Positions 1 through 64,000 of a stretch of DNA of 64,000 bases are shown piece after piece; positions within the stretch are counted from its first letter, which is position 1, and every line of letters begins with the position of its first letter. Location of the stretch: NCBI GenBank assembly GCA_000687695.1, contig JHWZ01000010.1, forward strand, positions 1-64,000, written 5' to 3'. The notes beneath the pieces are model-generated. The model did no database searches. It had not been told where the DNA came from and worked only from the letters and a program-made list of their open reading frames with translations. The position numbers and the translations under genes were made by a program. The DNA is from Lachnospiraceae bacterium P6B14. Its GTDB lineage: Bacteria > Bacillota > Clostridia > Lachnospirales > Lachnospiraceae.

Positions 1-341
<341 letters not shown>

Positions 342-507
342 GTTTTCCTTTTGCTGGCATAAATATCCAGATTAATTGACGAGTATAGTTTTAAAACCAT
401 ACCACTTTGATTTTTTCTGGTGTTCAAAGTTGTTTCACTATTCAATTATCAAAGACCATCTTCATAAAAATAACACGCTTGCGGTTCCTAGCGCGTTAGC
501 AAGTAGT

Positions 508-536
508 ATCTTATCAAATAAATACGCGGATGTCAA
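508..536 (-). promoter_or_regulatory. Promoter of the rRNA operon
   Basis: On the minus strand a perfect -35 TTGACA (536-531) is followed by a 17-nt spacer and a -10 TAAGAT (513-508). It lies about 165 nt before the 16S 5' end, a normal rRNA leader length. The 341-617 interval holds only this leader, the promoter and the terminator of the neighbouring operon; I see no gene in it. Confidence 0.8.
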
Positions 537-555
537 CACTTTTTTTAAAAAAATT

Positions 556-588
556 TAAAAAAAATGAGCCGTGAAGAATTCACGGCTC
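556..588 (-). terminator. Rho-independent terminator of the mtnN-rsbU operon
   Basis: A 10-bp perfect stem, GAGCCGTGAA / TTCACGGCTC (566-575 and 579-588), with a 3-nt loop is followed on the minus strand by a long T-rich run (565 down to about 551). It lies about 30 nt after the stop codon of the phosphatase gene and just before the rRNA promoter. Confidence 0.9.
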
Positions 589-617
589 AAAATTGTCGAT
601 TTTTCGGCTGTTCAGGC

Positions 618-2294
618 CTACTTTTTGCCTTTCCACACGAGACTCATCATCGTGATGTCATCAAACGTGTCATAATCCTCAACAAATCCGGCTATCTCAT
701 CCTTCATTGCAGACAAAAGTTCCTTCGGTGAAACGATTCGATAATCATTCAACACAGCCAGCATACGATCGATACCGAATCTTTCTCCATCCTCCCTCTT
801 TGCATCAGGCACACCGTCCGTGTACAAAAACAGACGATCTCCCGGCTCGAGAGTGGTTTTCTGATCCATATAATCAAGATCCTCCATCGTCGCCAAAGGA
901 GGCATGTTGTTCGTCATAAGAAGCTTGTACGCTCCTCCGCCTCGCAGTATCGCAGGATACTCATGGCCGGCATTTGAGAATGCCAGCTCTCCTGTAGATA
1001 AGGTAAGAACACCGTACCATGCTGTTACGAACAGATCCGACGGATTGTCCTTGCAGAGTTTGTTATTTATATCCCACAGCACCTGCGCCGGTGTCGCTAC
1101 CGCGGACGCATAGGTCTTGATCAGTGTTTTTGCTATGATCATGAACATGGCAGCAGGTATACCCTTACCGGACACATCCGCCATAACGATTCCCACATGA
1201 TCGTCATCGATAGCGAAGAAATCATAGAAATCTCCACCCATCTCCTTGGCCGGGGTCATCGTGGCGTAAAGTGACAGCTTTGGACTCAGACTGAAATCCT
1301 TTGTAAGCATATCTGCCTGAAGCCGGCTGGCAACCTCGAGCTCCGCATCTCTTTTTTCTTTATCAACCTGCATCGCGGAGAGATCGTTTAAGTTTTCCAA
1401 AATATCCATCTGCATCGTCCACACGCCCTGATACAGATCATATATCTCGTCTCGGCTTTTTATATTCAAATCAATAAGCCCTGCCTCCTCTGGCGTTATA
1501 TTCGGCATAGGCTTGAAACGAACCATCTCCCGTGTGATCCTTCCCAACGGATTCACCACTACTCGTTTTGCAAAAAGCACCGCGAGTATGAGTACTACCA
1601 CAACTATCGCGACCACAGCGATAATAATATAGAAGAAATACGTCCATCTCTGCGACATTACTTTATCCATATCGACGTCGCAACCGACCTGGCAAACTAC
1701 CTCCCCGTTGCTGTTTAGTACAGGAGAGAATCCGGAACACAGCCAGCCCCAGTCTCCTGTCGAAATAGTGGGCTCAACCTCTGCCATTCCGTCCATACCC
1801 AAAAATGCCTCTTCACGATCCTCCCAGTATCCGGTCTCATATATCGGTTCTTCGTAATCATCAAGTACGTACATATCCCGCGTGGCATTTTTATCTCCCC
1901 ACTTTACAATGTAGAGATATCTGATGTCTTTCATATTGTCCAGATACTGATGCAGTTGTTCTCTCTGCTCAGAATACTTTGTCCAAAGCCCCTTCTCCTG
2001 GAGATATTTCTGCACCATCATCTCATCATCTTCTGTTTCAGCCTCTTCGCGGAGTGCCTGGAACTCATCGGACTCGGCAACCTTAGTTAGCTCCTCCAAA
2101 AAATCCCCGTCAACAAACGACGCAAAGTTCCTCGCTGAATCCAGCGTCAATCCCTTGAAATAATCATCAATCTGATTCGCGTTGATATAAAATGAAACAA
2201 GCGAGACTCCCAATGCAACAAAAAGCACAGTGAGAACCACAAACAAATACATTTTTAACCCGAACGTGAACCCTCTTTTTTTCCCCTTCGCCAT
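618..2294 (-). CDS. Membrane-bound PP2C (SpoIIE/RsbU-type) serine phosphatase with Cache-like sensor
   Basis: Likely dephosphorylates a STAS-domain anti-sigma antagonist in response to an extracellular signal. The protein (about 558 aa) has an N-terminal membrane segment (about residues 15-37), a roughly 180-residue extracellular region with Cache-like features, a second membrane segment near 223-247, a HAMP-like linker and a C-terminal SpoIIE/PP2C domain. The domain carries the metal-binding signatures EMGGDFYD and ADVSGKGIPAAMFM, so it is probably active. A GTG lies at 2300, but the AGAGGT ribosome site (2301-2306) is spaced 6 nt from the ATG at 2294, which I take as the start. It is the last gene of the operon, 2 nt after the STAS gene, and its likely substrate is encoded directly upstream. 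The ligand is unknown. Confidence 0.9.
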   Translation of the reverse strand: MAKGKKRGFTFGLKMYLFVVLTVLFVALGVSLVSFYINANQIDDYFKGLTLDSARNFASFVDGDFLEELTKVAESDEFQALREEAETEDDEMMVQKYLQEKGLWTKYSEQREQLHQYLDNMKDIRYLYIVKWGDKNATRDMYVLDDYEEPIYETGYWEDREEAFLGMDGMAEVEPTISTGDWGWLCSGFSPVLNSNGEVVCQVGCDVDMDKVMSQRWTYFFYIIIAVVAIVVVVLILAVLFAKRVVVNPLGRITREMVRFKPMPNITPEEAGLIDLNIKSRDEIYDLYQGVWTMQMDILENLNDLSAMQVDKEKRDAELEVASRLQADMLTKDFSLSPKLSLYATMTPAKEMGGDFYDFFAIDDDHVGIVMADVSGKGIPAAMFMIIAKTLIKTYASAVATPAQVLWDINNKLCKDNPSDLFVTAWYGVLTLSTGELAFSNAGHEYPAILRGGGAYKLLMTNNMPPLATMEDLDYMDQKTTLEPGDRLFLYTDGVPDAKREDGERFGIDRMLAVLNDYRIVSPKELLSAMKDEIAGFVEDYDTFDDITMMSLVWKGKK

Positions 2295-2296
2295 AT

Positions 2297-2599
2297 TCAC
2301 ACCTCTATGTTTAAAAGCTTAACAAAACCTGTCACGGTAAAGATCGACATAACCTCCTTTTTAACATGTCTTATAACCACCTTTGCTCCACGCTGGCGCA
2401 TCTTTTTCTGTGTTGTAAGGAATACGCGAAGACCGGTTGACGACACGTAATCAAGCTCCCCCAGATCCAAAACAAGATTAGTTGTCTTGCTTGATGCTGC
2501 GGAAACTGCGTCCTCGAAATCATCGACATTTGTTCCGTCGATCTCACCGGAGATATAAATCACAGTCGCTCCATCCTGGTTTTCTTCCCTAATTTCCAT
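2297..2599 (-). CDS. STAS-domain anti-sigma factor antagonist (RsbV/SpoIIAA-like)
   Basis: A 100-aa single STAS domain. The hallmark phospho-acceptor loop is seen as LDYVSSTGLRVFL, where the serine pair is the phosphorylation site in this family. When unphosphorylated, such proteins bind the partner kinase and release its target. It sits between the anti-sigma-type kinase gene (21 nt upstream) and the PP2C phosphatase gene (2 nt downstream), the classic W-V-U partner-switching arrangement. No sigma factor gene adjoins the module, so the final output is unclear. Confidence 0.93.
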   Translation of the reverse strand: MEIREENQDGATVIYISGEIDGTNVDDFEDAVSAASSKTTNLVLDLGELDYVSSTGLRVFLTTQKKMRQRGAKVVIRHVKKEVMSIFTVTGFVKLLNIEV

Positions 2600-2620
2600 A
2601 TATGCTCCTTTCCCCTTCAG

Positions 2621-3037
2621 TCAACCCGCGTTTTTCGTTATCGTAAGGACATTCTGCCCTTCAGTGTACTCATAGGAAATCCCGTCCACGGTATTTTTGA
2701 CCAAAAATATCCCGAGACCTCCTACCTTACGTTCATCAAGCCCCGACTCCGTGTCAGGCTCCTCCTCAGACAGAGGATCGAACGGTCTGCCGGAATCCTT
2801 GAATGTCATGACCACCCGCAGCGGAGATGCATCTTCATCGATCTTTATACCGATCCATATCACTCCGACCTCCGGATTGTAAGCATAGCTGGAGATATTC
2901 AAAAAAATCTCCTCGACGCACAGCTTGATCTGTCTGATAAACGTTTCATCATCAGTCCTTTTGCGCATTTCCGAAAGCGTGAAATCAAACACCTTTTTCA
3001 GATTTTTCGGAAGCGCTTTTACTTCCAGCTCTGCCAC
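2621..3037 (-). CDS. Anti-sigma-factor-type serine kinase (RsbW/SpoIIAB-like, GHKL ATPase fold)
   Basis: A 138-aa HATPase_c-like protein. The N-box-like segment CVEEIFLNISSYAY and a DSGRPFDPL motif followed by GGLGIFLVKNTVD match the ATP-binding motifs of RsbW/BtrW-type kinases. It is expected to phosphorylate the STAS protein encoded next to it and to sequester an unknown partner. The start is a GTG at 3037, preceded by GGAGGT with 6-nt spacing. In Clostridia lacking sigma B such modules can control targets other than sigma factors; here the target is not encoded nearby. Confidence 0.9.
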   Translation of the reverse strand: MAELEVKALPKNLKKVFDFTLSEMRKRTDDETFIRQIKLCVEEIFLNISSYAYNPEVGVIWIGIKIDEDASPLRVVMTFKDSGRPFDPLSEEEPDTESGLDERKVGGLGIFLVKNTVDGISYEYTEGQNVLTITKNAG

Positions 3038-3076
3038 GCTATCACCTCCATCTTCAGTTCCATCATTCGAACAGGG

Positions 3077-3487
3077 TCAATCCTTCTCCGCTGCCGTCTT
3101 CAGAATCTCATAGAACTCAGGATAAGTCTTTTGCAGACGGATCGGTCTCCCTTCTCCATCCAAAAAACAATGCTCTGAGCCCGCCTCGCAGACAATCTCA
3201 CCCTGCTCATTCTTCATGGAATACTTCATTTTGAGCTTTACGCCCTTGAACTCATCCACGCCGACATCTATAGTGACTACATCAGAAAATGTGGTAGTCT
3301 TCTTATATGAAACGTTCACCGCAACCACCGGCGAGATCACCCCGAGACTCTCCAGCCTCGCATAGTCCCAACCAACCTCGGCCAGATAGGCGACTCTCGC
3401 CTCCTCCATCCACCTCACGTAATTGGAGTGATGAGTGATCCCCATCTTATCCGTCTCATAATACTGAACCTTATGTGTATAAATCAT
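3077..3487 (-). CDS. Acyl-CoA thioesterase, 4HBT (YbgC-like) hotdog fold
   Basis: A 136-aa single hotdog-fold protein. Near the N-terminus, VQYYETDKMGITHHSNYVRW is the 4-hydroxybenzoyl-CoA thioesterase family signature, with the catalytic aspartate/threonine region and a Tyr-X-X-Trp following. It probably hydrolyses acyl-CoA or another acyl thioester; the substrate cannot be told from sequence. It follows mtnN with a 3-nt gap and precedes the anti-sigma kinase gene by 39 nt, so it is almost certainly co-transcribed. No functional link to the phosphatase module is evident. Confidence 0.9.
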   Translation of the reverse strand: MIYTHKVQYYETDKMGITHHSNYVRWMEEARVAYLAEVGWDYARLESLGVISPVVAVNVSYKKTTTFSDVVTIDVGVDEFKGVKLKMKYSMKNEQGEIVCEAGSEHCFLDGEGRPIRLQKTYPEFYEILKTAAEKD

Positions 3488-3490
3488 ATC

Positions 3491-4204
3491 TCATATCACT
3501 TTCTTTACAAGCTCCGTCAGATTGACGATCGCCTTTTCTTTGAAATCATTGTAGGAAAGAGGAGCCTCCCCATCGGCCTTGTCAGAGATCGCGCGTATTA
3601 CTAAAAATGGCACGCTGTTATCGCTGCAGACCTGCGCGAGCGATGCGCCCTCCATCTCGCAAGCCAGAGCATCGAAGTTTGACTCGATGAACTCCTTTTT
3701 CTCTTTGGACGATATAAACTGGTCTCCGGATGCTATAGTTCCTACCATAAGTGTATAATCCGTATCCAGTGAATCATATGCATTCTTAACCATGTCTACG
3801 ACCGAAGCCTTCGTCTCGAAATACACCGACTCATAATCCGGATTCAGTCCCAACTCATATCCAAGCCCCGCAACATCCATATCATGCTGACACAGCCTGT
3901 CGCCTACGACGATATCGCCCTGATCGAGCTTTGATGATATGGCGCCTGCAACACCCATGTTTATTACAAGATCTATGGAATGCTCAGAGAACTCCGGTGA
4001 GCTTTCGATCAACGTGATAAAATGCTGTACGCATGAGGCCATAGCAACCTTTCCGACCTTGGAAACCGTGATGATAAGCTGCGTTTCTCCGTCGTTTTTC
4101 GCGTAATACGGAAATGGAACCACGTCCCTTTTTTCAAAGCCTCCGCCGGACACGAAAGGGGTGATCTCTTCCTCCATAGCTCCTATAATCAATATCGTTT
4201 TCAT
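3491..4204 (-). CDS. mtnN: 5'-methylthioadenosine/S-adenosylhomocysteine nucleosidase
   Basis: Cleaves adenine from methylthioadenosine and S-adenosylhomocysteine in methionine salvage and the activated-methyl cycle. The 237-aa length is typical. Seen are the N-terminal IIGAMEEEI motif, INMGVAGAI, the substrate-binding segment FDALACEMEGASLAQVC containing the Met-Glu pair, and the C-terminal VIRAISDKADG with the catalytic Asp. A GGAGGT ribosome site precedes the ATG. It is the first gene of the five-gene operon ending in the PP2C phosphatase. Confidence 0.96.
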   Translation of the reverse strand: MKTILIIGAMEEEITPFVSGGGFEKRDVVPFPYYAKNDGETQLIITVSKVGKVAMASCVQHFITLIESSPEFSEHSIDLVINMGVAGAISSKLDQGDIVVGDRLCQHDMDVAGLGYELGLNPDYESVYFETKASVVDMVKNAYDSLDTDYTLMVGTIASGDQFISSKEKKEFIESNFDALACEMEGASLAQVCSDNSVPFLVIRAISDKADGEAPLSYNDFKEKAIVNLTELVKKVI

Positions 4205-4308
4205 AACAACCTCCTTTAAAAACGCATTCTATTATAATTCTACCATACGAGGCCTGTATTTTCCACACGAAAATCTTAAAATTTCTTAAAAAAATACAAA
4301 AAAAATGA

Positions 4309-4337
4309 TGGAAAGTAGAAGTCCTCTGTGTTATAAT
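4309..4337 (+). promoter_or_regulatory. Promoter of the diguanylate cyclase gene
   Basis: TGGAAA (4309-4314), a 17-nt spacer and TATAAT (4332-4337), preceded by an extended TG at 4329-4330. Its position shows that the upstream in-frame ATG at 4305 lies inside the promoter and cannot be the start. Confidence 0.75.
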
Positions 4338-4379
4338 GGAGTCTGTGGGAGTATTTTTCAAAAGAAAGAAGGGATGACA

Positions 4380-5825
4380 TTGAAGAAGAAAAAGCGTACA
4401 GCGTTGTACCTTGTTCTCTTAACTTTTGTCGTTTTTGCCCTTCTTATGGGACTTTTGTACTTCATTCATGTCAGAATCAACCAGGATAATGCATATCAGG
4501 CCTCTGCTCTTCTGATAGACCAGGTCAAGCATGTTGTCGAGGAAAACGATGACAAGGTTCGCTCGCTCACCGCTTCCCTAAAGGACGATTACGTAACGCG
4601 TGCGAAGGCTATATCCTTCATTCTTGATAACCAGCCAAAGATCGAAAAAAGAATAACCGAGCTCGCTTGGCTCACAAACCTTTTCTCCATCGACGAGATA
4701 CATCTGTTCTCGCCCGAAGGAAAGCTTTATAGTGGAACGAAACCCGCTTTCTACGGTGACAACCTCAACACCAGCAAAACATTCGGCGTATTTTCGAAGA
4801 TGCTTACCGAGAAAAACTTCACCATGTGCCAGAGTATCCTCGAGGACAACAACACCGGAAAGCAGATGATGTACGCTATCTGTTGGAACGATGCGCACAA
4901 CCGACTTGTAATGGTCGGTGTAGAGCCTATGCGACTTATGAACGAGTTGGCAACAGCTCAGATGGACGCCGTGATCAAGGAGTTCCCCGCATACGAAGGC
5001 GTCGAGATCATCGTAGCAGATGATACTACAGACAAGATTCTCGGAGCCACGACTCAGACACTCATCGGAAAAACGTTAAAGGATGCCAACGTCCTCTATG
5101 ACGGAGATATCAAACTAAACGAGATATCTACCGGCAGCGAGATCATACACGATCAGGTCTACTACTGCTCATATACCCGCTATGACATGTACAAAATCAT
5201 CATAGCACAGAACAGGGGTGTTGTTCAGAAAAATATACCGATCCCTCTGATCCTTGTCGGAGTTTACATGCTTTTTGCGGGTGCGGTAATCCTGCTCATA
5301 GTAAGACGAATGACCAACAGGATCATCAACGAGCACAACAAAGCAAACTCGGATGCGATGACTTCATTCTCCAACCGTCGTGCATATGAGAACGACATCA
5401 AACGTTACGATGAAAAAGGCTATGAGCCGAATCTTTCCTATGTTTCGCTCGATCTGAACGGCCTCAAGCGCGTAAACGATTCGCTCGGGCACGAGGCGGG
5501 TGATAAGCTTATCATCGGTGCTGCATCCGTGATCCATCAGTGCTTCGGCAACTACGGCGAGATGTATCGTATCGGTGGTGACGAGTTCGCTGCTTTGATC
5601 TACGCCGACCTTGACAGACTGACCAAGATAAAAATGGATTTCAAAGAAGCGATGGATGAGTGGTCCGAAGAAAACGGCATGACACTCTCTATCTCCTACG
5701 GTATAGTGAGAGCCTGCGAGGATCCTAATATGTCCTTCTCCGAGATGGCAAAACTTGCTGATGTACGCATGTACAAGAATAAAGATGAATACTATCAGAA
5801 GATGAATCTGGTAAGACGAAGCTGA
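4380..5825 (+). CDS. Membrane-anchored diguanylate cyclase (GGDEF)
   Basis: Synthesises the second messenger c-di-GMP. After a cytoplasmic Lys-rich stretch come a membrane helix, an extracellular sensor region of about 240 residues, a second membrane helix (starting IPIPLILVGVYMLF) and a C-terminal GGDEF domain with an intact YRIGGDEFAAL active site and LDLNGLKRVND metal/substrate motif. I see no RxxD inhibitory site just before GGDEF and no EAL domain. The reading frame is open from 4305, but the promoter excludes that start. AAGAAGGG (4366-4373) directly abuts an ATG at 4374 and is 6 nt from a TTG at 4380, so I favour the TTG. It is monocistronic, ending at a bidirectional hairpin. c-di-GMP could act on the neighbouring type IV pilus cluster (inference). 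Confidence 0.93.
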   Translation: MKKKKRTALYLVLLTFVVFALLMGLLYFIHVRINQDNAYQASALLIDQVKHVVEENDDKVRSLTASLKDDYVTRAKAISFILDNQPKIEKRITELAWLTNLFSIDEIHLFSPEGKLYSGTKPAFYGDNLNTSKTFGVFSKMLTEKNFTMCQSILEDNNTGKQMMYAICWNDAHNRLVMVGVEPMRLMNELATAQMDAVIKEFPAYEGVEIIVADDTTDKILGATTQTLIGKTLKDANVLYDGDIKLNEISTGSEIIHDQVYYCSYTRYDMYKIIIAQNRGVVQKNIPIPLILVGVYMLFAGAVILLIVRRMTNRIINEHNKANSDAMTSFSNRRAYENDIKRYDEKGYEPNLSYVSLDLNGLKRVNDSLGHEAGDKLIIGAASVIHQCFGNYGEMYRIGGDEFAALIYADLDRLTKIKMDFKEAMDEWSEENGMTLSISYGIVRACEDPNMSFSEMAKLADVRMYKNKDEYYQKMNLVRRS

Positions 5826-5845
5826 TCATTTTCTATCATACGTTG

Positions 5846-5877
5846 CAAAAACTCCGCGGAGATCCCGCGGAGTTTTT
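5846..5877. terminator. Bidirectional terminator between the GGDEF gene and the pilus cluster
   Basis: A 9-bp stem ACTCCGCGG / CCGCGGAGT (5851-5859 and 5864-5872) is flanked by an A run on the left and a T run on the right, so it can terminate the GGDEF transcript and the converging pilus-cluster transcript. Confidence 0.85.
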
Positions 5878-6091
5878 AATTCTGATTATCGGTCTGTGGA
5901 GATCCGGCTACCGCTGATGCAGTTACAGCCACTGCCGCATCTCTTAATCCCTTTTCAAATCTCGCATTTTCATATCCGACCAGGACACTGTACAGAACGC
6001 CGAAGCCCCCGACAATGGCTATGAACAGAAGGAAAAACACAAGAGTCCTTATCAGGGTTCGTCTCTTGGTATTTTTATTTGATACTATCAT
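5876..6091 (-). CDS. Small single-pass membrane protein at end of pilus cluster
   Basis: A 71-aa protein with a basic N-terminus (KNTKRRTLIRT), one membrane segment (about residues 15-38, FFLLFIAIVGGFGVLYSVLV) and a short Ala/Val-rich tail. I recognise no family. Its start ATG overlaps the stop of the pilT-like gene (ATGA), so it is translationally coupled and probably part of the pilus system. The 3' end runs into the shared terminator. Confidence 0.6.
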   Translation of the reverse strand: MIVSNKNTKRRTLIRTLVFFLLFIAIVGGFGVLYSVLVGYENARFEKGLRDAAVAVTASAVAGSPQTDNQN

Positions 6092-7149
6092 AAGCGCCTC
6101 TGAACCTGCTCAGGATTCATTGCGTACATCATTGCACTCTCCTCCGAGATAATACCCTTCTTATAAAGGTCCACGATGTACTGATCCATGGATACCATAC
6201 CAAGCGGTGCGCTGGTCTGGATCACGTTGTCGATCTGATAGTTCTTTGAATCACGGATCATGTTACTTACCGCAGGTGTTATCTTCATGATCTCAACAGC
6301 CGGAACCATGCCGCCTCCCTGTTTCGGGATGAGCTGCTGTGAAACTATACAGTTGAGCACCAATGAAAGCTGGATGCGGATCTGCTCCTGCTGGTCAGCA
6401 GGGAACGAGTCGATGATACGGTCAATCGTGTTTACCGCTCCCTTCGTATGCAGCGTAGCTATGACAAGATGTCCGGTCTCAGCCGCACTCATCGCGGTTC
6501 GTATGGTCTCAGCATCACGCATCTCTCCGAGAAGGATTACATCCGGTGCCTGACGGAGCACAGCTCTGAGTCCCGTCAGATATGTCTCAGTATCGATAGC
6601 GATCTCTCGCTGGGAGATGATCGATTTATTATTCCTGTGCAAATACTCGATCGGGTCCTCGAGAGTGATGATATGAGCCGATCTGGTCTTGTTTATCTGG
6701 TCAATGATGCAGGCCTGCGTGGTAGACTTACCGCTGCCGGCCGTACCTGATATGATGATCATACCATGCTTTACCTTTGACAGCTCTACGACTGATTCAG
6801 GTATGCCCATCTCATGATAATCAGGAATATCAAATGCGACTATACGGATAACGCATGACTGAGATCCACGCTGGAAATATGTGTTCACACGGAATCTCGC
6901 AAGATGTCCTATAGCGAAGGAGAAGTCATCGTCTCCTTTCTCCAGGAAATGATCCTTGCTGCGGTGCGCCTGAGTATATATCTCTTCGATGATAGACTCA
7001 GTCGCATCCGGCATCAGTCTCTCCGCAGTCTCAAATACAGGCTGAATATGTCCTGCCACCTTGTAGCTAAGGATACCACCTGTAATGATGAAAATATCTG
7101 AGGCCTTGTTCTCGACCGCTTTAGAAAGTATCTCCTCAAGTTTAGGCAT
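6088..7149 (-). CDS. pilT: Type IV pilus retraction-type ATPase, PilT-like
   Basis: A 353-aa secretion ATPase of PilT length, lacking the long N-terminal region of PilB. Seen in order: Walker A GTAGSGKST, Asp box LEDPIEYLHRN, Walker B VILLGEMRDAETIRTA, His box HLVIATLHTKGA, and a C-terminal AVSNMIRDSKNYQIDNVIQ matching the AIRNLIREGK motif of PilT. It would power pilus retraction at the cytoplasmic face of the membrane. A GGAGGT ribosome site precedes the ATG. It is followed by the 71-aa membrane protein and preceded by the pseudopilin-like genes. No second, PilB-type ATPase is in the window, so either assembly is powered from elsewhere or this enzyme does more than retraction. Confidence 0.92.
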   Translation of the reverse strand: MPKLEEILSKAVENKASDIFIITGGILSYKVAGHIQPVFETAERLMPDATESIIEEIYTQAHRSKDHFLEKGDDDFSFAIGHLARFRVNTYFQRGSQSCVIRIVAFDIPDYHEMGIPESVVELSKVKHGMIIISGTAGSGKSTTQACIIDQINKTRSAHIITLEDPIEYLHRNNKSIISQREIAIDTETYLTGLRAVLRQAPDVILLGEMRDAETIRTAMSAAETGHLVIATLHTKGAVNTIDRIIDSFPADQQEQIRIQLSLVLNCIVSQQLIPKQGGGMVPAVEIMKITPAVSNMIRDSKNYQIDNVIQTSAPLGMVSMDQYIVDLYKKGIISEESAMMYAMNPEQVQRRL

Positions 7150-7161
7150 TTTATACCTCCA

Positions 7162-7695
7162 TTATTCGTCTATGGTAACGGTTCCGGGCATCTGTGCATC
7201 TTCTTCGGAGAATACCGGCATCGAGTCATCAGCCTTCCACTCGGAGGTGTAGACCTTCTTCCATTTGATGATCTGATAACCGGGCTCCTCACCACCCGAA
7301 CCCCAACGAACCAGAACCTCACACTGCAGCTCCTGATTCTCATCTATTTTGCAGGAGTAGGAAGCAAATGCATCCCATCCTATGTATCCGACATTCTCCG
7401 CTACTATACGCTTAACTCCCTTTTTGCTGACCTCTGCCTTGTACAGCTTCACGTCTGCCGGGATATCCTGTCCACTGCGGATCTTCGCCAATATCCCCTC
7501 AGCCTCCGTGTCTGCCTTGTAGTAATTTGTCGTGGCATCAGTAGCCTTGGTAGTAAGGTTAGAGTTTGCCTTTGCGGTAGAAAGAGATAAAAGTGCAAAA
7601 ACAACAAAACAAAGCACGGCAAAAATGGTCAGTATCGAACTGCCACCTACCGTGGTAAAGGACATTTTTCTCTTTTTACGATTGCCTGTTTCCAC
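7162..7695 (-). CDS. Pseudopilin-like membrane protein of pilus cluster
   Basis: A 177-aa protein with a short basic leader, then TTVGGSS and a 25-residue hydrophobic helix (ILTIFAVLCFVVFALLSLS), followed by a globular extracellular part. This plan suggests a minor pseudopilin, although the canonical Gly-(Phe/Met)-X-X-X-Glu cleavage site is not clear; GG/SS may serve. The start is GTG at 7695 with GAGAGGT 7 nt upstream. It lies 12 nt before the pilT-like gene and 49 nt after the preceding pseudopilin gene, in one transcription unit. Confidence 0.7.
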   Translation of the reverse strand: METGNRKKRKMSFTTVGGSSILTIFAVLCFVVFALLSLSTAKANSNLTTKATDATTNYYKADTEAEGILAKIRSGQDIPADVKLYKAEVSKKGVKRIVAENVGYIGWDAFASYSCKIDENQELQCEVLVRWGSGGEEPGYQIIKWKKVYTSEWKADDSMPVFSEEDAQMPGTVTIDE

Positions 7696-7744
7696 TGATG
7701 TTACCTCTCAAAAATCAATAATCTATGGTTCTGTATCATATCTG

Positions 7745-8203
7745 CTATTTCAGAAGCTGGGGCTCTGTCTGCCATGCGACATCCACCGAATAGATGGGCT
7801 CCTTTGCTTCTGCTCCATCCTGAGGTATCTCTACAACAGATACCTTTGCCGTACGGTGAAGCTCCTTTCCGGCAGTCTGTGTCGGATCGTCTGTCTTAAG
7901 TGTTACCTTCAGGCCGTCGTCCGTAAACTCTTTTTCCAGGCTTCCTCCGCCCTGACCGTCAGAATCGGAAACAGACGCTCCAAGCTTGCCTGCCGCCTTA
8001 TCAAGGTCGCCGTGATAAGCCTTTACTATCTCTATAACCTCGGTAGCCCGCACGGATGCGGTCTCCTTCGCAGTGCCGTCCTTTGAGAGCCGATCTGAAT
8101 ATACGAACGCCTGCAGACATATCGCTGCGGCAAACGCAAATACAAATACCATGATCAGCTGCTCCATCAAAGAGAGCGGCGCCTTACTTCTCTGATAATT
8201 CAT
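7745..8203 (-). CDS. Prepilin-like protein of pilus cluster
   Basis: A 152-aa protein whose N-terminus, KAPLSLMEQLIMVFVFAFAA, resembles a type IV prepilin leader: a short basic stretch, a cleavage-like site with a Glu about five residues into the hydrophobic helix, then one long helix. The remainder is a soluble domain without a motif known to me. The start overlaps the end of the upstream DUF4860-type gene by one base. Assignment to the pilus machinery rests on N-terminal architecture and on the PilC-like and PilT-like genes around it. Confidence 0.7.
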   Translation of the reverse strand: MNYQRSKAPLSLMEQLIMVFVFAFAAAICLQAFVYSDRLSKDGTAKETASVRATEVIEIVKAYHGDLDKAAGKLGASVSDSDGQGGGSLEKEFTDDGLKVTLKTDDPTQTAGKELHRTAKVSVVEIPQDGAEAKEPIYSVDVAWQTEPQLLK

Positions 8204-8748
8204 CAGCCGACACCTCCCTCATCCTCGATCAGCTTGCCTTTTGTTCCATTCAAAAGGCTTCTCGCGGAGATCGTAATACTGTTCTCGCGATCCTCTGTAT
8301 CCTTTGCGTGTATCGTGACAACATCATCCTCCATCTCGAAATCGAGACCATGCGCCTCGAGGATAGGACTTCCGTCCTCAGGTTCGATGTTGCTCTCGGA
8401 CAGTGTCAAAAGCTCATAGACATGTCCGTCATAGAAATAGATACGCTGATCATATATATCTCCCTCTACCTCCAAATACAGGTGAAGGGTGTTGATACCA
8501 TCATTTGTCTTCGGTGATGTAAATCCTCCGACAGCAACTGATCCTACCGCGTCTGAAGAACGGATCTTCGCAGCTACGTAGGATGTAATGATGCGGCGGT
8601 TATACGCGTCGTTGTCACGCGCCACGAGACGCTGATAGCTGTTGGCTCCGAGTGCCAGCACCGCGATAACGGTGATCGCGAACACAGCGAAGAGCACCAG
8701 CACAAACGCGCCCTCTATATTATGTTGTTGTTCACCCCTCCGGCTCAT
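8203..8748 (-). CDS. DUF4860-type pseudopilin-like protein
   Basis: A 181-aa protein: short polar N-terminus (SRRGEQQHNIEGAF), one hydrophobic helix (VLVLFAVFAITVIAVLALGA), then a beta-rich extracellular domain. The layout and context fit the DUF4860 family found in Clostridia type IV pilus clusters; I name it from memory of that family. GGAGGT is spaced 6 nt from the ATG. The start lies inside the end of the upstream gene (17-nt overlap), showing tight coupling. Confidence 0.7.
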   Translation of the reverse strand: MSRRGEQQHNIEGAFVLVLFAVFAITVIAVLALGANSYQRLVARDNDAYNRRIITSYVAAKIRSSDAVGSVAVGGFTSPKTNDGINTLHLYLEVEGDIYDQRIYFYDGHVYELLTLSESNIEPEDGSPILEAHGLDFEMEDDVVTIHAKDTEDRENSITISARSLLNGTKGKLIEDEGGVG

Positions 8749-9046
8749 CTGAAACCTCCATAACAGTTATCTGGGGCATAACGTTATCCCCGAATATCTC
8801 ATAAAATACAGCAAATCGATCATGATCGATCTGAATCCCATAATGGTCTTCCAAATATTGTACGCTCGGCGGGTACACACCCTCCGTCGCGTAGCAGGTC
8901 ATCACAGACTTTCTCACGGAGTTCTCAAGCTGCTTTAAGCTCTCACCCTCCTGACCGCGTCCGAGCTTCTCGGATGCGAGCACCAAAAGTGCAGCCGCGA
9001 TGAGCGGTACCACTATGATGATTATTGTCTTTACCAGTGTTTTCAT
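8732..9046 (-). CDS. Small membrane-anchored protein of pilus cluster
   Basis: A 104-aa protein with an N-terminal membrane segment (about residues 5-25) and a soluble tail containing CYATEGVYPPSVQYLEDHYG. This Ala/Tyr-Pro-Pro pattern recalls the region following the helix in pseudopilins, but there is no clear prepilin cleavage site. It lies 11 nt downstream of the PilC/GspF-like gene and overlaps the next gene. The role is inferred from position only. Confidence 0.65.
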   Translation of the reverse strand: MKTLVKTIIIIVVPLIAAALLVLASEKLGRGQEGESLKQLENSVRKSVMTCYATEGVYPPSVQYLEDHYGIQIDHDRFAVFYEIFGDNVMPQITVMEVSDEPEG

Positions 9047-9057
9047 AAAAACCTCTT

Positions 9058-10104
9058 TTATCCGATAGATGACATGATATTTACCAGCGGCAGCATAACT
9101 GCTACAAGAATAATACCTACGAGAATTGATGTAATGATAACGATAGTCGGCTCGATCTTTCCAACCTTACGCTCGATATCCATCTGAACAGCGTCATCCA
9201 TACGTCTTGCAATCTCAGCCATGGCATCGTCTGATGTACCTGACTTTGCTCCGAGATCCAGAATACGGCAGTACGATGACTCAAGGATCTTTTCCGCACG
9301 GAAGCTCTCTGCGAGTGGCTCACCACGCTCCAGCCTCTCGAGGCAGGCATTGTATCTTTTCTGAACCCTCGGAGTGGTATCCTGGAACTTCATCGCGGTT
9401 CTGAACGCCTCTTCGATATTCAGTCCTGACTTCATACCCATGGCCATGGCCGACGCAAATCTCGACTCAGCCATACGTCTTGCAAGTCCCTTGCTTCCGA
9501 ATACTTTTTTGTAGAGATTAAGCACTGCCGATCTGCAAACACGACTTCCGGAAAGAAGTGCCGCGAGAACCACGATCACACCGAGGATCACGCAGAGAAC
9601 CGGCATGATGTTGCCAAGGGTGTTTCCAAAGGACAACAAAAACTTGGCCGTACCACTCATGGTGCCGCCTAACTGCTCATATACTCTGTTGAATATCGGG
9701 AGAACCTTTACCAGCAACACTACGATGATCACGAGCATAAGGACCATCAGTATTACCGGATACAGAATCGCGCTGCGGATCTGATTACTGATCTGAACCT
9801 GTCTCTCATAGTAATCCGCTAACGCGCGAAAAGACTGCTCAAGTCGACCGGTCGCCTCACCGGTATCGATCATGTCAGCTACATACTTGGGAAAGCAAGC
9901 AGCCTCACGGATCGCGTCAGAAAATGGACGTCCCTCAGCGACCACCTCAGCCATTGCCTTCAGCATAGCTTTGTTCTTTTTACTCGGCTCGTCCTCAGCG
10001 AGCAGATAAAGACCATCCTCCGTGCCGATACCTGAATGGAGCAGAAGTGACATCTCCAGGCAGAATGCCGACACGTACTCGTTACTCAATACTCTCTTGC
10101 TCAT
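9058..10104 (-). CDS. Type IV pilus/type II secretion inner-membrane platform protein (PilC/GspF family)
   Basis: A 348-aa T2SSF-family protein of normal length. It contains the two repeated T2SSF domains, the first ending before the membrane segment LYPVILMVLMLVIIVVLLVK, a second membrane stretch (MPVLCVILGVIVVLAALL) and a C-terminal helix VIITSILVGIILVAVMLPLV. The repeat motif GMKSGLNIEEAFRTA mirrors the N-terminal LLLHSGIGTEDGL. It forms the membrane platform contacting the pilus ATPase. It is the first gene of the cluster and lies 42 nt after the stop of the transglutaminase-like gene. I see no terminator in that gap, so read-through from that gene's promoter is possible. Confidence 0.92.
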   Translation of the reverse strand: MSKRVLSNEYVSAFCLEMSLLLHSGIGTEDGLYLLAEDEPSKKNKAMLKAMAEVVAEGRPFSDAIREAACFPKYVADMIDTGEATGRLEQSFRALADYYERQVQISNQIRSAILYPVILMVLMLVIIVVLLVKVLPIFNRVYEQLGGTMSGTAKFLLSFGNTLGNIMPVLCVILGVIVVLAALLSGSRVCRSAVLNLYKKVFGSKGLARRMAESRFASAMAMGMKSGLNIEEAFRTAMKFQDTTPRVQKRYNACLERLERGEPLAESFRAEKILESSYCRILDLGAKSGTSDDAMAEIARRMDDAVQMDIERKVGKIEPTIVIITSILVGIILVAVMLPLVNIMSSIG

Positions 10105-10146
10105 AAAACTCTTCCTCTTCCCAAAGTCGCAAACTGTAATGATTCA

Positions 10147-11049
10147 TTAGTAACTGTACTTTGCTTTGTAGTTTTTCTTGTTATTTATATACTTCATCAC
10201 CGTTTTACTTGACTTACCCGTCGAAGCAAAGGTCGGATCCATCAGCTTCCATTGATCGGCTGCCAGATAGATCGCACCGGTGATCCAGCCCTTTTTCTTG
10301 CTATATACGTTGATCCATGCATGGTACTCTTTACCGGTGTAACCGATCACAAGCTTGACCGGAACTCCCTGGCTTCTGAGCATGGCGCTCATCGTCGAAG
10401 CGTAATCAAAGCATATGCCTTTTTTTGATTTGAACAAAGAATCAAGCTTCGGAACATAACCGGCCTTGACTGTCTTTGCTTTGTTGTAATCATACTTGAA
10501 AGTCTTTATGACCCATTTGTAGACCTTTTTCACCTTGGCGAGCTCATCATTTGCCTTTTTGCAAAGGCTCTCAGCCTTCTTGACACATTTCGTGCTCGCG
10601 TTGTAATTCACATACTGGTTCGGCCTGATATAAGGCTGGAACTCATCAGAAAGCGAAGCCTTAAACGATACAGACGCCACCTGAGCATACGTACTTCCGG
10701 ATATATTCTTGAGAACCTTGACCGTGTACGTGCCGTTTCCGTCCGTGAGAGGCATAACCTCATAGCTCGTGTTATAGAGTGTGTATGTAAAGGTGTTCCC
10801 GCCCGGACCTATAACCTGTACCTTCATGGTCTTGTTCGTTTTTTCCGTGTATTTGACATTCACATAACCTGAGCTGGTATTCGAATAGTCAATAACGGCC
10901 CCTCCGCTCTTTTCAACGTGGCTTCCACCGGCTGATGTGCTTTCGATCACTGTTTGTGCCTTACTCTCGGAAGTCTGACCGGTACTTATACATATGCCCG
11001 CAAGAGCCAGCGTCGTTACGCCAAGGATCTTCAGCCATCTTCCCTTCAT
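10147..11049 (-). CDS. Secreted transglutaminase-like (cysteine protease fold) protein
   Basis: About 300 aa with a signal peptide (MKGRWLKILGVTTLALAGICIS) and a C-terminal transglutaminase-like domain. The catalytic triad is visible: Cys in KKGICFDYASTMSAMLRSQG, His in GKEYHAWINVY, and Asp in WKLMDPTFAS. Secreted proteins of this type in Firmicutes are thought to act on cell-wall or surface proteins; the substrate is unknown. The reading frame extends to 11169, but that part overlaps the promoter and a palindrome. The ATG at 11049 has GGGGGAAAGACT just upstream and starts the signal peptide, so I chose it. Confidence 0.88.
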   Translation of the reverse strand: MKGRWLKILGVTTLALAGICISTGQTSESKAQTVIESTSAGGSHVEKSGGAVIDYSNTSSGYVNVKYTEKTNKTMKVQVIGPGGNTFTYTLYNTSYEVMPLTDGNGTYTVKVLKNISGSTYAQVASVSFKASLSDEFQPYIRPNQYVNYNASTKCVKKAESLCKKANDELAKVKKVYKWVIKTFKYDYNKAKTVKAGYVPKLDSLFKSKKGICFDYASTMSAMLRSQGVPVKLVIGYTGKEYHAWINVYSKKKGWITGAIYLAADQWKLMDPTFASTGKSSKTVMKYINNKKNYKAKYSY

Positions 11050-11107
11050 AGTCTTTCCCCCATTCGAAAAAATGATATCTTTATGGTAGTCATAATAATT
11101 CATAGTC

Positions 11108-11136
11108 ATTATACGCTTTTTTCTCAAAAATATCAA
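11108..11136 (-). promoter_or_regulatory. Promoter of the secreted transglutaminase-like gene
   Basis: On the minus strand, -35 TTGATA (11136-11131), a 17-nt spacer and -10 TATAAT (11113-11108), about 60 nt before the start codon. The spacer and -10 lie inside the longer reading frame, which excludes the upstream starts. Confidence 0.8.
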
Positions 11137-11160
11137 GGTCAAACTTATGTCAGTTTGACC
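11137..11160. repeat. Perfect inverted repeat abutting the -35 box
   Basis: GGTCAAACT, 6 nt, AGTTTGACC: 9-bp perfect arms immediately upstream of the -35 element of the transglutaminase-like gene. It could be a binding site for a dimeric activator. It could also be part of a weak terminator for the upstream PQQ-like gene, since on the minus strand it is followed by TTGATATTTTT. Confidence 0.6.
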
Positions 11161-11202
11161 ATTTTTCAAGATTTTTTATCATACACCAATATATTGGGCG
11201 CC

Positions 11203-13014
11203 TTACCTCAGCTTCACACCATAAATCCGACATCCGCGGGTTCCCAAAACCAGTATATCCTCGTATACGGCAGGAGAAGCCTCCACGTTTCCGCTGCCCA
11301 GATCCAACTCACATCTTGTTTTCCCGCTCTTTCCATCGAGCATCAAAAGCTTCGAGTCACTTCTGGCGTATATCACTACGTCCTTGCCGTCCTCATTTGC
11401 GTTGTAGACGCAAACCGGTGATGACCACGTGTACGGGCCCTTCTGCTCCCAGACTTTCTTGCCGGTTTTCTTTTTGAGGGCGACTATGACTCCTCTCGAC
11501 AGCCCACCCGTTTTCGCCACAGTCACGTAGATGTACTTATCAAGCGACCTGTGCCCTACTGCGATCGTCGACTGAACACCACCGGAGTTTCCCTCCACGG
11601 ATTGGCAGTTATATGATGTTTTCCATATGATCTCTCCTGACTCGGCATCTATCTTCCAGATCGGGATATCAGCGGAGGAGGAGCTGCGCCAACCCTTGTG
11701 GAAGGATGTGCTCACATACAGGTAGAGCTTTCCGTCCTCGACCGAAAGAACCGGTGTGGAGTTCGAATCATCAAGTATATCCTGCACCCATGTAAGCTTC
11801 AGCTTGTTTAAATCCAGGCACATCAGATGTCCGCCATTGTCCGCGATATAAAGGTGTCCCTTGTAGATGGCGGCACTGTCCTCCATGCCATACCAGTAGG
11901 AACCTCCTCCGTTACGTTTTCCCTTGTATCGCCACTTTACGATACGTGCGGGTTTCACGGAGATGGTGCCTTTTTTCTCGTTGTATTTCGTATTTAGCTT
12001 GATCAGATATAGTATTCCGTTCTCTCCCGGCTGAATGAGAGTATCCGTCTCGGCATCAACCAGTGACGACGAATCGAAGTAACTCAGGGAACCGCGAAGC
12101 GAGAATGGATCCGCACTTCCGTACTCGTAAAGGACCTTGCACCGGATCAGATCGATGATAAATGCCCTGGACTTGCCTGCGGAGGAATCATACCCGCTAC
12201 CCACGTAGAGAAGCGGATAGCCTCTGGGATCAAGAGCACCCGCGCCCTTAAATACAAATCCCGTATTCATCGGCTCTCGGGTGGCTTTGCCCGAGCGTAT
12301 ATCGGTAAAGTATATGTAGCCGTCGAGGCTCGCATGGATTGCCTCGACGAGATCGTCATCCTTTTTTGCCCACGACTCCATGTTCATGTGCTTTTTGGTC
12401 GCGCGCGGCCACTTTATCAAAAGCGGCTGACCTGTCCAACCGTTTCCGCTCCAGTACTGGCCCGCGATCGTAACAGCCTTGGTCGGAACCTCCCAAAGCT
12501 TTTTCATCTTGTATTTCTCCATCGCCGCCTCGCCGTACGACGGTGTGTCACGGAAGTTGTTTCCGCGGAATGTAAGTACTCCCTCCATCTCCGTGTATTT
12601 ATCTCCCGTGTCAAACTCTATCTCTTCTTTTGCCTTGTATTTTTTATTACCCTTGAGAATACTTCCGTCCACCATGATGTTTGTATACTCCATCATGCGT
12701 GAGGGCTTGGTCTGTCCTGTTGCCTTCGGCTCAAACGAGTCTATGGCATAGGTTGGGTCGATGGTCTCCTCTTCCTGCATATCTGCATCGTTCGACTGAC
12801 CGCTGCCATCCGATTGGTCTGCCTCTCCGTTTTTACCTGAAGCATCCCCCGCATTTCCGCCGTCAGCCAGCTCATCCGACGAACCATCCGCCGTATTATT
12901 GTTCTCTACAGTCTGCTCGACACTGTCACTTTTATCCAACTCCATGCTCAGAAAAATAATCCCGCCGAGCATAGCGAGCGACAGGATCAATATAACTACC
13001 AGTGCTTTTTTCAC
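11203..13014 (-). CDS. Membrane-anchored PQQ-like beta-propeller protein
   Basis: A 603-aa surface protein. An N-terminal membrane anchor (about residues 3-25) is followed by a low-complexity Gly/Asp/Asn/Glu linker to about residue 90. A large domain follows with repeated outer-strand motifs of PQQ/PQQ_2 blades such as WKIDAESGEIIWKTSYN, GVIVALKKKTGKKVWEQ and LLMLDGKSGKTRCEL. Such propellers bind proteins or carbohydrate in the envelope; there is no evidence of actual PQQ binding. It ends with a short Cys-containing tail. It is monocistronic as far as visible, with its own promoter at 13075-13103. No BamB function is claimed for this Gram-positive context. Confidence 0.85.
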   Translation of the reverse strand: MKKALVVILILSLAMLGGIIFLSMELDKSDSVEQTVENNNTADGSSDELADGGNAGDASGKNGEADQSDGSGQSNDADMQEEETIDPTYAIDSFEPKATGQTKPSRMMEYTNIMVDGSILKGNKKYKAKEEIEFDTGDKYTEMEGVLTFRGNNFRDTPSYGEAAMEKYKMKKLWEVPTKAVTIAGQYWSGNGWTGQPLLIKWPRATKKHMNMESWAKKDDDLVEAIHASLDGYIYFTDIRSGKATREPMNTGFVFKGAGALDPRGYPLLYVGSGYDSSAGKSRAFIIDLIRCKVLYEYGSADPFSLRGSLSYFDSSSLVDAETDTLIQPGENGILYLIKLNTKYNEKKGTISVKPARIVKWRYKGKRNGGGSYWYGMEDSAAIYKGHLYIADNGGHLMCLDLNKLKLTWVQDILDDSNSTPVLSVEDGKLYLYVSTSFHKGWRSSSSADIPIWKIDAESGEIIWKTSYNCQSVEGNSGGVQSTIAVGHRSLDKYIYVTVAKTGGLSRGVIVALKKKTGKKVWEQKGPYTWSSPVCVYNANEDGKDVVIYARSDSKLLMLDGKSGKTRCELDLGSGNVEASPAVYEDILVLGTRGCRIYGVKLR

Positions 13015-13074
13015 TTAGTTCACCCCATATTATTCGCATTCGGTACTCCTCGTACCATGTATACAACGCCTTAT

Positions 13075-13103
13075 ATTATCGCACATGCCGTCCTCTCTGT
13101 CAA
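13075..13103 (-). promoter_or_regulatory. Promoter of the PQQ-like propeller gene
   Basis: Minus strand TTGACA (13103-13098), a 17-nt spacer and GATAAT (13080-13075), about 60 nt before the start codon at 13014. It lies back to back with the phosphopantetheinyl transferase promoter. Confidence 0.8.
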
Positions 13104-13116
13104 TGTCAGCGGATTC

Positions 13117-13145
13117 TTGACAAAGGAGGCGGGATTTGGTACATT
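13117..13145 (+). promoter_or_regulatory. Promoter of the phosphopantetheinyl transferase gene
   Basis: TTGACA (13117-13122), a 17-nt spacer and TACATT (13140-13145), divergent from the PQQ-like gene promoter and 40 nt before the start at 13185. Confidence 0.7.
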
Positions 13146-13184
13146 TTTGATAGATTACTATTGTAAGGAAAGTGAGTATCTGAC

Positions 13185-13844
13185 ATGGATAGGATCATAA
13201 AAAACAGCATATTTGCTATAGATGTATCCTCACTTGCTGATCCGGAGATCTTTGACTCCTGCTACAAGGCGATGAGACCTGAAAGACGCGAGCGGGTTGA
13301 CCGAATGCGCTTTGACAACGGAAAAAGACTCTGCCTCGGCGCAGGTGTCGTTATGGAGCACGCTCTTCGGTACGCGGGATGCGACGGGCGCGATGTCGTT
13401 ATCACGCCCGAAGGAAAGCCTACCGTGGAGGGATGTTTTTTCAGCATCTCTCACACCGACGGGGTCGCTGTCTGCGCCGTCTCGGATAAGGAGGTCGGCA
13501 TAGACATCGAACGCCCGAGAAAGCTTACCGATGCCGTGATAAACCGTGCCTTCACCTCTCGAGAGATCGAAATGGCAGGTGATGACAAAGACCGATTCAT
13601 ACTCCTTTGGACCATTAAAGAGAGCGTGATGAAGTGGTTTGGTCTGGGGCTTTCTCTCATGCCGGAGTATATAGATATACTTATGGATGACGAAATAAAA
13701 GTCACTATACTTGACCACCCCGATCTTAACTCCCAAGCAGGTACTCTTCATTTTTCCACATACCGCCATGATGATTACCATATCACGGTCTGCTCATCGT
13801 ATGAAAACTACGCCGGGCAGATCACGTGGATCAACCCGGCGTAA
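13185..13844 (+). CDS. 4'-phosphopantetheinyl transferase (Sfp-type)
   Basis: Transfers the phosphopantetheine arm of CoA to a serine on carrier proteins. The 219-aa length fits the Sfp/Gsp type. Seen are the substrate motif KPTVEGCFFSISHTDGVAVC, the metal-binding GIDIERPRK and the signature LLWTIKESVMKWFGLGL. The start has AAGGAAAG upstream. No carrier protein, NRPS or PKS gene is in the window, so its substrate is elsewhere. The last residues (AGQITWINPA) are encoded by a hairpin sequence that recurs at 19250. Confidence 0.93.
   Translation: MDRIIKNSIFAIDVSSLADPEIFDSCYKAMRPERRERVDRMRFDNGKRLCLGAGVVMEHALRYAGCDGRDVVITPEGKPTVEGCFFSISHTDGVAVCAVSDKEVGIDIERPRKLTDAVINRAFTSREIEMAGDDKDRFILLWTIKESVMKWFGLGLSLMPEYIDILMDDEIKVTILDHPDLNSQAGTLHFSTYRHDDYHITVCSSYENYAGQITWINPA
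13809..13843. repeat. Palindromic repeat, copy 1 (overlaps the end of the PPTase gene)
   Basis: TACGCCGGG and CCCGGCGTA form 9-bp perfect arms around an inner GATC-containing segment. About 27 of 31 central bases match a second copy at 19249-19279. No T run follows on either strand, so it is not a plain terminator. Confidence 0.6.
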
Positions 13845-13872
13845 GTAGTTTGTCTCCTAATAAAAAAACAAG

Positions 13873-16206
13873 CTATTTTATCCTGATAGTAACAGTCTTT
13901 TTGCCTGACTTATATCTGCTGTTTCCTGCAGCCTTCACAGTGATCTTGTAAGTACCCTTCTTACACTTGGACGGTATGGTGACTTTGCCTTTCTTTGATA
14001 CCTTGATACCAGCCTTGGATGCTTTTTTATCTCTTGTATAAGTGACCTTTCCAACAGCCTTTGAGACTCCTATCGAAAAGGCTTTTTTCTTATTGAGTTT
14101 TTTCTTGTAATAAGTCTTGGATGTCACCTTGACCTTGAGCGGGTTTTTGGCAAGCATCGATATACCTGAGCCTCTGTTGTAGAGTATCTTGTCCAAATAC
14201 TGTATCTTGCCATCGGATAGCTCTTCTATCTCCGGGATATCGACCGGGAGAGTTCCGGTATAATCTCCGTATCCAAACATCGGCTCTATGGCTGCTATGA
14301 TATTGGCATTGTATGCACTGATGTTGTTAGTCTGTGTGTTTCTGGCGGTAGGATCGGTATCGGTCCCCGTAGACAGATATGAAAGAACCACAGCATCTGC
14401 ATCCGTATATCTCGCTATATCATAAGGCAGATGTCTTGAGAGCAGTATCTTCCTGGCATTTGCCTTCGAAGCGGCTTCAAGCAGGGCACTTGTCCTGATA
14501 TATCCTTCGTTTTCGGCATAAAGCTGTGCCTTGCCTGTCATCATATGAGCTATGATCACGGTATCCGCCTGACTCACCGCATTTTCGAGTTCCTGATAGT
14601 TCTCGTTGTTATAATAATACCCGATAGTTATCCTGAGGGCGGAGCCGGGATTTCCTGTCTTCTCGCCATTTATAAGATCATTTACATACACATCATCAGC
14701 GATCAGACCCTTTGCTTTCAGCTCGCTGATCACGTATTTGACAGCGGGAAGATCACAATATCTGCCTGACTTATCTCTGGTTGCAAATACTATATTTCCA
14801 TTTTTTATCGGCAGAGCTTTGTTTTTATTTTTTACGAGAGTCACGGCTTCTTTTGCTATCTTCATCTCCTCTGTGTGATGTGCATCGGAACCCACTACAG
14901 CCTTTGCATTACTTATGATGGTATCAAAATCTGTATTTGGATCATAATCCAGGATCCCGTATTTTTCTTTCATCGACAGAACGCGTGTAACACTCTCGTC
15001 TATCCTCTTTACCGGGATCTCCCCTGCCTCGACCTTGGTTATGATAGCGGCTATATAATCATCATAAAACTTCACCGCATCGTCATTTGTGATGTCAAGA
15101 GGAAGCAACAGGATATCGACTCCGGCATTCAGTATCTCCTTTGCTATATTGGCTTTGCATTCTACTGAACCCTTCTCTCCTTCAACGAAGTTTGCGTCAG
15201 CGATGCCTGCCATCTCCAGCGCATCTGTCACAACTACGCCCTGAAATCCCATCTCGTCTCTGAGTATTTCTGTGATCATCTTGTGGGACATAGTCGCAGG
15301 ATAGCAGCCGGTAGTACCGTCTGCATATGTATGTGTATCATCCACTTTGGGAAACATTATGTGAGCAGTCATGATCATATCCGCGCCCGCATCTACTGCC
15401 TTCTCAAACGGTATAAACTCATTCTTTTTAAGCTCATCAAGCGTCTTATCAACAGATGTAAGTGACGTATGTGTATCTGTCCCCGTATCTCCATGACCGG
15501 GATAGTGCTTATATGTCGATATCACTCCACTGTTATTTAGTCCATCGGAATAACTGATACCAAGCTCAGATACAAGCTCCGGATCATCCGAGAAAGATCT
15601 CACTCCTATGACAGGATTGGATGGGTTGTTATTGACATCAATATCCGGGGCAAAATCAGCGTTGAAACCAAGCGCCGCTATCTCTTCTCCAAGTACCTTC
15701 CCTGTAGCATACGCATTCTTCTTGGCGTTTTTGCCTGTGGCGCCTATAGCCATGCTCCCGTTCATGCGTGTACCCATCGAAAATCGCAATACAGCACCGC
15801 CTTCCTCGTCGATCGGCATAAGGTACGGGATATGCGCAGACGCATCTGTCTGTGAATTGTTCTTCTGAAGATCATAGACAAGCTTCGCTGTCTGCTCGGA
15901 AGAATCTATATTATCTCCATAAAGTATCACGCCGCCATACTGATGGTTTCTCAGAGCCTTGGCTGTCTCCGGAAACCTGTCAAGATCCTGTACTTTTTTA
16001 TCGTCCCATTTTCTGATCGCAGGGACGATAAGCTGAGATACCTTCTCATCCATCGACATACCGGCTACGATAGCAGCTACACGGCTTACCTGTACACCGG
16101 AAGCGTCATCAGTCCTGAACCCAACCAACAATGGCGACAGGATCAAAGCAAACGCTACAGCCAGTGCACCTGTTCTTTTGAGCAGACCCGTTTTTTTCAT
16201 ATTCAT
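13873..16206 (-). CDS. Secreted glycoside hydrolase family 3 enzyme (beta-N-acetylhexosaminidase-like)
   Basis: About 777 aa: signal peptide, GH3 N-terminal TIM-barrel domain, GH3 C-terminal domain and a Lys-rich Ig-like tail (KKGKVTIPSKCKKGTYKITV) probably used for surface retention. The NagZ-type loop YKHYPGHGDTGTDTH, which supplies the His/Asp acid-base dyad, and the nucleophile region GVVVTDALEMAGI are both present. Likely activity is release of N-acetylglucosamine from peptidoglycan fragments or glycans. GGAGGT (16216-16221) touches the upstream ATG at 16215 and is 9 nt from the ATG at 16206, which I prefer. It lies 16 nt after the zinc-ribbon membrane protein gene, so it is likely co-transcribed with the ATPase pair. 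Confidence 0.9.
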   Translation of the reverse strand: MNMKKTGLLKRTGALAVAFALILSPLLVGFRTDDASGVQVSRVAAIVAGMSMDEKVSQLIVPAIRKWDDKKVQDLDRFPETAKALRNHQYGGVILYGDNIDSSEQTAKLVYDLQKNNSQTDASAHIPYLMPIDEEGGAVLRFSMGTRMNGSMAIGATGKNAKKNAYATGKVLGEEIAALGFNADFAPDIDVNNNPSNPVIGVRSFSDDPELVSELGISYSDGLNNSGVISTYKHYPGHGDTGTDTHTSLTSVDKTLDELKKNEFIPFEKAVDAGADMIMTAHIMFPKVDDTHTYADGTTGCYPATMSHKMITEILRDEMGFQGVVVTDALEMAGIADANFVEGEKGSVECKANIAKEILNAGVDILLLPLDITNDDAVKFYDDYIAAIITKVEAGEIPVKRIDESVTRVLSMKEKYGILDYDPNTDFDTIISNAKAVVGSDAHHTEEMKIAKEAVTLVKNKNKALPIKNGNIVFATRDKSGRYCDLPAVKYVISELKAKGLIADDVYVNDLINGEKTGNPGSALRITIGYYYNNENYQELENAVSQADTVIIAHMMTGKAQLYAENEGYIRTSALLEAASKANARKILLSRHLPYDIARYTDADAVVLSYLSTGTDTDPTARNTQTNNISAYNANIIAAIEPMFGYGDYTGTLPVDIPEIEELSDGKIQYLDKILYNRGSGISMLAKNPLKVKVTSKTYYKKKLNKKKAFSIGVSKAVGKVTYTRDKKASKAGIKVSKKGKVTIPSKCKKGTYKITVKAAGNSRYKSGKKTVTIRIK

Positions 16207-16222
16207 CACAATCATACCTCCG

Positions 16223-16687
16223 TCATGTTCTCCTCACGAACTTCTCTTTGCAGTTCGGGCACGTGATCTCTATCTTTCCTTTTCCCCTCGGCACACGAAT
16301 AGTCTTTTTACAAACGGGGCATTTGAACAACTCTTTGCCCTCTCGGCGCGCCTGCTTACGTTTATTCCTAAATGAGTTCGGATCCCTGAATCTGTATGTC
16401 CACTCAGTGAATCTCTGATTCTCCTCCGTTCTTTTTGCGATATTCGTTGAGAAGAATCGCAAGACAAAAACAATCACGCAGGCCATCTCAAGCCCGAACA
16501 TCACCGAGAAAACCATCCTCGACACGATGCCGCTCGTGCCAATCGGTGTCAGAAAGCCACCGATCCTGAATACGAGAGACAGTATCACCCGTATAAAGGC
16601 TAACGCCAGATACACGATAAATACGGCAATATTCAATCGATCCAACTGCCCGTATCTTCCATACATGAATCTTCTTAACCAGTTCAT
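16223..16687 (-). CDS. Membrane protein with C-terminal zinc ribbon
   Basis: A 154-aa protein with two membrane helices (about 18-40 and 57-80), a basic linker (KRKQARREGKELF) and a C-terminal zinc ribbon CPVCKKTIRVPRGKGK...CPNCKEKF, which may bind Zn2+ on the cytoplasmic side. Its ATG overlaps the stop codon of the ATPase gene (ATGA), so the two are translationally coupled. It is a common but uncharacterised Lachnospiraceae type; function unknown. Confidence 0.75.
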   Translation of the reverse strand: MNWLRRFMYGRYGQLDRLNIAVFIVYLALAFIRVILSLVFRIGGFLTPIGTSGIVSRMVFSVMFGLEMACVIVFVLRFFSTNIAKRTEENQRFTEWTYRFRDPNSFRNKRKQARREGKELFKCPVCKKTIRVPRGKGKIEITCPNCKEKFVRRT

Positions 16688-17730
16688 CTATCCATATACT
16701 CCTTATTGTGAACAAATACATCAAACCTTGGCAACACAAATGAGATTTTCCCATACTGCGAGACATCAACGATACCTTTTCTTTTCAAACGGTCTCTATA
16801 AACGGAAAACTCATTTGAATCCATATTTAGGCTTTCCCTAAGTTCCTTTACCTTGGCATCGCCTAGTTTTCCAACACAGATAACAATACTTCTATCCTTC
16901 GGTGACAACTCCGACCAAATCTTCTCATATACGTATTCTGACATATACAGGTCAAAATCAGCCAACAGATCTTCGTCCGACTGTTCACCCTGCTCCCACC
17001 TGATGTATCCCAGCACCTGGAATGCAAACGGGTATCCTTTTGTCCATGAAGCCAGCTTTTCGGCTTCCGACGTGTCTATATCAAATACCTTTGTATACAC
17101 CTTTCTCATCGCTGTAAAATTGAGCGGCTCCAAATACACCTTTGGTGTCCGATACAGAAAAGTGAGGGATTTATCATTCTGGAGATTATACAGATTTTCA
17201 TACAATCCGGTCATTACAAGAAAAACCGGATACTCTCTACGTATCAGTATCTGAAACTCGCTGACGAAAGGGCGGACAAAATCATTTCCTACTACCTCAT
17301 CCATGAGAATCAAAACATGCTTACCGGCTTTCTTTATCTGATCAAGCATCCTCTCTATGGCCGTCTCAAGATCCGATACCGGTGTAGCTTTCTCTATCGA
17401 AAGGCCAATTCCTAATAATGAAAGATCTATCTTTGCTTTGACAAAAAGGGAACTCATACCCGGAAGCTGGTATAGTTTGGCCGCAAAACTCCGCAAAAGA
17501 TCCGTTTCCGGATTCAATTCTATAGCGTACCAATCATCCTCTTCTTCCATCTTGCTGTAAAGCAAAGTCATCATGACGGTCTTTCCCGAGCCTCGAACAC
17601 CTGTGATCATATACGCCTGACTCGAGGGATCCTCATCCATGATGTCCTCTACCAGGTCGTTTACCTGTGATAGTCTTGGAATGAACTGGGTTGGCTTTTT
17701 CCCAAAGGATAAGGTAAAAGGATTCTTCAT
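16684..17730 (-). CDS. P-loop ATPase (COG1672-like) with C-terminal winged-helix-like domain
   Basis: A 348-aa AAA/STAND-like ATPase. Walker A is MITGVRGSGKTVMM (about 43-56) and Walker B is HVLILMDEVVGND (about 139-151). The C-terminal part, KVKELRESLNMDSNEFSVYR followed by a basic DRLKRKGIVDV, reads like a winged helix-turn-helix. It could be a DNA-binding NTPase switch. Directly upstream lie phased 10-bp repeats (17745-17814) that would suit autoregulation. It is coupled to the zinc-ribbon membrane protein and followed by the GH3 gene. The ribosome site is GGGAGAG. The physiological role is unknown. Confidence 0.75.
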   Translation of the reverse strand: MKNPFTLSFGKKPTQFIPRLSQVNDLVEDIMDEDPSSQAYMITGVRGSGKTVMMTLLYSKMEEEDDWYAIELNPETDLLRSFAAKLYQLPGMSSLFVKAKIDLSLLGIGLSIEKATPVSDLETAIERMLDQIKKAGKHVLILMDEVVGNDFVRPFVSEFQILIRREYPVFLVMTGLYENLYNLQNDKSLTFLYRTPKVYLEPLNFTAMRKVYTKVFDIDTSEAEKLASWTKGYPFAFQVLGYIRWEQGEQSDEDLLADFDLYMSEYVYEKIWSELSPKDRSIVICVGKLGDAKVKELRESLNMDSNEFSVYRDRLKRKGIVDVSQYGKISFVLPRFDVFVHNKEYMDR

Positions 17731-17744
17731 GTATGCACTCTCCC

Positions 17745-17814
17745 TTTTATAACTTTCGATTTACATATATAACTTTTTATAACTTTTGGATTCATTTTAT
17801 AACTTTTTATAACT
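17745..17814. repeat. Helically phased TTTTATAACT repeats upstream of the ATPase gene
   Basis: The 10-mer TTTTATAACT occurs exactly at 17745, 17775, 17795 and 17805 and with one or two changes at 17765 (ATATATAACT). All copies start at positions ending in 5, i.e. at exact multiples of 10 bp, in the pattern copy - degenerate - copy - copy - degenerate - copy - copy. On the coding strand the unit reads AGTTATAAAA. The array ends just upstream of the GGGAGAG ribosome site of the ATPase gene. Confidence 0.9.
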
Positions 17815-17875
17815 TTTGTCAATATTGTAATCAAAAAACATCTCCGGCATTTTTTCACCCAACGCTCAATTAAGT

Positions 17876-17901
17876 AAAATCAAACGCCGCTCCGGATCGT
17901 C
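17876..17901 (+). promoter_or_regulatory. Candidate ECF sigma promoter, copy 1 (coiled-coil membrane protein gene)
   Basis: GTAAAATC, with AAAATC at 17876-17881, then 16 nt, then CGTC (17898-17901) followed by TATATATATG. It matches four other sites in the window (29505, 32181, 34197, 36557) in -35 sequence, spacer length and -10. It lies 48 nt before the start codon. Confidence 0.65.
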
Positions 17902-17949
17902 TATATATATGTATGGCTCATATTATCCCATCGAAGGAGGATTTACACT

Positions 17950-19173
17950 ATGGACAGAGACTTGTTATTAAGCATGCTATACAAAGCAAAAAATCTGCTT
18001 GTCGAAGACGAAGGCATCATCAAAGACATGGATGCGTTAGTCATACGGAATAACAATGCACAGGCGGAAATACTGCAGATAACAAATAAATCGTATAAAC
18101 GATTGAGTTTTGATGAATATGTAGAAGATCATCCCTTACCTGAAAGGGGTGATTTTGAAGAATACAAAAGTGATTCTTCGTTTAGCTACTCTACCGGAGC
18201 AGATAAAGTATTCTCAATAATTGCAGTAATAGCACTAATTTTAGGTGCTTTATACACTCTTCTGGATGTAATCCCGACAATCCTTTTTGCATTAAAGTTT
18301 GATTTTAGCGAAGCCGGACATCGAGGGCTTTCTGCATTGATAGACATAGGAATAACCCTTGCCGTTGCAGGCGTTATCTTTGCGATTGGACAGCTTATTA
18401 CATGGTTAATTGACCGATCAGAAAGAGAAAAATCCTCGGTAATCGATCAGCAAAGATGGGAACAGGAATGGGTTGAATATAACCAGATGCTTGCTCAGGA
18501 TGAGCAGGAACTTCAGGAAAACTATATGAAAGCCGCCCAAGAAAGAGACCTGCAGATCAAAAACAGCCTAAATAAAGACGATGAAAGAATTATGGAGTTG
18601 GCTGAATCCATCGAAAAAACATCTGATGAAGCTAAAAAATACAAAGATCGTCACGATGAGATATGGCAGGAGCTTGACAATGACGTATTAGAGTTCTATC
18701 CGCCGGATTATCTGTATTCAGAAGCCGCAGAAGCTTTTTATAAATCTGTTTACAACATGAGAGCGGATACAATCAAAGAAGCTGTCAATCAATATGTGGA
18801 ATCCCAAGAATGGGAGAAAACCAGAGAGCTCCAAAAGCAACAGATTGAGGCGATAGAAAAATCGTCAAAACAGCAGATTAAGAATGCTAACGATATCGGG
18901 GCACGTATGGGGAAACTGCTTGCGGAAATGGATGCAAGCATCAACCGTGTCGGGAACGGTGTAGACCAGTTGCATGATGGCATGGACAGACTGAATGATT
19001 CCGTGCAGGATGTAGGAGATAATATCAGCGTTCAGACACAAGTGATACAAAAAGCGGCAACCTTCGCAGCCATCCAACGGCAGTATAACGCAGCTCAAAT
19101 CATAAATAGCCAGTACGAATTGATGAGTACAATTCGTAATCAGGGCTTTTTAACGAGACAAACGCTCACTTGA
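17950..19173 (+). CDS. Membrane protein with long coiled coil, function unknown
   Basis: A 407-aa protein. Residues 1-85 are polar, two membrane helices follow (about 87-118 and 133-156), and the rest (160-370) is Glu/Lys/Gln-rich and strongly coiled-coil-like. It includes a heptad-like segment near 320-350 (GNGVDQLHDGMDRLNDSV) resembling t-SNARE or methyl-accepting signalling helices. The tail is a basic/polar stretch. I recognise no family. AAGGAGG is 9 nt before the ATG. It is monocistronic with a candidate ECF-type promoter, tying it to the sigma-factor genes downstream. Both ends are probably cytoplasmic. Confidence 0.7.
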   Translation: MDRDLLLSMLYKAKNLLVEDEGIIKDMDALVIRNNNAQAEILQITNKSYKRLSFDEYVEDHPLPERGDFEEYKSDSSFSYSTGADKVFSIIAVIALILGALYTLLDVIPTILFALKFDFSEAGHRGLSALIDIGITLAVAGVIFAIGQLITWLIDRSEREKSSVIDQQRWEQEWVEYNQMLAQDEQELQENYMKAAQERDLQIKNSLNKDDERIMELAESIEKTSDEAKKYKDRHDEIWQELDNDVLEFYPPDYLYSEAAEAFYKSVYNMRADTIKEAVNQYVESQEWEKTRELQKQQIEAIEKSSKQQIKNANDIGARMGKLLAEMDASINRVGNGVDQLHDGMDRLNDSVQDVGDNISVQTQVIQKAATFAAIQRQYNAAQIINSQYELMSTIRNQGFLTRQTLT

Positions 19174-19249
19174 ATTCCAGAGGGAGCAGAAGGATTTATT
19201 CTATCTCAAACTAGACTTCTTCCGCAACCGACGTTTGTCTACGCTCTGA

Positions 19250-19276
19250 CCGGGCTGATCACTTGGATCAGCCCGG
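19250..19276. repeat. Palindromic repeat, copy 2
   Basis: CCGGGCTGATC, a 5-nt loop ACTTG, then GATCAGCCCGG: 11-bp perfect arms. It is closely related to the hairpin at 13809-13843. It sits in the gap between two convergent genes and could limit read-through or protect 3' ends, but there is no T run on either side. Confidence 0.6.
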
Positions 19277-19303
19277 CGCTGTAAAACCCATATACTATAT
19301 TCC

Positions 19304-20212
19304 TCACAAACCGAAGTACGCGTCTATACCATCTGCTATTCCCTCAGCCATGGTGTACTGAAAATCCGCATCCTGCATTGTCTCGTCTTCAGACGCATTG
19401 CTCATAAATCCCATCTCGATAAGTGTGACAGGGATCTCGCTCCAGTTTGTCCCCGTCAAATCATCTCTCTCTGAAAGTCCGCGGTTGTTAAAACCCGTCG
19501 CCTCACAGTATGCGTCGAGTACGCACTTGGAGAGTTTTTTTGACTTTTTGCTGAGCTCGGGAATATACGGATTATCCGGCGTGTGATAAAGTGCACTCGC
19601 TCCTCTGACACCGCTGTCATCTATGCCGTCCGCATGAAGACGTATACAGATGTCCGCTCCGCTGTCATTGGCAGCCTGTGCCCTCTCCACATTTGAGATG
19701 TCTACGTCGTTCTTTGTACGAATCATGTATACCTTATATCCGCGACGTTTAAGTTCCTTTTTTAGCTTCTTCGCCACATCCAGATTCAGCTGATACTCAG
19801 GAACTCCGGTAGAACAGCCGGTCGCACCATCAGCCACCTTTGCTTTTTTCGTGGATGAGCCCGGTCCTATAGGCTCGGTATCACTGTTTCCATACTTTTG
19901 ATGGCCGGCGTCAATAGCGACCATAAAACCGTTTGTCTCATCCTCCGGGGTAGGAGTCGGTTCCTTCGGCTCCTCGGTGTTCTGTTCATCTGTAACTGCC
20001 TGATCATAAGCGGGAGTCGGCGTCGGAGTCTCAGTGGGTACGACTGCAGGAGATGATGTCGCAGGAGCATCCGCAACATTTACTTCCGGAGACGATCCTC
20101 TCCTCGAAACCAACAAATACAACACAAATACGGCTATCAACAGAAAAAAAATGATCGCCAGTATAATCACCAGAGCACGGTTTTCGATGACTCCTCTATG
20201 TCTGTTTTTCAT
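19304..20212 (-). CDS. Membrane-anchored N-acetylmuramoyl-L-alanine amidase (Amidase_3)
   Basis: Cleaves the amide bond between N-acetylmuramic acid and the stem peptide of peptidoglycan. About 302 aa: N-terminal membrane anchor (about 10-32), a Pro/Thr/Glu-rich linker (TPTPTPAYDQ, PKEPTPTPED) to about residue 98, then an Amidase_3 domain. Zinc-binding motifs are seen: VAIDAGHQ (His), the catalytic-region ICIRLHADGIDDSG and the C-terminal VTLIEMGFMSNASED (Glu). The long linker would let it reach across the wall. The ATG at 20212 follows AAAGGTG; a GTG at 20221 is possible but overlaps the ribosome site. Its promoter is at 20256-20283. Confidence 0.93.
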   Translation of the reverse strand: MKNRHRGVIENRALVIILAIIFFLLIAVFVLYLLVSRRGSSPEVNVADAPATSSPAVVPTETPTPTPAYDQAVTDEQNTEEPKEPTPTPEDETNGFMVAIDAGHQKYGNSDTEPIGPGSSTKKAKVADGATGCSTGVPEYQLNLDVAKKLKKELKRRGYKVYMIRTKNDVDISNVERAQAANDSGADICIRLHADGIDDSGVRGASALYHTPDNPYIPELSKKSKKLSKCVLDAYCEATGFNNRGLSERDDLTGTNWSEIPVTLIEMGFMSNASEDETMQDADFQYTMAEGIADGIDAYFGL

Positions 20213-20255
20213 TTGAATCACCTTTTGGTTTTTCAGTCTCTCATTTTATACTGAC

Positions 20256-20283
20256 ACTATACACTTATGTGGGGAAATGTCAA
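20256..20283 (-). promoter_or_regulatory. Promoter of the amidase gene
   Basis: Minus strand TTGACA (20283-20278), a 16-nt spacer and TATAGT (20261-20256). The -35 overlaps the stop codon of the preceding sigma-factor fusion gene, so the amidase can be expressed independently. Confidence 0.7.
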
Positions 20284-22493
20284 TACTTTTGTTCCGTGCA
20301 TGCCTTTCCGTTTTTCGGCATGCGATGTTCATTCATTGCTTTCAGAGTGTCGTCATAGCTTGTCCACTTGATCGATTTTACTCCGTTTTTCGGGAAGGAT
20401 GATATCTTCTTAGCCCTGCCGTCTATGTTAACCGTAAAACTATAATCATTCTTTTCACCGTCAAAAGAATACATAAGGTGAATGCACTTCTTCTCCGGAG
20501 CATACTGATACCGGACCTTTACATTCATAACTCCCCAGGACCATCTCCATCCGCACAGCTTCGTCTGAACTACCGCGCCATCGCGGATGGTCCATAACAC
20601 GAACTCGCTGTCAGTACGTCCCGTATCCATATTTGACACTGCTGTTTCAGTTATGATCTCAGGCACTCCGTCACCATCTATATCAAACACCGCACAGGTT
20701 CTGTCCGTCACTTCGTATGGACTTCCGTTTTCATACTTCCTGTCATAATGATCCGGCCCATAATCAGCCTCTTCTTTTAAAGCTTCCGCATAAAGATCAT
20801 AATACTCATCAGCATTTGCGGCTTCGTCAGATGAATCCTCGTCGGACGGATCTGCTTCCGATGTTTTGAATCTTTCTCCCTTTGGCTCACCGTATTTTTC
20901 ATCACTGTTATAATCCACTCTGAATATCTCATCATCCTGAGATACTTTTTTCTTTTTCTCGACGATCACGTTCCAGTTTTCATCAAAACTGAAGTAATCC
21001 CCTCCTTCGCTTCCATACCAATCATGATACGTGATCGCGATATAGTTTCCACGATCTACGTTATAAACCTTTGTCCAATCATGATCCTGATTATAAACAC
21101 CGGCGACAGTATTTCGTAGAGTCAAATCTTCTGCATTCTTCTGATCCCAGCCACCAGTTTCTACGACCTTTTCATCTATTATAGTAAATACATGTGGTTT
21201 CCCTCCCAGCCGTCTCAAGATTGAGCTTGGCGGAACATGACCCATCTCCTCTTCATATCCACCTGATTCTTCTCCGTATGCATAATCCGTCGACTCAAAC
21301 GTCATCAGCTCCGGGATGTCGTCATCATTTATATAGATCATCGCGTACTGATCATATTTATCCTTATTCGCGTTGAAAAACTCGGAGTAGAGCTTATTAT
21401 AGTCCACAGGTTCCGGTGTCGGCTCAGGTGTCGGTTCCTCTATAGCAGCTGCTGCCGGTGATACCGGCGCTTCTACGACCGGCTCACTCGGGCCCTGTGC
21501 TGCCTCGTATACCTTGTATCCACCAAAGCCCAAACCTGCTCCAGCGGCCACGATAGACGTTACCAGTATGATCTTTCCGACTACCGTTCCGAAAAAACCT
21601 GTAGTAGCTGCTGCAGACGTACCGGCTGCTGATGTTCCGGCAGTCGCGGTCGGGGACACCATTTCTATCGATCCTGTTACGTTTGGTGTTCCTGCAGTGG
21701 TATATCCTGCCGCTGATCCTGTAGCAGATGAAGCTGCAGAAGAGCTTGTAGTTGTTGCTGTCGTACCTGTCGCAATAGTTGACCCTGCAGACGTAGTTGC
21801 CGCAGAAGCTGCTACAGCTGCATGTGCGGCGCCTCCCATGGCTGCCGCCTTCTCTCCTCGCAGCAGGAAGAGCAACAGCGGAAGCGGCGCGATACTGTAG
21901 AAGTTGTAACCCTTCTTCTTGAGTTCCTCGGCCTCGGCCTTTATGTTTTTACGTCCGTAGTTCAGACGCGACTTAACAGTGTTTTCCGAGCAGCCGAGAG
22001 TATCTGCGATTTCCTTCACGGACATCTCTTCCACATAGAACATCATCACGCACAGACGCTGCTCATCCGATAGAGAGTCGATCATCGCGCGGATGATCTC
22101 TTGGCGTTCATTCGTCGTATAGTTCAACTCCGGCTGACGCTCGATAGACTCGTCCTCGATGTCGTAAACAAACTCTTCGCCTTCATCGTTTTCGCCTGAC
22201 ATGTCAGAGAACGTGAGCGGATTATTTTTACGCAAAGCAGACAGCGCGGTGTTCGCTACGATCTGGCCCACCCATCCCGGAAACTTTTCCGGATCATCGA
22301 GGGTATCCAGCTTCTGCCATGCCTTCATGTAGGCATCCTGCAGGACGTCCGCTGCCTCTGTCTGATTTTTCATGTACTTTATTGCTATGTAGTATTTTTC
22401 CTTACTGGTCTTTTCATACAACCATGAAAAGCCATCCTGTCGGCCGGCTCTTGCCGCCGCCACCGCTTCGGTAAACGATGAATATGTCTGCAT
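20280..22493 (-). CDS. ECF sigma factor fused to transmembrane and extracellular domains (paralogue A)
   Basis: A 737-aa protein. Residues 1-190 form an ECF sigma factor: region 2 (YIAIKYMKNQTEAADVLQDA, then WVGQIVANTALSALRK) and region 4 (LSDEQRLCVMMFYVEEMSVK with the helix-turn-helix LGCSENTVKSRLNYGRK). A low-complexity Ala/Thr/Ser/Gly stretch and one membrane helix follow (about 307-330, GKIILVTSIVAAGAGLGFGG). Then comes an EPTPEPTPEP linker and an extracellular region of about 390 residues with DIDGDGVPE and INDDDIPE motifs, like Ca-binding or FG-GAP-like loops. The sigma domain would thus be tethered to the membrane under the control of an outside domain. Start codon ATG with AGGAGAAGG upstream. 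It follows paralogue B by 21 nt. Release mechanism unknown. Confidence 0.88.
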   Translation of the reverse strand: MQTYSSFTEAVAAARAGRQDGFSWLYEKTSKEKYYIAIKYMKNQTEAADVLQDAYMKAWQKLDTLDDPEKFPGWVGQIVANTALSALRKNNPLTFSDMSGENDEGEEFVYDIEDESIERQPELNYTTNERQEIIRAMIDSLSDEQRLCVMMFYVEEMSVKEIADTLGCSENTVKSRLNYGRKNIKAEAEELKKKGYNFYSIAPLPLLLFLLRGEKAAAMGGAAHAAVAASAATTSAGSTIATGTTATTTSSSAASSATGSAAGYTTAGTPNVTGSIEMVSPTATAGTSAAGTSAAATTGFFGTVVGKIILVTSIVAAGAGLGFGGYKVYEAAQGPSEPVVEAPVSPAAAAIEEPTPEPTPEPVDYNKLYSEFFNANKDKYDQYAMIYINDDDIPELMTFESTDYAYGEESGGYEEEMGHVPPSSILRRLGGKPHVFTIIDEKVVETGGWDQKNAEDLTLRNTVAGVYNQDHDWTKVYNVDRGNYIAITYHDWYGSEGGDYFSFDENWNVIVEKKKKVSQDDEIFRVDYNSDEKYGEPKGERFKTSEADPSDEDSSDEAANADEYYDLYAEALKEEADYGPDHYDRKYENGSPYEVTDRTCAVFDIDGDGVPEIITETAVSNMDTGRTDSEFVLWTIRDGAVVQTKLCGWRWSWGVMNVKVRYQYAPEKKCIHLMYSFDGEKNDYSFTVNIDGRAKKISSFPKNGVKSIKWTSYDDTLKAMNEHRMPKNGKACTEQKY
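22151..22457. repeat. Near-identical tract shared with 24413-24719 (recent gene conversion or duplication)
   Basis: By direct comparison the 307 bp here match 24413-24719 with one difference, at 22401/24663. The next 200 bp on the regulatory side, also coding for identical or near-identical protein, carry many synonymous changes. It encodes sigma region 2. Confidence 0.9.
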
Positions 22494-22514
22494 AATTCCT
22501 TCTCCTATAGCATA

Positions 22515-24749
22515 TTAGTCTTTTACTCTGTATACGACTTTTTCGTTTATTAGGATTTTCCCTCCATTCTTATCCATATCGTAAAGGTTTACATAAAGGG
22601 ATCCCCATTCATTTCCGGATCGGTCCTTTTTAGTAAACAGCTTCTTAACTTCCGATCCATCCGGATTGCTACTATACACAATTACCTTTTTCATTCTGTA
22701 ATTCGGATAAACACAGAAGATTAACTTCTCCTTATAAATCCGACATCCAAAAACTAACCCAAGTCTTTTTATCTCTTTCAAATCCTGACCGTTGACCACG
22801 TATAAATAAGAATCCATCGGGCCTGCATCCGTTGGCTCGCACTCCGACTTTTCGATAACCATGTATTTATCATGTGCCAGTATTACGTCGCACTTCCTTC
22901 CGGATATCTTCTTAATCGTCTTACTATCCACATCAACCGCATACAAAATGCATCCGTTTCCCCAGCCCGTTCCATCCGATGACTCACATACATTTACATA
23001 TACGTAATTTTCGCAACATTGAGTTATCCTGGCTCCCGGCCCGTCATATCCCTTTTCATGGTGATACGGGATCTTTGTTATTACAGTTCGCTTTCCTTTT
23101 TCATTTTCGACTACCAGCTTATAATCCTTCACATAATAATAGCCATCTTTTTCCGATCCCGTGCGTATCCATGCTCCCCAGGTATCATATGCTCCTACCT
23201 GATCTTCAGCCTGTTCCCATTTGATTTCTGAAACAGTGTCTACGCTACTATCACTCGCCGATTCATTTTTATTCTGATCTGCCTTCGTCTCGTTCCGCTT
23301 GAAATCGATCTTTTTGAACTGTGTTCCGTCTGTTTCAAATGGCTCGACGATGCGGTAGGACAGTTTTTCCATATCAAACGTCAGGAAAAATGATCCCGAT
23401 CCGATACCTGTCGTATGCCCCTCGAATCGCCCGGAGATGATACGAAGTCCCTCCAAATACTCGAGATTACCGGTCCAATCCCGGTATTCACCACACATGT
23501 CCTCATTATATACGGCGGCGATTTCGGCCGGATCATCTGTCGGATCATGAGCATCACTCGCCCAATCCATTTCCCGCTGAATCTGAACAACCTTATCATC
23601 ACGGATCGTATAGAACCTGTAATAATAGCCATCATAAATATGCTCCCAATCTTCAACGGCATTGGTGTTCACTGAATTGATATAATGGACAACCATCTCC
23701 GGCGTTTCATCCTCGTCAAGCTTGATATACGCATAACCATAGTCTTTATCATCCGGATTGGAATAAGGAAGCTCTGCCCATCCCTCGTTTTTGAGTTCGT
23801 TTCTTGTTTCCGTGTACAACTGCTCCCAACGCGGAATATCAGGTGTCGGCTCCGGCGTCGGTTCTGATGTCGGTTCCTCCACTGTTGCTGCTGCCGGAGA
23901 TACAGGCGCCTCTGCAACCGGCTCACCTGATTCCTGAACAGATTGCATAATCTTGTATCCACCGAAGCCCAGTCCTGCTCCTGCAACTACGATAGAAGCT
24001 ACCAGCACGATCTTTCCGGCTACTGTTCCGAAAAATCCAGCAGTAGTTGCTGCTGCACCGGTGCCGGCTGCTGATGCAGCGGCCTGCGTAGCACCACCCA
24101 TGGCTGCCGCCTTCTCTCCACGCAGAAGCAGGAGTAGAAGCGGAAGCGGTGCGATACTGTAGAAGTTGTAGCCTTTCTTCTTGAGTTCCTCAGCCTCAGC
24201 CTTGATATTTTTACGTCCGTAATTCAGACGTGACTTGACTGTGTTTTCCGAGCAGCCGAGAGTATCTGCGATCTCCTTTACGGACATCTCTTCCACGTAG
24301 AACATCATCACGCACAAGCGCTGCTCATCGGAAAGAGAATCAATCATCGCGCGGATGATCTCCTGTCTTTCATTTGTCGTGTAGTTTAACTCCGGCTGAC
24401 GCTCGATGGATTCGTCCTCGATGTCGTAAACAAACTCTTCGCCTTCATCGTTTTCGCCTGACATGTCAGAGAACGTGAGCGGATTATTTTTACGCAAAGC
24501 AGACAGCGCGGTGTTCGCTACGATCTGGCCCACCCATCCCGGAAACTTTTCCGGATCATCGAGGGTATCCAGCTTCTGCCATGCCTTCATGTAGGCATCC
24601 TGCAGGACGTCCGCTGCCTCTGTCTGATTTTTCATGTACTTTATTGCTATGTAGTATTTTTCTTTACTGGTCTTTTCATACAACCATGAAAAGCCATCCT
24701 GTCGGCCGGCTCTTGCCGCTGTTACTGCTTCGGTAAAACTGTTAAACAT
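22515..24749 (-). CDS. ECF sigma factor fused to transmembrane and extracellular domains (paralogue B)
   Basis: A 744-aa paralogue of the 20280-22493 protein. The first 205 residues (ECF regions 2 and 4) are nearly identical. A shorter Ala-rich stretch and a membrane helix follow (about 250-272, AGKIVLVASIVVAGAGLGFG), then an EPTPEPTP linker and a different extracellular part: a DEDETPEM loop followed by a C-terminal half with repeated strands (GCILYAVDVDSKTIKKISG, LYVVNGQDLKEIKRL) that reads like a DUF5050-type beta-propeller. Sharing the sigma module while varying the outside domain suggests two sensors feeding one promoter type. It ends 21 nt before paralogue A. A weak upstream promoter (TTAACG-N17-TTTAAT) is possible. 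Confidence 0.88.
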   Translation of the reverse strand: MFNSFTEAVTAARAGRQDGFSWLYEKTSKEKYYIAIKYMKNQTEAADVLQDAYMKAWQKLDTLDDPEKFPGWVGQIVANTALSALRKNNPLTFSDMSGENDEGEEFVYDIEDESIERQPELNYTTNERQEIIRAMIDSLSDEQRLCVMMFYVEEMSVKEIADTLGCSENTVKSRLNYGRKNIKAEAEELKKKGYNFYSIAPLPLLLLLLRGEKAAAMGGATQAAASAAGTGAAATTAGFFGTVAGKIVLVASIVVAGAGLGFGGYKIMQSVQESGEPVAEAPVSPAAATVEEPTSEPTPEPTPDIPRWEQLYTETRNELKNEGWAELPYSNPDDKDYGYAYIKLDEDETPEMVVHYINSVNTNAVEDWEHIYDGYYYRFYTIRDDKVVQIQREMDWASDAHDPTDDPAEIAAVYNEDMCGEYRDWTGNLEYLEGLRIISGRFEGHTTGIGSGSFFLTFDMEKLSYRIVEPFETDGTQFKKIDFKRNETKADQNKNESASDSSVDTVSEIKWEQAEDQVGAYDTWGAWIRTGSEKDGYYYVKDYKLVVENEKGKRTVITKIPYHHEKGYDGPGARITQCCENYVYVNVCESSDGTGWGNGCILYAVDVDSKTIKKISGRKCDVILAHDKYMVIEKSECEPTDAGPMDSYLYVVNGQDLKEIKRLGLVFGCRIYKEKLIFCVYPNYRMKKVIVYSSNPDGSEVKKLFTKKDRSGNEWGSLYVNLYDMDKNGGKILINEKVVYRVKD
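24413..24719. repeat. Near-identical tract shared with 22151-22457
   Basis: Second copy of the 307-bp segment encoding sigma region 2, with one mismatch to the first copy. Flanking paralogous sequence has diverged at synonymous sites. Confidence 0.9.
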
Positions 24750-24809
24750 GCGTCGTTTCCTTTTCTTTATGTATTATTAAACAATATAGTTAACATTCCG
24801 TTAAATGAC

Positions 24810-25253
24810 TTATTTCTTGATTTTTGCATTCTCTAAATAATAACCATTATACAACCATTCCAAAGCTTTGCTACTGGAATCAGCATAAAAACATCCTGTT
24901 ACAGTTATTCTTTTCCCATTTTTCTTTTTAAACTTGGACTTCTGACCCTTCGCCGGAAATATCTGTATTCTCTTTACTTTCTCTGTATACCCACTGATAT
25001 CAACCATTACTGCTTTTGATAAGACAATGACATAGCCGGTCTTTTTTTCTTCAACACCCTTACCACCTTCTTCTTCATAATACGTTGTATAGGTAACCTT
25101 TTTAAGTTTTCCGGTAAGAGTACATTTCTTTTCACTTGTAAGAGTCTTTGCGCTCGACAAAGTCGGTACATTATTTCCGATTCCTACAAATCCAGATACC
25201 AAAGCAAACGTCAGCATCACACAAACAATGATCCTTTTCATTCCTTTTTTCAT
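24810..25253 (-). CDS. Small secreted protein, function unknown
   Basis: A 147-aa protein with a signal peptide (about residues 1-27, RIIVCVMLTFALVSGFVGIG) and a basic beta-rich domain (CTLTGKLKKVTYTTYYEEE, KRITVTGCFYADSSS). The strand pattern resembles a small OB- or lipocalin-like fold, but I recognise no family. AGGGAGGA precedes the ATG. It is 19 nt downstream of the SPOR-like gene and 60 nt before the sigma fusion gene, so it belongs to the same leftward operon. Confidence 0.7.
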   Translation of the reverse strand: MKKGMKRIIVCVMLTFALVSGFVGIGNNVPTLSSAKTLTSEKKCTLTGKLKKVTYTTYYEEEGGKGVEEKKTGYVIVLSKAVMVDISGYTEKVKRIQIFPAKGQKSKFKKKNGKRITVTGCFYADSSSKALEWLYNGYYLENAKIKK

Positions 25254-25272
25254 AGTATTTTTCCTCCCTATA

Positions 25273-25884
25273 TCATTTTCTTTCTCCGGAATACTTTACA
25301 TACGCATCCGGGTAATATTGTTGTACTTCACTTAAGTTCAACTCTGCCTCATCCTTCGACGAGTACTTTCCTGCAGTTACGACGTACCATTTTTCCGAGT
25401 TCAGATTTGACCAGTCTGTCGTGACGCATACATATGCGTCCAATCCTTTTCTTCTGAATCTCTTGGCGTCTTTCTTGGCTTCTCTCTTACTCTTAAAAGC
25501 GCTGCACCAAATCCCCCAAAATGGTTCTTCTTTTTCATCCTCAATTTCCGGAGCGGCGGTAGGTACCGATTCTTCATCTTCGGAAACAGTTGTCACGTCA
25601 TCCAATTCCGTATTATCTATTTCTGATTCTTTTTCCGCATTTGCACTTACGACAGGCTCTTCTGTTTCTTCCTGTATTTCTTCTTCGAGATTCACTTTTG
25701 TTTCGTTCACGGTAGCCGCCGAAGGAGATACAGGCATTTCAACAACCTCCTGAGACTCAGGCTCCGATGAAAAACTCTTCGCAAGCATTATTCCACCGAA
25801 AACCGAACCACCAAACAAAACGAGAATCAAAACAGCTATTACAACCTTACCACCTGTGCTTGCAGACGGACTTTTATCTTCCAT
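25273..25884 (-). CDS. Membrane protein with extracellular SPOR-like domain
   Basis: About 203 aa: a short cytoplasmic N-terminus, one membrane helix (about 13-35, VVIAVLILVLFGGSVFGGIM), a long acidic Glu/Val/Thr linker, and a C-terminal SPOR-like domain starting WGIWCSAFKSKREAKKDAKR with the typical second half KWYVVTAGKYSSKDEAE. SPOR domains bind denuded peptidoglycan glycans. The frame opens at 25938, but AAAGGGG fits the ATG at 25884, and the earlier start would overlap the FHA gene. It lies between the FHA/zinc-ribbon gene and a small secreted protein, suggesting a role in cell-wall sensing. Confidence 0.8.
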   Translation of the reverse strand: MEDKSPSASTGGKVVIAVLILVLFGGSVFGGIMLAKSFSSEPESQEVVEMPVSPSAATVNETKVNLEEEIQEETEEPVVSANAEKESEIDNTELDDVTTVSEDEESVPTAAPEIEDEKEEPFWGIWCSAFKSKREAKKDAKRFRRKGLDAYVCVTTDWSNLNSEKWYVVTAGKYSSKDEAELNLSEVQQYYPDAYVKYSGERK

Positions 25885-25903
25885 GTTTACCCCTTTCTTC
25901 GCG

Positions 25904-27523
25904 TTATCCAAGACGGATCTGGTTGCTTTCATCTCCAAGAGAGAGCACCGTACCTGCCGGGAGGGTTGTCATTTCATCTTTTACAAGTCTGATCGATCCT
26001 ATAAATGTTCCTTTTTCAGATGTATCCTTGACTAAATACTGATCTGATTCTGAATTATAACGGATAGAACAGTGTACGTCACCTATGAGTTCATCATCAA
26101 TAACCCAGGTGACTTTGTTTGAGTCTTTTCCTACTATGATCACATTTGTTTCCGGAAGTCTGAAACCCTGACCGTTTGCCACTCCGTTTATGGCTCTGAC
26201 TACACCCATACTCTGCTTCGGTTCCGGTGTCGGTGGTTCCGGCATCGGAGGTGGTGCTATCTCCTCCACAGGCTCCTGTACCATCGGTTCCGGCATCGGC
26301 GGTGGTACTATCTCCTCTTCCTGCTCAGGTGCAGGCGGAATAGGCATCGGTGGCGGAGCTATCTCCTCCACAGGCTCCTGTGCTGGCGGCTCCGGCATAG
26401 ACGGTGGTGTAGGCATCGGCGGAACTGATGCACCGATTGGCTCTCCCGTATACGGATCAAATCCCCCTGTGGTCTGTACAGCAGGTGTTTCAACAGGCGC
26501 TGCCTTCTGAGCTACCGGCCTCTCCTTTTTCTGCGGAATCATCTTCTCAACCTTTTTATCAAAAATCTGAAGGAACAGAACTACTGCTAACGCCATGATT
26601 AGTAATTCTATAAGCAGCATAAAGAAGGTCGTACCTGTTCTGATCTCTGACCAGATGAATCCCGGTATAGGATAGTTATGACCTCTGACAACACAGGTGA
26701 GTATAAATGAAACCAACCCAAATCCTCCCACACCCGCTAAAGGTATGATTCGCGGTAGCCTTAATACCAAACCAAACGGCACGGCTACAAACAAAATGAT
26801 CGTCAACAGATAGATGACCCAAAGCAAGCCGCTGATTCCCGAAAAAGCAGGGTCAATGCACAAAGTAACCATACAAACTTCATCTGTCATATCGTCTACT
26901 TCTCTCAGGTTATCTAGGTCTATGTCAAAGATGAGGTACTCCGAAATATCAATACCTTCCTTTTTCAAATAGTTTATTTCATTTAACATGTTCGAACTAA
27001 CCATGCCCCCCAATTTTGGACCAAAAAGAAGGGTCAGCCCACTGATAGCCTCGGGATTTATTCCGGTTGCTTCCGTGAATCTATCCATACCTTCCTTATA
27101 ATGACTATCAAGCCTGAATTTAATACCCTTTGACGGATTGTCCGATGAATATTTATACAAAGCTCTCAGCTTCTCTATTGTCATTTGTTCTCTCACATCA
27201 CCCGACATTAGCTCTTCGTCAGAACTCATAATAAGCTTATACTTAATGCTTTCAAAGGTTTCGCGTTTTACGCTGAAAAACGGCAAGAACATCGTCAGTA
27301 ACAGCACTCCCAAAAGAGCCTCACAAGCTATCATCTGCCACAGAGCAAGCGGTTTCTTATTCGACATCTGCTTAGACACCTTTCCCTTTACAGGTGCAAG
27401 GTTTATCATCTTTTTCCCTGTAGACGGAGCAACTACCGGCCCGCTTCCTCCTACCGGAGTTCCACAGGATACGCAAAACTTCTCGTCATCTTCAAGTTTA
27501 GCTCCACAGTTTTCACAAAACAT
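25904..27523 (-). CDS. Zinc-ribbon, multi-pass membrane, FHA-domain protein
   Basis: A 539-aa protein. Zinc ribbon at residues 1-25 (MFCENCGAKLEDDEKFCVSC), a membrane helix near 63-85, an extracellular region of about 130 residues, three more helices (about 228-250, 258-277 and 294-317), a Pro-rich cytoplasmic segment with repeated PPPMPxPP units, and a C-terminal FHA domain (about 450-539, with WVIDDELIGDVHCSIRYNSE and VKDTSEKGTFIGS containing the conserved Gly, Ser, His and Thr positions). FHA domains read phosphothreonine, so this may link Ser/Thr kinase signalling to the envelope. An even number of helices puts the zinc ribbon and FHA on the same, cytoplasmic, side. Part of the ECF-linked operon. 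Confidence 0.85.
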   Translation of the reverse strand: MFCENCGAKLEDDEKFCVSCGTPVGGSGPVVAPSTGKKMINLAPVKGKVSKQMSNKKPLALWQMIACEALLGVLLLTMFLPFFSVKRETFESIKYKLIMSSDEELMSGDVREQMTIEKLRALYKYSSDNPSKGIKFRLDSHYKEGMDRFTEATGINPEAISGLTLLFGPKLGGMVSSNMLNEINYLKKEGIDISEYLIFDIDLDNLREVDDMTDEVCMVTLCIDPAFSGISGLLWVIYLLTIILFVAVPFGLVLRLPRIIPLAGVGGFGLVSFILTCVVRGHNYPIPGFIWSEIRTGTTFFMLLIELLIMALAVVLFLQIFDKKVEKMIPQKKERPVAQKAAPVETPAVQTTGGFDPYTGEPIGASVPPMPTPPSMPEPPAQEPVEEIAPPPMPIPPAPEQEEEIVPPPMPEPMVQEPVEEIAPPPMPEPPTPEPKQSMGVVRAINGVANGQGFRLPETNVIIVGKDSNKVTWVIDDELIGDVHCSIRYNSESDQYLVKDTSEKGTFIGSIRLVKDEMTTLPAGTVLSLGDESNQIRLG

Positions 27524-27575
27524 AGCATCCTCCCTAAGATTTTATTTAATACAAGCAATTATTATCCGAATTTGT

Positions 27576-28544
27576 TTATTCTACATCATCAAGAAACTCA
27601 TCCAGCTTTTCCTGAGCATTTTTACTCGAATACTTATTTCTGCACTTTGCCAGGATATCTCTATTATGAATTTCCGTTCTGTTAAATCCGCTTTCTGCTG
27701 AGTTTAAGTCATCAGTTTCTCCATAATACCACTCTCTCGTTTCAAAGAACCTGAGCATAGCTTTATTCGGATTCTTGCTTTTTTTCGATCCAAATATATA
27801 TCCATGTACGGCATACATAGAGTTTAATACAACACTTATCTTGTTATACTTGTTTAAACCTTTAAGCTCCTTGAGCTTTAATATCTTCCTTATGTCCTTT
27901 TTTGTCAGCCATTTGCTATCAAGCTCATATACTGTACTACCTGACGGATAGATGTAAGAGTCGTAATGCTTTTCACTCCACGATTCTGACTCTTCATCGT
28001 CCTCATAGTAATCGTCTTCTGTTTCAGATTCATCAAACTTCTGGTCATCAGCTGTTTGATCATCATCGGCATCGCCGTAGACCATGTTATCATCTTCCGT
28101 TTGATCCTCAGTTACCTGCTCTTCCTCGGGCGCCGGCTCTTCCGTCGGCTCCGTAACCGGTGCTGCTGTCGGCTCCGCTTCCGGCAGAGGTGTCGCAATA
28201 TTTACCGCTGCCAGCTTCTCTTCATCTTTTCCGGAGAAGGATATGATCCCCATCCCAAACAAAAGCCCTATGGTAACACCAACCACAGCCAGGCTTCCGC
28301 AAATGGCTACAATAATCGGTGCTTTACTGCTCTTCTTTGCTTTCTTCTCAGATACATTCTGTACCTGATTTGAAGATGTCTGCTGATACACCGGCTGCGT
28401 CTGTTGTATAGGAGCTTGGACAGGGGGCATCTGTGGCATCGGCGGGGGTGTCGGCGGGGCTGCCGGCACCTCCTTCTTACCGCATTTCATACAGAATACA
28501 TGGGCATCCTCCATCGGTGCCCCACAAAACTCACAAAACTTCAT
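27576..28544 (-). CDS. Zinc-ribbon single-pass membrane protein, function unknown
   Basis: A 322-aa protein: N-terminal zinc ribbon (MKFCEFCGAPMEDAHVFCMK), a Pro/Gln-rich linker, one membrane helix (about 78-103, IIVAICGSLAVVGVTIGLLF), an acidic region full of Asp/Glu (DDDQTADDQKFDESETED) and a C-terminal basic domain of about 110 residues without a known motif. The plan matches its neighbours: a cytoplasmic zinc ribbon and a variable extracellular domain. It lies 52 nt before the FHA gene and 58 nt after the next zinc-ribbon gene. I see no separate promoter. Confidence 0.78.
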   Translation of the reverse strand: MKFCEFCGAPMEDAHVFCMKCGKKEVPAAPPTPPPMPQMPPVQAPIQQTQPVYQQTSSNQVQNVSEKKAKKSSKAPIIVAICGSLAVVGVTIGLLFGMGIISFSGKDEEKLAAVNIATPLPEAEPTAAPVTEPTEEPAPEEEQVTEDQTEDDNMVYGDADDDQTADDQKFDESETEDDYYEDDEESESWSEKHYDSYIYPSGSTVYELDSKWLTKKDIRKILKLKELKGLNKYNKISVVLNSMYAVHGYIFGSKKSKNPNKAMLRFFETREWYYGETDDLNSAESGFNRTEIHNRDILAKCRNKYSSKNAQEKLDEFLDDVE

Positions 28545-28602
28545 AATACCGATCCTTTCCTTGTCACATCTTCCAAAACCTGATTTTACACATCATCTAT
28601 AC

Positions 28603-29295
28603 TTAAATCTTGAATAACCAGAACAAACCTGCACGTGAAACTATACCGATTGCTACGAAGATTACTACTATTATTATCAGCACGCAAAACTTCGATCTTG
28701 CATAGTTTCTGAGGTTAATATTTCCATGGCTTCTGAATGAAAGGATCAACAATAATACTGTTTCAATGATCCATCCTATAAGCGGAATGATCGATAAGAT
28801 CAAGAACAATAAATCCCATCCAAAATATCCCCACATACCGATAGGCTTGTAATTGTAGTTTGGTTTATAATTCCAAATAGGTGCAAATCCGTAGCCCGAT
28901 GCATATCCACCCTGTGGAGGAACGTTCTGATTGTAGCCCTGAGCCGGGCCCTGCTGGTTGTATCCTGCCTGAGCTCCCTGTACATATCCATTCTGTCCCG
29001 TCTGTGCCGGATTCGGAGCCATCGCCTGCATGCGTGCAAGCTCCTCCTGCTGTGCTTTTTTCTTTTCCTGATGTTCCTGTGTCATCTTGTTGATCTTCTC
29101 ATTCAGTGTGTCCGCCGCTTTCTTTGCACCTTCAACTCCCTTGCCTGCAACGGCCTTTGCCTTCTGACCCATCTCTGAGAAATTAATAACCGGTTCCTGA
29201 TTATCAGCTGCTGTCGATCCTCCTACAGGAGTTCCACAGCTCCCGCAGAAGGATGCTCCCTCTCTTATTTCTGCTCCACAATTCTTACAAAACAT
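28603..29295 (-). CDS. Zinc-ribbon protein with C-terminal membrane helices
   Basis: About 230 aa. Zinc ribbon MFCKNCGAEIREGASFCGSC at the N-terminus, a Lys/Ala/Gln-rich coiled-coil-like stretch (about 40-85), a Gln/Tyr/Gly-rich low-complexity segment (about 90-140), then two or three membrane helices (DLLFLILSIIPLIGWIIETV and FCVLIIIVVIFVAIGIVSRA). The frame opens at 29328, but AGGAGGT is ideally placed for the ATG at 29295. That same ribosome site contains the stop codon of a 51-codon gene upstream. Function unknown. Confidence 0.78.
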   Translation of the reverse strand: MFCKNCGAEIREGASFCGSCGTPVGGSTAADNQEPVINFSEMGQKAKAVAGKGVEGAKKAADTLNEKINKMTQEHQEKKKAQQEELARMQAMAPNPAQTGQNGYVQGAQAGYNQQGPAQGYNQNVPPQGGYASGYGFAPIWNYKPNYNYKPIGMWGYFGWDLLFLILSIIPLIGWIIETVLLLILSFRSHGNINLRNYARSKFCVLIIIVVIFVAIGIVSRAGLFWLFKI

Positions 29296-29299
29296 TTTT

Positions 29300-29455
29300 C
29301 TACCTCCTGGTTTTATCATCCATCTCACAGGTCTTCACAAACCCTTCCATATCCTGTCTGATCAGATTCTGAAAGATGATCATTATCTGAATCTCATCTC
29401 TTAACTCTTTCCTTTTTTCCTCATCCGGTCCACGGATAAGATTCTTATCAATCAT
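29300..29455 (-). CDS. Small charged protein (51 aa), first gene of the zinc-ribbon operon
   Basis: A short open frame from ATG at 29455 to TAG at 29300, beginning MIDKNLIRGPDEEKRKELRD and continuing with an amphipathic helix (IQIMIIFQNLIRQDM). A G-rich ribosome site (AGGGCGGTGG) lies upstream. Its stop is embedded in the AGGAGGTAG ribosome site of the next gene, so translation is probably coupled. It starts about 40 nt downstream of the candidate ECF promoter. No family recognised. Codon content and the absence of another explanation for the 200-nt gap support it. Confidence 0.55.
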   Translation of the reverse strand: MIDKNLIRGPDEEKRKELRDEIQIMIIFQNLIRQDMEGFVKTCEMDDKTRR

Positions 29456-29504
29456 AATGACCACCGCCCTTCGTGCATTCGGCTTTTCCGCCTTACACTC
29501 ATAT

Positions 29505-29530
29505 GACGCAGGTCATCATGATCAGGTTTT
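29505..29530 (-). promoter_or_regulatory. Candidate ECF sigma promoter, copy 2 (zinc-ribbon/FHA/SPOR operon)
   Basis: Minus strand ATAAAACC (-35 core AAAACC at 29530-29525), 16 nt, CGTC (29508-29505) followed by ATATG. It is nearly identical to the copy at 34197-34222, including CCTGATC after the -35. It would drive the leftward run from the 51-aa gene to the small secreted protein and perhaps the sigma fusions. Confidence 0.7.
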
Positions 29531-29586
29531 ATTGTTTTAAACTTTTTTCAAAAAAATATCTTTGCCGAGATTACAGATCAGCTGTG

Positions 29587-30516
29587 TCATATCAGGTCGT
29601 CATTTCCTGACCCTCCTCCGGAGTGTCCACCTCCGGAATGACCACCGGAACTACCCCCACCGGAGTTTCCTCCACCTGAGCTGTGTCCTCCTGAATCGTG
29701 ACTTGCAGAAGATCTTTTTCTCCCTTTGCTTATATATACTGTTATCTTTTCTTTAAGTATGTCCACTTCTCCGCTTTTGGGAGAGGTCTCTATGATTCTT
29801 CCCTTTTTTACAGCGGATGAATAACGATATTCTATGACTACGTGCTTCTTAACGGCCTTTTTAATCTTGTCAAATATAGGCAGCCAATTATCTCTTGATG
29901 TTAGAATATCCCTGACAGATTTACGCACTGCATTTTTATTCTTACCCTTTATTTCCGTAACATCCACCAACCAATCAAATTCCTCAGACAACTCATCTAC
30001 TGTTGGTTCAGTTGTCGGCTCCGGTGTCGGCTCGAGCGTCGGTTCCGGTGTCACCTCCGGAGTTGGCTCAGGCGTTGCTATAGGTGTCGGTTCGGCTGAC
30101 GATTTGATTTCCGCCACTTGCTGCTCTGCACCACCGAAGTTTCCCAATGTCATATAAGCAAAGACACCCGCACCACCTGCAAGCAATACCAGAAGCACGA
30201 TAGCAACTGCTATCTTTACTCCCTTACCGCTCTTTTCCGGTTTTTCCCCAACCGATGATTTTTCTTCGATAACAGAAGGCTCTTCCACAGGTATCTGCTC
30301 AACGACCGGCTCCTCGACAGGGATGACCGATTCTGCTGGTTCTTCCGGCTCTTCTGGAATAGACATGCCTCCGATAGGAAAATCATTCTCCACAGGCACC
30401 CCGCCTATTGGAAACTCCTCCACCGGTATTCCGCCAGCAGGAAAGTCTTCATCTGATGCTTTTATGTCATCCTGCACCGGCACTCCGCCGATGGGAAAAT
30501 CCTCAAACGACTCCAT
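29587..30516 (-). CDS. Membrane protein with FPIGGVPV repeats and PASTA-like extracellular domain
   Basis: A 309-aa protein. The N-terminal 60 residues contain four copies of a DFPIGGVPV-like motif, then an acidic Pro/Glu/Val linker, a membrane helix (about 101-122, IAVAIVLLVLLAGGAGVFAY), an EPTPEVTPEPT spacer, and an extracellular part ending in a PASTA-like segment (VIEYRYSSAVKKGRIIETSP, then ITVYISKG). The last 35 residues are almost only Gly, Ser and His. PASTA domains bind uncrosslinked peptidoglycan or beta-lactams, but here no kinase is attached. It is 11 nt downstream of the Ig-like gene and so shares its ECF-type promoter. Confidence 0.78.
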   Translation of the reverse strand: MESFEDFPIGGVPVQDDIKASDEDFPAGGIPVEEFPIGGVPVENDFPIGGMSIPEEPEEPAESVIPVEEPVVEQIPVEEPSVIEEKSSVGEKPEKSGKGVKIAVAIVLLVLLAGGAGVFAYMTLGNFGGAEQQVAEIKSSAEPTPIATPEPTPEVTPEPTLEPTPEPTTEPTVDELSEEFDWLVDVTEIKGKNKNAVRKSVRDILTSRDNWLPIFDKIKKAVKKHVVIEYRYSSAVKKGRIIETSPKSGEVDILKEKITVYISKGRKRSSASHDSGGHSSGGGNSGGGSSGGHSGGGHSGGGSGNDDLI

Positions 30517-30527
30517 GTCGCCCTCCT

Positions 30528-32099
30528 TTATTTCTTAATCCTGATTATTCTTGAACACTCTCCTTCAATCCCTTTACCTTCTGCACTGACCTTTATCTTG
30601 TATCCTCTCATATCAGCAGACTGGATCGATTTATTCGTGAATAATGTAAGCTCTCTCCATTTGCTTTTATCTTTTTTTGTTTTGTAATACAAGTGATACT
30701 TCTTTACGCCCTTAAGTTTTTTCCACTTAATTATCGTCTTTCCATTTTTTTTGGTATATGTAAGCTTAGTTACTTTGGGTGGCTTTACCTGCACAAGAAT
30801 CTTTATAGATGCTTCTTCCGTGGTATCCGTCGCCGCTGCGGTGACAGTGATATTTGCCGATCCGTAATTCTTGGCTTTTACTGTTCCATCTGAATCCACA
30901 CTTACTACATCCGGCTTACTGCTTTCAAACGTAAATGACGCATCTGATGGTTGGATCTGAGCGAGGTTTATGATGCTCTTCCCCGGCTTTCCATATATGA
31001 TCGAAACCGGCGAATCTCCTGTAAGAATCAGTTTATACGACCATATCGCATAGAGCGTCATATTCTGTTTTGGATAAAGGGTGTTTCCACCTACATACTC
31101 AGGGGTTGTTGATTCCTGAGATGTCGACCATCCCTTAAACTCATACCCTTCAAGTGACGGACTGAGCTTAGGAATCTGATAACCCTCCTTTGCATCACAG
31201 TTTACATAATCGGTGTCAAGAGTCTCATTATTTCCCTTTGGTCCCATACTATAAGTAATCTTGTATTTCTCTCTGACATAAACACCATCGGCTATAAATG
31301 TTCCCCCAATGCCATCACCGGCTCCGAAATAATAATACCTGTTATTTGATTCGCTGCCCAGGGTAAATGTATATGTACTTGAGTTGGCGCCTTTTATAAG
31401 TGTGATTTCATCTACACTTTTAATTGTCGGAGTTGATGCATATCCCCATTCATATGTATAATCTGTACCCTTTCCCCCGACAGCTGATCCTACCAGGGTT
31501 ACCTTCGAACCAGATTCTTTGTACGTATTTATATCACCTTCTATACGAACATCAGATATTCTGTTATAGGTAGTAAATGATGCAGAAGCCACTGCGGTTG
31601 TGTATCCGCTTATATTGGCAGTCACTTTAAGAGTATAGCTTACTCCGTTTTTGTAAACAGAGCTTTTCAATTCCCTGTTCGTGTGCCTGTAAGATCTGTT
31701 GTTTGAACTACCGGTCCAACTCGTTCCTGTCCAACTTTCGACTTTCTGATTACTCGAGTTATCATAAACTTCATAGCTCAAACTCGAATTCGGAACAACT
31801 TGATCAACTGCGTAGAGCATATTAAGATTATTACCAATCCAAAACTCTTTATCATTCACCAATGTGTTATAGTTTTTCTGACTTATCTCATTATCGGTAA
31901 ATGCTTTCTTCTTTATATGGATACTGGAGGTAATGACAGTCGGCGTAGTTGCTGTCGCCAATTTCTTCGTCTCCTTTAACTCTTTCGCCATGGCCGGACC
32001 ATCCTGAAACCCCGCCATACCTGTAATCATAAGCGTTCCTGATAAGACTATTCCTATAAACGCCCTTACAACTGATGATTTACGTCCCTTTTTCTGCAT
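30528..32099 (-). CDS. Secreted protein with Listeria-Bacteroides and bacterial Ig-like (Big_2) domains
   Basis: A 523-aa protein with a signal peptide (about 8-38). It has a long N-terminal beta region, a Listeria-Bacteroides (flg_new) repeat around residue 325 (GYEFKGWSTSQESTTPEYVG, then YAIW), a Big_2-like domain around 360-430 (KPDVVSVDSDGTVKAKNYGS) and a C-terminal Lys-rich fibronectin-like domain (KKYHLYYKTKKDKSKWRELT). It is probably a surface adhesin or scaffold held to the wall by charge, as no LPXTG is present. A candidate ECF promoter lies upstream at 32181-32206. The downstream partner is the PASTA-like membrane protein. Confidence 0.82.
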   Translation of the reverse strand: MQKKGRKSSVVRAFIGIVLSGTLMITGMAGFQDGPAMAKELKETKKLATATTPTVITSSIHIKKKAFTDNEISQKNYNTLVNDKEFWIGNNLNMLYAVDQVVPNSSLSYEVYDNSSNQKVESWTGTSWTGSSNNRSYRHTNRELKSSVYKNGVSYTLKVTANISGYTTAVASASFTTYNRISDVRIEGDINTYKESGSKVTLVGSAVGGKGTDYTYEWGYASTPTIKSVDEITLIKGANSSTYTFTLGSESNNRYYYFGAGDGIGGTFIADGVYVREKYKITYSMGPKGNNETLDTDYVNCDAKEGYQIPKLSPSLEGYEFKGWSTSQESTTPEYVGGNTLYPKQNMTLYAIWSYKLILTGDSPVSIIYGKPGKSIINLAQIQPSDASFTFESSKPDVVSVDSDGTVKAKNYGSANITVTAAATDTTEEASIKILVQVKPPKVTKLTYTKKNGKTIIKWKKLKGVKKYHLYYKTKKDKSKWRELTLFTNKSIQSADMRGYKIKVSAEGKGIEGECSRIIRIKK

Positions 32100-32180
32100 T
32101 TGTTGCCTCCTTGCCAGTACGGTGACTGTTTCAAAATATTTGTTTTTTGAATAAGGGTCATACCTGCCCCCATATATTAT

Positions 32181-32206
32181 GACGATTATCTATGGCTTTA
32201 GATTTT
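32181..32206 (-). promoter_or_regulatory. Candidate ECF sigma promoter, copy 3 (Ig-like surface protein gene)
   Basis: Minus strand ATAAAATC (-35 core AAAATC at 32206-32201), 16 nt, CGTC (32184-32181) followed by ATAATATATG. It lies about 80 nt before the gene start. Confidence 0.65.
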
Positions 32207-32214
32207 ATTATTTT

Positions 32215-34134
32215 TTATTTTTTTATTCTTTGCTTTCTTGCAATAGTCCATTCGCTGTAGTTTCCCTGCTTATTCACCGCCCTGACACGGACATAGTAGG
32301 TTTTACCTGCCCTAAGACCCTTGAACTTCACGCTTCCCGAGTCTACTGCCTTGGTTTTTACGCCTGAATCAAAACTTTTGCTTACAGCACACTGCACCTC
32401 AAACGACTCAGATCCTCTCGGGTTCATATCGTAAACTCTTACCTTGATCCCTCTCTTTCCCGATGCATTTACCAGAAAATGCGGAGTACGGTTTTCCTCA
32501 TAAACATCGCCATCCCGGTCGTCGTCATCATCATCCTCATCATCATACTCTCCTGACGGATCCGGAGTCGGGGTAGGATTAGGAGTCTTTTCAGGTTCCG
32601 GTGAAGGTGTTGGTGTTTTTCCGGATCGGTCATCCGACGGATCTGATCCACCATAGCGCGACTCATCATAGTCCGGAACCGCATAGGATTTATCATCAAA
32701 ATACTTCCACTTATCAGCTGTTTTTACCAAAACCTTGTTCTGAAAAAGATACATTGCGAAAACCGGAGTATTGTACTTGTTCGTGCTTGTATTCTGATCA
32801 ATATTGTATTCATGTATTCCGTCTGTTCCTCCGTAATAAAGCTTGTTTGCGAGAACAGCTATACATCTGTTACTGTCCGATGGGATATCGAGCGCTGAGA
32901 TATCCGAAAAATCGCTGCCTCTGCTCTCACACGGAACACCACCATTCATGAATACCCATCTGTCTGCTACATAGTAGTAAGGATTTGTTTTTCCTGAAGC
33001 TTTCGGGAAGTATCCGTCATAATCCGAACCGAACTTTCCTGTGATTCCGTCGAGCTTCTGAGAATAGTAGGCATCCAGATCGTGACTCCCCATGAATGAA
33101 GATGTCTTTGCGTACATAAACTGGTGAGTCACACTATCCTTTTGACCGTCATCCCATGTAACATCGAAATAATACCAGCTTCCATGCATCTTTACGGCAT
33201 TCCATGCATGACTCCTGCTCCAAACATTGTAGCTTGTAAAGCCCATATCCTTCATCAGATGATTGAGCACTGCAGCATAACTCTGACAAACGATTCTTCC
33301 GGACTCAACAATCTCAATTGGTGTGTGGATTTTATAGTACTCCGGATGATATGCTTCAAGCTGGCATTCTTTGGTTGCGTACTCAGCTGAAAGAGCCACT
33401 CTGTCATAGAGATACAAAAGTATGTCCTCATCCGACATAGATGAATTCTTCTTTGGAAGCGCCTCGATATCTGCCAAAAACCTTTTGTATTTCTCCACTT
33501 CTTCTTTTATTTTCTCAACTCGGTATATGCTGGCCACGCGCATATATACATTTTCCGAATCCTTTGTTGCTGACATTGCAGTGAAGAGCGTACACAGATT
33601 GGGATACTCAGCAATAGCATCAGCAAGATATCCCATAACCAACTGTTTTGTCGGAACCCCGCCAAACTTATCAAGGCTCAGGGTAAACTTGATATAACTC
33701 TTAGCTCCATTTGCATCTGTGCCTCTATCATCAGAATAAACATTTACCGCCTCTGCTTTTTTTCCATCCAGATCATAGAGAAACGCCTTCATCTGCTGAT
33801 TCATCGTTCTTCCGACATAATTTGATACGGCATCGTCGTATTCATCATTTTCCCTGCTCGCTTTGGCAGCCATTTTCCTTTTTTTATTCTGTTTGTTAGA
33901 AAAATCATACTCTACAAAACCTGCCAATCCGCCTCCGGAGATACTATAGCTATCCTCATCATTTTCGATCTCGACATCCATGTCCTGATAGAGCTTCTCA
34001 ACAGAAGTCTGTGTTTTTACTTCTTTTTTCTGCGCAGCCTGTGCTACATTCCCGATTCCCGGGTTCACTCCTGCAATAGCTGCTACTACAATCATTGCTA
34101 CAATCATCTTTCTTCTCAAGGTTTTGTTCATCAT
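32215..34134 (-). CDS. Secreted transglutaminase-like protein with fibronectin type III tail
   Basis: A 639-aa protein: signal peptide (about 8-33), a helical N-terminal half, then a transglutaminase-like core with Cys in GRIVCQSYAAVLNHLMKDMG, His in WSRSHAWNAVKMHGSWYYFD and Asp in the following VTWDDGQ. After this come a region of about 150 residues, a Pro/Thr and Asp-rich linker (PEPEKTPNPTPTPDPSGE) and a C-terminal fibronectin-like domain (KGLRAGKTYYVRVRAVNKQG). The catalytic triad is complete. A candidate ECF promoter is at 34197-34222. The substrate is unknown; cell-surface protein cross-linking or cleavage is plausible. Confidence 0.85.
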   Translation of the reverse strand: MMNKTLRRKMIVAMIVVAAIAGVNPGIGNVAQAAQKKEVKTQTSVEKLYQDMDVEIENDEDSYSISGGGLAGFVEYDFSNKQNKKRKMAAKASRENDEYDDAVSNYVGRTMNQQMKAFLYDLDGKKAEAVNVYSDDRGTDANGAKSYIKFTLSLDKFGGVPTKQLVMGYLADAIAEYPNLCTLFTAMSATKDSENVYMRVASIYRVEKIKEEVEKYKRFLADIEALPKKNSSMSDEDILLYLYDRVALSAEYATKECQLEAYHPEYYKIHTPIEIVESGRIVCQSYAAVLNHLMKDMGFTSYNVWSRSHAWNAVKMHGSWYYFDVTWDDGQKDSVTHQFMYAKTSSFMGSHDLDAYYSQKLDGITGKFGSDYDGYFPKASGKTNPYYYVADRWVFMNGGVPCESRGSDFSDISALDIPSDSNRCIAVLANKLYYGGTDGIHEYNIDQNTSTNKYNTPVFAMYLFQNKVLVKTADKWKYFDDKSYAVPDYDESRYGGSDPSDDRSGKTPTPSPEPEKTPNPTPTPDPSGEYDDEDDDDDDRDGDVYEENRTPHFLVNASGKRGIKVRVYDMNPRGSESFEVQCAVSKSFDSGVKTKAVDSGSVKFKGLRAGKTYYVRVRAVNKQGNYSEWTIARKQRIKK

Positions 34135-34196
34135 AGTGGTGTCCTCCTTTATTTTCCGCAGTTTTCACTGCTTTCGTTTTTGTTTTACACCTATAT

Positions 34197-34222
34197 GATG
34201 CAAGAAGTTTCGATCAGGTTTT
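34197..34222 (-). promoter_or_regulatory. Candidate ECF sigma promoter, copy 4 (transglutaminase-like gene)
   Basis: Minus strand ATAAAACC (-35 core AAAACC at 34222-34217), 16 nt, CATC (34200-34197) followed by ATATAGG. It differs from the others by CATC instead of CGTC, but shares the extended CCTGATC with copy 2. Confidence 0.6.
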
Positions 34223-34242
34223 ATGAATTTCAAATTTTTTTT

Positions 34243-34282
34243 AAAAAAATGTCCCCTCCCCGGCAAAACTGCCGAAAAGGGG
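34243..34282 (-). terminator. Terminator of the lipoprotein/sigma-fusion operon
   Basis: On the minus strand an interrupted hairpin (CCCC...CGGCA / TGCCG...GGGG between 34282 and 34253) is followed by seven T (34249-34243). It separates the lipoprotein operon from the ECF-type promoter just downstream. Confidence 0.75.
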
Positions 34283-34313
34283 ATAAAAATCGTATGTTGT
34301 CGATTCAAAAAAA

Positions 34314-34958
34314 TCAGATTTCTCTCCTGACTGCCTTCTTTCGTCTGTCCTTGTAGCTGAACTTCATGCGTTTTTTCAGCCATTCGGGTTCAGGCCTTTG
34401 ACGGATTCTCATGCACGCAACCTCCTCGCCATGCTCGTTAAACACATCATTCTGATACACGTCGGCCCATTTTTTCGTTTTTTTGTCATCTGAGTTCAGA
34501 TCCACGTATTCCATCGTGTATTCTCCGCCTTTTGAATTAAGCTCCTGACAATACAGAGTTTCCTCGTTTATATATTGGACAATCTCGAGCCATCCGTCCT
34601 CATCCATATCCGTCACACAGTACTTTCCGTCATTTAAGCCTTCCAGCTCATAAGCCTCCCCGATTTCCACAGGCTCATCAAACTCACATTCATCGCACCA
34701 CAGATTAATGTTTTGGATCAGTATGTCTATCTGACCATCGACAGACGGAGCGACATCTGTCCCGCCGCCCGATACTGCTTCCGCGGCAGATCCTGATACG
34801 GTCTCCGTCGCACTGCCGGAAACTCCTTCTCCCGAAACAGCGCTTGACTCTGCCATTATTTCAGACTGATCGGTCGTAGACAGGTTATTTCCGCATGCAT
34901 TCAATATAACCATGATCATGCATACTGCAAGGATGAATGCTTCATTTTTACGTTTCAT
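34314..34958 (-). CDS. Lipoprotein, function unknown
   Basis: About 214 aa with a lipoprotein signal peptide (FILAVCMIMVILNACGNN; Cys in LNAC is the likely lipidated residue). A Ser/Gly/Val low-complexity stretch follows (SAVSGEGVSGSATETVSGSA), then an extracellular domain with DMDEDGWLEIVQYI, the same kind of acidic Ca-binding-like loop seen in the sigma-fusion extracellular domains, and a very basic C-terminus. The ATG at 34958 has GGAGGA 5 nt upstream. It lies 24 nt after the sigma fusion at 34983-36533, so it may be a partner or ligand sensor for it. Confidence 0.75.
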   Translation of the reverse strand: MKRKNEAFILAVCMIMVILNACGNNLSTTDQSEIMAESSAVSGEGVSGSATETVSGSAAEAVSGGGTDVAPSVDGQIDILIQNINLWCDECEFDEPVEIGEAYELEGLNDGKYCVTDMDEDGWLEIVQYINEETLYCQELNSKGGEYTMEYVDLNSDDKKTKKWADVYQNDVFNEHGEEVACMRIRQRPEPEWLKKRMKFSYKDRRKKAVRREI

Positions 34959-34982
34959 CAGTTCCTCCATGTGAATAGTGTT

Positions 34983-36533
34983 TTAACGCTGCCTGCTTTT
35001 TATCTCTCCCAGCGAGCGCACTTTTCTTACCCGGTATTTTCCGTCATCTATCAACTCCATTGTTGCTTCCAGCCTCTGTGAATAGATATCTTCTCCGGTT
35101 TCCCAGTAATAATTGTACTCATCCTCTGCGATCTTCTTTGATATAACACCTTCTCTAGTGTAGGTAATGACCATTTCAGAGCCTTTTATCACCGTGTTCT
35201 CTATTGTGACGTTTTTCCAAATATAACCGTAGCCTTCCTTCCCCCAGCCCAACTCATCTTCTGAGATATTGCCTCTAAAGTCCCCTATGGCAAGTTCATC
35301 CCCGATCACACGGATCATAGGAACGGAACTGGCTTTATCGGTAAATCTGTAATCCGTTATCGCGCTGAGGATCCTATTTGCCTCATCAACCTTCATCCTC
35401 GGTCTTTCCTGACGATCTCCAAACAGCTTATTGTCTTCATAATAATATATTCCGTTTAGGATGATCCTGCTTATCTCCCTTTTTGTGAGCTCACGCCCGC
35501 TTAGATCATCCGGCACACACGCCAATATCGTTTCGAGATCGGTCTTATCAAGACCGCCGTGAACCAGCGAAGGTATCTCCTCATCACTCACTGGCCGTGG
35601 TTCAGAATCCGGGGTCATACTGCTTTGTATACTCTTATCCAAAGGGCCTTCATCGGACCGGTCATTCGCGTTCACGGATGACTCCAACCGGGTATTACCA
35701 ACAGAAGCCGGACCATCTCGATTTGCTAAGAATACGCCTCCGGCGGCAATTCCCGTAACCGCCACTGCTCCTACCACACCCAATGTGATTTTTCCTCCGA
35801 GAGTCCCCAAAAAGCCTGATAATCCCGACGCTACGCTCCCTGCAGCAAGTCCGCCAATAGCGAGACCTTCGGGCACACCGGCAAACTCTGCTGCATCTTC
35901 CGCGAGAAGACGAATGATAACGGTAACAGGTGTGAGTCCGAAGAAGTTGTAACCTTTCTTCTCGAGAAGATCCGCCTTTTTCTTTAGGTGCTTTCTGGCG
36001 TAATTTAGTCTGGACAACACTGTTCCTTTCGGACACTCAAGTATCTGCGAAATATCCTCAACACTGATCTCCTCTACATAGTACATCAGCACGCATACGC
36101 GTTGTTCATCCGGAAGTGTATCGATCATCTCCGAAAGGATTTCCTGTCGTTCCTTAACCGTGAATGATATCTCCGGGTGTATCTCGTCTCTCTCATCCTC
36201 GATCTTCAGGTATTTTGTTGTCTCATCATCATCTCCCAAGGATGAAAAAAGAATCGGATTCTTTTTTCTAAGTGCATCAAGCGCTGTACGTGCGACAATC
36301 TGTCCCAGCCATGCCTCTATCTTTTCCGGATCATCCAAGTCGCTGATTCTTTCCCATGCCTTCACATAGGCATCCGCCACAACATCCTTTGCGTCATCGG
36401 TATTCTTCATATACTTCAGCGCAATATAATACTTAGATTTGTAGGTTTCCTCATATATTTGGGCAAATCCGTCTTTGTCGCCCTGCATGGCTGACTTTGC
36501 TGCCTCTGTCAGACTCTCAAACTTTTTCAACAC
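34983..36533 (-). CDS. ECF sigma factor fused to transmembrane and extracellular domains (paralogue C)
   Basis: A 516-aa protein. ECF region 2 (YIALKYMKNTDDAKDVVADA, WLGQIVARTALDALRKKNPI) and region 4 (PDEQRVCVLMYYVEEISVED, LECPKGTVLSRLNYARKHLK) occupy residues 1-185. A Gly/Ala-rich segment and membrane helix follow (about 243-268, KITLGVVGAVAVTGIAAGGV), then an extracellular domain of about 230 residues with no recognised fold. It is more distant from paralogues A and B and closest to the divergent soluble sigma factor. AGGAG is 4 nt before a GTG and 7 nt before a TTG codon; either could start translation. Followed by a lipoprotein gene. Confidence 0.87.
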   Translation of the reverse strand: MLKKFESLTEAAKSAMQGDKDGFAQIYEETYKSKYYIALKYMKNTDDAKDVVADAYVKAWERISDLDDPEKIEAWLGQIVARTALDALRKKNPILFSSLGDDDETTKYLKIEDERDEIHPEISFTVKERQEILSEMIDTLPDEQRVCVLMYYVEEISVEDISQILECPKGTVLSRLNYARKHLKKKADLLEKKGYNFFGLTPVTVIIRLLAEDAAEFAGVPEGLAIGGLAAGSVASGLSGFLGTLGGKITLGVVGAVAVTGIAAGGVFLANRDGPASVGNTRLESSVNANDRSDEGPLDKSIQSSMTPDSEPRPVSDEEIPSLVHGGLDKTDLETILACVPDDLSGRELTKREISRIILNGIYYYEDNKLFGDRQERPRMKVDEANRILSAITDYRFTDKASSVPMIRVIGDELAIGDFRGNISEDELGWGKEGYGYIWKNVTIENTVIKGSEMVITYTREGVISKKIAEDEYNYYWETGEDIYSQRLEATMELIDDGKYRVRKVRSLGEIKSRQR

Positions 36534-36556
36534 GTTACTCCTTTTTTGGTTTTTAT

Positions 36557-36582
36557 AAAATCTACGACCCTTCTCATTCGTC
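36557..36582 (+). promoter_or_regulatory. Candidate ECF sigma promoter, copy 5 (soluble ECF sigma gene)
   Basis: ATAAAATC (-35 core AAAATC at 36557-36562), 16 nt, CGTC (36579-36582) followed by TGAATTAATG. It lies in the divergent region between two sigma-factor genes and would place +1 at about 36590. Confidence 0.65.
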
Positions 36583-36628
36583 TGAATTAATGGGACTATC
36601 TATAACCACACGGAATGAGGACACGGCT

Positions 36629-37204
36629 TTGAAACAATTCAAAAACATTACAGAAGCTGCACTTGCCGCGAAAAACGGCGATCGTGACGGGTTTTCCTAC
36701 ATATACGATCAAACCTATACTGACAAGTACAACATCGCACTCAGATACATGAATAATCCAACCGACGCGGATGATGTCATCTCAGATTCATACATGAAAG
36801 CTTTGGAAAAGATCCATACTCTCAAAGATCCATCACGAGTCGAAATGTGGCTGGGACAGATTGTCGCACGTACGGCGCTTGATGCTCTGAAAAAGAAAAA
36901 GCCCATGCTCTTTTCTTCCATGACAAACACTATCGACAATCAACCCTTATGGGATGTACAAAATGAAAACACAGAAGTCCAACCCGAGCTTTCCTATATG
37001 ATGAAAGAAAAAGAGGCACTGATCAACCGGATGATCGATTCTCTCCCGGACGAGCAGCGCATCTGCGTGCTTATGTACTATGTGGCGGAACTCTCTTCCG
37101 GAGAAATAGCCCAAATCCTCGAATGCCCGAAGGGCACCGTTCTGTCAAGGCTAAACTATGCCAGAAAAGCTCTAAAAAAGAAACTCGAACACGACAAGCC
37201 ATAG
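36629..37204 (+). CDS. Soluble ECF RNA polymerase sigma factor
   Basis: About 192 aa with only sigma regions 2 (YNIALRYMNNPTDADDVISD, WLGQIVARTALDALKKKKPM) and 4 (SLPDEQRICVLMYYVAELSS, LECPKGTVLSRLNYARKALK); no membrane segment. It is very like the sigma part of paralogue C, from which it is transcribed divergently. I chose the TTG at 36629: GGAATGAGGA lies 7 nt upstream, the start then aligns with the fused paralogues, and the ATG at 36590 would fall at the predicted +1. A matching promoter upstream suggests autoregulation. No anti-sigma gene is adjacent; the tethered paralogue may play that part (inference). Confidence 0.85.
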   Translation: MKQFKNITEAALAAKNGDRDGFSYIYDQTYTDKYNIALRYMNNPTDADDVISDSYMKALEKIHTLKDPSRVEMWLGQIVARTALDALKKKKPMLFSSMTNTIDNQPLWDVQNENTEVQPELSYMMKEKEALINRMIDSLPDEQRICVLMYYVAELSSGEIAQILECPKGTVLSRLNYARKALKKKLEHDKP

Positions 37205-37225
37205 CCCAGCCGACCGACCGCTCGC

Positions 37226-38779
37226 TCACCCTGCGAGTCCTTCGTAACCTGCTCCCTGATATTCATCGTCCGCGGTCACCAGCTCGTCATACATTACATC
37301 CGTCGATGTATAACCATCGACCATCTGCCAGTATCCGAACTGCAGATCAGTCGAGCCGAGTATCCTTCGGTATGCCGTCTCAATCTCATATGACCCGTCC
37401 GCAAGTCTCTTTACATCGTCATACTCCACCGGGAAGTATACTGTTTTTGTTTTAAAGCCCTTGGGCTTTTCCAGACTTGAAACACTCGCGGAATAAACGA
37501 GATAAACCTTATTATAGATATCCCAGGTATCGGTTTTTTTATTGGTCAAAAGATAATAGCCTACGTACTTGATATCCGTAGCCTTTATCTGCTTTTCTCG
37601 ATTTGCATCATCGAAATACTGCCTTACGTATTCCTCGGTAGCGCTTTTCATCTTGTCCACGGCGCCCTGCTCCAATGCGGCGTTTTCGATCACATACGAA
37701 TCAACGTTGTCAAGTTTATAATCCATCTCCGTCCGGGAAAACTTCACTCCGTACTTCTCTCCGAACATCTCCTCGTCATAACCGTTAGCAATTATCTTCA
37801 CCGTATCACCCTGCTTCAGTCCGTCAGTGGGCTCTGCCGTGAAACTGATATACTCCATCCAATCATCCTGGGAATCCGAATCACAGTAAATATAAGCCTT
37901 TGGAGAAACCCCGTCAACATGGACATTCAGATGATCAAACGGGTCGACAGCCTTTACCTCGGTAAGTCCCGAAACCGTCACTGTCTTCGTATCACCTAGG
38001 ACCTTTGTCTTTACTTTATCGATCCTTTTTTCATTTATCTTATATGAAACATGGATGGTGTCGCCGTTTTTCAGCCCGGAATCCTTATCAAGCTCTAACT
38101 TTATCCCGCTTATCGCAGAGTATATATCCATCAGTTCCCCGAAGTTCTCGATTCCCTCTTTGAAGATCGCGCCGTAATCGGCATCCTCGGGATTATTCTC
38201 AACATCCCTGACCAACGATGTGTCTATGCCCATATCTTTTGCAAATCTGATTGAAAGCTCCTTCACATCGAGATAGGCTCTCGCCTTTCCATCTCCGTCC
38301 GTACCGTCAAAATCTACTTTGGTATAATCGCTGAGCTGGATGGCCTCGCCGCTTTTTCCGTTTATCACGAACACGATAACGAGCGTGATCGCCGCTGCCA
38401 AAAGAAATACACCGCCGCCGATAAGCCCGAATATGAGCGGTAGCGGTGCTCCTGACTTCGCCACAGCACCACCCGCTGCTCCTGCGGCGGTTTTCACCCC
38501 GGATGTGGCTGTCTGCGTCATGACGGGCGCGCTCTCGGTCATAGTTCTGGCGCCGGCGAGTGCCTGCTCAGCTCCTGCCGTTTCCTCAACTATTCTGCTT
38601 TTTTCTCCCTCGTCCTGCTCATCTTCTGTTTCAGCTGTGTCGGTACTCTCCGTGGCCTCTTCGGTCACGTCCTCTGCCGGCTGAACTGTCTCAACCACAT
38701 CTTCTATAAGCTTAGCCCCACAAGCCTGACAGAACTTACTACCGTCGGGCATTACCTGGCTGCATTTAGGACATATCAT
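37226..38779 (-). CDS. Zinc-ribbon single-pass membrane protein with large extracellular domain
   Basis: A 517-aa protein. Zinc ribbon MICPKCSQVMPDGSKFCQAC, an acidic Thr/Glu/Ala-rich linker to about residue 105, one membrane helix (about 113-138, IFGLIGGGVFLLAAAITLVI), then an extracellular part of about 375 residues with two repeated strand-rich modules, each containing a GLKxGDTxxVxxxxN pattern (GLKNGDTIHVSYKIN and GLKQGDTVKIIANGY). The architecture is common in Firmicutes, but the function is unknown. It is 22 nt downstream of a secreted zinc-ribbon/Ig-like protein gene and converges on the soluble sigma gene. Confidence 0.8.
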   Translation of the reverse strand: MICPKCSQVMPDGSKFCQACGAKLIEDVVETVQPAEDVTEEATESTDTAETEDEQDEGEKSRIVEETAGAEQALAGARTMTESAPVMTQTATSGVKTAAGAAGGAVAKSGAPLPLIFGLIGGGVFLLAAAITLVIVFVINGKSGEAIQLSDYTKVDFDGTDGDGKARAYLDVKELSIRFAKDMGIDTSLVRDVENNPEDADYGAIFKEGIENFGELMDIYSAISGIKLELDKDSGLKNGDTIHVSYKINEKRIDKVKTKVLGDTKTVTVSGLTEVKAVDPFDHLNVHVDGVSPKAYIYCDSDSQDDWMEYISFTAEPTDGLKQGDTVKIIANGYDEEMFGEKYGVKFSRTEMDYKLDNVDSYVIENAALEQGAVDKMKSATEEYVRQYFDDANREKQIKATDIKYVGYYLLTNKKTDTWDIYNKVYLVYSASVSSLEKPKGFKTKTVYFPVEYDDVKRLADGSYEIETAYRRILGSTDLQFGYWQMVDGYTSTDVMYDELVTADDEYQGAGYEGLAG

Positions 38780-38801
38780 AGTTGTATTCCTCCATTTTCG
38801 G

Positions 38802-39713
38802 TTATATATACTGTCTGAACTCTACGATCGTTTTTCCGTCAACGTTTTGTTGCAGCGCCTGCTCAAGCATATCCACATGATCCGCAACAACCTTTCCTAT
38901 TCTGGTCGGCAAAGCTCCCGTATCATGATCCCTGATCGACAGCTTCAGAACACTATCTCCGTACAGGAACAGCTCCCCTGCACTTACGTTATATGATTTC
39001 GACAATGCTCCGGATATGGGAATCTCGAGATATCCGAATTTTTCATCCTCTCCATCAGGTCCCATGATATATGTGATCGGACCTCTGTCAACGACATTTT
39101 TGTAGAAAGAGGTCGCTGCCTGATTCGCATACATCTGGACGCTGAAATAAAACTTCTGATTTACGCTCATCACTATACACGTCTGCGTCATCGCCTCGGG
39201 CGAGACCGGAGTCGGAGAAGGTGATGTCGACGCCGCTGCCGAACCCGTCGGCGTCGGCGTCGGCCAAACGAGCCATGGCGTCGGGCTCGGTGTAGGCCTC
39301 CCGTGTCCGCAGTTCTGACAATAGTTACTCGTGTTCACAAATCCGCATACCGGGCACTCCCACTGGGAGTTCGTAACCTTTACCTTGCACGTGTAGGTTT
39401 TTGTTTTTCTCGACGAGTATCTGATCACGGCCTTAACAACTGCCGTACCCTTTTTCTTCGCCTTGATGGTGACCTGGGATTTCTTTTTATTTTTCAGGGC
39501 TATCAGATGTTTTCCTGACTGAATGGACCATGTGACCGCCCTCGAGGTATTTTTCATTTTCAATACCTTTGATTTGTTCGCGGGTATCTTTAACAGAGTG
39601 GCACTAAGACCCACCGAAGCCGTACCGGATCTCACCGGCACAGATATGGGATGTACCACCGAAAGGCATAGACATATACATATAATAATGGCCATAAACG
39701 GTCTTTGCTTCAT
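38802..39713 (-). CDS. Secreted Big_2-like protein with zinc ribbon
   Basis: A 303-aa protein. An N-terminal signal peptide (FMAIIICICLCLSVVHPISV), a Big_2-like module (about 30-115, with NKSKVLKMKNTSRAVTWSIQ and KKKGTAVVKAVIRYSSRKTK), then a zinc ribbon (WECPVCGFVNTSNYCQNCGH), a Pro/Thr/Ser linker (PTPSPTPWLVWPTPTPTGSA) and a C-terminal domain of about 120 residues. The zinc ribbon would lie outside the cell, unlike those of its neighbours. It is the first gene of a pair with the zinc-ribbon membrane protein and has its own sigma-A-type promoter. Confidence 0.78.
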   Translation of the reverse strand: MKQRPFMAIIICICLCLSVVHPISVPVRSGTASVGLSATLLKIPANKSKVLKMKNTSRAVTWSIQSGKHLIALKNKKKSQVTIKAKKKGTAVVKAVIRYSSRKTKTYTCKVKVTNSQWECPVCGFVNTSNYCQNCGHGRPTPSPTPWLVWPTPTPTGSAAASTSPSPTPVSPEAMTQTCIVMSVNQKFYFSVQMYANQAATSFYKNVVDRGPITYIMGPDGEDEKFGYLEIPISGALSKSYNVSAGELFLYGDSVLKLSIRDHDTGALPTRIGKVVADHVDMLEQALQQNVDGKTIVEFRQYI

Positions 39714-39741
39714 TTGCCCGGCCTCCTTTTCACACTTGATT

Positions 39742-39770
39742 CATTTTACCACATTTTTTTCGCTTTGTGA
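39742..39770 (-). promoter_or_regulatory. Promoter of the secreted zinc-ribbon gene
   Basis: Minus strand TTCACA (39770-39765), a 17-nt spacer and TAAAAT (39747-39742), about 28 nt before the start codon and back to back with the mutS2 promoter. Confidence 0.65.
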
Positions 39771-39781
39771 AGAGTTTTAGG

Positions 39782-39810
39782 TTGAAAAATCTTCCGATTT
39801 GGGGTATTCT
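39782..39810 (+). promoter_or_regulatory. Promoter of mutS2
   Basis: TTGAAA (39782-39787), a 17-nt spacer and TATTCT (39805-39810), only 7 nt before the ATG at 39818. The transcript would be nearly leaderless, and I see no good GGAGG before the ATG. Confidence 0.55.
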
Positions 39811-39817
39811 TTAATGT

Positions 39818-42196
39818 ATGAATAAGAAAGTACTTCACACGTTGGAATATGACAAGATCATCGACAGATTGGTGCATGAAGCGGACTCTGATCCGGGTAA
39901 GGAAAAGGCGCGTAAGATCGTCCCTTTGTCGGATCGTGACCGCATCATAGAGCTGCAGGCTCAGACAACCGCTGCCGTAAACCGCATACTGAAGGACGCA
40001 AAGCCCTCCTTCAGCGGACTGAGGGATCCGAGGCGCGACTTAAAGCCTCTCGAAAAAGGCGGTACACTCGGCACAGGTGAGCTCCTCAATATCTGTCGTC
40101 TTTTTGAGATAGCAAAAGGCGCGATCGCCCATGATGAAAAACTCGATGATTACGAGGACGTCCTGACAGGTCAATTCAGATCGCTTACAGACGTGCCCGA
40201 TCTGCGCGCCGAGATCAAAAGATGTATTCCCGGCCCCGATGAGATCGCTGATAACGCGAGCTCGGAGCTCGCCTCCATCAGGCGCACGATAAACGGTATG
40301 GACGGGCGTATCCGTGACCAGCTGAACAAAACCATAGCCCAGTCATCAGGGATGCTCAGGGAGAATCTCGTCACGATCCGTGACGGCAGGTACTGCCTCC
40401 CCGTCAAAAGCGAGCACAAGGGATCATTCCCGGGTATGGTACATGACCAAAGCTCGACCGGCTCGACATTTTTCATAGAGCCGATGGCCGTCGTAGAGCT
40501 GAACAACGAGCTCGCGTCCTGGTTTGCAAAAGAGCAGACCGAAATCCAAAAGATCTTAGCCGACCTTTCAAACCTGACCGCACCGTATATATCCGATATA
40601 GAGCGGGATTTTCTCCTGCTCGCGGACCTCGATTTTATCTTTGCAAAGGGTATGCTCTCCAAAAAAATGAGGGCATCCGAGCCACTGTTTCAGGGCAAAT
40701 ACATACAGATCAGACAGGGTCGCCACCCGCTGATTCCCGATAAACAGGTGGTCCCCATCGATGTATCGCTCGGAAAGGACTATGACCTTTTAGTGATCAC
40801 GGGTCCGAATACCGGCGGAAAGACCGTAACCTTAAAAACCGTCGGTCTCCTCACCCTGATGGGTCAGGCAGGCCTGCATATACCCGCGAATGACCGCTCT
40901 CACCTTAGAGTTTACGATGAAGTGTTCGCTGACATCGGCGATGAGCAGAGCATCGAACAATCGCTCTCTACATTTTCATCGCACATGACAAACACGGTGG
41001 ATATTTTGAAAAAAGCGAACAGCCACACGCTCGCCCTTTTTGACGAGCTGGGCGCGGGCACGGACCCCACGGAGGGCGCCGCTCTCGCGATCGCGATCCT
41101 CGACCATCTGCACAAAAAGCACATCACCGCGATGGCGACCACTCACTACAGCGAGCTGAAACTCTACGCTCTGCAGGAGGATGGTGTCGAGAACGCATCC
41201 TGCGAGTTTGATGTGGAGAGTCTCGCTCCTACTTACAGACTTTTAGTCGGTATCCCCGGAAAAAGTAACGCCTTCGCGATATCGTCGAAGCTGGGCCTCT
41301 CCGACAAGATAATAAACGAAGCAAAAAAACGAATTGACGACGAAGCAAAAAGCTTTGAGGACGTGGTCTCGGGGCTCGAGCAGTCCAGAGTCGAGGCGGA
41401 AAAAGAGCGCGAAAAGGCCGTTCGCTTCAGAGAGAATGCCGAAGGCTACGCAAAAAAACTCGAAGAAAAAGAAGATAAGCTGGAGCAATCCAGAGACAAG
41501 ATACTTCGTCGCGCGAACGAGGAAGCCAGAGAGATCCTGGAACGCGCGAAAAAGGTGGCAGACGAGTCCATCCGCAAATATAACAAATGGATGAACGACC
41601 CCGAAGCTCTGAAGGCCATGGAAAGAGAGCGCGGTGCTCTGCGTGACGCCATGGATGAGGTTGACGAGGGACTCGCCGCCACAGGACCCGGCACCAAAAA
41701 ACGGAAAAAAACCGGAGCCAAAAAGCCCGAAGAGCTCGCTGTCGGTGATATCGTCATGGTCCACTCGATGGGCGTAAAGGGCACTATCCAGACAGAGCCC
41801 GCCCGTGGCAAATGCTACGTCCAGATCGGTATCCTCAGATCCGAGGTCGATCTCGATGACCTCGAGTATCTCGAGTCGGAGACCAAACAGGCGAAGCGCG
41901 AGGCTACAATCACACAATCCAGAAACCTAAAATCCGCCAAGGCCATGACTGTTCATACGGAGATCAATCTCATCGGAATGACTGTCGCTGAGGCTGTTCC
42001 TCTTTTGGAAAAATATTTAGACGACGCGTATCTGGCGCACCTGTCCAGCGTCCGCATCATACACGGAATGGGCACGGGAGCTCTCAGAAGCGCGGTACAC
42101 GAGTCCTTAAAAAGAAACAAGACCGTGGAAAGCTTCCGCCTCGGAGAACAGGGCGAAGGCGGATACGGCGCCACCGTGGCATTTTTCAAATACTGA
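39818..42196 (+). CDS. mutS2: Endonuclease/recombination regulator MutS2
   Basis: A 792-aa MutS2 of normal length. The core has Walker A ITGPNTGGKTVTLKTVGLL, the Walker B region LALFDELGAGTDPTEGAALA and the ATHYSELK switch. A long coiled coil follows (about 510-620, rich in Glu, Lys and Arg), and a C-terminal Smr nuclease domain contains RIIHGMGTGALRSAVHESL. MutS2 acts on recombination intermediates and, in some Firmicutes, on collided ribosomes. It lacks the mismatch-recognition domain of MutS. It is followed after 15 nt by a two-component system, probably in one transcript. Confidence 0.97.
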   Translation: MNKKVLHTLEYDKIIDRLVHEADSDPGKEKARKIVPLSDRDRIIELQAQTTAAVNRILKDAKPSFSGLRDPRRDLKPLEKGGTLGTGELLNICRLFEIAKGAIAHDEKLDDYEDVLTGQFRSLTDVPDLRAEIKRCIPGPDEIADNASSELASIRRTINGMDGRIRDQLNKTIAQSSGMLRENLVTIRDGRYCLPVKSEHKGSFPGMVHDQSSTGSTFFIEPMAVVELNNELASWFAKEQTEIQKILADLSNLTAPYISDIERDFLLLADLDFIFAKGMLSKKMRASEPLFQGKYIQIRQGRHPLIPDKQVVPIDVSLGKDYDLLVITGPNTGGKTVTLKTVGLLTLMGQAGLHIPANDRSHLRVYDEVFADIGDEQSIEQSLSTFSSHMTNTVDILKKANSHTLALFDELGAGTDPTEGAALAIAILDHLHKKHITAMATTHYSELKLYALQEDGVENASCEFDVESLAPTYRLLVGIPGKSNAFAISSKLGLSDKIINEAKKRIDDEAKSFEDVVSGLEQSRVEAEKEREKAVRFRENAEGYAKKLEEKEDKLEQSRDKILRRANEEAREILERAKKVADESIRKYNKWMNDPEALKAMERERGALRDAMDEVDEGLAATGPGTKKRKKTGAKKPEELAVGDIVMVHSMGVKGTIQTEPARGKCYVQIGILRSEVDLDDLEYLESETKQAKREATITQSRNLKSAKAMTVHTEINLIGMTVAEAVPLLEKYLDDAYLAHLSSVRIIHGMGTGALRSAVHESLKRNKTVESFRLGEQGEGGYGATVAFFKY

Positions 42197-42211
42197 GAAA
42201 GGATTTCATCT

Positions 42212-42931
42212 ATGTCCAAAAAAAAGATCATGATCGTCGATGATGACGAAAACATCGCAAGCCTTTTGTCGCTGTACCTGACAAAGGAGTTTTTCGAGTG
42301 CAAGATAGCTCATGACGGCGAGACAGCTCTGGAGCTGAATAAAACCTTTGACCCGGATCTGATCCTGCTTGACATCATGCTTCCCGGCATGGATGGATAC
42401 GCTGTCTGCAGGGAGCTCAGAAAGGATTATATGACTCCTGTCATCATGCTCAGCGCCAAAACAGAGACCTTTGATAAGGTGCTTGGCCTCGAGCTCGGTG
42501 CGGATGACTATATCAGCAAGCCATTCGACAACAAGGAGATGGTCGCCAGAGTAAAAGCGGTTCTGCGCAGGTACGAAAACGGCTCACATGTTTCTCAGGA
42601 GAAAAAGACCGATGCTCCGCCTGAGGAGGTCACATGCGGCAATCTGGTCGTGAACCATATGAACTATACGGTAACACAGGGGGGCAGCGCCATCGAGATG
42701 CCGCCAAAGGAACTCGAGCTTCTGTATTTTCTGGTGTCCCATCCCAATCAGGTATTCACCAGGGAGCAGCTGCTTGACCGTATCTGGGGCTATGAATATG
42801 TCTCGGAGACCCGTACCGTTGACGTGCACATCAAACGTCTAAGAGAAAAGCTGGAGGAAAACGACATCTACTCCATCGCAACCATCTGGGGCATAGGATA
42901 TCGATTTGAGATAAAGAAAAATGAGCAATAA
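42212..42931 (+). CDS. Two-component response regulator, OmpR/PhoB family
   Basis: A 239-aa protein: receiver domain (MIVDDDENI acidic pocket, phospho-acceptor Asp in DLILLDIMLPGMDGY, conserved Lys in DDYISKPF) followed by an OmpR-type winged-helix DNA-binding domain (LLDRIWGYEYVSETRTVDVH, GIGYRF). It is expected to act as a transcription factor phosphorylated by the histidine kinase encoded next to it, whose start overlaps its end by 11 nt. The target genes are unknown. Confidence 0.95.
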   Translation: MSKKKIMIVDDDENIASLLSLYLTKEFFECKIAHDGETALELNKTFDPDLILLDIMLPGMDGYAVCRELRKDYMTPVIMLSAKTETFDKVLGLELGADDYISKPFDNKEMVARVKAVLRRYENGSHVSQEKKTDAPPEEVTCGNLVVNHMNYTVTQGGSAIEMPPKELELLYFLVSHPNQVFTREQLLDRIWGYEYVSETRTVDVHIKRLREKLEENDIYSIATIWGIGYRFEIKKNEQ

Positions 42932-44375
42932 AAGAAGACGACGCATTCATATTTTCGGAAAGACCACACTGATCAAAAAGCTTCTCGCTTTTTACCTGGT
43001 CATCGTTGTGGTGTCCTTTTATTTTATGCTCGCGGTCGGACGAAGCTACATATACGATCAGGTTTTGGAGGAGACAACTACCTCACTTGCCGGCGCGGCA
43101 GACCGATTGGTACGCTCCGGCATAACCGGCGAGGACTTCACCGCCAAGTCTCTGAAAAAGCTCACGCCGTCATTTGATGTCGCCGCCAAGGCAGCAAACT
43201 GCCAGATCCTTATCATCGAAGACAACGGTGATATCATCATAGACACGGAGCAAAAGACCAAAGCCCCCTACTACAACGTTCTCGATCATGGGCAGGCTTC
43301 TTTTCTGCATGAAAACGCCACCTATGATTACACGATCGGGGGATATCTGAGCACCCCATGTCTTTGCGTCTCCGTTCCCCTTTACAGCAGTGATAACTTC
43401 CATGGATTTCTCGTGTTCGCGCACAGCAACTCGTTCATCACGAACCGTGCGGACTACTACTATAACATCCTGTTGAACGTGTACTACATCGTGATCGGGC
43501 TTTTGTTACTGACCTATATCGGTCTGTATTTCTTCTGTTTCATTCCGTTAAAAAAATTGCGCGCAGGCAGCAAAGACTTCGCGATAGGCCGTGACAATCC
43601 GCCCATCATCATCCACTCAAACGACGAGTACGGCGAGATGGCGGAAACCCTCAACGTCCTCGGCGAAGAGCTGTCGAAGTTCGACGAGTATCAGAGAAAG
43701 TTCCTCTCCGGTATCTCCCACGACTTCCGTTCTCCTCTTACCTCCATCCACGGATACCTCCAGGCATTCCGCGAGGGCCTGATTCCGCCCGAGGAGGCCG
43801 AGCGTTACTATGATATCCTGCTCGCCGAGACAGACCGTCTGACAAAGCTGACAAACCAGATCATAGAGCTAAACTCCTATGACAGGAACAATATACTCCT
43901 GAACGTGACTCCTTTCGATATCCACGAGACCATCCGAAAGGTAACTGATGCGCTAAACGGTCGAGCGGTGAGTCACAACATCAACTACATCACGGAGCTC
44001 GCCGGCGACGGTCCGCTCATCGTCTGCGGTGATTCCGAAAAAATCCACCAGGTTCTCTTTAACCTCGTGGAAAACGCGCTCAAGTTCAGCCCCGATAACT
44101 CCTACATCACGATCAGAACCTCCGTGAAAAAGGGCAAGGCCTTCATCTCCGTAAGAGATACGGGAATAGGAATACCCAAGGATGACATCAACAGTATATG
44201 GGATCGTTTCTACAAATCAGACCACTCCCGAGGAAAGGATAAGACAGGAACAGGCCTGGGCCTTTCGATCTGTAAGGAGATCATGACCGCACACAAGGAA
44301 ATGATAGACGTGATAAGCACCGAGGGTGTGGGATCGACCTTTACATTCAGACTGCCTCTCGATAAAGAAAAATGA
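42921..44375 (+). CDS. Membrane sensor histidine kinase
   Basis: A 484-aa kinase. Two membrane helices (about 18-42 and 187-210) flank an extracellular sensor region of about 140 residues. A HAMP-like linker, a dimerisation box with the phospho-acceptor His (SGISHDFRSPLTSIHGYLQA) and an ATPase domain with the N box (HQVLFNLVENALKF), G1 (RDTGIGIP), F and G2 (GTGLGLSICKE) follow. All motifs are intact. It overlaps the response regulator gene, its obvious partner. The stimulus is unknown. Confidence 0.95.
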   Translation: MSNKRRRRIHIFGKTTLIKKLLAFYLVIVVVSFYFMLAVGRSYIYDQVLEETTTSLAGAADRLVRSGITGEDFTAKSLKKLTPSFDVAAKAANCQILIIEDNGDIIIDTEQKTKAPYYNVLDHGQASFLHENATYDYTIGGYLSTPCLCVSVPLYSSDNFHGFLVFAHSNSFITNRADYYYNILLNVYYIVIGLLLLTYIGLYFFCFIPLKKLRAGSKDFAIGRDNPPIIIHSNDEYGEMAETLNVLGEELSKFDEYQRKFLSGISHDFRSPLTSIHGYLQAFREGLIPPEEAERYYDILLAETDRLTKLTNQIIELNSYDRNNILLNVTPFDIHETIRKVTDALNGRAVSHNINYITELAGDGPLIVCGDSEKIHQVLFNLVENALKFSPDNSYITIRTSVKKGKAFISVRDTGIGIPKDDINSIWDRFYKSDHSRGKDKTGTGLGLSICKEIMTAHKEMIDVISTEGVGSTFTFRLPLDKEK

Positions 44376-44395
44376 CCGCACACGCGGTCATTTTT
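44371..44395. terminator. Bidirectional terminator between the kinase gene and trmL
   Basis: Stem TGACCGC / GCGGTCA (44373-44379 and 44384-44390) with a 4-nt loop and T run (44391-44395), A-rich on the other side. The TGA stop of the kinase forms part of the stem. Confidence 0.85.
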
Positions 44396-44405
44396 ACTGC
44401 ATTTT

Positions 44406-44921
44406 TTAGTTTTTTTTCCACTTCAGTCTGTGGAGATCTCCCTTTGTATTTAAGTCCGTGAACCCCCTTTGACGCATAACCTCGTAAGCGATCACCGCCA
44501 CCGAATTACTCAGATTCAATGATCTGATATCGCCGTACATGGGAATCCTTATCGCCGTATCCTCATGCTCGACGAGTATTTCCTCCGGGATTCCGGCGCT
44601 TTCCTTTCCAAACATCACATAGCATTCATCCTCATAGGTCACGTCGCTGTAGATATGACGTGCCTTGGTCGTAGCCATGTAAATACGCGGTTCGGTGCCT
44701 TTTTTCTCAAAATTTTGGTACAAAAAATCGGGATAGCTGTCATATACCGTAACATCCAGCTTACCCCAATAATCTAATCCCGCACGTCTGACCCATTTGT
44801 CGGATACCTGAAAACCCATGGGCTCGATGAGATGGAGTCTCGCTCCTATCGCTACGCACGTGCGTCCTATATTGCCGGTATTCTGAGGAATCTCCGGCTC
44901 GTGAAGTACTATGTTTAACAC
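44406..44921 (-). CDS. trmL: tRNA (cytidine/uridine-34 2'-O)-methyltransferase
   Basis: SPOUT-class methyltransferase that methylates the ribose of the wobble base in tRNA-Leu. The 171-aa length is typical. Seen are the N-terminal LHEPEIPQNTGNIGRTCVAI, the SAM-binding knot segments YVMFGKESAGIPEEI and IRIPMYGDIRSLNLSNSVAV. The start is a GTG 1 nt after the cheX stop, so it is translationally linked to that gene. Confidence 0.95.
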   Translation of the reverse strand: MLNIVLHEPEIPQNTGNIGRTCVAIGARLHLIEPMGFQVSDKWVRRAGLDYWGKLDVTVYDSYPDFLYQNFEKKGTEPRIYMATTKARHIYSDVTYEDECYVMFGKESAGIPEEILVEHEDTAIRIPMYGDIRSLNLSNSVAVIAYEVMRQRGFTDLNTKGDLHRLKWKKN

Positions 44922-44922
44922 A

Positions 44923-45393
44923 TCAGCTCTCCTGCTTCAATGCAAGGAAGAGATCAATACCGCCACCATCAAATACCATCGGCACACAAAGTGACTTAGT
45001 ATAGCTGGAGGTGAAGCTCACCTCTCCGTGTGAAAGCGTCGGCGGAGTGATATCGATACCAATACCTGATGAAGAGAACACGGTAGACGCGTTACCCATG
45101 ATCATGTTTCCAAGCTCCGAAAGAGCCGATGAAGCAAAATCATCGATAGCCTTGATCTCGGTCATACACATCTTTGACGCGATGGCGCATGCATTTTTCT
45201 CGGACATGGCAATGAGCACCTGTCCACGCATCTCACCAGTCACGCCGACGATGATAACCCAATCATCCGCGCTGAAAGAAGCCTCTTTAAGAACAGGCTT
45301 CTGGATGGCAACTTCAACAAAGCACACATCCTGCAATATTTTCTTAGCTGTCATTAGAAACGGATTTATATGTTCCGCGTTCAGTGTTGCCAT
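44923..45393 (-). CDS. cheX: CheX-family chemotaxis protein (CheY-P phosphatase)
   Basis: A 156-aa CheX/CheC-like protein. The catalytic Glu and Asn of this family are seen in LSELGNMIMGNAST. CheX dephosphorylates CheY-P and so resets chemotactic signalling. It has its own promoter and is followed by trmL. With the chemotaxis receptor at 50152 it indicates a motile organism, although no flagellar genes lie in the window. Confidence 0.88.
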   Translation of the reverse strand: MATLNAEHINPFLMTAKKILQDVCFVEVAIQKPVLKEASFSADDWVIIVGVTGEMRGQVLIAMSEKNACAIASKMCMTEIKAIDDFASSALSELGNMIMGNASTVFSSSGIGIDITPPTLSHGEVSFTSSYTKSLCVPMVFDGGGIDLFLALKQES

Positions 45394-45432
45394 ATCGCCG
45401 TCCTCCTACTAGATTTGTTTCGACACTTTTTC

Positions 45433-45461
45433 AGTATAACACAAATTTTGCTATCTGTCTA
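45433..45461 (-). promoter_or_regulatory. Promoter of cheX
   Basis: Minus strand TAGACA (45461-45456), a 17-nt spacer and TATACT (45438-45433), with the -35 inside the end of the aminotransferase gene; 40 nt before the cheX start. Confidence 0.7.
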
Positions 45462-46602
45462 CAAAATCTTTTATCTTCTCCAAAGCGACCTTCAGATTCT
45501 CTATGGAATACGCGTAGGAAATACGCAAAAATCCCTCTCCGCACTCTCCGAAAGCATTGCCCGGAACCACCGCAACTCTCTGTTCTTCGAGAAGTTTTGT
45601 GGCGAACTCCTCTGAAGTCATCCCCGTTTTTTTGATACTCGGGAATACATAAAAAGCTCCCCTCGGTTCGAAGCATGTAAGCCCCATCTCATTCAGCTCA
45701 TGCACGAGGAAGCGTCTCCTCTCATCGTAGCTGTCACGCATCTGCTCGACATCCGAATCGCCGTTTTTCATGGCCTCGATCGCCGCGTACTGACTTGTTG
45801 TCGGCGCACACATGATCACATACTGATGAACCTTTACCATCTGTTTAAGGATATTTTCCGGCGCAGCAGCGTAACCGAGACGCCATCCTGTCATCGCGAA
45901 CGCCTTTGAAAAACCGTTTATCACGACCGTACGCTCCTTCATATCGGGAAGACTCGCGATAGACACGTGCTTCTCTCCGTATGTCAGCTCAGCATATATC
46001 TCATCGGACAGCACAAAAATATCATGCTCCTTGACTATATCCGCTATGATCTGCAGCTCCGGCCCGCCCATGACCGCACCTGTAGGATTGTTCGGGAACG
46101 GAAGAACCAAAAGCTTTGTCTTTTCCGTGATCACGGACTCGAGCTTCTCACGGGTCAGCTTAAACTGATCGTCAGAAGACAGCGGAAGTCTCACCGGAGT
46201 TCCTCCTGCGAGCACCACGCACGGATAATATGATACGTAGCATGGCTCCGGAATGATCACCTCATCACCGGGATCGAGCATCACTCGACAGGTAAGGTCT
46301 ATCGCCTCGCTTCCTCCGACCGTGACGAAAATCTCATTTGCGGAGTAATCGAGCTCAAACCTTCTCTTTAAATATCTTCCTATCTCCTCACGAAGCTCCA
46401 AAAGACCGGAGTTTGACGTATAGAAAGTGCGCCCCTTCTCAAGAGCATATATACCTTCCTCGCGGATATGCCACGGCGTGTCAAAATCGGGCTCGCCCAC
46501 ACCCAGAGAGATAACATCCTCCATCGTGCTTGCCAAATCGAAAAATCTCCTGATTCCCGACGGTGCCAGCGAGGTCACGGTTTTTGATAACGGATCTCTC
46601 AT
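45451..46602 (-). CDS. Pyridoxal-phosphate aminotransferase, class I/II (AspC/PatA-like)
   Basis: A 383-aa fold-type I aminotransferase. The PLP-binding Lys is in VINGFSKAFAMTGWRLGYAA. Further motifs are LGVGEPDFDTPWHIREEG at the N-terminus, LPFPNNPTGAVMGGPEL (Asn) and FVLSDEIYAELTYG (Asp/Tyr), with the C-terminal Arg in EGFLRISYAYS. It is likely an aromatic or aspartate aminotransferase; the exact substrate is not decidable. Its start overlaps the stop of the Lrp-type regulator by 4 nt, the common regulator-enzyme pair. Confidence 0.94.
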   Translation of the reverse strand: MRDPLSKTVTSLAPSGIRRFFDLASTMEDVISLGVGEPDFDTPWHIREEGIYALEKGRTFYTSNSGLLELREEIGRYLKRRFELDYSANEIFVTVGGSEAIDLTCRVMLDPGDEVIIPEPCYVSYYPCVVLAGGTPVRLPLSSDDQFKLTREKLESVITEKTKLLVLPFPNNPTGAVMGGPELQIIADIVKEHDIFVLSDEIYAELTYGEKHVSIASLPDMKERTVVINGFSKAFAMTGWRLGYAAAPENILKQMVKVHQYVIMCAPTTSQYAAIEAMKNGDSDVEQMRDSYDERRRFLVHELNEMGLTCFEPRGAFYVFPSIKKTGMTSEEFATKLLEEQRVAVVPGNAFGECGEGFLRISYAYSIENLKVALEKIKDFVDR

Positions 46603-47084
46603 GGTGTGATCAACTGCCTTTCATCGGTATCTTTGATTTTTTCAAGCGGGATACCGTGTTCTTTGTATTTTTTCAAAACGAAATAGGTCGCACAGCTGAC
46701 CACGCTCTCCATCGGCGCCAGCTTCTGTGTAACGAATCTTGCAACCTCCTTCATGCTGCTTCCATCGATAATAACGGTAAAGTCAAAATTACCGCTCATC
46801 AGATAAACATCCTTAACCTCGTCAAACTGGTATATCCTGGATGCGATCTTGTCAAAACCTCTTCCCCTCTCGGGCGCGGTCTTTACCTCGATCACGGCAG
46901 TCACACGTTCATCACCTGTTTTGTCCCAGTTGATGAGAGTCGGATATCCGCAGATGATGCCCTGCTCCTCCATCTCCGTGATCATATTCCTGATTTCCTC
47001 AGGTGAAGAATCAAGCATCGCCGCCAGATCCTTTGATGACAGACGGGCATTCTTCGCCAGATTTTTTAAAATCTTATCTTTCAT
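46599..47084 (-). CDS. Lrp/AsnC family transcriptional regulator
   Basis: A 161-aa protein: N-terminal helix-turn-helix (KNARLSSKDLAAMLDSSPEE) and a C-terminal RAM domain (GRGFDKIASRIYQFDEVKDV, LMSGNFDFTVIIDGSSMKEV) that binds amino acids. It probably regulates itself and the co-transcribed aminotransferase gene, with which it overlaps by 4 nt. Confidence 0.94.
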   Translation of the reverse strand: MKDKILKNLAKNARLSSKDLAAMLDSSPEEIRNMITEMEEQGIICGYPTLINWDKTGDERVTAVIEVKTAPERGRGFDKIASRIYQFDEVKDVYLMSGNFDFTVIIDGSSMKEVARFVTQKLAPMESVVSCATYFVLKKYKEHGIPLEKIKDTDERQLITP

Positions 47085-47104
47085 TTACCGTCTCCTCCTA
47101 TTAT

Positions 47105-47662
47105 TCAAGCCTTGGTATCAAGTACTTTTTCAAGCTCATCGGGATGTCTCGGTTCCAAATATCTCCGGGAATCCCCGTTTTTTACGACTCTGTCGGCATC
47201 CCCTGTGACATAGCCTATAACCGCTGCATTGACCCCTTCTTCCGTAAGCCTGTCCACGATACGGCTGCCGCAATCCGTTCCGATCAGGACAGCTCCTTTA
47301 GATCTGAGCAAATACGGGTTTATATCAAAAATCTCACAGACCTCGATACTTTCCTGTCGGATCAGTATCCTTTTTAAGTCCACCTCAAATCCTACGTTTG
47401 AAGCAGCTCCCATATCCCACAGGGCTCCGAATACTCCGCCCTCTGACATCTCCATCATGGCGGAGACGCCTTCAAGCTCACAGATTCCCGCTATGATCCC
47501 GGTATCTGATGACGCGGCCAACTCCGTGATATTTTTTAAAATGCGTTCGGGTAGTACTCGCTTCAGGTGATCCGTTTTTTCTTTTACAAGGACAGCGCTC
47601 CCATCGAGGCCTGCCCATCCTGCCATCACCAGCTCGTCACCCGGTTTCAGACTGCCTGTCAA
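47105..47662 (-). CDS. AIR synthase-related C-terminal domain protein
   Basis: A 185-aa protein consisting essentially of the AIRS C-terminal ATP-binding-type domain, with SEGGVFGALWDMGAASNVGF and IEVCEIFDINPYLLRSKGAV, as in HypE and related hydrogenase-maturation or thiamine-monophosphate kinase proteins. The usual N-terminal AIRS domain is missing, so a HypE-like activity is unlikely on its own. It lies 3 nt after the VanW gene and 20 nt before the Lrp gene, in a long leftward operon. Function unknown. Confidence 0.8.
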   Translation of the reverse strand: MTGSLKPGDELVMAGWAGLDGSAVLVKEKTDHLKRVLPERILKNITELAASSDTGIIAGICELEGVSAMMEMSEGGVFGALWDMGAASNVGFEVDLKRILIRQESIEVCEIFDINPYLLRSKGAVLIGTDCGSRIVDRLTEEGVNAAVIGYVTGDADRVVKNGDSRRYLEPRHPDELEKVLDTKA

Positions 47663-47665
47663 AGC

Positions 47666-49105
47666 TTATTCCTCCTCGTCTTCCTCCGGCGGATCTACAT
47701 CCTCCGCAGGAGCCTTTGACGGCTTCGGGGTAGCTACGGGCTTTCCGCTTCCCCTGGTCACATATCTCGGAACTGCCTTATATGAACTCGAGTTGATCTG
47801 CTTTTTGGTCGTCTTTCCGTTTTCGGTAACAATCTTCCACAGCACTGCCTCATAACCGATATGCGCGCTCTGTGTAACATGCTCATATGTCGGCGGCTGA
47901 TTCGGATCGAGGGTAACCTTGTCCTCGCCCGGCTCAATTGTCTTCAGAACCTCAGACACAAACTCGATCTTGCGATCGGCAGGTCTGGTCTCGGCTCCGA
48001 TAACGGTAAACCATATGGTACCACCACCTGCTCCGCCTCGGATCAGGATAGGCACATCTGAATTGTTTCTGAACTTAAAATCCTTGTAGTCTCCGGCTAT
48101 AGCTGCATCCATCGACGGCTTCACATAGGAAACCACCATCGAATGCGGTGATCTCTCAACCACCTCGAGCTCCGCACGAAGAACCGCGTTATAAAGCGTC
48201 GTTGAAACCTGGCAAACACCTCCGCCTATGGAATCCACGACCTCGCCCTTGTTGTAGGACGGCGCGGGCAAATATCCGTTTTCCTCGGTAAGAGGAGAAA
48301 TAGTGTCATGCACGGAGAACGTTTCACCCGGCAAAACCACACTGCCGTTTATGAGTCTCGCGGCATTCGCAAGGTTCTTTGATCTGGTGACATTACCCTG
48401 GCTATAGGTCGTAGAAAACGCTCCGATCTTATCCTTGCAACGTCTGGCCGTCTCCTCGGAAACCTTTGGCTCCTTTACGGTAGTGACCGCAACTGCGTTT
48501 ATGTCTCCCTCGGCAGTAGCCTCTATCTGCTTTTTTATCTCCTCCACGGTAGCATCAACATCGACCGAGAGCCCCTGTCTGGACTTGGTATACTTGATCT
48601 CACCGTCTACGAGCTTAACCGTGGCATCCTTTGGCTTTTTCGCCTTTTTACCGCATTTTTTCTTGACAAACTTTGAAAGCTTTGCCTCGGAATATGTAAA
48701 GGTCAGGTCGTATTCCTGATGCTCAGCCTCAACCCGCTTCATCTCAGCATAGTTAACAAAAATATTCTCACCCTTGCCGAGTTTCATCGCCTGATCGATA
48801 ACATCGTTTTCCTCTACGCGATAATCGAAATCCTTCAGGTTTGTCTCGACAATATTTCCGCTCACATCCACATGGATCGGTCGATCGCTCTTCGTGGCCT
48901 CATATCCGTCGATGAGAGCCTGTACCTCCTCGGCAGTCTTTCCGCCTACATCCATGCCCGCGACATATACTCCCTGTATGATACGATTCGGGTCAGGTTT
49001 GTTCTGCATATAAAAAACCAACACATAGGATATGATCAGCATGATCATGATCAGTATCACCAAAAATGCCGGTAAATAATGCGGTCTTTCCTTTCTTCTC
49101 ATCAA
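47666..49105 (-). CDS. VanW-family membrane-anchored cell-wall protein (YoaR-like)
   Basis: A 479-aa protein. N-terminal membrane anchor (about 10-33), YoaR-like putative peptidoglycan-binding domain (about 45-215), then a VanW domain with LPGETFSVHDTISPLTEENG and SIGGGVCQVSTTLYNAVLRA, and a C-terminal G5-like region ending in an acidic Pro-rich tail. VanW proteins are widespread in Firmicutes; their biochemical role is not settled. Its promoter is at 49160-49188. Confidence 0.9.
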   Translation of the reverse strand: MMRRKERPHYLPAFLVILIMIMLIISYVLVFYMQNKPDPNRIIQGVYVAGMDVGGKTAEEVQALIDGYEATKSDRPIHVDVSGNIVETNLKDFDYRVEENDVIDQAMKLGKGENIFVNYAEMKRVEAEHQEYDLTFTYSEAKLSKFVKKKCGKKAKKPKDATVKLVDGEIKYTKSRQGLSVDVDATVEEIKKQIEATAEGDINAVAVTTVKEPKVSEETARRCKDKIGAFSTTYSQGNVTRSKNLANAARLINGSVVLPGETFSVHDTISPLTEENGYLPAPSYNKGEVVDSIGGGVCQVSTTLYNAVLRAELEVVERSPHSMVVSYVKPSMDAAIAGDYKDFKFRNNSDVPILIRGGAGGGTIWFTVIGAETRPADRKIEFVSEVLKTIEPGEDKVTLDPNQPPTYEHVTQSAHIGYEAVLWKIVTENGKTTKKQINSSSYKAVPRYVTRGSGKPVATPKPSKAPAEDVDPPEEDEEE

Positions 49106-49159
49106 TCCACCTCTTTATGGGCTTGCCATTTTCCTTAAAGTATATTACAATAATACCAT

Positions 49160-49188
49160 AGTATAGCACATATCGATTTAAAAAACAA
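49160..49188 (-). promoter_or_regulatory. Promoter of the VanW operon
   Basis: Minus strand TTGTTT (49188-49183), a 17-nt spacer and TATACT (49165-49160), about 55 nt before the VanW start. Confidence 0.65.
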
Positions 49189-49199
49189 CATATAAATAA

Positions 49200-49224
49200 G
49201 AAAAGCGGGAGAATGCTCCCCCGC
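49200..49224 (-). terminator. Probable terminator of the 33-aa gene
   Basis: Minus-strand hairpin GCGGGGGAG / CTCCCGC (49224-49205), with one bulged base, followed by TTTTCTT. It directly follows the stop of the small gene. Confidence 0.6.
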
Positions 49225-49230
49225 ATTTGA

Positions 49231-49332
49231 TCACTGCGCAGTTATGGTTGCGACCAAGCCCAAAACCATGGCCAGGATAACCGCAGCACAGATGATGGCT
49301 GCGATCCAGCGCTGTTTTTTTCGATTTAGCAT
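49231..49332 (-). CDS. Small single-pass membrane protein (33 aa)
   Basis: A short frame from ATG at 49332 to TGA at 49231, starting MLNRKKQRWIAAIICAAVIL and ending in a Val/Leu/Ala helix: a basic N-terminus and one membrane helix. AAAGGGGG lies 6 nt before the ATG, and a hairpin terminator follows the stop, so it looks like a real independent gene. I recognise the style from Clostridia genomes but cannot name the family. Confidence 0.65.
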   Translation of the reverse strand: MLNRKKQRWIAAIICAAVILAMVLGLVATITAQ

Positions 49333-49394
49333 GGGAACCCCCTTTCATATCGGCTTCCCTGCGGGGAGCCCACTCCTGATCGGAGCTGTAAATT

Positions 49395-50024
49395 ATGATC
49401 ATTCCTGTATTTATAATCATTTTTGTCATCTTCATCGCATGGACGCAGTATGAGATGAAAAAATCCTCAAAAGAAGCCCGCAAGGCCAACGAAGCCTTTT
49501 GGGCCCGCGAAGAGCAGGCAAACTTCGCGCCGAAACAGGATATCTCGGATCTGCCTCTGTTGCGTTTCGAGGAATCCGTTATCCCGATGCCGCCCGAAGG
49601 TGCTTTCACCGATGAGGACGACATTTCCACGTATATAAAGGAGCTAAAAGCTCTCATTCGCGAGCCGATGATCGACCTGAGCGAATACACGAACACCGAC
49701 CTCAAGCTCGCATATGGTGTTGCCAATTTCACCACTCTTTCGGGCTACGATGATAACTACAACAGCTTTTTGCTGTTACTCACAAACCTCGCTCGCGGTT
49801 ACGAACGTCGCGAGATGAATGAGCTGGCCGCTAATACCTACCGTTCCGCACTTTCATGCGGCTCACTGAAGCTTACCGACTATACCGGGCTGGCAAAGGT
49901 CTATATAGCCATGGATGAACCCGGAAAGGTATCTGAGCTTATCGAGGAGGTCGAAACATCCGAAAACCCTCACTCAGGCGGCATCGTAGAGGCTTTAAAA
50001 CGCGAACTGGCGAAGTATCAATAA
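49395..50024 (+). CDS. Membrane-anchored protein with TPR-like region, function unknown
   Basis: A 209-aa protein: N-terminal membrane helix (about 1-18, [20 protein letters not shown]), a charged stretch, and a helical C-terminal half (about 105-205) with alternating helix pairs ([34 protein letters not shown]-like) resembling tetratricopeptide repeats. GGAG lies 9 nt before the ATG. It is transcribed divergently from the 33-aa membrane protein gene. No family recognised. Confidence 0.75.
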
Positions 50025-50085
50025 TTCACGGATATTTTACTTTACTTCACTGACTCTGTCAAGAAAATATCTGTCATTTCTGCTA

Positions 50086-50114
50086 TTTACATATGAATAT
50101 CTATCTGATATAAT
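50086..50114 (+). promoter_or_regulatory. Promoter of the chemotaxis receptor gene
   Basis: TTTACA (50086-50091), a 17-nt spacer and TATAAT (50109-50114). The longer reading frame beginning at 50113 starts inside the -10, so the downstream ATG at 50152 is the true start. This is not a flagellar sigma-28 type promoter. Confidence 0.8.
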
Positions 50115-50151
50115 GAATATGATTATTCTTGCTTACAAGGAGGAACACCAT

Positions 50152-51660
50152 ATGGAATCGTACAACGAAGCCGAAGCAAAAAAACTGGCAGCGATGAGTG
50201 AGTTCGCTCTTGCGAATAAGACCGTAGCTCAGCTACTCACCATCATATGCTCGATCATTTCCGTAGCCTACATAGCCGAAGTTGCCAAAGGGAGCAGAAC
50301 ACTTCTTTACGTAGCTATTACGGTCATACTCGCCATGGCACCTGTTGTGGCTTCATGGATTCTCTATAGTGCGAATCATGCAACGCCGATCCTCAAATAT
50401 GTTGCGGTGATCGGATATAACATCATGTACTGCTATGTTCTTTTCACGGCAGCCAATGATCTTGTTTTCACGTATGCTATCCCGATGATGATCGCATATA
50501 CGCTCTATGGCGATAAGCTTCTGACCATAATAAACGGCGTTATCGTGGTGGTTGCGAATATCATTTCGATCATTATACCGTTTATGCAGGGTGAGGTTTC
50601 AAAGGAAAAGGTAGTTGTTTTTGAGATCCAGGGTCTGCTCATGATCGTTATGAGCATCTACTTCGTCTGGACATCATCACGAGATATGCTGTTCCAGCGC
50701 ATACGTACTGCCAGACTTTCTCTCGAGCAGCACCACACGAGTGAGCTTCTCGATGATGTGCTCACAGTATCCGGGAGAATGACTGATTCCGTCAAAAATA
50801 TCACCGAGGAAATGCACACTCTGCAGGGCTCGGTACAGGATACACTTTCATCCATGGATCAGGTTAGCTCAGGCGCAAACGAGTCCGCTGATGCGGTTCA
50901 GAATCAGCTTGCAAAAACCGAAGAGATTCAGAAACATGTAGCGAGTGTCCGCGAGGCAGCAGATACCATCAGCGAGGATGTGGACGCTACAGCCGGTGAG
51001 GTTGAACAGGGCCGAATCTCCATCCATCGCATGGGCGATCTTACCGAAGAGGTTCACCGCTCAGGAAGAGATGTTCAGGCCGCTCTTTCAACCTTCCAGG
51101 AAAGCGCATCAAAGATGAATACCATCACGGAGCTCATCAACAGTGTAGCTTCTCAGACCAGTCTGCTCGCACTTAACGCCTCTATCGAGGCAGCCAGGGC
51201 AGGAGAGGCCGGCAAAGGCTTTGCGGTAGTTGCCTCCGAGATCTCGAACCTCGCAGGACAGACAACATCTGCTACTCAGGACATAAATGAGCTTATCGAG
51301 AGTATCACATCACAGCTTGATACCATCGTAAGCACCATTGATGGACTTTTGGAGGCCGGAGAAGAAGAAAGCAAATGCGCTGAAGAAACCACTGAGAACT
51401 TTGACAGGATCGCCGAAAAGGTTGACGCGATCACAGAACGCGCTACTGAGATGGCCGGCGCAGTCAACCTGCTTTCATCAGCAAACGATGAGATCGTAAA
51501 CAGCATCCAGACCATATCTGCCATTACAGAAGAAGTTAACTCTCATGCAAATGAGACCTACGCAAGCAGCGAGGCAAACCAGCAGATAGTTACACATATC
51601 AATTCACTTGTAAATGAGCTTAACGATGATGCAGAAGCGCTGAAGGCTCACAATCAATAA
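50152..51660 (+). CDS. Methyl-accepting chemotaxis protein with multi-pass membrane sensor
   Basis: About 502 aa. The N-terminal 180 residues contain about six membrane helices and no large extracellular domain, so sensing is within or through the membrane. A cytoplasmic coiled-coil signalling domain follows with the conserved hairpin tip ([20 protein letters not shown], then [15 protein letters not shown]). It controls CheA activity through CheW. AAGGAGGA is 8 nt before the ATG at 50152. Monocistronic, ending at a strong hairpin. Confidence 0.94.
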
Positions 51661-51688
51661 AGACTTTTAACCGTACCAAATCGCATAG

Positions 51689-51722
51689 AAAAACGGCTTC
51701 CGTATTTTCGGAAGCCGTTTTT
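51689..51722. terminator. Bidirectional terminator after the chemotaxis receptor gene
   Basis: Stem CGGCTTCCG / CGGAAGCCG (51694-51702 and 51709-51717), flanked by five A on the left and five T on the right; it serves the converging genes on both sides. Confidence 0.9.
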
Positions 51723-51740
51723 CATTATGATTATTTTTTA

Positions 51741-52622
51741 TCATTCCACAATCTTTGTAACACGTCGGATCTGTGACGGTTCACTCCATGCGGTATAGTA
51801 CTTTTTCCCGCTTACGGTCTTATAAGCACGAACCCTCGCACGTATCCACTTAAAAGAGCCGCTGAACCGGATAGTATGCGATGTACTCGCTTCTTCGCTT
51901 TCTTCATCTTCGTCGCCGTTTTTGGTACTCTTTTTCTGCCATTTGAGCTCGTATCCATCCGCACCCTCTATCGGAGTCCAGGTGACGTTCATAGGCTTCT
52001 TGCCCTTTTTATCACCCTTGGCCATCTTTATCCGGATCACAGGCTGCTGGCCTATGAAAAGCTGAACGGTACATCTGTCCGAATACTCTTTTGAATCCTT
52101 GTAATCTCCCAAGCCATCAAAAAGCTTTATGGCTTTCTTATAGGAGTATGCATCATAATATTTCTTTGCGAGGAAATAGGAGGCTTTTTTATACATGTCC
52201 TTTGAGTCTTCGTAGTCTCCCAGCTTTTTGAAAGCATCTACTGCATCCTCGTATTTTTTGTTATCCAAAAACTGCATCGCCTTTTCGTAATCCTTTTCCT
52301 TCGGATCCGGTGTAGGCTCCGGTGTCGGGGTAGCAGGCTCCTCGGTTTCATCCGGTGCTTCCGTAGCCTCTATGAGTTCCTCCTCCGTCTGCTCTTCTTC
52401 ACCCTTGTCACCCTTGATAACACCCGTTGCAACGAGTGCGACTAACACGAGCGCAAACACGATCAGACATACAGCTATCGTAGCCAGGACGATATTCTTT
52501 GTCGAGCCGGGTTTCTTTTCCCCGTTTCCGCCGTTTTCATCTTTGCTGTTTTCGTGACCGCACACCGGGCAGACTCCCGAGCCGTCATCGATCCTCGCGC
52601 CGCATTTTTTACAATACTCCAT
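51741..52622 (-). CDS. Zinc-ribbon membrane protein with tetratricopeptide-like repeats
   Basis: A 293-aa protein: zinc ribbon (MEYCKKCGARIDDGSGVCPV), one membrane helix (about 43-68), an acidic Thr/Pro/Glu linker, two to three short repeats of the type AxxxFxxLGDYxDSKxxxxx (FKKLGDYEDSKDMYKKASYF, FDGLGDYKDSKEYSDRCTVQ), and a C-terminal fibronectin-like domain. The repeats are the TPR-like kind found in many Firmicutes zinc-ribbon proteins. It resembles the ones at 27-39 kb in plan, but has a sigma-A-type promoter. Function unknown. Confidence 0.8.
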   Translation of the reverse strand: MEYCKKCGARIDDGSGVCPVCGHENSKDENGGNGEKKPGSTKNIVLATIAVCLIVFALVLVALVATGVIKGDKGEEEQTEEELIEATEAPDETEEPATPTPEPTPDPKEKDYEKAMQFLDNKKYEDAVDAFKKLGDYEDSKDMYKKASYFLAKKYYDAYSYKKAIKLFDGLGDYKDSKEYSDRCTVQLFIGQQPVIRIKMAKGDKKGKKPMNVTWTPIEGADGYELKWQKKSTKNGDEDEESEEASTSHTIRFSGSFKWIRARVRAYKTVSGKKYYTAWSEPSQIRRVTKIVE

Positions 52623-52673
52623 GATCTCCTCTCTTTCCTTCGTTTCTCACACCCCGAAGTTGCACACAAAATA

Positions 52674-52702
52674 AGTATACAGCATTGAAAGCGGGAAGTA
52701 AA
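52674..52702 (-). promoter_or_regulatory. Promoter of the zinc-ribbon/TPR gene
   Basis: Minus strand TTTACT (52702-52697), a 17-nt spacer and TATACT (52679-52674), about 50 nt before the start at 52622. Confidence 0.7.
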
Positions 52703-52715
52703 GCGAAAAAATGAG

Positions 52716-55193
52716 TTATTTCATTCTTACTCGCATGGATACAATTCCTATTATCACTCCGATAATCATCGCAAGTCCTGCAATAAGCAACGTTGAACCG
52801 CCAAAGACGGATGCCGTTTCCGGTTCTGTTTCATCTTCCGGCTCATTTTCGTCCTCTGCCACTTCCCCGGATTCTGGGGCTGCAGCGGTTTTTTCATTTC
52901 TCCTGAAGTACAGATATCCTTTATCTCCCGTCATATCATAGGCATACTTGTCAGAAAATCTCGTTACTCCGATGAGATCGGGATCCGTAACGGACTCCTT
53001 TACACCGAAATCCTCAGCAAATATCGGATCACCTGCTTCCGGATCCGTAGTCGTATATACATTCAGCCACCCGTCACCCTTCCATTTATGCAGATCTGCT
53101 TTCTTGCCGTTTTTATCCAGCGCTGCTGCGTATGTAACAAATGTGATTTCCTTCGAACCCGTAGGGTAGGTACGGTCTATGATATAAGAAGGAATATCAA
53201 CCTCGTTATACTCCGTCCTTTCCCCTTTGTCATTACACAGATCATAAATGGCATATGCCACCAAGGCAACAGCTACTACTCCTGCAACCACGGAAACTAT
53301 ACGCGCACCGTAACGCCCCATAAATGATCCTCTCTCAAGAGTAGCCTCTTTTGCGTATATCTTATTCCATCTTGCATCTATCTTCTTTTGCATACCCGCC
53401 TTTGCTGATTCTACCTTTGCCTCTAACTTAGTGATCTTTGCTCTCACCGCAAGTTTCTCTTCTAACGTCAGTGAATTTAATACCTTGTTATATTCTTTTA
53501 CGGTAGGGTTTTCCAGCACATTCTGAAGATTAAGACGAGGAACTCTTTTCTGGATCTCCGCGAGCGAAGTCTTCCTGAAGTTTAGCTGCACATTTTTTAT
53601 CTTCATCTTCATCTCTGACTCATAGTTTCTTCCCGCCGCCGTCAGCTTATCTTTTGTTGCATAGTATCTAGCGTTTCCTAAAACAGTATCCGTATCCAGA
53701 CCCGGGTTGTTGAGCAAAGCCATCCCGAATGAAACGGCAAACACACAACTGGAAAAAAACAAGCCGATGCCGAATTCAGGAGTTGAGAAAAAATTCGGTC
53801 CATCATCCACTGTCGAAAAACGTACCATCGAAGGTCCCGTAATAGCTGTTTCGCCATTGAACACATCACGATCCACACCATCATATACTGAGATAGATAT
53901 ATCATCTGAGACCGTATTCGATTTGCTTTCCTCAGTCAGCTCACTGTCACCTGCAATCACACCTGAAAACAATCCATACAATCCTACATCCTGTATCAGG
54001 CTCTTTTGTCCCGATGAGAGGAGCGATGCCATGGGATAAAGATCCTTTTCCTTCAGATCCTCTCTCATAAAGAAGTCATATACTGATTTTTCGGTTCCGT
54101 ATGTGAGTCCCTTCATATAAATGGTGAGGAGGGCGATCATCATGTTGTCCATGTCCTCAGTAGTCTCATTTACACTGTCCATCGACTCAACTAACGTGTC
54201 GACAGTTTCATCCTCACTCATGGATTCATTTATTTCTTTTTCCGTACCCTCGGTTGAACCCTTATCCAGACATTTATCAATGGCATCGGAATCATTACTT
54301 TCAATGGCCTTTGCAAGGTCAGTTCCCTCATATTCTTTGATAGCATCTCTGATTATTTCAAGCTCTCCCAGGATCATCGATGCGTCATTATTCAGATCCT
54401 CTTTCATCTTTTTCTGAAGTTCAGATTTAGATGCTCCGGGATAAGCCGCTTTATACTGTGCTTCCAGACCTTCAGGTCCCATTGCACTCATTCGCGCCAT
54501 CCATGATCCATCTTTATTCAGCTTGTTGCCCTGAGCTTGAATAAGAATGTTTTCTATCGCCTGTATGTTAACATCACTACCCTGCAAAAACACCTTCTTT
54601 AAATCGTCGAGTACTGCATTATCTGAAGATGACTGATTCAGAGCACGACCTGCATCAAGCAGATAATCGCCCATCCCTTTTTCGCTGTCATCTTCAAAGT
54701 AATAATTCAGCGCATTATGCATCGTGACAGCTGCCGCCGTATCGGCATCGTAGTTTTTTGCATATTCTTTTATGGCAGGGATCACGGTATCCATCTGATC
54801 ATTTACTACTTTCTCCTGTTCTTCCAGGAGATTTTTATAATCAGAATAGTTGAAGTCTCCGAACATGTCCATCACCTGAATATCCCTGATGGCCATATTC
54901 GGATCATCCGTGGTGGTAAAACCGATCCATGCGTGAGTCGATGAGGACTTTCCGAAGTCTGTATCTATCACAGTGTATTCATCACCCAGATCCTCTTTCG
55001 CATTTTCGATATTGGATGCATAGCTTACCGCAATACTGCTCACATATTTGCCTGATGCTACATCACCCTCTGCAGCCCTTGCGATATCAGGCTGACCGGC
55101 ATAACCCGGCAAACGAATATCACCGAATGTGGATACAAACGCCACAACCATTATCAAAAAAACACATGACGCCTTCTTTAATACTTCTTTCAT
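52716..55193 (-). CDS. Large membrane-anchored secreted protein, function unknown
   Basis: About 825 aa with a signal peptide (EVLKKASCVFLIMVVAFVST). The N-terminal half is acidic and helical (about 40-410). One internal hydrophobic segment near 490 (FFSSCVFAVSFGMALLNN), a Lys/Arg-rich coiled-coil region (about 515-620) and a second membrane helix (about 635-655, IVSVVAGVVAVALVAYAIYD) follow. The last 40 residues are an acidic stretch and a terminal membrane helix. No recognised domain. The frame opens at 55220, but GGAGGT fits the ATG at 55193. Repeat or toxin motifs were looked for and not found. Confidence 0.75.
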   Translation of the reverse strand: MKEVLKKASCVFLIMVVAFVSTFGDIRLPGYAGQPDIARAAEGDVASGKYVSSIAVSYASNIENAKEDLGDEYTVIDTDFGKSSSTHAWIGFTTTDDPNMAIRDIQVMDMFGDFNYSDYKNLLEEQEKVVNDQMDTVIPAIKEYAKNYDADTAAAVTMHNALNYYFEDDSEKGMGDYLLDAGRALNQSSSDNAVLDDLKKVFLQGSDVNIQAIENILIQAQGNKLNKDGSWMARMSAMGPEGLEAQYKAAYPGASKSELQKKMKEDLNNDASMILGELEIIRDAIKEYEGTDLAKAIESNDSDAIDKCLDKGSTEGTEKEINESMSEDETVDTLVESMDSVNETTEDMDNMMIALLTIYMKGLTYGTEKSVYDFFMREDLKEKDLYPMASLLSSGQKSLIQDVGLYGLFSGVIAGDSELTEESKSNTVSDDISISVYDGVDRDVFNGETAITGPSMVRFSTVDDGPNFFSTPEFGIGLFFSSCVFAVSFGMALLNNPGLDTDTVLGNARYYATKDKLTAAGRNYESEMKMKIKNVQLNFRKTSLAEIQKRVPRLNLQNVLENPTVKEYNKVLNSLTLEEKLAVRAKITKLEAKVESAKAGMQKKIDARWNKIYAKEATLERGSFMGRYGARIVSVVAGVVAVALVAYAIYDLCNDKGERTEYNEVDIPSYIIDRTYPTGSKEITFVTYAAALDKNGKKADLHKWKGDGWLNVYTTTDPEAGDPIFAEDFGVKESVTDPDLIGVTRFSDKYAYDMTGDKGYLYFRRNEKTAAAPESGEVAEDENEPEDETEPETASVFGGSTLLIAGLAMIIGVIIGIVSMRVRMK

Positions 55194-55263
55194 CCTAACA
55201 CCTCCGTTTTTTTGCATCAATTCTTTTTGTCATACGTAGGACATTCTGACCGTTATCTTGTTT

Positions 55264-55292
55264 ATTATACCGCAAAATCTCAATCTTCACAA
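55264..55292 (-). promoter_or_regulatory. Promoter of the large surface protein gene
   Basis: Minus strand TTGTGA (55292-55287), a 17-nt spacer and TATAAT (55269-55264), about 70 nt before the start. Confidence 0.7.
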
Positions 55293-55320
55293 GGCTTTTT
55301 GACTCTCTTCAAAAAAACAC

Positions 55321-55349
55321 TTGACAAATCCATCAAAGTACGATAAAAT
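55321..55349 (+). promoter_or_regulatory. Promoter of tRNA-Gly
   Basis: Perfect TTGACA (55321-55326), a 17-nt spacer and TAAAAT (55344-55349), 38 nt before the mature tRNA 5' end. Confidence 0.85.
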
Positions 55350-55387
55350 GCGTATGTTTGAGAAATCAAGCATAAAACCACGTGAAT

Positions 55388-55458
55388 GCAGGTGTAGTTC
55401 AATGGTAGAACACTAGCCTTCCAAGCTAGATACGAGGGTTCGATTCCCTTCACCTGCT
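55388..55458 (+). tRNA. tRNA-Gly (anticodon TCC)
   Basis: A 71-nt cloverleaf. Acceptor stem GCAGGTG / CACCTGC with discriminator T; D arm with AGTTCAATGGTAGAAC; anticodon stem CTAGC / GCTAG around CTTCCAA, giving anticodon TCC; T arm GAGGGTTCGATTCCCTT. CCA is not encoded. Own promoter and terminator, so a single-gene unit. Confidence 0.97.
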
Positions 55459-55469
55459 GAAGATTAAAA

Positions 55470-55497
55470 GGGACGCTCAAAGAGCGTCCCTTTTTTT
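55470..55497 (+). terminator. Terminator of tRNA-Gly
   Basis: Stem GGGACGCTC / GAGCGTCCC (55470-55478 and 55482-55490) with a 3-nt loop and a run of seven T. Confidence 0.95.
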
Positions 55498-55526
55498 GCT
55501 TTCGATCTCCCTTCACCGGTCGGTCT

Positions 55527-56309
55527 TTATCCCAACGCTACATCCAGCGCCATCATCAATGTAAACCCTACTGCAAACATCACCACACCAATGTTCGAGT
55601 GCTCTCCGGCTGACATCTCCGGTATGAGTTCCTCTACAACCACGTACATCATTGCCCCGGCGGCAAAGCTGAGAAGATACGGCATCGTCGGTATAATCAA
55701 ACCCGCTGCCAAGATTGTCAGAACCGCTCCGATCGGTTCGACTGCACCTGACAACACTCCATCTAAGAATGATCGTCCCTTGCTTTTTCCTTCTGCATGA
55801 AGCGGCATAGATATGATCGCCCCCTCCGGAAAGTTCTGTATAGCTATACCAAGAGCCAGTGCGAGCGCACCGCCTGCCGATATCGTACCGCTTCCCGAGA
55901 TCAGTCCGGCATAGACCACTCCAACCGCCATTCCCTCAGGGAGGTTGTGAAGAGTCACCGCCAAAACCATCATGGTTGTTCGTTTCAAAGTTGATTTCGG
56001 GCCCTCTGCCTTATCCGTGTTCAAATGAAGATGTGGGATTACCGAATCCAATAGTAAAAGAAAAAGTATACCAATCCAGAATCCGACTACTGCAGGCACC
56101 CATGACCATTTCCCCATATCACTCGCCTGCTCCATGGCAGGGATGATAAGACTCCAGATCGATGCCGCGACCATAACACCGGCAGCAAATCCGGTGAGGG
56201 CTCTCTGCATGGTCATGCTCAGCTTGTTTCGCATGAAAAAAACACACGCAGATCCTGCCGTGGTCCCGATAAGCGGTATTGCCAGTCCGATCAAAACATC
56301 TGTATTCAT
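55527..56309 (-). CDS. ZIP-family divalent metal transporter (ZupT/GufA-like)
   Basis: About 260 aa with eight membrane helices. The metal-site motifs are in helix 4 (MMVLAVTLHNLPEGMAVGVV) and helix 5 (GIAIQNFPEGAIISMPLHAE), as in ZIP/GufA transporters that carry Zn2+, Fe2+ or Mn2+. A GTG opens the frame at 56324, but GAGGA is 8 nt from the ATG at 56309, which I prefer. It lies about 40 nt after the second ABC transporter gene and is probably the last gene of the metal-related operon. Confidence 0.9.
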   Translation of the reverse strand: MNTDVLIGLAIPLIGTTAGSACVFFMRNKLSMTMQRALTGFAAGVMVAASIWSLIIPAMEQASDMGKWSWVPAVVGFWIGILFLLLLDSVIPHLHLNTDKAEGPKSTLKRTTMMVLAVTLHNLPEGMAVGVVYAGLISGSGTISAGGALALALGIAIQNFPEGAIISMPLHAEGKSKGRSFLDGVLSGAVEPIGAVLTILAAGLIIPTMPYLLSFAAGAMMYVVVEELIPEMSAGEHSNIGVVMFAVGFTLMMALDVALG

Positions 56310-56348
56310 AATTCTTATCCTCACTCATCCGGCATCTTTATGATTGCC

Positions 56349-58109
56349 TTATCCAGTGATTCCATTCGATTCCGCTGCAAGCTTCCAACTTACTGCCTGC
56401 TTGCGACCGCTGATGAAGTTACGATATATTCCTTCTTCTTTCATTAGTTCCTCGTGTTTGCCCTTCTGCACAATACGTCCCTTATCAACGACGAGGATCT
56501 GATCAGCATTTCGAACGGTCTTTAATCGATGCGCTATCATGATGATCGTCTTTTGCTTGGTGAGGTTCTCGATAGCCTCGGTAAGTTCCTTTTCATTCTC
56601 AGGATCCACATTTGCAGTCGCCTCATCCAGGATGATGATCGGCGCATCCTTCATGATGGCACGGGCGATCGCGATTCGCTGCTTCTCGCCTCCGGACAGA
56701 GTAGCTCCGCCCTCGCCAATAACTGTTTCATATCCGTCAGGGAGCGACGTGATAAACTCATGACAAGCTGCCTTCTTTGCAGCCTCCATCACTTCATCCA
56801 TAGTCGCTTCAGGCTTTCCGAAACGGATGTTATTTGCGATTGTATCCTCAAACAGATACACCCTCTGGAATACAAAACTGAAGTTTTCCATCAGTGAGTC
56901 AAAGCTGTAGTCCTTGACATTTTTACCGCCGAGCGTAACTGAGCCCTTCTGCACATCCCAGAAACGCGCGATCAGGGAAGTGATCGTCGTCTTTCCTCCA
57001 CCGCTCGGTCCGATGATCGCCGTTGTAGTATTCTCCTTGATATCAAGTGTTACATCATCTATTATCTTACGGTTCTCATAAGCAAAATCCACATGCTCCA
57101 TATGGATGTCATGATTTGCAGGGGTGAAACTCTCCCCATCGATATCCATCTGTTCCGTCTCTAAGATCTCATTCGCCAAATCCACGCCCTTTCCGATTAC
57201 CTTCAAAAGCGCAGTAAAGGTTCCCGCCATATCCAACGACTCGAAGATCATAAACGAGCTTAAAAGCATTACGATCGTGTATTCAATCCGCATCGTTCCT
57301 TCAAGATAGAACCAAATTGACGCCCCGGCTACAGCGACACCGATCAGCTTGCAGATAAGGTTCTGCAGACCGACTGCCGGTATCGCAGTTATTTCCGCGC
57401 TGATATCCGCCTTTCTTTTTCTGTCGATCGCACGCTGCACGCGTGACTGATTCTGGCCGATGATATTATAGTTTCTTATCTCCGCGATCCCCTGCGTATA
57501 CTCAAGGATCACGCCTACTATATCTCTGTCGGATGCCAGCTTTTCATCTGCAACTCTTGCTATACTCAGGTTTGTCCATTTATTCACCAGTAAAAATATA
57601 CCGATACCCACAACGGATATTAACCCGATACGCACATCAAATGCAAACATCAAAAGCGCGATAACGAAAGTCGTAAGTCCGCCCTGCAACACCATCATAA
57701 TAGCGCGTGTCGCAATATCACCGGTCTGCTCCATCGTGTTTGTCGTCACCGATGTGATGTGACCGAGACTCGTATCATTGAAATACCCCATCGGAAGATA
57801 TCTCAAATGCTCACCGATCTCAATCCTCTTTGAAGCGCAGGTATCATATCCGCCTTCTGTCTGAAGCATTGACGAAAAACGATTGATGACCATTTTTCCA
57901 AGCGTACTGACCAGCATCAAACCAACTACGATGTAGATATCAGACCAGTCAAGCCTGTTTTCGATCACCGCTTTTATAGCGAAAAAAGCAGCCGGTATTT
58001 TCATCGCAGTAAAGAGTGCTTCGATCACTCCGAGCACTACAGCTTTATAAAACTTGCCGCGGTTTATTTCATTACAAAAGCCGAAAAACTTTTTGACCAT
58101 CTTAAGCAT
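56349..58109 (-). CDS. ABC transporter half-molecule, membrane plus ATPase domains (second of pair)
   Basis: About 586 aa with six membrane helices and an ATPase domain: Walker A GPSGGGKTT, signature LSGGEKQRIAIARAIM, Walker B IIILDEATANVDPENE and switch IMIAHRLKTV. The frame is open to 58256, but GGAGG lies 6 nt before the ATG at 58109 and the longer start would be deep inside the previous gene. The ATG overlaps the stop of the first transporter gene (ATGCTTAA), so the two are coupled and likely a heterodimer. It resembles the IrtAB/YbtPQ type in layout. Substrate unknown. Confidence 0.92.
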   Translation of the reverse strand: MLKMVKKFFGFCNEINRGKFYKAVVLGVIEALFTAMKIPAAFFAIKAVIENRLDWSDIYIVVGLMLVSTLGKMVINRFSSMLQTEGGYDTCASKRIEIGEHLRYLPMGYFNDTSLGHITSVTTNTMEQTGDIATRAIMMVLQGGLTTFVIALLMFAFDVRIGLISVVGIGIFLLVNKWTNLSIARVADEKLASDRDIVGVILEYTQGIAEIRNYNIIGQNQSRVQRAIDRKRKADISAEITAIPAVGLQNLICKLIGVAVAGASIWFYLEGTMRIEYTIVMLLSSFMIFESLDMAGTFTALLKVIGKGVDLANEILETEQMDIDGESFTPANHDIHMEHVDFAYENRKIIDDVTLDIKENTTTAIIGPSGGGKTTITSLIARFWDVQKGSVTLGGKNVKDYSFDSLMENFSFVFQRVYLFEDTIANNIRFGKPEATMDEVMEAAKKAACHEFITSLPDGYETVIGEGGATLSGGEKQRIAIARAIMKDAPIIILDEATANVDPENEKELTEAIENLTKQKTIIMIAHRLKTVRNADQILVVDKGRIVQKGKHEELMKEEGIYRNFISGRKQAVSWKLAAESNGITG

Positions 58110-59886
58110 GAGCAACCTCCTCTCTAAAGGACACTCCCGATGCCTGTTCCGTATCCTCATCTCTTGCCATGCTGTGGGCCTCCCACATATTTTTATACAG
58201 CTCGCACTTTTCAAGGAGTTCCGCCTGCGTACCCACTGCTTCAACGTTTCCGTCATGGATCACAAATATCTTATCCGCATCAACGATCGTCGACAGGCGG
58301 TGTGCGATCACGATGAGTGTACGACCCTTGACAAGCTTCGCCACACTTGACTGTACGAGCGCCTCGTTCTCAGGATCGGTATAAGCAGTCGCCTCATCGA
58401 GGATAACAACGGGCGCGTCCTTAAGCATAGCTCTCGCGATACAAATACGCTGTCTCTCACCTCCTGACAGATGACCGCCGGCTCCGCCGACTACCGTGTC
58501 GTAACCGTTTTCCAGACCGAGTATGAACTCATGACATCCGGTCGCCTTTGCAGCGTTTATCACGTCCTCATCCGTGGCACCTGCTCTTCCCAGACGAATG
58601 TTTTCCATAACCGTCATGTCAAAGAGATAATTGTCCTGCGCCACATAGGAAATCTGCCCCATATAGTAGTCCAGAGGAAGCTCTCTGATGTCGACACCCC
58701 CATAAGTAATCGTTCCGGAATCTACATCCCAGAGCGAATCAATCAGCCTTGCGATAGTGCTCTTTCCCGATCCTGACGGACCGACGATGGCAGCGACCTC
58801 GCCCTGCTTGATCTCCATATTGATACCATGAAGAATCTCTTTTTCCTTATATGAAAAATGTACATCCGTAAGAGTGATGTCCGAACCATTCGGCTGCTTT
58901 GTTACAGCAGAAGGTCTGACCATATCCTCACGCTCGAGTATCTCCGTTACCTCACCGAATATTGTCTTCATTTTCAGAAGATCATCCGTATAAGTAAATG
59001 CCACTACAAGCGGCGTGATAAGACCTGCCGAAAGGATAATACCTGTAATGAAACCTCCCGGCGTCAGTGATCCGTTTTTAACAAGGATCATACCTATAGG
59101 GAGCACACCCAGAAAGGTCGCGGGTAAAAATGCCATCGTTCCGGACTGTGGCCAAATACACCTACGCATCCAGTCTATGAAGACATCCGCGCCCTCTCTG
59201 GCTGCTATGACAAACTTTTCATATGAGCTTCCGGTCTTTCCGAAAGCCTTGATAACCTCAATCCCGTTGATATACTCAACTGCAGTATCATTCAATTTTT
59301 TTGTTTTCTCTACTGAAAGTGCAAAACCACCCTTGCTCTTTACCATCATGACCGCCATAAAAACGAGTCCGATCAGGGCACCCACCAGATTGGCCAGTCC
59401 CAAGCGCCAGTCAATCATGATGATATAGACAAACATGATGATAGGCAGTAAGATATTTGCAGTAAACTCCGGCACGATATGTGCCAGTGTTGTCTCCATT
59501 GAGTCCACGCGCTCTACGATAATATTTTTAAATGATCCGCTGTTATCATCAAGTACAGATCCAAGCGGAATCTTTGCCATCTTTTCGCATAACTGTTTTC
59601 GGATACCTGCAAGGACAGTAAATGTAGCCACGTGTGAGAGAGAGGTTGACAGAGAGTGCAGTGTCATCCTCACTACCCAGCATGCCGCCATAAGCAGAAC
59701 TCTCCACAGATAAAAATCCCATTCTCTATTTCCTTCCAAAAGCTGTTCAACGATATTCGCGATGATCAGATAGGGAATAAAGGATGTAGCTACACCGAGT
59801 ATGGCAAGCAAAACGCTTCCTCCGAAAAATACCTTCTTCCTGCCTGCGAACTCCATTACCCAGGACAGTATGCCTCGTTTTTTCAT
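58102..59886 (-). CDS. ABC transporter half-molecule, membrane plus ATPase domains (first of pair)
   Basis: About 594 aa. Six membrane helices, then an ATPase domain with Walker A GPSGSGKST, signature LSGGERQRICIARAML, Walker B VVILDEATAYTDPENE and switch VIAHRLSTIV. The segment VEYINGIEVIKAFGKTGSSY between helices 4 and 5 is typical of IrtAB/YbtPQ-like transporters, which handle siderophores or related compounds, although many exporters share the fold. GGAGG precedes the ATG at 59886. It is 42 nt downstream of the ZinT-like secreted protein gene and coupled to the second half-transporter. Confidence 0.92.
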   Translation of the reverse strand: MKKRGILSWVMEFAGRKKVFFGGSVLLAILGVATSFIPYLIIANIVEQLLEGNREWDFYLWRVLLMAACWVVRMTLHSLSTSLSHVATFTVLAGIRKQLCEKMAKIPLGSVLDDNSGSFKNIIVERVDSMETTLAHIVPEFTANILLPIIMFVYIIMIDWRLGLANLVGALIGLVFMAVMMVKSKGGFALSVEKTKKLNDTAVEYINGIEVIKAFGKTGSSYEKFVIAAREGADVFIDWMRRCIWPQSGTMAFLPATFLGVLPIGMILVKNGSLTPGGFITGIILSAGLITPLVVAFTYTDDLLKMKTIFGEVTEILEREDMVRPSAVTKQPNGSDITLTDVHFSYKEKEILHGINMEIKQGEVAAIVGPSGSGKSTIARLIDSLWDVDSGTITYGGVDIRELPLDYYMGQISYVAQDNYLFDMTVMENIRLGRAGATDEDVINAAKATGCHEFILGLENGYDTVVGGAGGHLSGGERQRICIARAMLKDAPVVILDEATAYTDPENEALVQSSVAKLVKGRTLIVIAHRLSTIVDADKIFVIHDGNVEAVGTQAELLEKCELYKNMWEAHSMARDEDTEQASGVSFREEVAHA

Positions 59887-59928
59887 GTCAGCCTCCTCTT
59901 TCATTTTGCGTCAGTATAGTTGCTGTGG

Positions 59929-61314
59929 TTATTTAACCTTTACAGTCTTTACGCCTGAATACTTTCCATAGGATGCCTTTCCGTCAGCATCTGATGTATA
60001 TGCGCACACCTTTACAAAGTACTTTTTATTTTTCAGCTTTTTCACCTTAACGGATGTATTTGCTTTTATTGTTACTGTCTTAGCTTTTTTGAAGTTTTTA
60101 TTTGTTGATACCTGAACCTTATATCCATCCGCATCCTTAACCTCATCCCACTTGACTGTTACTGTCTTTTTACCGGATGCCTTTACGGAAGTAAGCTTTG
60201 GTTTTGCCGGTGTGATCGCGCCTTTGTAATAATAAGTTATAATGCCTTCAGACGAATTAAAGATCAATGCTTTCTTTCCATCCTTTTGAGTTATCTCATA
60301 GGTTGCAACTTTGACTCCCTCATTGTCACTGGCTACTATGTATACTCCGGCATCCTTTCCGTCATTTTTATCTGTATCATAAATATAATACGGATACTCA
60401 GATTCGAGCTTAAAATCTCCGGTTCCGGTCATGTCTATGAATGACTTTCCTTCGCCTGATTTTGTAAGTGTCATATACATCTGTGCCTTCTCGTATCCCG
60501 GATAATCCTTCATCGGAGTCGTATCCAAATCCCACGCACCTGTCATCGGGACTCTCTGTGATACGGTCTCTGCAGAAGCCATGCTTGCCACGTTCTCCCA
60601 GACAAAAAGTGCGATAACTCTCTTTAAGAGTACTTCGTTTGGATCTGAAAGGGCTGAAGTCGGGAAGCCGGCAGCAAGCCAATTTTTATACTTTCCGTCC
60701 GTCAGCTTAAGGATGTCTTCCTCTGTATCACCATAACGGAACTCCAGATGAAATGTTGTTTCCGGAGTGTCCGGGCACATAAACACATATGTGAACTCGC
60801 CTGCGTCCTTGTCCTCTGTTTTATAGAGATATCCGGACATCTTCATCTCACCTTCTCCGGTTGTACCGGTAGCTGTCGCATCTTTTACAAACGCATACTT
60901 ATGTTTAACTACGGTACCATCTTTCTTCGCAAATGAAATCTCTGTTCCGTCAGTTCCGCCAAACGTGATCTTTGCCACATCGTTTATAAATCCGCAGCAA
61001 AAGGTCTGTCCTGCATTTTCCCCATAGGTTGTGGCTCCGATTGACTCCTTGAGCATGTGCACGGCCATGTCCGCCGATGATTCTCCTATAACAGCGGCTG
61101 TATAATCATGCCAATACTTATCATATTTTGAGTCAAATGTTGTTCCTTCAAATAGGGGCTGGACTTCTCCCATGACACCCTTCAAAAAGTTCTTTCCGTC
61201 TGTTTCTGTCTGTACTGCATCTGTCTCTGCTGCTACACTCTGAACACCAACTCCTGATACGAGCACTCCAAGTGCCATAGTGATTGCAGCTGCTGCTTTG
61301 ATTAGTTTTTTCAT
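59929..61314 (-). CDS. Secreted ZinT-like protein with fibronectin-type tail
   Basis: A 461-aa protein with a signal peptide (KAAAAITMALGVLVSGVGVQ). The first half has segments I would align with the ZinT/AdcA zinc-binding calycin domain: ISFAKKDGTVVKHKYAFVK, FTYVFMCPDTPETTFHLEFR and DGKYKNWLAAGFPTSALSD. This is tentative and from memory of E. coli ZinT; the full His triad is not evident. The C-terminus is a Lys-rich fibronectin-like domain (AKPKLTSVKASGKKTVTVKW). It is first in an operon with two ABC half-transporters and a ZIP transporter, behind the GGTTAG-N6-CTAACC operator. Its role is probably extracellular metal capture or sensing. Confidence 0.75.
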   Translation of the reverse strand: MKKLIKAAAAITMALGVLVSGVGVQSVAAETDAVQTETDGKNFLKGVMGEVQPLFEGTTFDSKYDKYWHDYTAAVIGESSADMAVHMLKESIGATTYGENAGQTFCCGFINDVAKITFGGTDGTEISFAKKDGTVVKHKYAFVKDATATGTTGEGEMKMSGYLYKTEDKDAGEFTYVFMCPDTPETTFHLEFRYGDTEEDILKLTDGKYKNWLAAGFPTSALSDPNEVLLKRVIALFVWENVASMASAETVSQRVPMTGAWDLDTTPMKDYPGYEKAQMYMTLTKSGEGKSFIDMTGTGDFKLESEYPYYIYDTDKNDGKDAGVYIVASDNEGVKVATYEITQKDGKKALIFNSSEGIITYYYKGAITPAKPKLTSVKASGKKTVTVKWDEVKDADGYKVQVSTNKNFKKAKTVTIKANTSVKVKKLKNKKYFVKVCAYTSDADGKASYGKYSGVKTVKVK

Positions 61315-61352
61315 AATTGCCTTCCTTTCTTTTGTTAGTTATGACTGTTTTT

Positions 61353-61406
61353 GGTTAGTTATTCCTAACCTTAGGGTATACTAACACATACTCATTTTTC
61401 TGTCAA
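61353..61406 (-). promoter_or_regulatory. Promoter-operator of the ZinT-like/ABC/ZIP operon
   Basis: Minus strand TTGACA (61406-61401), a 17-nt spacer and TAGTAT (61383-61378). Seven nt further is the palindrome GGTTAG-N6-CTAACC (61370-61353), which would overlap the transcription start. A further GTTAG lies 20 bp downstream (61334-61338). The arrangement is repeated at 62605-62658. A repressor site is likely. Confidence 0.75.
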
Positions 61407-61414
61407 GGGGTTTT

Positions 61415-61642
61415 TTATCCTCGTACACACTCACATGAAAGAAACGTGTATCCTGTTTGTTCTATGATCTTTCGTATCTCATCAACTGAGATTTCTGTTT
61501 CTGTCAGAAAACAGGTTTTTCCCTTTTTGTGAGACGATTTCAGCTTCTTTACGTCAGGAAACGCCTTTCTGATTGCATCGTTGACATGTGCCTCGCACAT
61601 GCCGCAAGCCATCCCGTCTATCTTCACTGTAGTCTTAAACAT
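61415..61642 (-). CDS. Heavy-metal-associated (HMA) domain protein, CopZ-like
   Basis: A 75-aa single ferredoxin-like HMA domain with the metal-binding motif KIDGMACGMCEAHVNDAI (CxxC) and the typical C-terminal VDEIRKIIEQTGYTFLSC. It may bind or carry Cu+ or another soft metal. AAGGAG precedes the ATG. The next promoter begins within 15 nt of its stop. It lies between two genes that share an operator, supporting a metal-homeostasis locus. Confidence 0.88.
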   Translation of the reverse strand: MFKTTVKIDGMACGMCEAHVNDAIRKAFPDVKKLKSSHKKGKTCFLTETEISVDEIRKIIEQTGYTFLSCECVRG

Positions 61643-61708
61643 TCTTTTCTCCTTTTTTTCGTACGCATTCCGTGTAGAGCATGGTGCTCGAATCTTATTT
61701 CGGCTATC

Positions 61709-61819
61709 TTAAGCATCAAAAGCTCTGGCAAAATGCGTCCGGCTTCCGATATCGACTCCGATAACGAGAGTTGACTCTGATACTTGCAAAATCTTTTCGT
61801 TTTGTGTATAATTCTTCAT
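61709..61819 (-). pseudogene. Remnant of IS110-family transposase, N-terminal fragment
   Basis: A 36-aa frame (ATG 61819, TAA 61709; GGAGG upstream) reading MKNYTQNEKILQVSEST, then LVIGVDIGSRTHFARAFDA. It resembles the start of IS110-type DEDD transposases, in which an Asp follows VGVDI and HFARAFD follows shortly. The frame stops there, and I see no downstream transposase domain. The rest of the 61643-61930 interval is AT-rich with no other gene. Confidence 0.55.
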
Positions 61820-61930
61820 GTGAGGCCTCCGATCTGATTATTGGTTTAATCCGTCAAGATATACCTTAATCATATCGTAAGGTCTCATTTTTTTCAATTG
61901 GCACTTTTTAATGAATTACAGGAATGCTCC

Positions 61931-62554
61931 TCAAACTGCAGCAGATAGTTTTGAATGTCCGCCGCAATATGTTTCTATGATTTCCCGAATAGAAACACCT
62001 CCGGCAAGGATACACACCAATGTTTCCTTCGCTATCTCATACAGATCAAACAGTTCTTTCTTTTTTTCAACATCTTTATAAACCTTCCAATATCCGCTGT
62101 AGAGGTAGTTTTGCCCATCATTCTCGATAAATCCTTCCACGTCCTCAATGGGATAACCAAGAAAAATACCCATCTCGTGGGGAAACTCAGCCTCTCCGCG
62201 CTGATATGCCGCATACCTGCAGCGGAACTTCAGCATCATCTCAGTCAATGTCAAATCCTTCTGATAGCCGAGACGGTTCAGAAACGCGAGGTTTTCTTTT
62301 TCTCTTAAATACTTTTTCATGGAATTTTTGCGAAAGAGAAAACAGGTTGCTTTCTCGGGTGTGTTGGTCAACACATAAAAAGAAATGCCACTCCCGTCGA
62401 GGATCCGTTTGAGAGAACGGATGCTCCCCGGCTCAGTGACAAATAGGTTTGAAATCTTGACGCCTACGATCAGAGGCGCACACTGGAGTACCAGCTGTGA
62501 CTGGATCTTTTTCAAATTCATTTGGCATATAAGGTCGATCACTTCGGTACTCAC
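61931..62554 (-). CDS. DUF3793-family protein
   Basis: A 207-aa soluble protein: KKIQSQLVLQCAPLIVGVK near the start, then the segment GSGISFYVLTNTPEKATCFL and LGYPIEDVEGFIENDGQNYL near residue 130. This pattern fits the DUF3793 family of Firmicutes, which I recall as often lying near iron or other metal-transport genes; function unknown. The start is GTG at 62554, with GAGGA 7 nt upstream. It is controlled by the same promoter-operator type as the ZinT-like operon. Whether the HMA gene is on the same transcript is unclear because of the 288-nt gap. Confidence 0.75.
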   Translation of the reverse strand: MSTEVIDLICQMNLKKIQSQLVLQCAPLIVGVKISNLFVTEPGSIRSLKRILDGSGISFYVLTNTPEKATCFLFRKNSMKKYLREKENLAFLNRLGYQKDLTLTEMMLKFRCRYAAYQRGEAEFPHEMGIFLGYPIEDVEGFIENDGQNYLYSGYWKVYKDVEKKKELFDLYEIAKETLVCILAGGVSIREIIETYCGGHSKLSAAV

Positions 62555-62604
62555 TGCGCTATCCTCTTTCCATTGTGAAAGTATTGTTAGATTGGACTGT
62601 CTTT

Positions 62605-62658
62605 GGTTAGCCAGTACTAACCATATGGTATACTAACACACACTCATCAGTCTGTCAA
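62605..62658 (-). promoter_or_regulatory. Promoter-operator of the DUF3793 gene
   Basis: Minus strand TTGACA (62658-62653), a 17-nt spacer, TAGTAT (62635-62630), then GGTTAG-N6-CTAACC (62622-62605), at exactly the same spacing as at 61353-61406. The GTTAG copy 20 bp downstream is also present (62586-62590). Confidence 0.75.
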
Positions 62659-62691
62659 GAACTATTTTTTATTCACTGTCTCTTTTTTCCC

Positions 62692-64000
62692 TTATTTAAA
62701 TCCCAAATAATACCGTATATACCGCCTCATGCTCTTCTTTTTGAGTTTGAGTAACAGATTTTTCTTTGCTTCCTCAGCTCGTACCTGTGCCCCTTCAGCA
62801 AGCTCCTCATTATAGAGGAAACGTTCAAAGTACTCAAGGAAGGAATTGTCCTTTATCCCGGCTTCACCCAGCCTGCATCTGTATTCGTACAGGGTTTCGT
62901 GGGTTTGGATCTCAAGTCCGTACAATCTAAGGATCCTGAAGCATTGTCTGCAGGTAGCTGTGAGCTTTTCCTCAGGTTTCATTTTTTTGAACCGTGCTGC
63001 AGATATCAGATGACCAAAAACGAATGACAGGATCACAAACAATATCCCTATGATAACAGGGATGACTATCATATACCATTTGATCTGAATGTTTGAGAAG
63101 ATAGATGCACCATCCCGGTCCGTTACGATGACAACCGACTCGGTCTCAAACGGTTTCAGTGACTCCTTTTCCGATGCGGTCTTCCAATATGAGTGTCCTT
63201 CATTCAGTGAAGGTGTCGGCTCAAATGCGATCCATCCCGCGCCTTCAAAGTAGACCTCCGGCCATGCGTGTGCGTCAGCATTTTTCACTATGACACTCGT
63301 CTTGCCTCCGGTGTTCGCCATGTATCCCTGGACATATCTGGCAGGCAGCCCCTCTGCTCTTGCCAAAAGGACAAACGCGGTAGCATAGTGGGCACAGAAG
63401 CCCTGTTTACTCTCAAGCAAGAGGTAATCAAGAAATGTGCCGGCGTTATTAACCCTCTCCGGAAGAGGTCCCGGACTCAGAGAGTATTCATACTGGCGAA
63501 GCATCGCCTCGAGTCGTTTCATTTTTTCATAATCTGTTTTTGCTCCCGCATAAACGCTGTCCATGCGTTCGCGAAGCTTTTTGGAAAGCACGGGCGCGGC
63601 TGTATATGCGTCTTTTACGTGGTCTAAGTACGTAAGATAATCCGAATAGGTACAGCCGTTAAGTCTGTCGGTGTTCAGGCGTTTTTCCATTACATCATAG
63701 CTTTGTTCGGAAGGTACCTTTCCGGCACTCAGGTAGTCATTTATGATCGGGTTATCCGTGTTCAAAAGATAGTATGAGATTGCGTACATGCTTCCTTCGG
63801 AATGGATATCCGGCCAAAGCACGTTTCCGCCCTCCTCTCTGTAACTTTTAGTCTGCAAACCCCATTTCATGGGCAGGGATTTTTGCGGTAGGAAAACATG
63901 ATCCGTTGTAAGGCTGTCATATTTAATGTTAATATAGGATCTTCTTGCGAAATCATTATCCCGGTCTGTGTATTCACTTAGTGAAGCACACAAGGATATC
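62692..64000 (-). CDS. Transglutaminase-family membrane protein (TgpA-like), truncated at the window edge
   Basis: The frame is open to position 64000, so the N-terminus is missing; a TTG at 63993 is only the nearest possible codon, not a likely start. Over 435 residues are visible: a transglutaminase-like core with Cys in SKQGFCAHYATAFVLLARAE, His in ADAHAWPEVYFEGAGWIAFE and Asp/Pro in the following PTPSL, then a membrane helix (MIVIPVIIGILFVILSFVFG) and a cytoplasmic DUF4129-like helical tail. This is the C-terminal half of DUF3488/TgpA proteins, whose N-terminal part would hold further helices. Probable envelope protease or transamidase. Confidence 0.85.
   Translation of the reverse strand, partial: ISLCASLSEYTDRDNDFARRSYINIKYDSLTTDHVFLPQKSLPMKWGLQTKSYREEGGNVLWPDIHSEGSMYAISYYLLNTDNPIINDYLSAGKVPSEQSYDVMEKRLNTDRLNGCTYSDYLTYLDHVKDAYTAAPVLSKKLRERMDSVYAGAKTDYEKMKRLEAMLRQYEYSLSPGPLPERVNNAGTFLDYLLLESKQGFCAHYATAFVLLARAEGLPARYVQGYMANTGGKTSVIVKNADAHAWPEVYFEGAGWIAFEPTPSLNEGHSYWKTASEKESLKPFETESVVIVTDRDGASIFSNIQIKWYMIVIPVIIGILFVILSFVFGHLISAARFKKMKPEEKLTATCRQCFRILRLYGLEIQTHETLYEYRCRLGEAGIKDNSFLEYFERFLYNEELAEGAQVRAEEAKKNLLLKLKKKSMRRYIRYYLGFK

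Follow-up and report, generated by a model that had tools for sequence, protein, structure and literature searches.

The SigW and SigM sigma factors of Bacillus have envelope-related targets. They carry sigma2 and sigma4 domains and use promoters with AAC in the -35 and CGT in the -10 element, a combination that the available part of the source gives as a general hallmark of ECF sigma factors (PMC8103513). In ECF48, ECF52 and ECF53 (e.g., SCO4117) and in IutY, a sigma domain, a membrane segment and an outer extension are described as parts of one protein; the available text of the same sources restricts ECF52 to Actinobacteria and gives it a zinc finger (PMC8999054; PMC5826349). For SigI/RsgI of Clostridium thermocellum, the accessible sections report paralogous sigma factors, outer sensors, class-specific promoters, limited cross-talk and an A-tract (PMC6056542).

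Our data on a window of 64,000 nucleotides from Lachnospiraceae bacterium P6B14 (contig JHWZ01000010.1, positions 1 to 64,000) point toward a local ECF regulon with two promoter classes and two sigma types in this Lachnospiraceae-type bacterium, a reading of the sequence to which we assign a probability of about 0.68. The ECFs of the window resemble SigW and SigM in their sigma2 and sigma4 domains, the AAC/CGT promoters and the envelope-related targets, and their best solved relative is SigW (5wuq); the NCBIfam SigW equivalog gave all four 98 to 104 bits against a cut-off of 209. In contrast to SigW/SigM, three of the window ECFs have a fused hydrophobic segment and tail, and a separate anti-sigma gene was not recognised. 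The predicted arrangement of sigma domain, membrane segment and extension in one protein is that of ECF48/52/53 and IutY as portrayed in the available text. Unlike ECF52 with its C-terminal zinc finger, ECF_A, ECF_B and ECF_C gave no zinc-ribbon match in Pfam, and the window motif is unlike the one published for SCO4117 (CSGYN-17-SRHA, as found in the part of the source at hand). With SigI/RsgI, again judged by the accessible sections, the window system shares several paralogous sigma factors, outer sensors and limited cross-talk (both predicted here), class-specific promoters and the A-tract, but differs in the fusion of sigma and sensor, which are separate proteins there, and in the -10 element, CGAA there and CRTC or TGTT here. 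Pfam places the window ECFs in ECF families, with the tail in the same protein, which sets them apart from SigI/RsgI.

The pattern RTAAAAYC-N16-CRTC, reported in the earlier note at five sites, is indeed present at all five with an exact 16-nt spacer between -35 and -10 (Table 1). The note had located the sites correctly, although the first two bases (RT) of each were missing from its coordinates, and its statements that the layout is of the ECF type (AAAAYC-N16-CRTC, i.e., AAC/CGT) and that each site lies upstream of a correctly oriented gene were also borne out. For site 5, the TTG at 36629 was taken as the start codon, as no ribosome site precedes the ATG at 36590. In the whole genome (35 contigs, 2,686,994 bp), the exact pattern occurs eight times, five times inside one 18.7-kb region, and the reversed-pattern control gave 0 matches; all three matches elsewhere fall inside open frames of at least 100 codons and lack the full downstream extension. 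The local clustering claimed earlier is thereby supported (p about 7e-7 under uniform placement, an optimistic value for a motif derived from these same sites). Across the genome, the one-mismatch form is not in excess: TAAAAYC-N16-CGTC with one mismatch gave 57 matches, compared to 61 for the reversed pattern. Independent support for the motif is its recurrence in the sequences of relatives.

Table 1. Promoter sites and genes in the window; 28-mer, full RTAAAAYC-N16-CRTC match; distance, last -10 base to start codon
Feature	Position	Strand	Remarks
Site 1, class II-like promoter GTAAAATC-N16-CGTC	17874..17901	+	28-mer 17874-17901; distance 48; before coiled-coil-like membrane protein gene
Site 1 target, 407 aa	17950..19173	+	two hydrophobic segments; no Pfam family
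ECF_A, 737 aa	20280..22493	-	ECF sigma + tail
ECF_B, 744 aa	22515..24749	-	ECF sigma + hydrophobic segments + long tail
Small protein	24810..25253	-	N-terminal hydrophobic segment; no Pfam family
SPOR-domain protein	25273..25938	-	one hydrophobic segment
Zinc-ribbon FHA-domain protein	25904..27523	-	multi-segment
Zinc-ribbon protein	27576..28544	-	one hydrophobic segment; Pfam score under curated cut-off
Zinc-ribbon membrane protein	28603..29328	-	start probably further in than 29328
51-aa ORF	29300..29455	-	straight after site 2
Site 2, class I promoter	29496..29532	-	28-mer 29505-29532; distance 49 (to the unlisted 51-aa ORF); T/A tract upstream; before 51-aa ORF + zinc-ribbon/FHA/SPOR/ECF_B/ECF_A run
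Second gene after site 3	29587..30516	-	one hydrophobic segment; PASTA match barely above cut-off
Site 3 target, Big_2/Flg_new protein	30528..32099	-	N-terminal hydrophobic segment
Site 3, class II promoter TAAAATC-N16-CGTC-N8-TGGG	32169..32208	-	28-mer 32181-32208; distance 81
Site 4 target, fn3-domain protein	32215..34134	-	signal-like N-terminus
Site 4, class I promoter	34188..34224	-	28-mer 34197-34224; distance 62; -10 CATC; T7A8 tract; just after terminator-like hairpin (34283-34252)
Lipoprotein-like gene after ECF_C	34314..34970	-	no Pfam family
ECF_C, 516 aa	34983..36533	-	tailed ECF; gene divergent from that of ECF_D
Site 5, class II promoter	36555..36594	+	28-mer 36555-36582; distance 46 (to TTG at 36629, hand count); before ECF_D
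ECF_D	36629..37204	+	soluble, untailed ECF; start likely TTG 36629

Closer inspection suggests that what had been described as one promoter and one regulon is probably two promoter classes, which differ at -35 and downstream. The Y of RTAAAAYC separates class I, TAAAACC-N16-CRTCATATRRGTG (sites 2 and 4), from class II, TAAAATC-N16-CGTC-N8-TGGG (sites 3 and 5, with site 1, whose TGGG is imperfect, as a looser member), and the downstream parts are ATATRRGTG and N8-TGGG, respectively. With up to two mismatches, the extended class I motif was matched 15 times, in 6 of the 39 genomes of the genus, and never in the reversed control; 14 look genuine, and the match in G021 (two mismatches) lies inside an ORF. 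Thirteen of the 15 entered the promoter list used for comparison, which omits the G021 match and one of two identical strings. In G006 and G016, class I sites stand before genes related to the zinc-ribbon gene and to the target of site 4 (29 to 35% identity), and in G006 also ahead of an ECF gene. The exact form TAAAACC-N21-TATRRGTG (18 matches in 6 of the 39 genomes) is present in 5/6 genomes with ECFs of the type seen in the window versus 1/33 without (Fisher p = 6e-5, shared ancestry ignored). GTDB-wide, exact class I was found at 16 places, 13 of them in Lachnospiraceae-type or Clostridiales records, and four further class I genomes (UBA5912, CHK178, RUG115 and AS22) each have a tailed ECF (best identity, 46 to 60%). 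Exact TAAAACC-N16-CRTCATAT gave 10 matches in 9 of 299 family genomes (reversed control, 4): two in the own genome and one each in eight others, which were treated as background. The putative class II is thinly supported, by the three window sites (one imperfect) and by one site with a single mismatch in G025, whose ECFs are the nearest counterparts of C/D among the relatives; among the 39 genomes the exact form is restricted to the own genome, and matches with at most one mismatch (6 in all) stay below the reversed control (10). G018 has C/D-like ECFs and neither the class I nor the class II motif, and loose patterns detected no motif in its cluster.

The four local ECF sigma factors of the earlier note were found again, with Pfam r2 and r4 matches in ECF_A, ECF_B, ECF_C and ECF_D; the tailed architecture, as well as the second cassette on contig C2 described below, had been missed there. 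Three of the four have a hydrophobic segment and a long tail. By a hydropathy threshold, the segment follows the sigma domain in ECF_A (borderline, only just at threshold), ECF_B, ECF_C and the two C2 proteins. ECF_A and ECF_B are identical at 189 of 192 positions of the sigma domain (98%) and have different tails. A first tree that included tail columns was dropped in favor of a sigma-only tree, which rejects the tail-based groupings (support for the A-B fork, 92/88, is under the starred level); sigma domains and tails are shown to have different histories. The alignment was drawn from 14 ECF hits and omitted the fourth ECFs of AS22 (28%) and CHK178 (30%), Chitinophaga, and two G343 hits that are the same proteins as the G025 rows; the sigma-only tree further left out CHK178_b, CHK178_c, and the Bacillus and G018 rows. 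A model of 290 residues of ECF_B (5-row alignment; mean pLDDT, 61; pTM, 0.34) has a fair sigma part, a helix at 201-216 after sigma4 and an uninformative membrane part; it was set aside as evidence.

Contig C2 of the same genome carries a second cassette, in which two tailed ECFs, C2a (with a zinc-ribbon match at its N-terminus) and C2b, are surrounded by four promoters of a class III, TAAAACC-N16-TGTTGTATAGGTG, with the -10 element TGTT. Within the genus, the sigma4 helix is SENTVKSRLNY in class I and class III proteins versus P(K/E)GTV(L/M)SRLNY in class II, and the sigma2 loop is alike in I and II and different in III. Hence, changes of the sigma4 helix go with changes of the -35 element and those of the sigma2 loop with changes of the -10 element, a correlation that covers three classes only. 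According to the available part of PMC8103513, a swap of the sigma2 loop redirects the choice of -10 in known ECFs. Outside the genus the correlation frays: the helix of CHK178_a is SEGTVK, and ECFs of AS22, RUG115, UBA5912 and CHK178 have other residues in place of the loop GQ despite class I sites in those genomes. AS22 and CHK178 each encode several such ECFs, any of which may read the class I site.

Consistent with what the earlier note had proposed, the genes after the sites encode envelope and secreted proteins and include a sigma gene. The transglutaminase-type NCBIfam match of the site 4 target is weak and far under the cut-off. A point against the regulon model is that six ORFs separate site 2 from ECF_B and that three terminator-like sites occur on the same strand within this run (24055, 23399 and 28288), in a scan that as a whole was near chance. 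In G006 and G016, class I promoters are likewise followed by ORFs like the 51-aa one, and so, with weak similarity (E 0.046), is that of G023. Pfam and NCBIfam scans of the given neighboring genes revealed no known anti-sigma family; the tail or the 51-aa protein could have an anti-sigma role. A PADLOC scan of eight neighbors gave one weak match.

The best reading is that membrane-tethered, self-amplifying ECFs control envelope and secreted proteins in local regulons that are insulated. In our model, class I (sites 2 and 4) would be read by the tethered ECF_A and ECF_B, and class II (sites 3, 5 and probably 1) by the ECF_C/ECF_D pair. The tethered ECFs would reside in the membrane with the long tail outside as sensor; a signal would free the sigma domain, probably by cleavage or a change of shape, and the freed domain would switch on the zinc-ribbon membrane protein genes and those of the secreted envelope proteins. 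The ECF_A and ECF_B genes may be reached from site 2 through the gene run as an operon. ECF_A and ECF_B are encoded in the gene run downstream of site 2, and ECF_D downstream of site 5, and therefore both circuits would self-amplify; with near-identical sigma domains and different tails, ECF_A and ECF_B would feed two sensors into one promoter set.

Alternatively, all four ECFs may read both classes, giving one pooled regulon with several inputs. The sigma domains of A/B and C/D are related (48 to 56% identity), the classes share the spacing and a near-identical -10 element, class II alone is not above control at one mismatch, and in G025 a class I site occurs with C/D-type ECFs only. We nevertheless consider pooling unlikely: class I keeps a constant C at -35 and ATAT-..-GT downstream, and the sigma4 helix is replaced in C/D. 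G023, too, has a class I site, yet no A/B- or C/D-type ECF was found in it, and G023 and G025 both speak against our model. Both genomes are bins from one metagenome run, the G023 contig is short and the G025 contig ends near the site; a binning gap is a possible cause of the missing A/B-type ECFs. Somewhat less likely still is the model of the earlier note, in which expression from all five sites depends on the soluble ECF_D and the classes are mere variation. RTAAAA-C, the 16-nt spacer and the CRTC -10 element are indeed common to the five sites, and ECF_D is the sole untailed ECF and has its own site. However, it has the class II form of the sigma4 helix, and therefore a role as sole regulator is disfavored; the C/T split at -35 tracks both the downstream difference and that of the helix, and in G006 and G016, which have class I sites, the ECF search (E 1e-25) detected A/B-type ECFs only. 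A further alternative, in which a DNA-binding regulator uses the sites as operators or the sites are merely a copied short repeat, would agree with conservation that extends past the usual pair of elements to the spacer and the downstream part, but is improbable given the classical AAC/CGT layout, the distances of 46 to 81 nt to the start codons, the ECF genes in each cluster and the change of -10 together with the sigma2 loop in the C2 cassette. Chance matches in A/T-rich intergenic DNA, for which a short motif defined after the fact, a background of a few per genome and the one-mismatch form without excess might speak, are scarcely credible and, for class I, already contradicted by the clustering of exact matches, by the extended motif without a reversed match in 39 genomes and by the GTDB-wide distribution of exact class I; the five sites are real.

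Returning to the insulated regulons, a more tentative extension, to which we give slightly less than even odds, is that these one-piece membrane sensors of Lachnospiraceae-type bacteria evolve by gene conversion, which would keep the sigma domains alike within a genome as the tails diverge and are swapped, letting several sensors act on one promoter class, and that duplicated cassettes become insulated by joint change of a promoter half and a sigma domain (-35 and sigma4 in C/D, -10 and the sigma2 loop in C2). If true, one genome would contain three natural sets of sigma-promoter pairs differing at single promoter halves, the evolution of sigma-factor insulation and the avoidance of cross-talk would be directly testable, and candidate orthogonal promoter parts for gut anaerobes would be at hand. 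In the open-licence literature searched, we found no paper on this system; the finding would, if true, expose a sensory system of Lachnospiraceae-type bacteria.

Features of the promoter cluster and the second cassette (positions in the window unless a contig is named)
Feature	Position	Strand	Remark
Site 1	17874-17901	+	
Site 2	29505-29532	-	class I
Site 3	32181-32208	-	class II
Site 4	34197-34224	-	class I
Site 5	36555-36582	+	class II
ATPase and small zinc-ribbon-like membrane protein	16223-17730	-	divergent to site 1
Amidase gene	19304-20221		
Sigma-A-like promoter	20283-20256	-	TTGACA-N16-TATAGT, 11/12, upstream of amidase gene
51-aa ORF	29455-29300	-	first in site 2 run, between site 2 and zinc-ribbon genes
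Second cassette (L124)	own contig C2:130000-149900		zinc-ribbon proteins, amidase, two tailed ECFs, four class III promoters

All five copies of the ECF-type promoter RTAAAAYC-N16-CRTC described in an earlier note were recovered with the claimed spacing, their true extent being two bases wider than first written. Eight exact matches occur in the genome (98% complete, 35 contigs), five of them inside a 19-kb region of the window; each of the other three falls in an open frame and lacks the full downstream signature. With one mismatch allowed, 57 matches were found in this genome versus 61 for the reversed pattern, i.e., no genome-wide excess, and across 39 genomes of the genus the short motif occurs a few times per genome, as background. 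Hence, the 19-kb cluster, not the motif, is unusual. The observation is thus confirmed; its interpretation was partly supported. Comparison with relatives split sites 2 and 4 from sites 3 and 5. An identical motif string at the identical position (693-719) on two contigs, C19 and C20, suggests a common contig end or a repeat.

Sites 2 and 4 fit TAAAACC-N16-CRTCATATRRGTG (class I), and most class I matches have a T/A tract upstream (judged by eye). With up to two mismatches, the 39 genomes contain 15 matches (own genome, 2; G006, 8; G016, 2; G023, G025, and G021, 1 each, the last with two mismatches and within a reading frame); no match was found with the reversed pattern. The zinc-ribbon gene and the site 4 target have relatives directly downstream of class I sites in G006 and G016, and one G006 site is immediately upstream of an ECF gene. 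At three loci in three genomes (L164, L170, and L172), a class I promoter lies upstream of the gene for a ~160- to 170-aa protein with a common LYEE stretch (by eye) and no Pfam family above cut-off. The class II signature, TAAAATC-N16-CGTC-N8-TGGG, is exact at sites 3 and 5 and partial at site 1, with four one-mismatch matches elsewhere in the genus, one near the ECF pair of G025. Its genus-wide total (6) is below the reversed control (10), and therefore, class II is the weaker of the two.

The second cassette carries an amidase 64% identical to that of the window. Its tailed ECFs (sigma domain, hydrophobic segment, and long tail in one protein), C2a and C2b, have an N-terminal zinc ribbon (by Pfam and by eye, respectively) and are far more alike in their sigma parts than in their tails. 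Its four promoters read TAAAACC-N16-TGTTGTATAGGTG (class III); the one match elsewhere in the genus, in G007, lies ~5 kb from a tailed ECF and precedes a gene like the small membrane protein genes located downstream of two C2 promoters (by eye). Leaders after class I and III sites often have a short hairpin 5′ of the ribosome site (z ≤ −2 in 15/24 versus simple base shuffles), which could serve to stabilise the 5′ end or act as an RNA element.

Sigma region 4 reads the −35 element. Within the genus, class I and III proteins have SENTVKSRLNY as its recognition helix, against P(K/E)GTV(L/M)SRLNY in class II, a difference in step with TAAAACC versus TAAAATC, and the sigma2 loop, lacking two residues in classes I and II and reading Y(N/T)GESSFASW in III, varies in step with CRTC versus TGTT at −10. 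Outside the genus, CHK178_a has SEGTVK in the helix, and the GQ after the loop is replaced in AS22, RUG115, UBA5912, and CHK178. Since the sample is three classes, we offer only as a hypothesis that these residues may underlie specificity. Control of −10 choice by the sigma2 loop is known (PMC8103513).

When the GTDB collection, in which own-genome records may be absent, was scanned for exact class I sites, 16 places were found, of which 13 are in records named Eubacterium sp., Lachnospira, Lachnospiraceae, Lachnoclostridium, or Clostridiales. The others are in Chitinophaga and Sulfurimonas (both inside reading frames) and Bacillus atrophaeus (intergenic). Tailed ECFs occur in 4/4 further site-bearing genomes searched (UBA5912, CHK178, RUG115, and AS22; best identity, 46 to 60%), all Lachnospiraceae-type or Clostridiales genomes chosen from that scan. 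At E 1e-15, the ECF search gave 26% identity in Bacillus, 31% in Chitinophaga, and no match in Sulfurimonas. It found only the C/D-type pair in the G025 record and none in that of G023, which either speaks against strict sigma-promoter pairing or is a binning effect.

Of the four ECFs in the window, three continue beyond the sigma domain with a hydrophobic segment and a tail: ECF_B, ECF_C, and, as a borderline case, ECF_A. ECF_D has neither segment nor tail. ECF_A and ECF_B are identical at 189/192 sigma-domain residues (100% over 200 aligned bases), but their tails differ: that of ECF_A matches one G006 protein (45% over 170 aa), and that of ECF_B matches another (45% over 230) and a G016 protein (36% over 322). 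A sigma-only tree joins the two (support, 92/88), and the three groupings named from tails were all rejected (AU p 0.010, 2e-6, and 0.005). This pattern fits gene conversion or tail exchange. In AS22_a, a helix of the class I type occurs together with a tail like those of ECF_C (27%, E 6e-10) and its G025 counterpart (29%, E 4e-12).

In our model, the outer tail of a tethered ECF would act as the sensor, and sensing would release sigma, firing the promoters of both classes, I and II. For fused sigma factors of other groups, proteolysis is the presumed means of activation (PMC8999054). Feedback onto the sigma genes may follow, since ECF_A and ECF_B belong to the run of genes that follows site 2 (gaps of 19 to 60 bp and one 35-bp overlap, from gene coordinates) and ECF_D after site 5. 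The 51-aa protein is a candidate modulator; its ORF matched no Pfam family, and related ORFs follow class I promoters in G006, G016, and (a weak match) G023. The sigma-A-like promoter, from a scan at chance level overall, may give the amidase separate expression. The ATPase divergent to site 1 weakly matches the PADLOC candidate PDC-S01.

No description of fused sensors combined with common sigma domains and with cassettes that diverge in one half of the promoter was found in the portions consulted of the open-licence literature searched (including PMC8999054, PMC8103513, PMC6056542, and PMC5826349). The individual pieces are of known kinds, and their combination is a variant.
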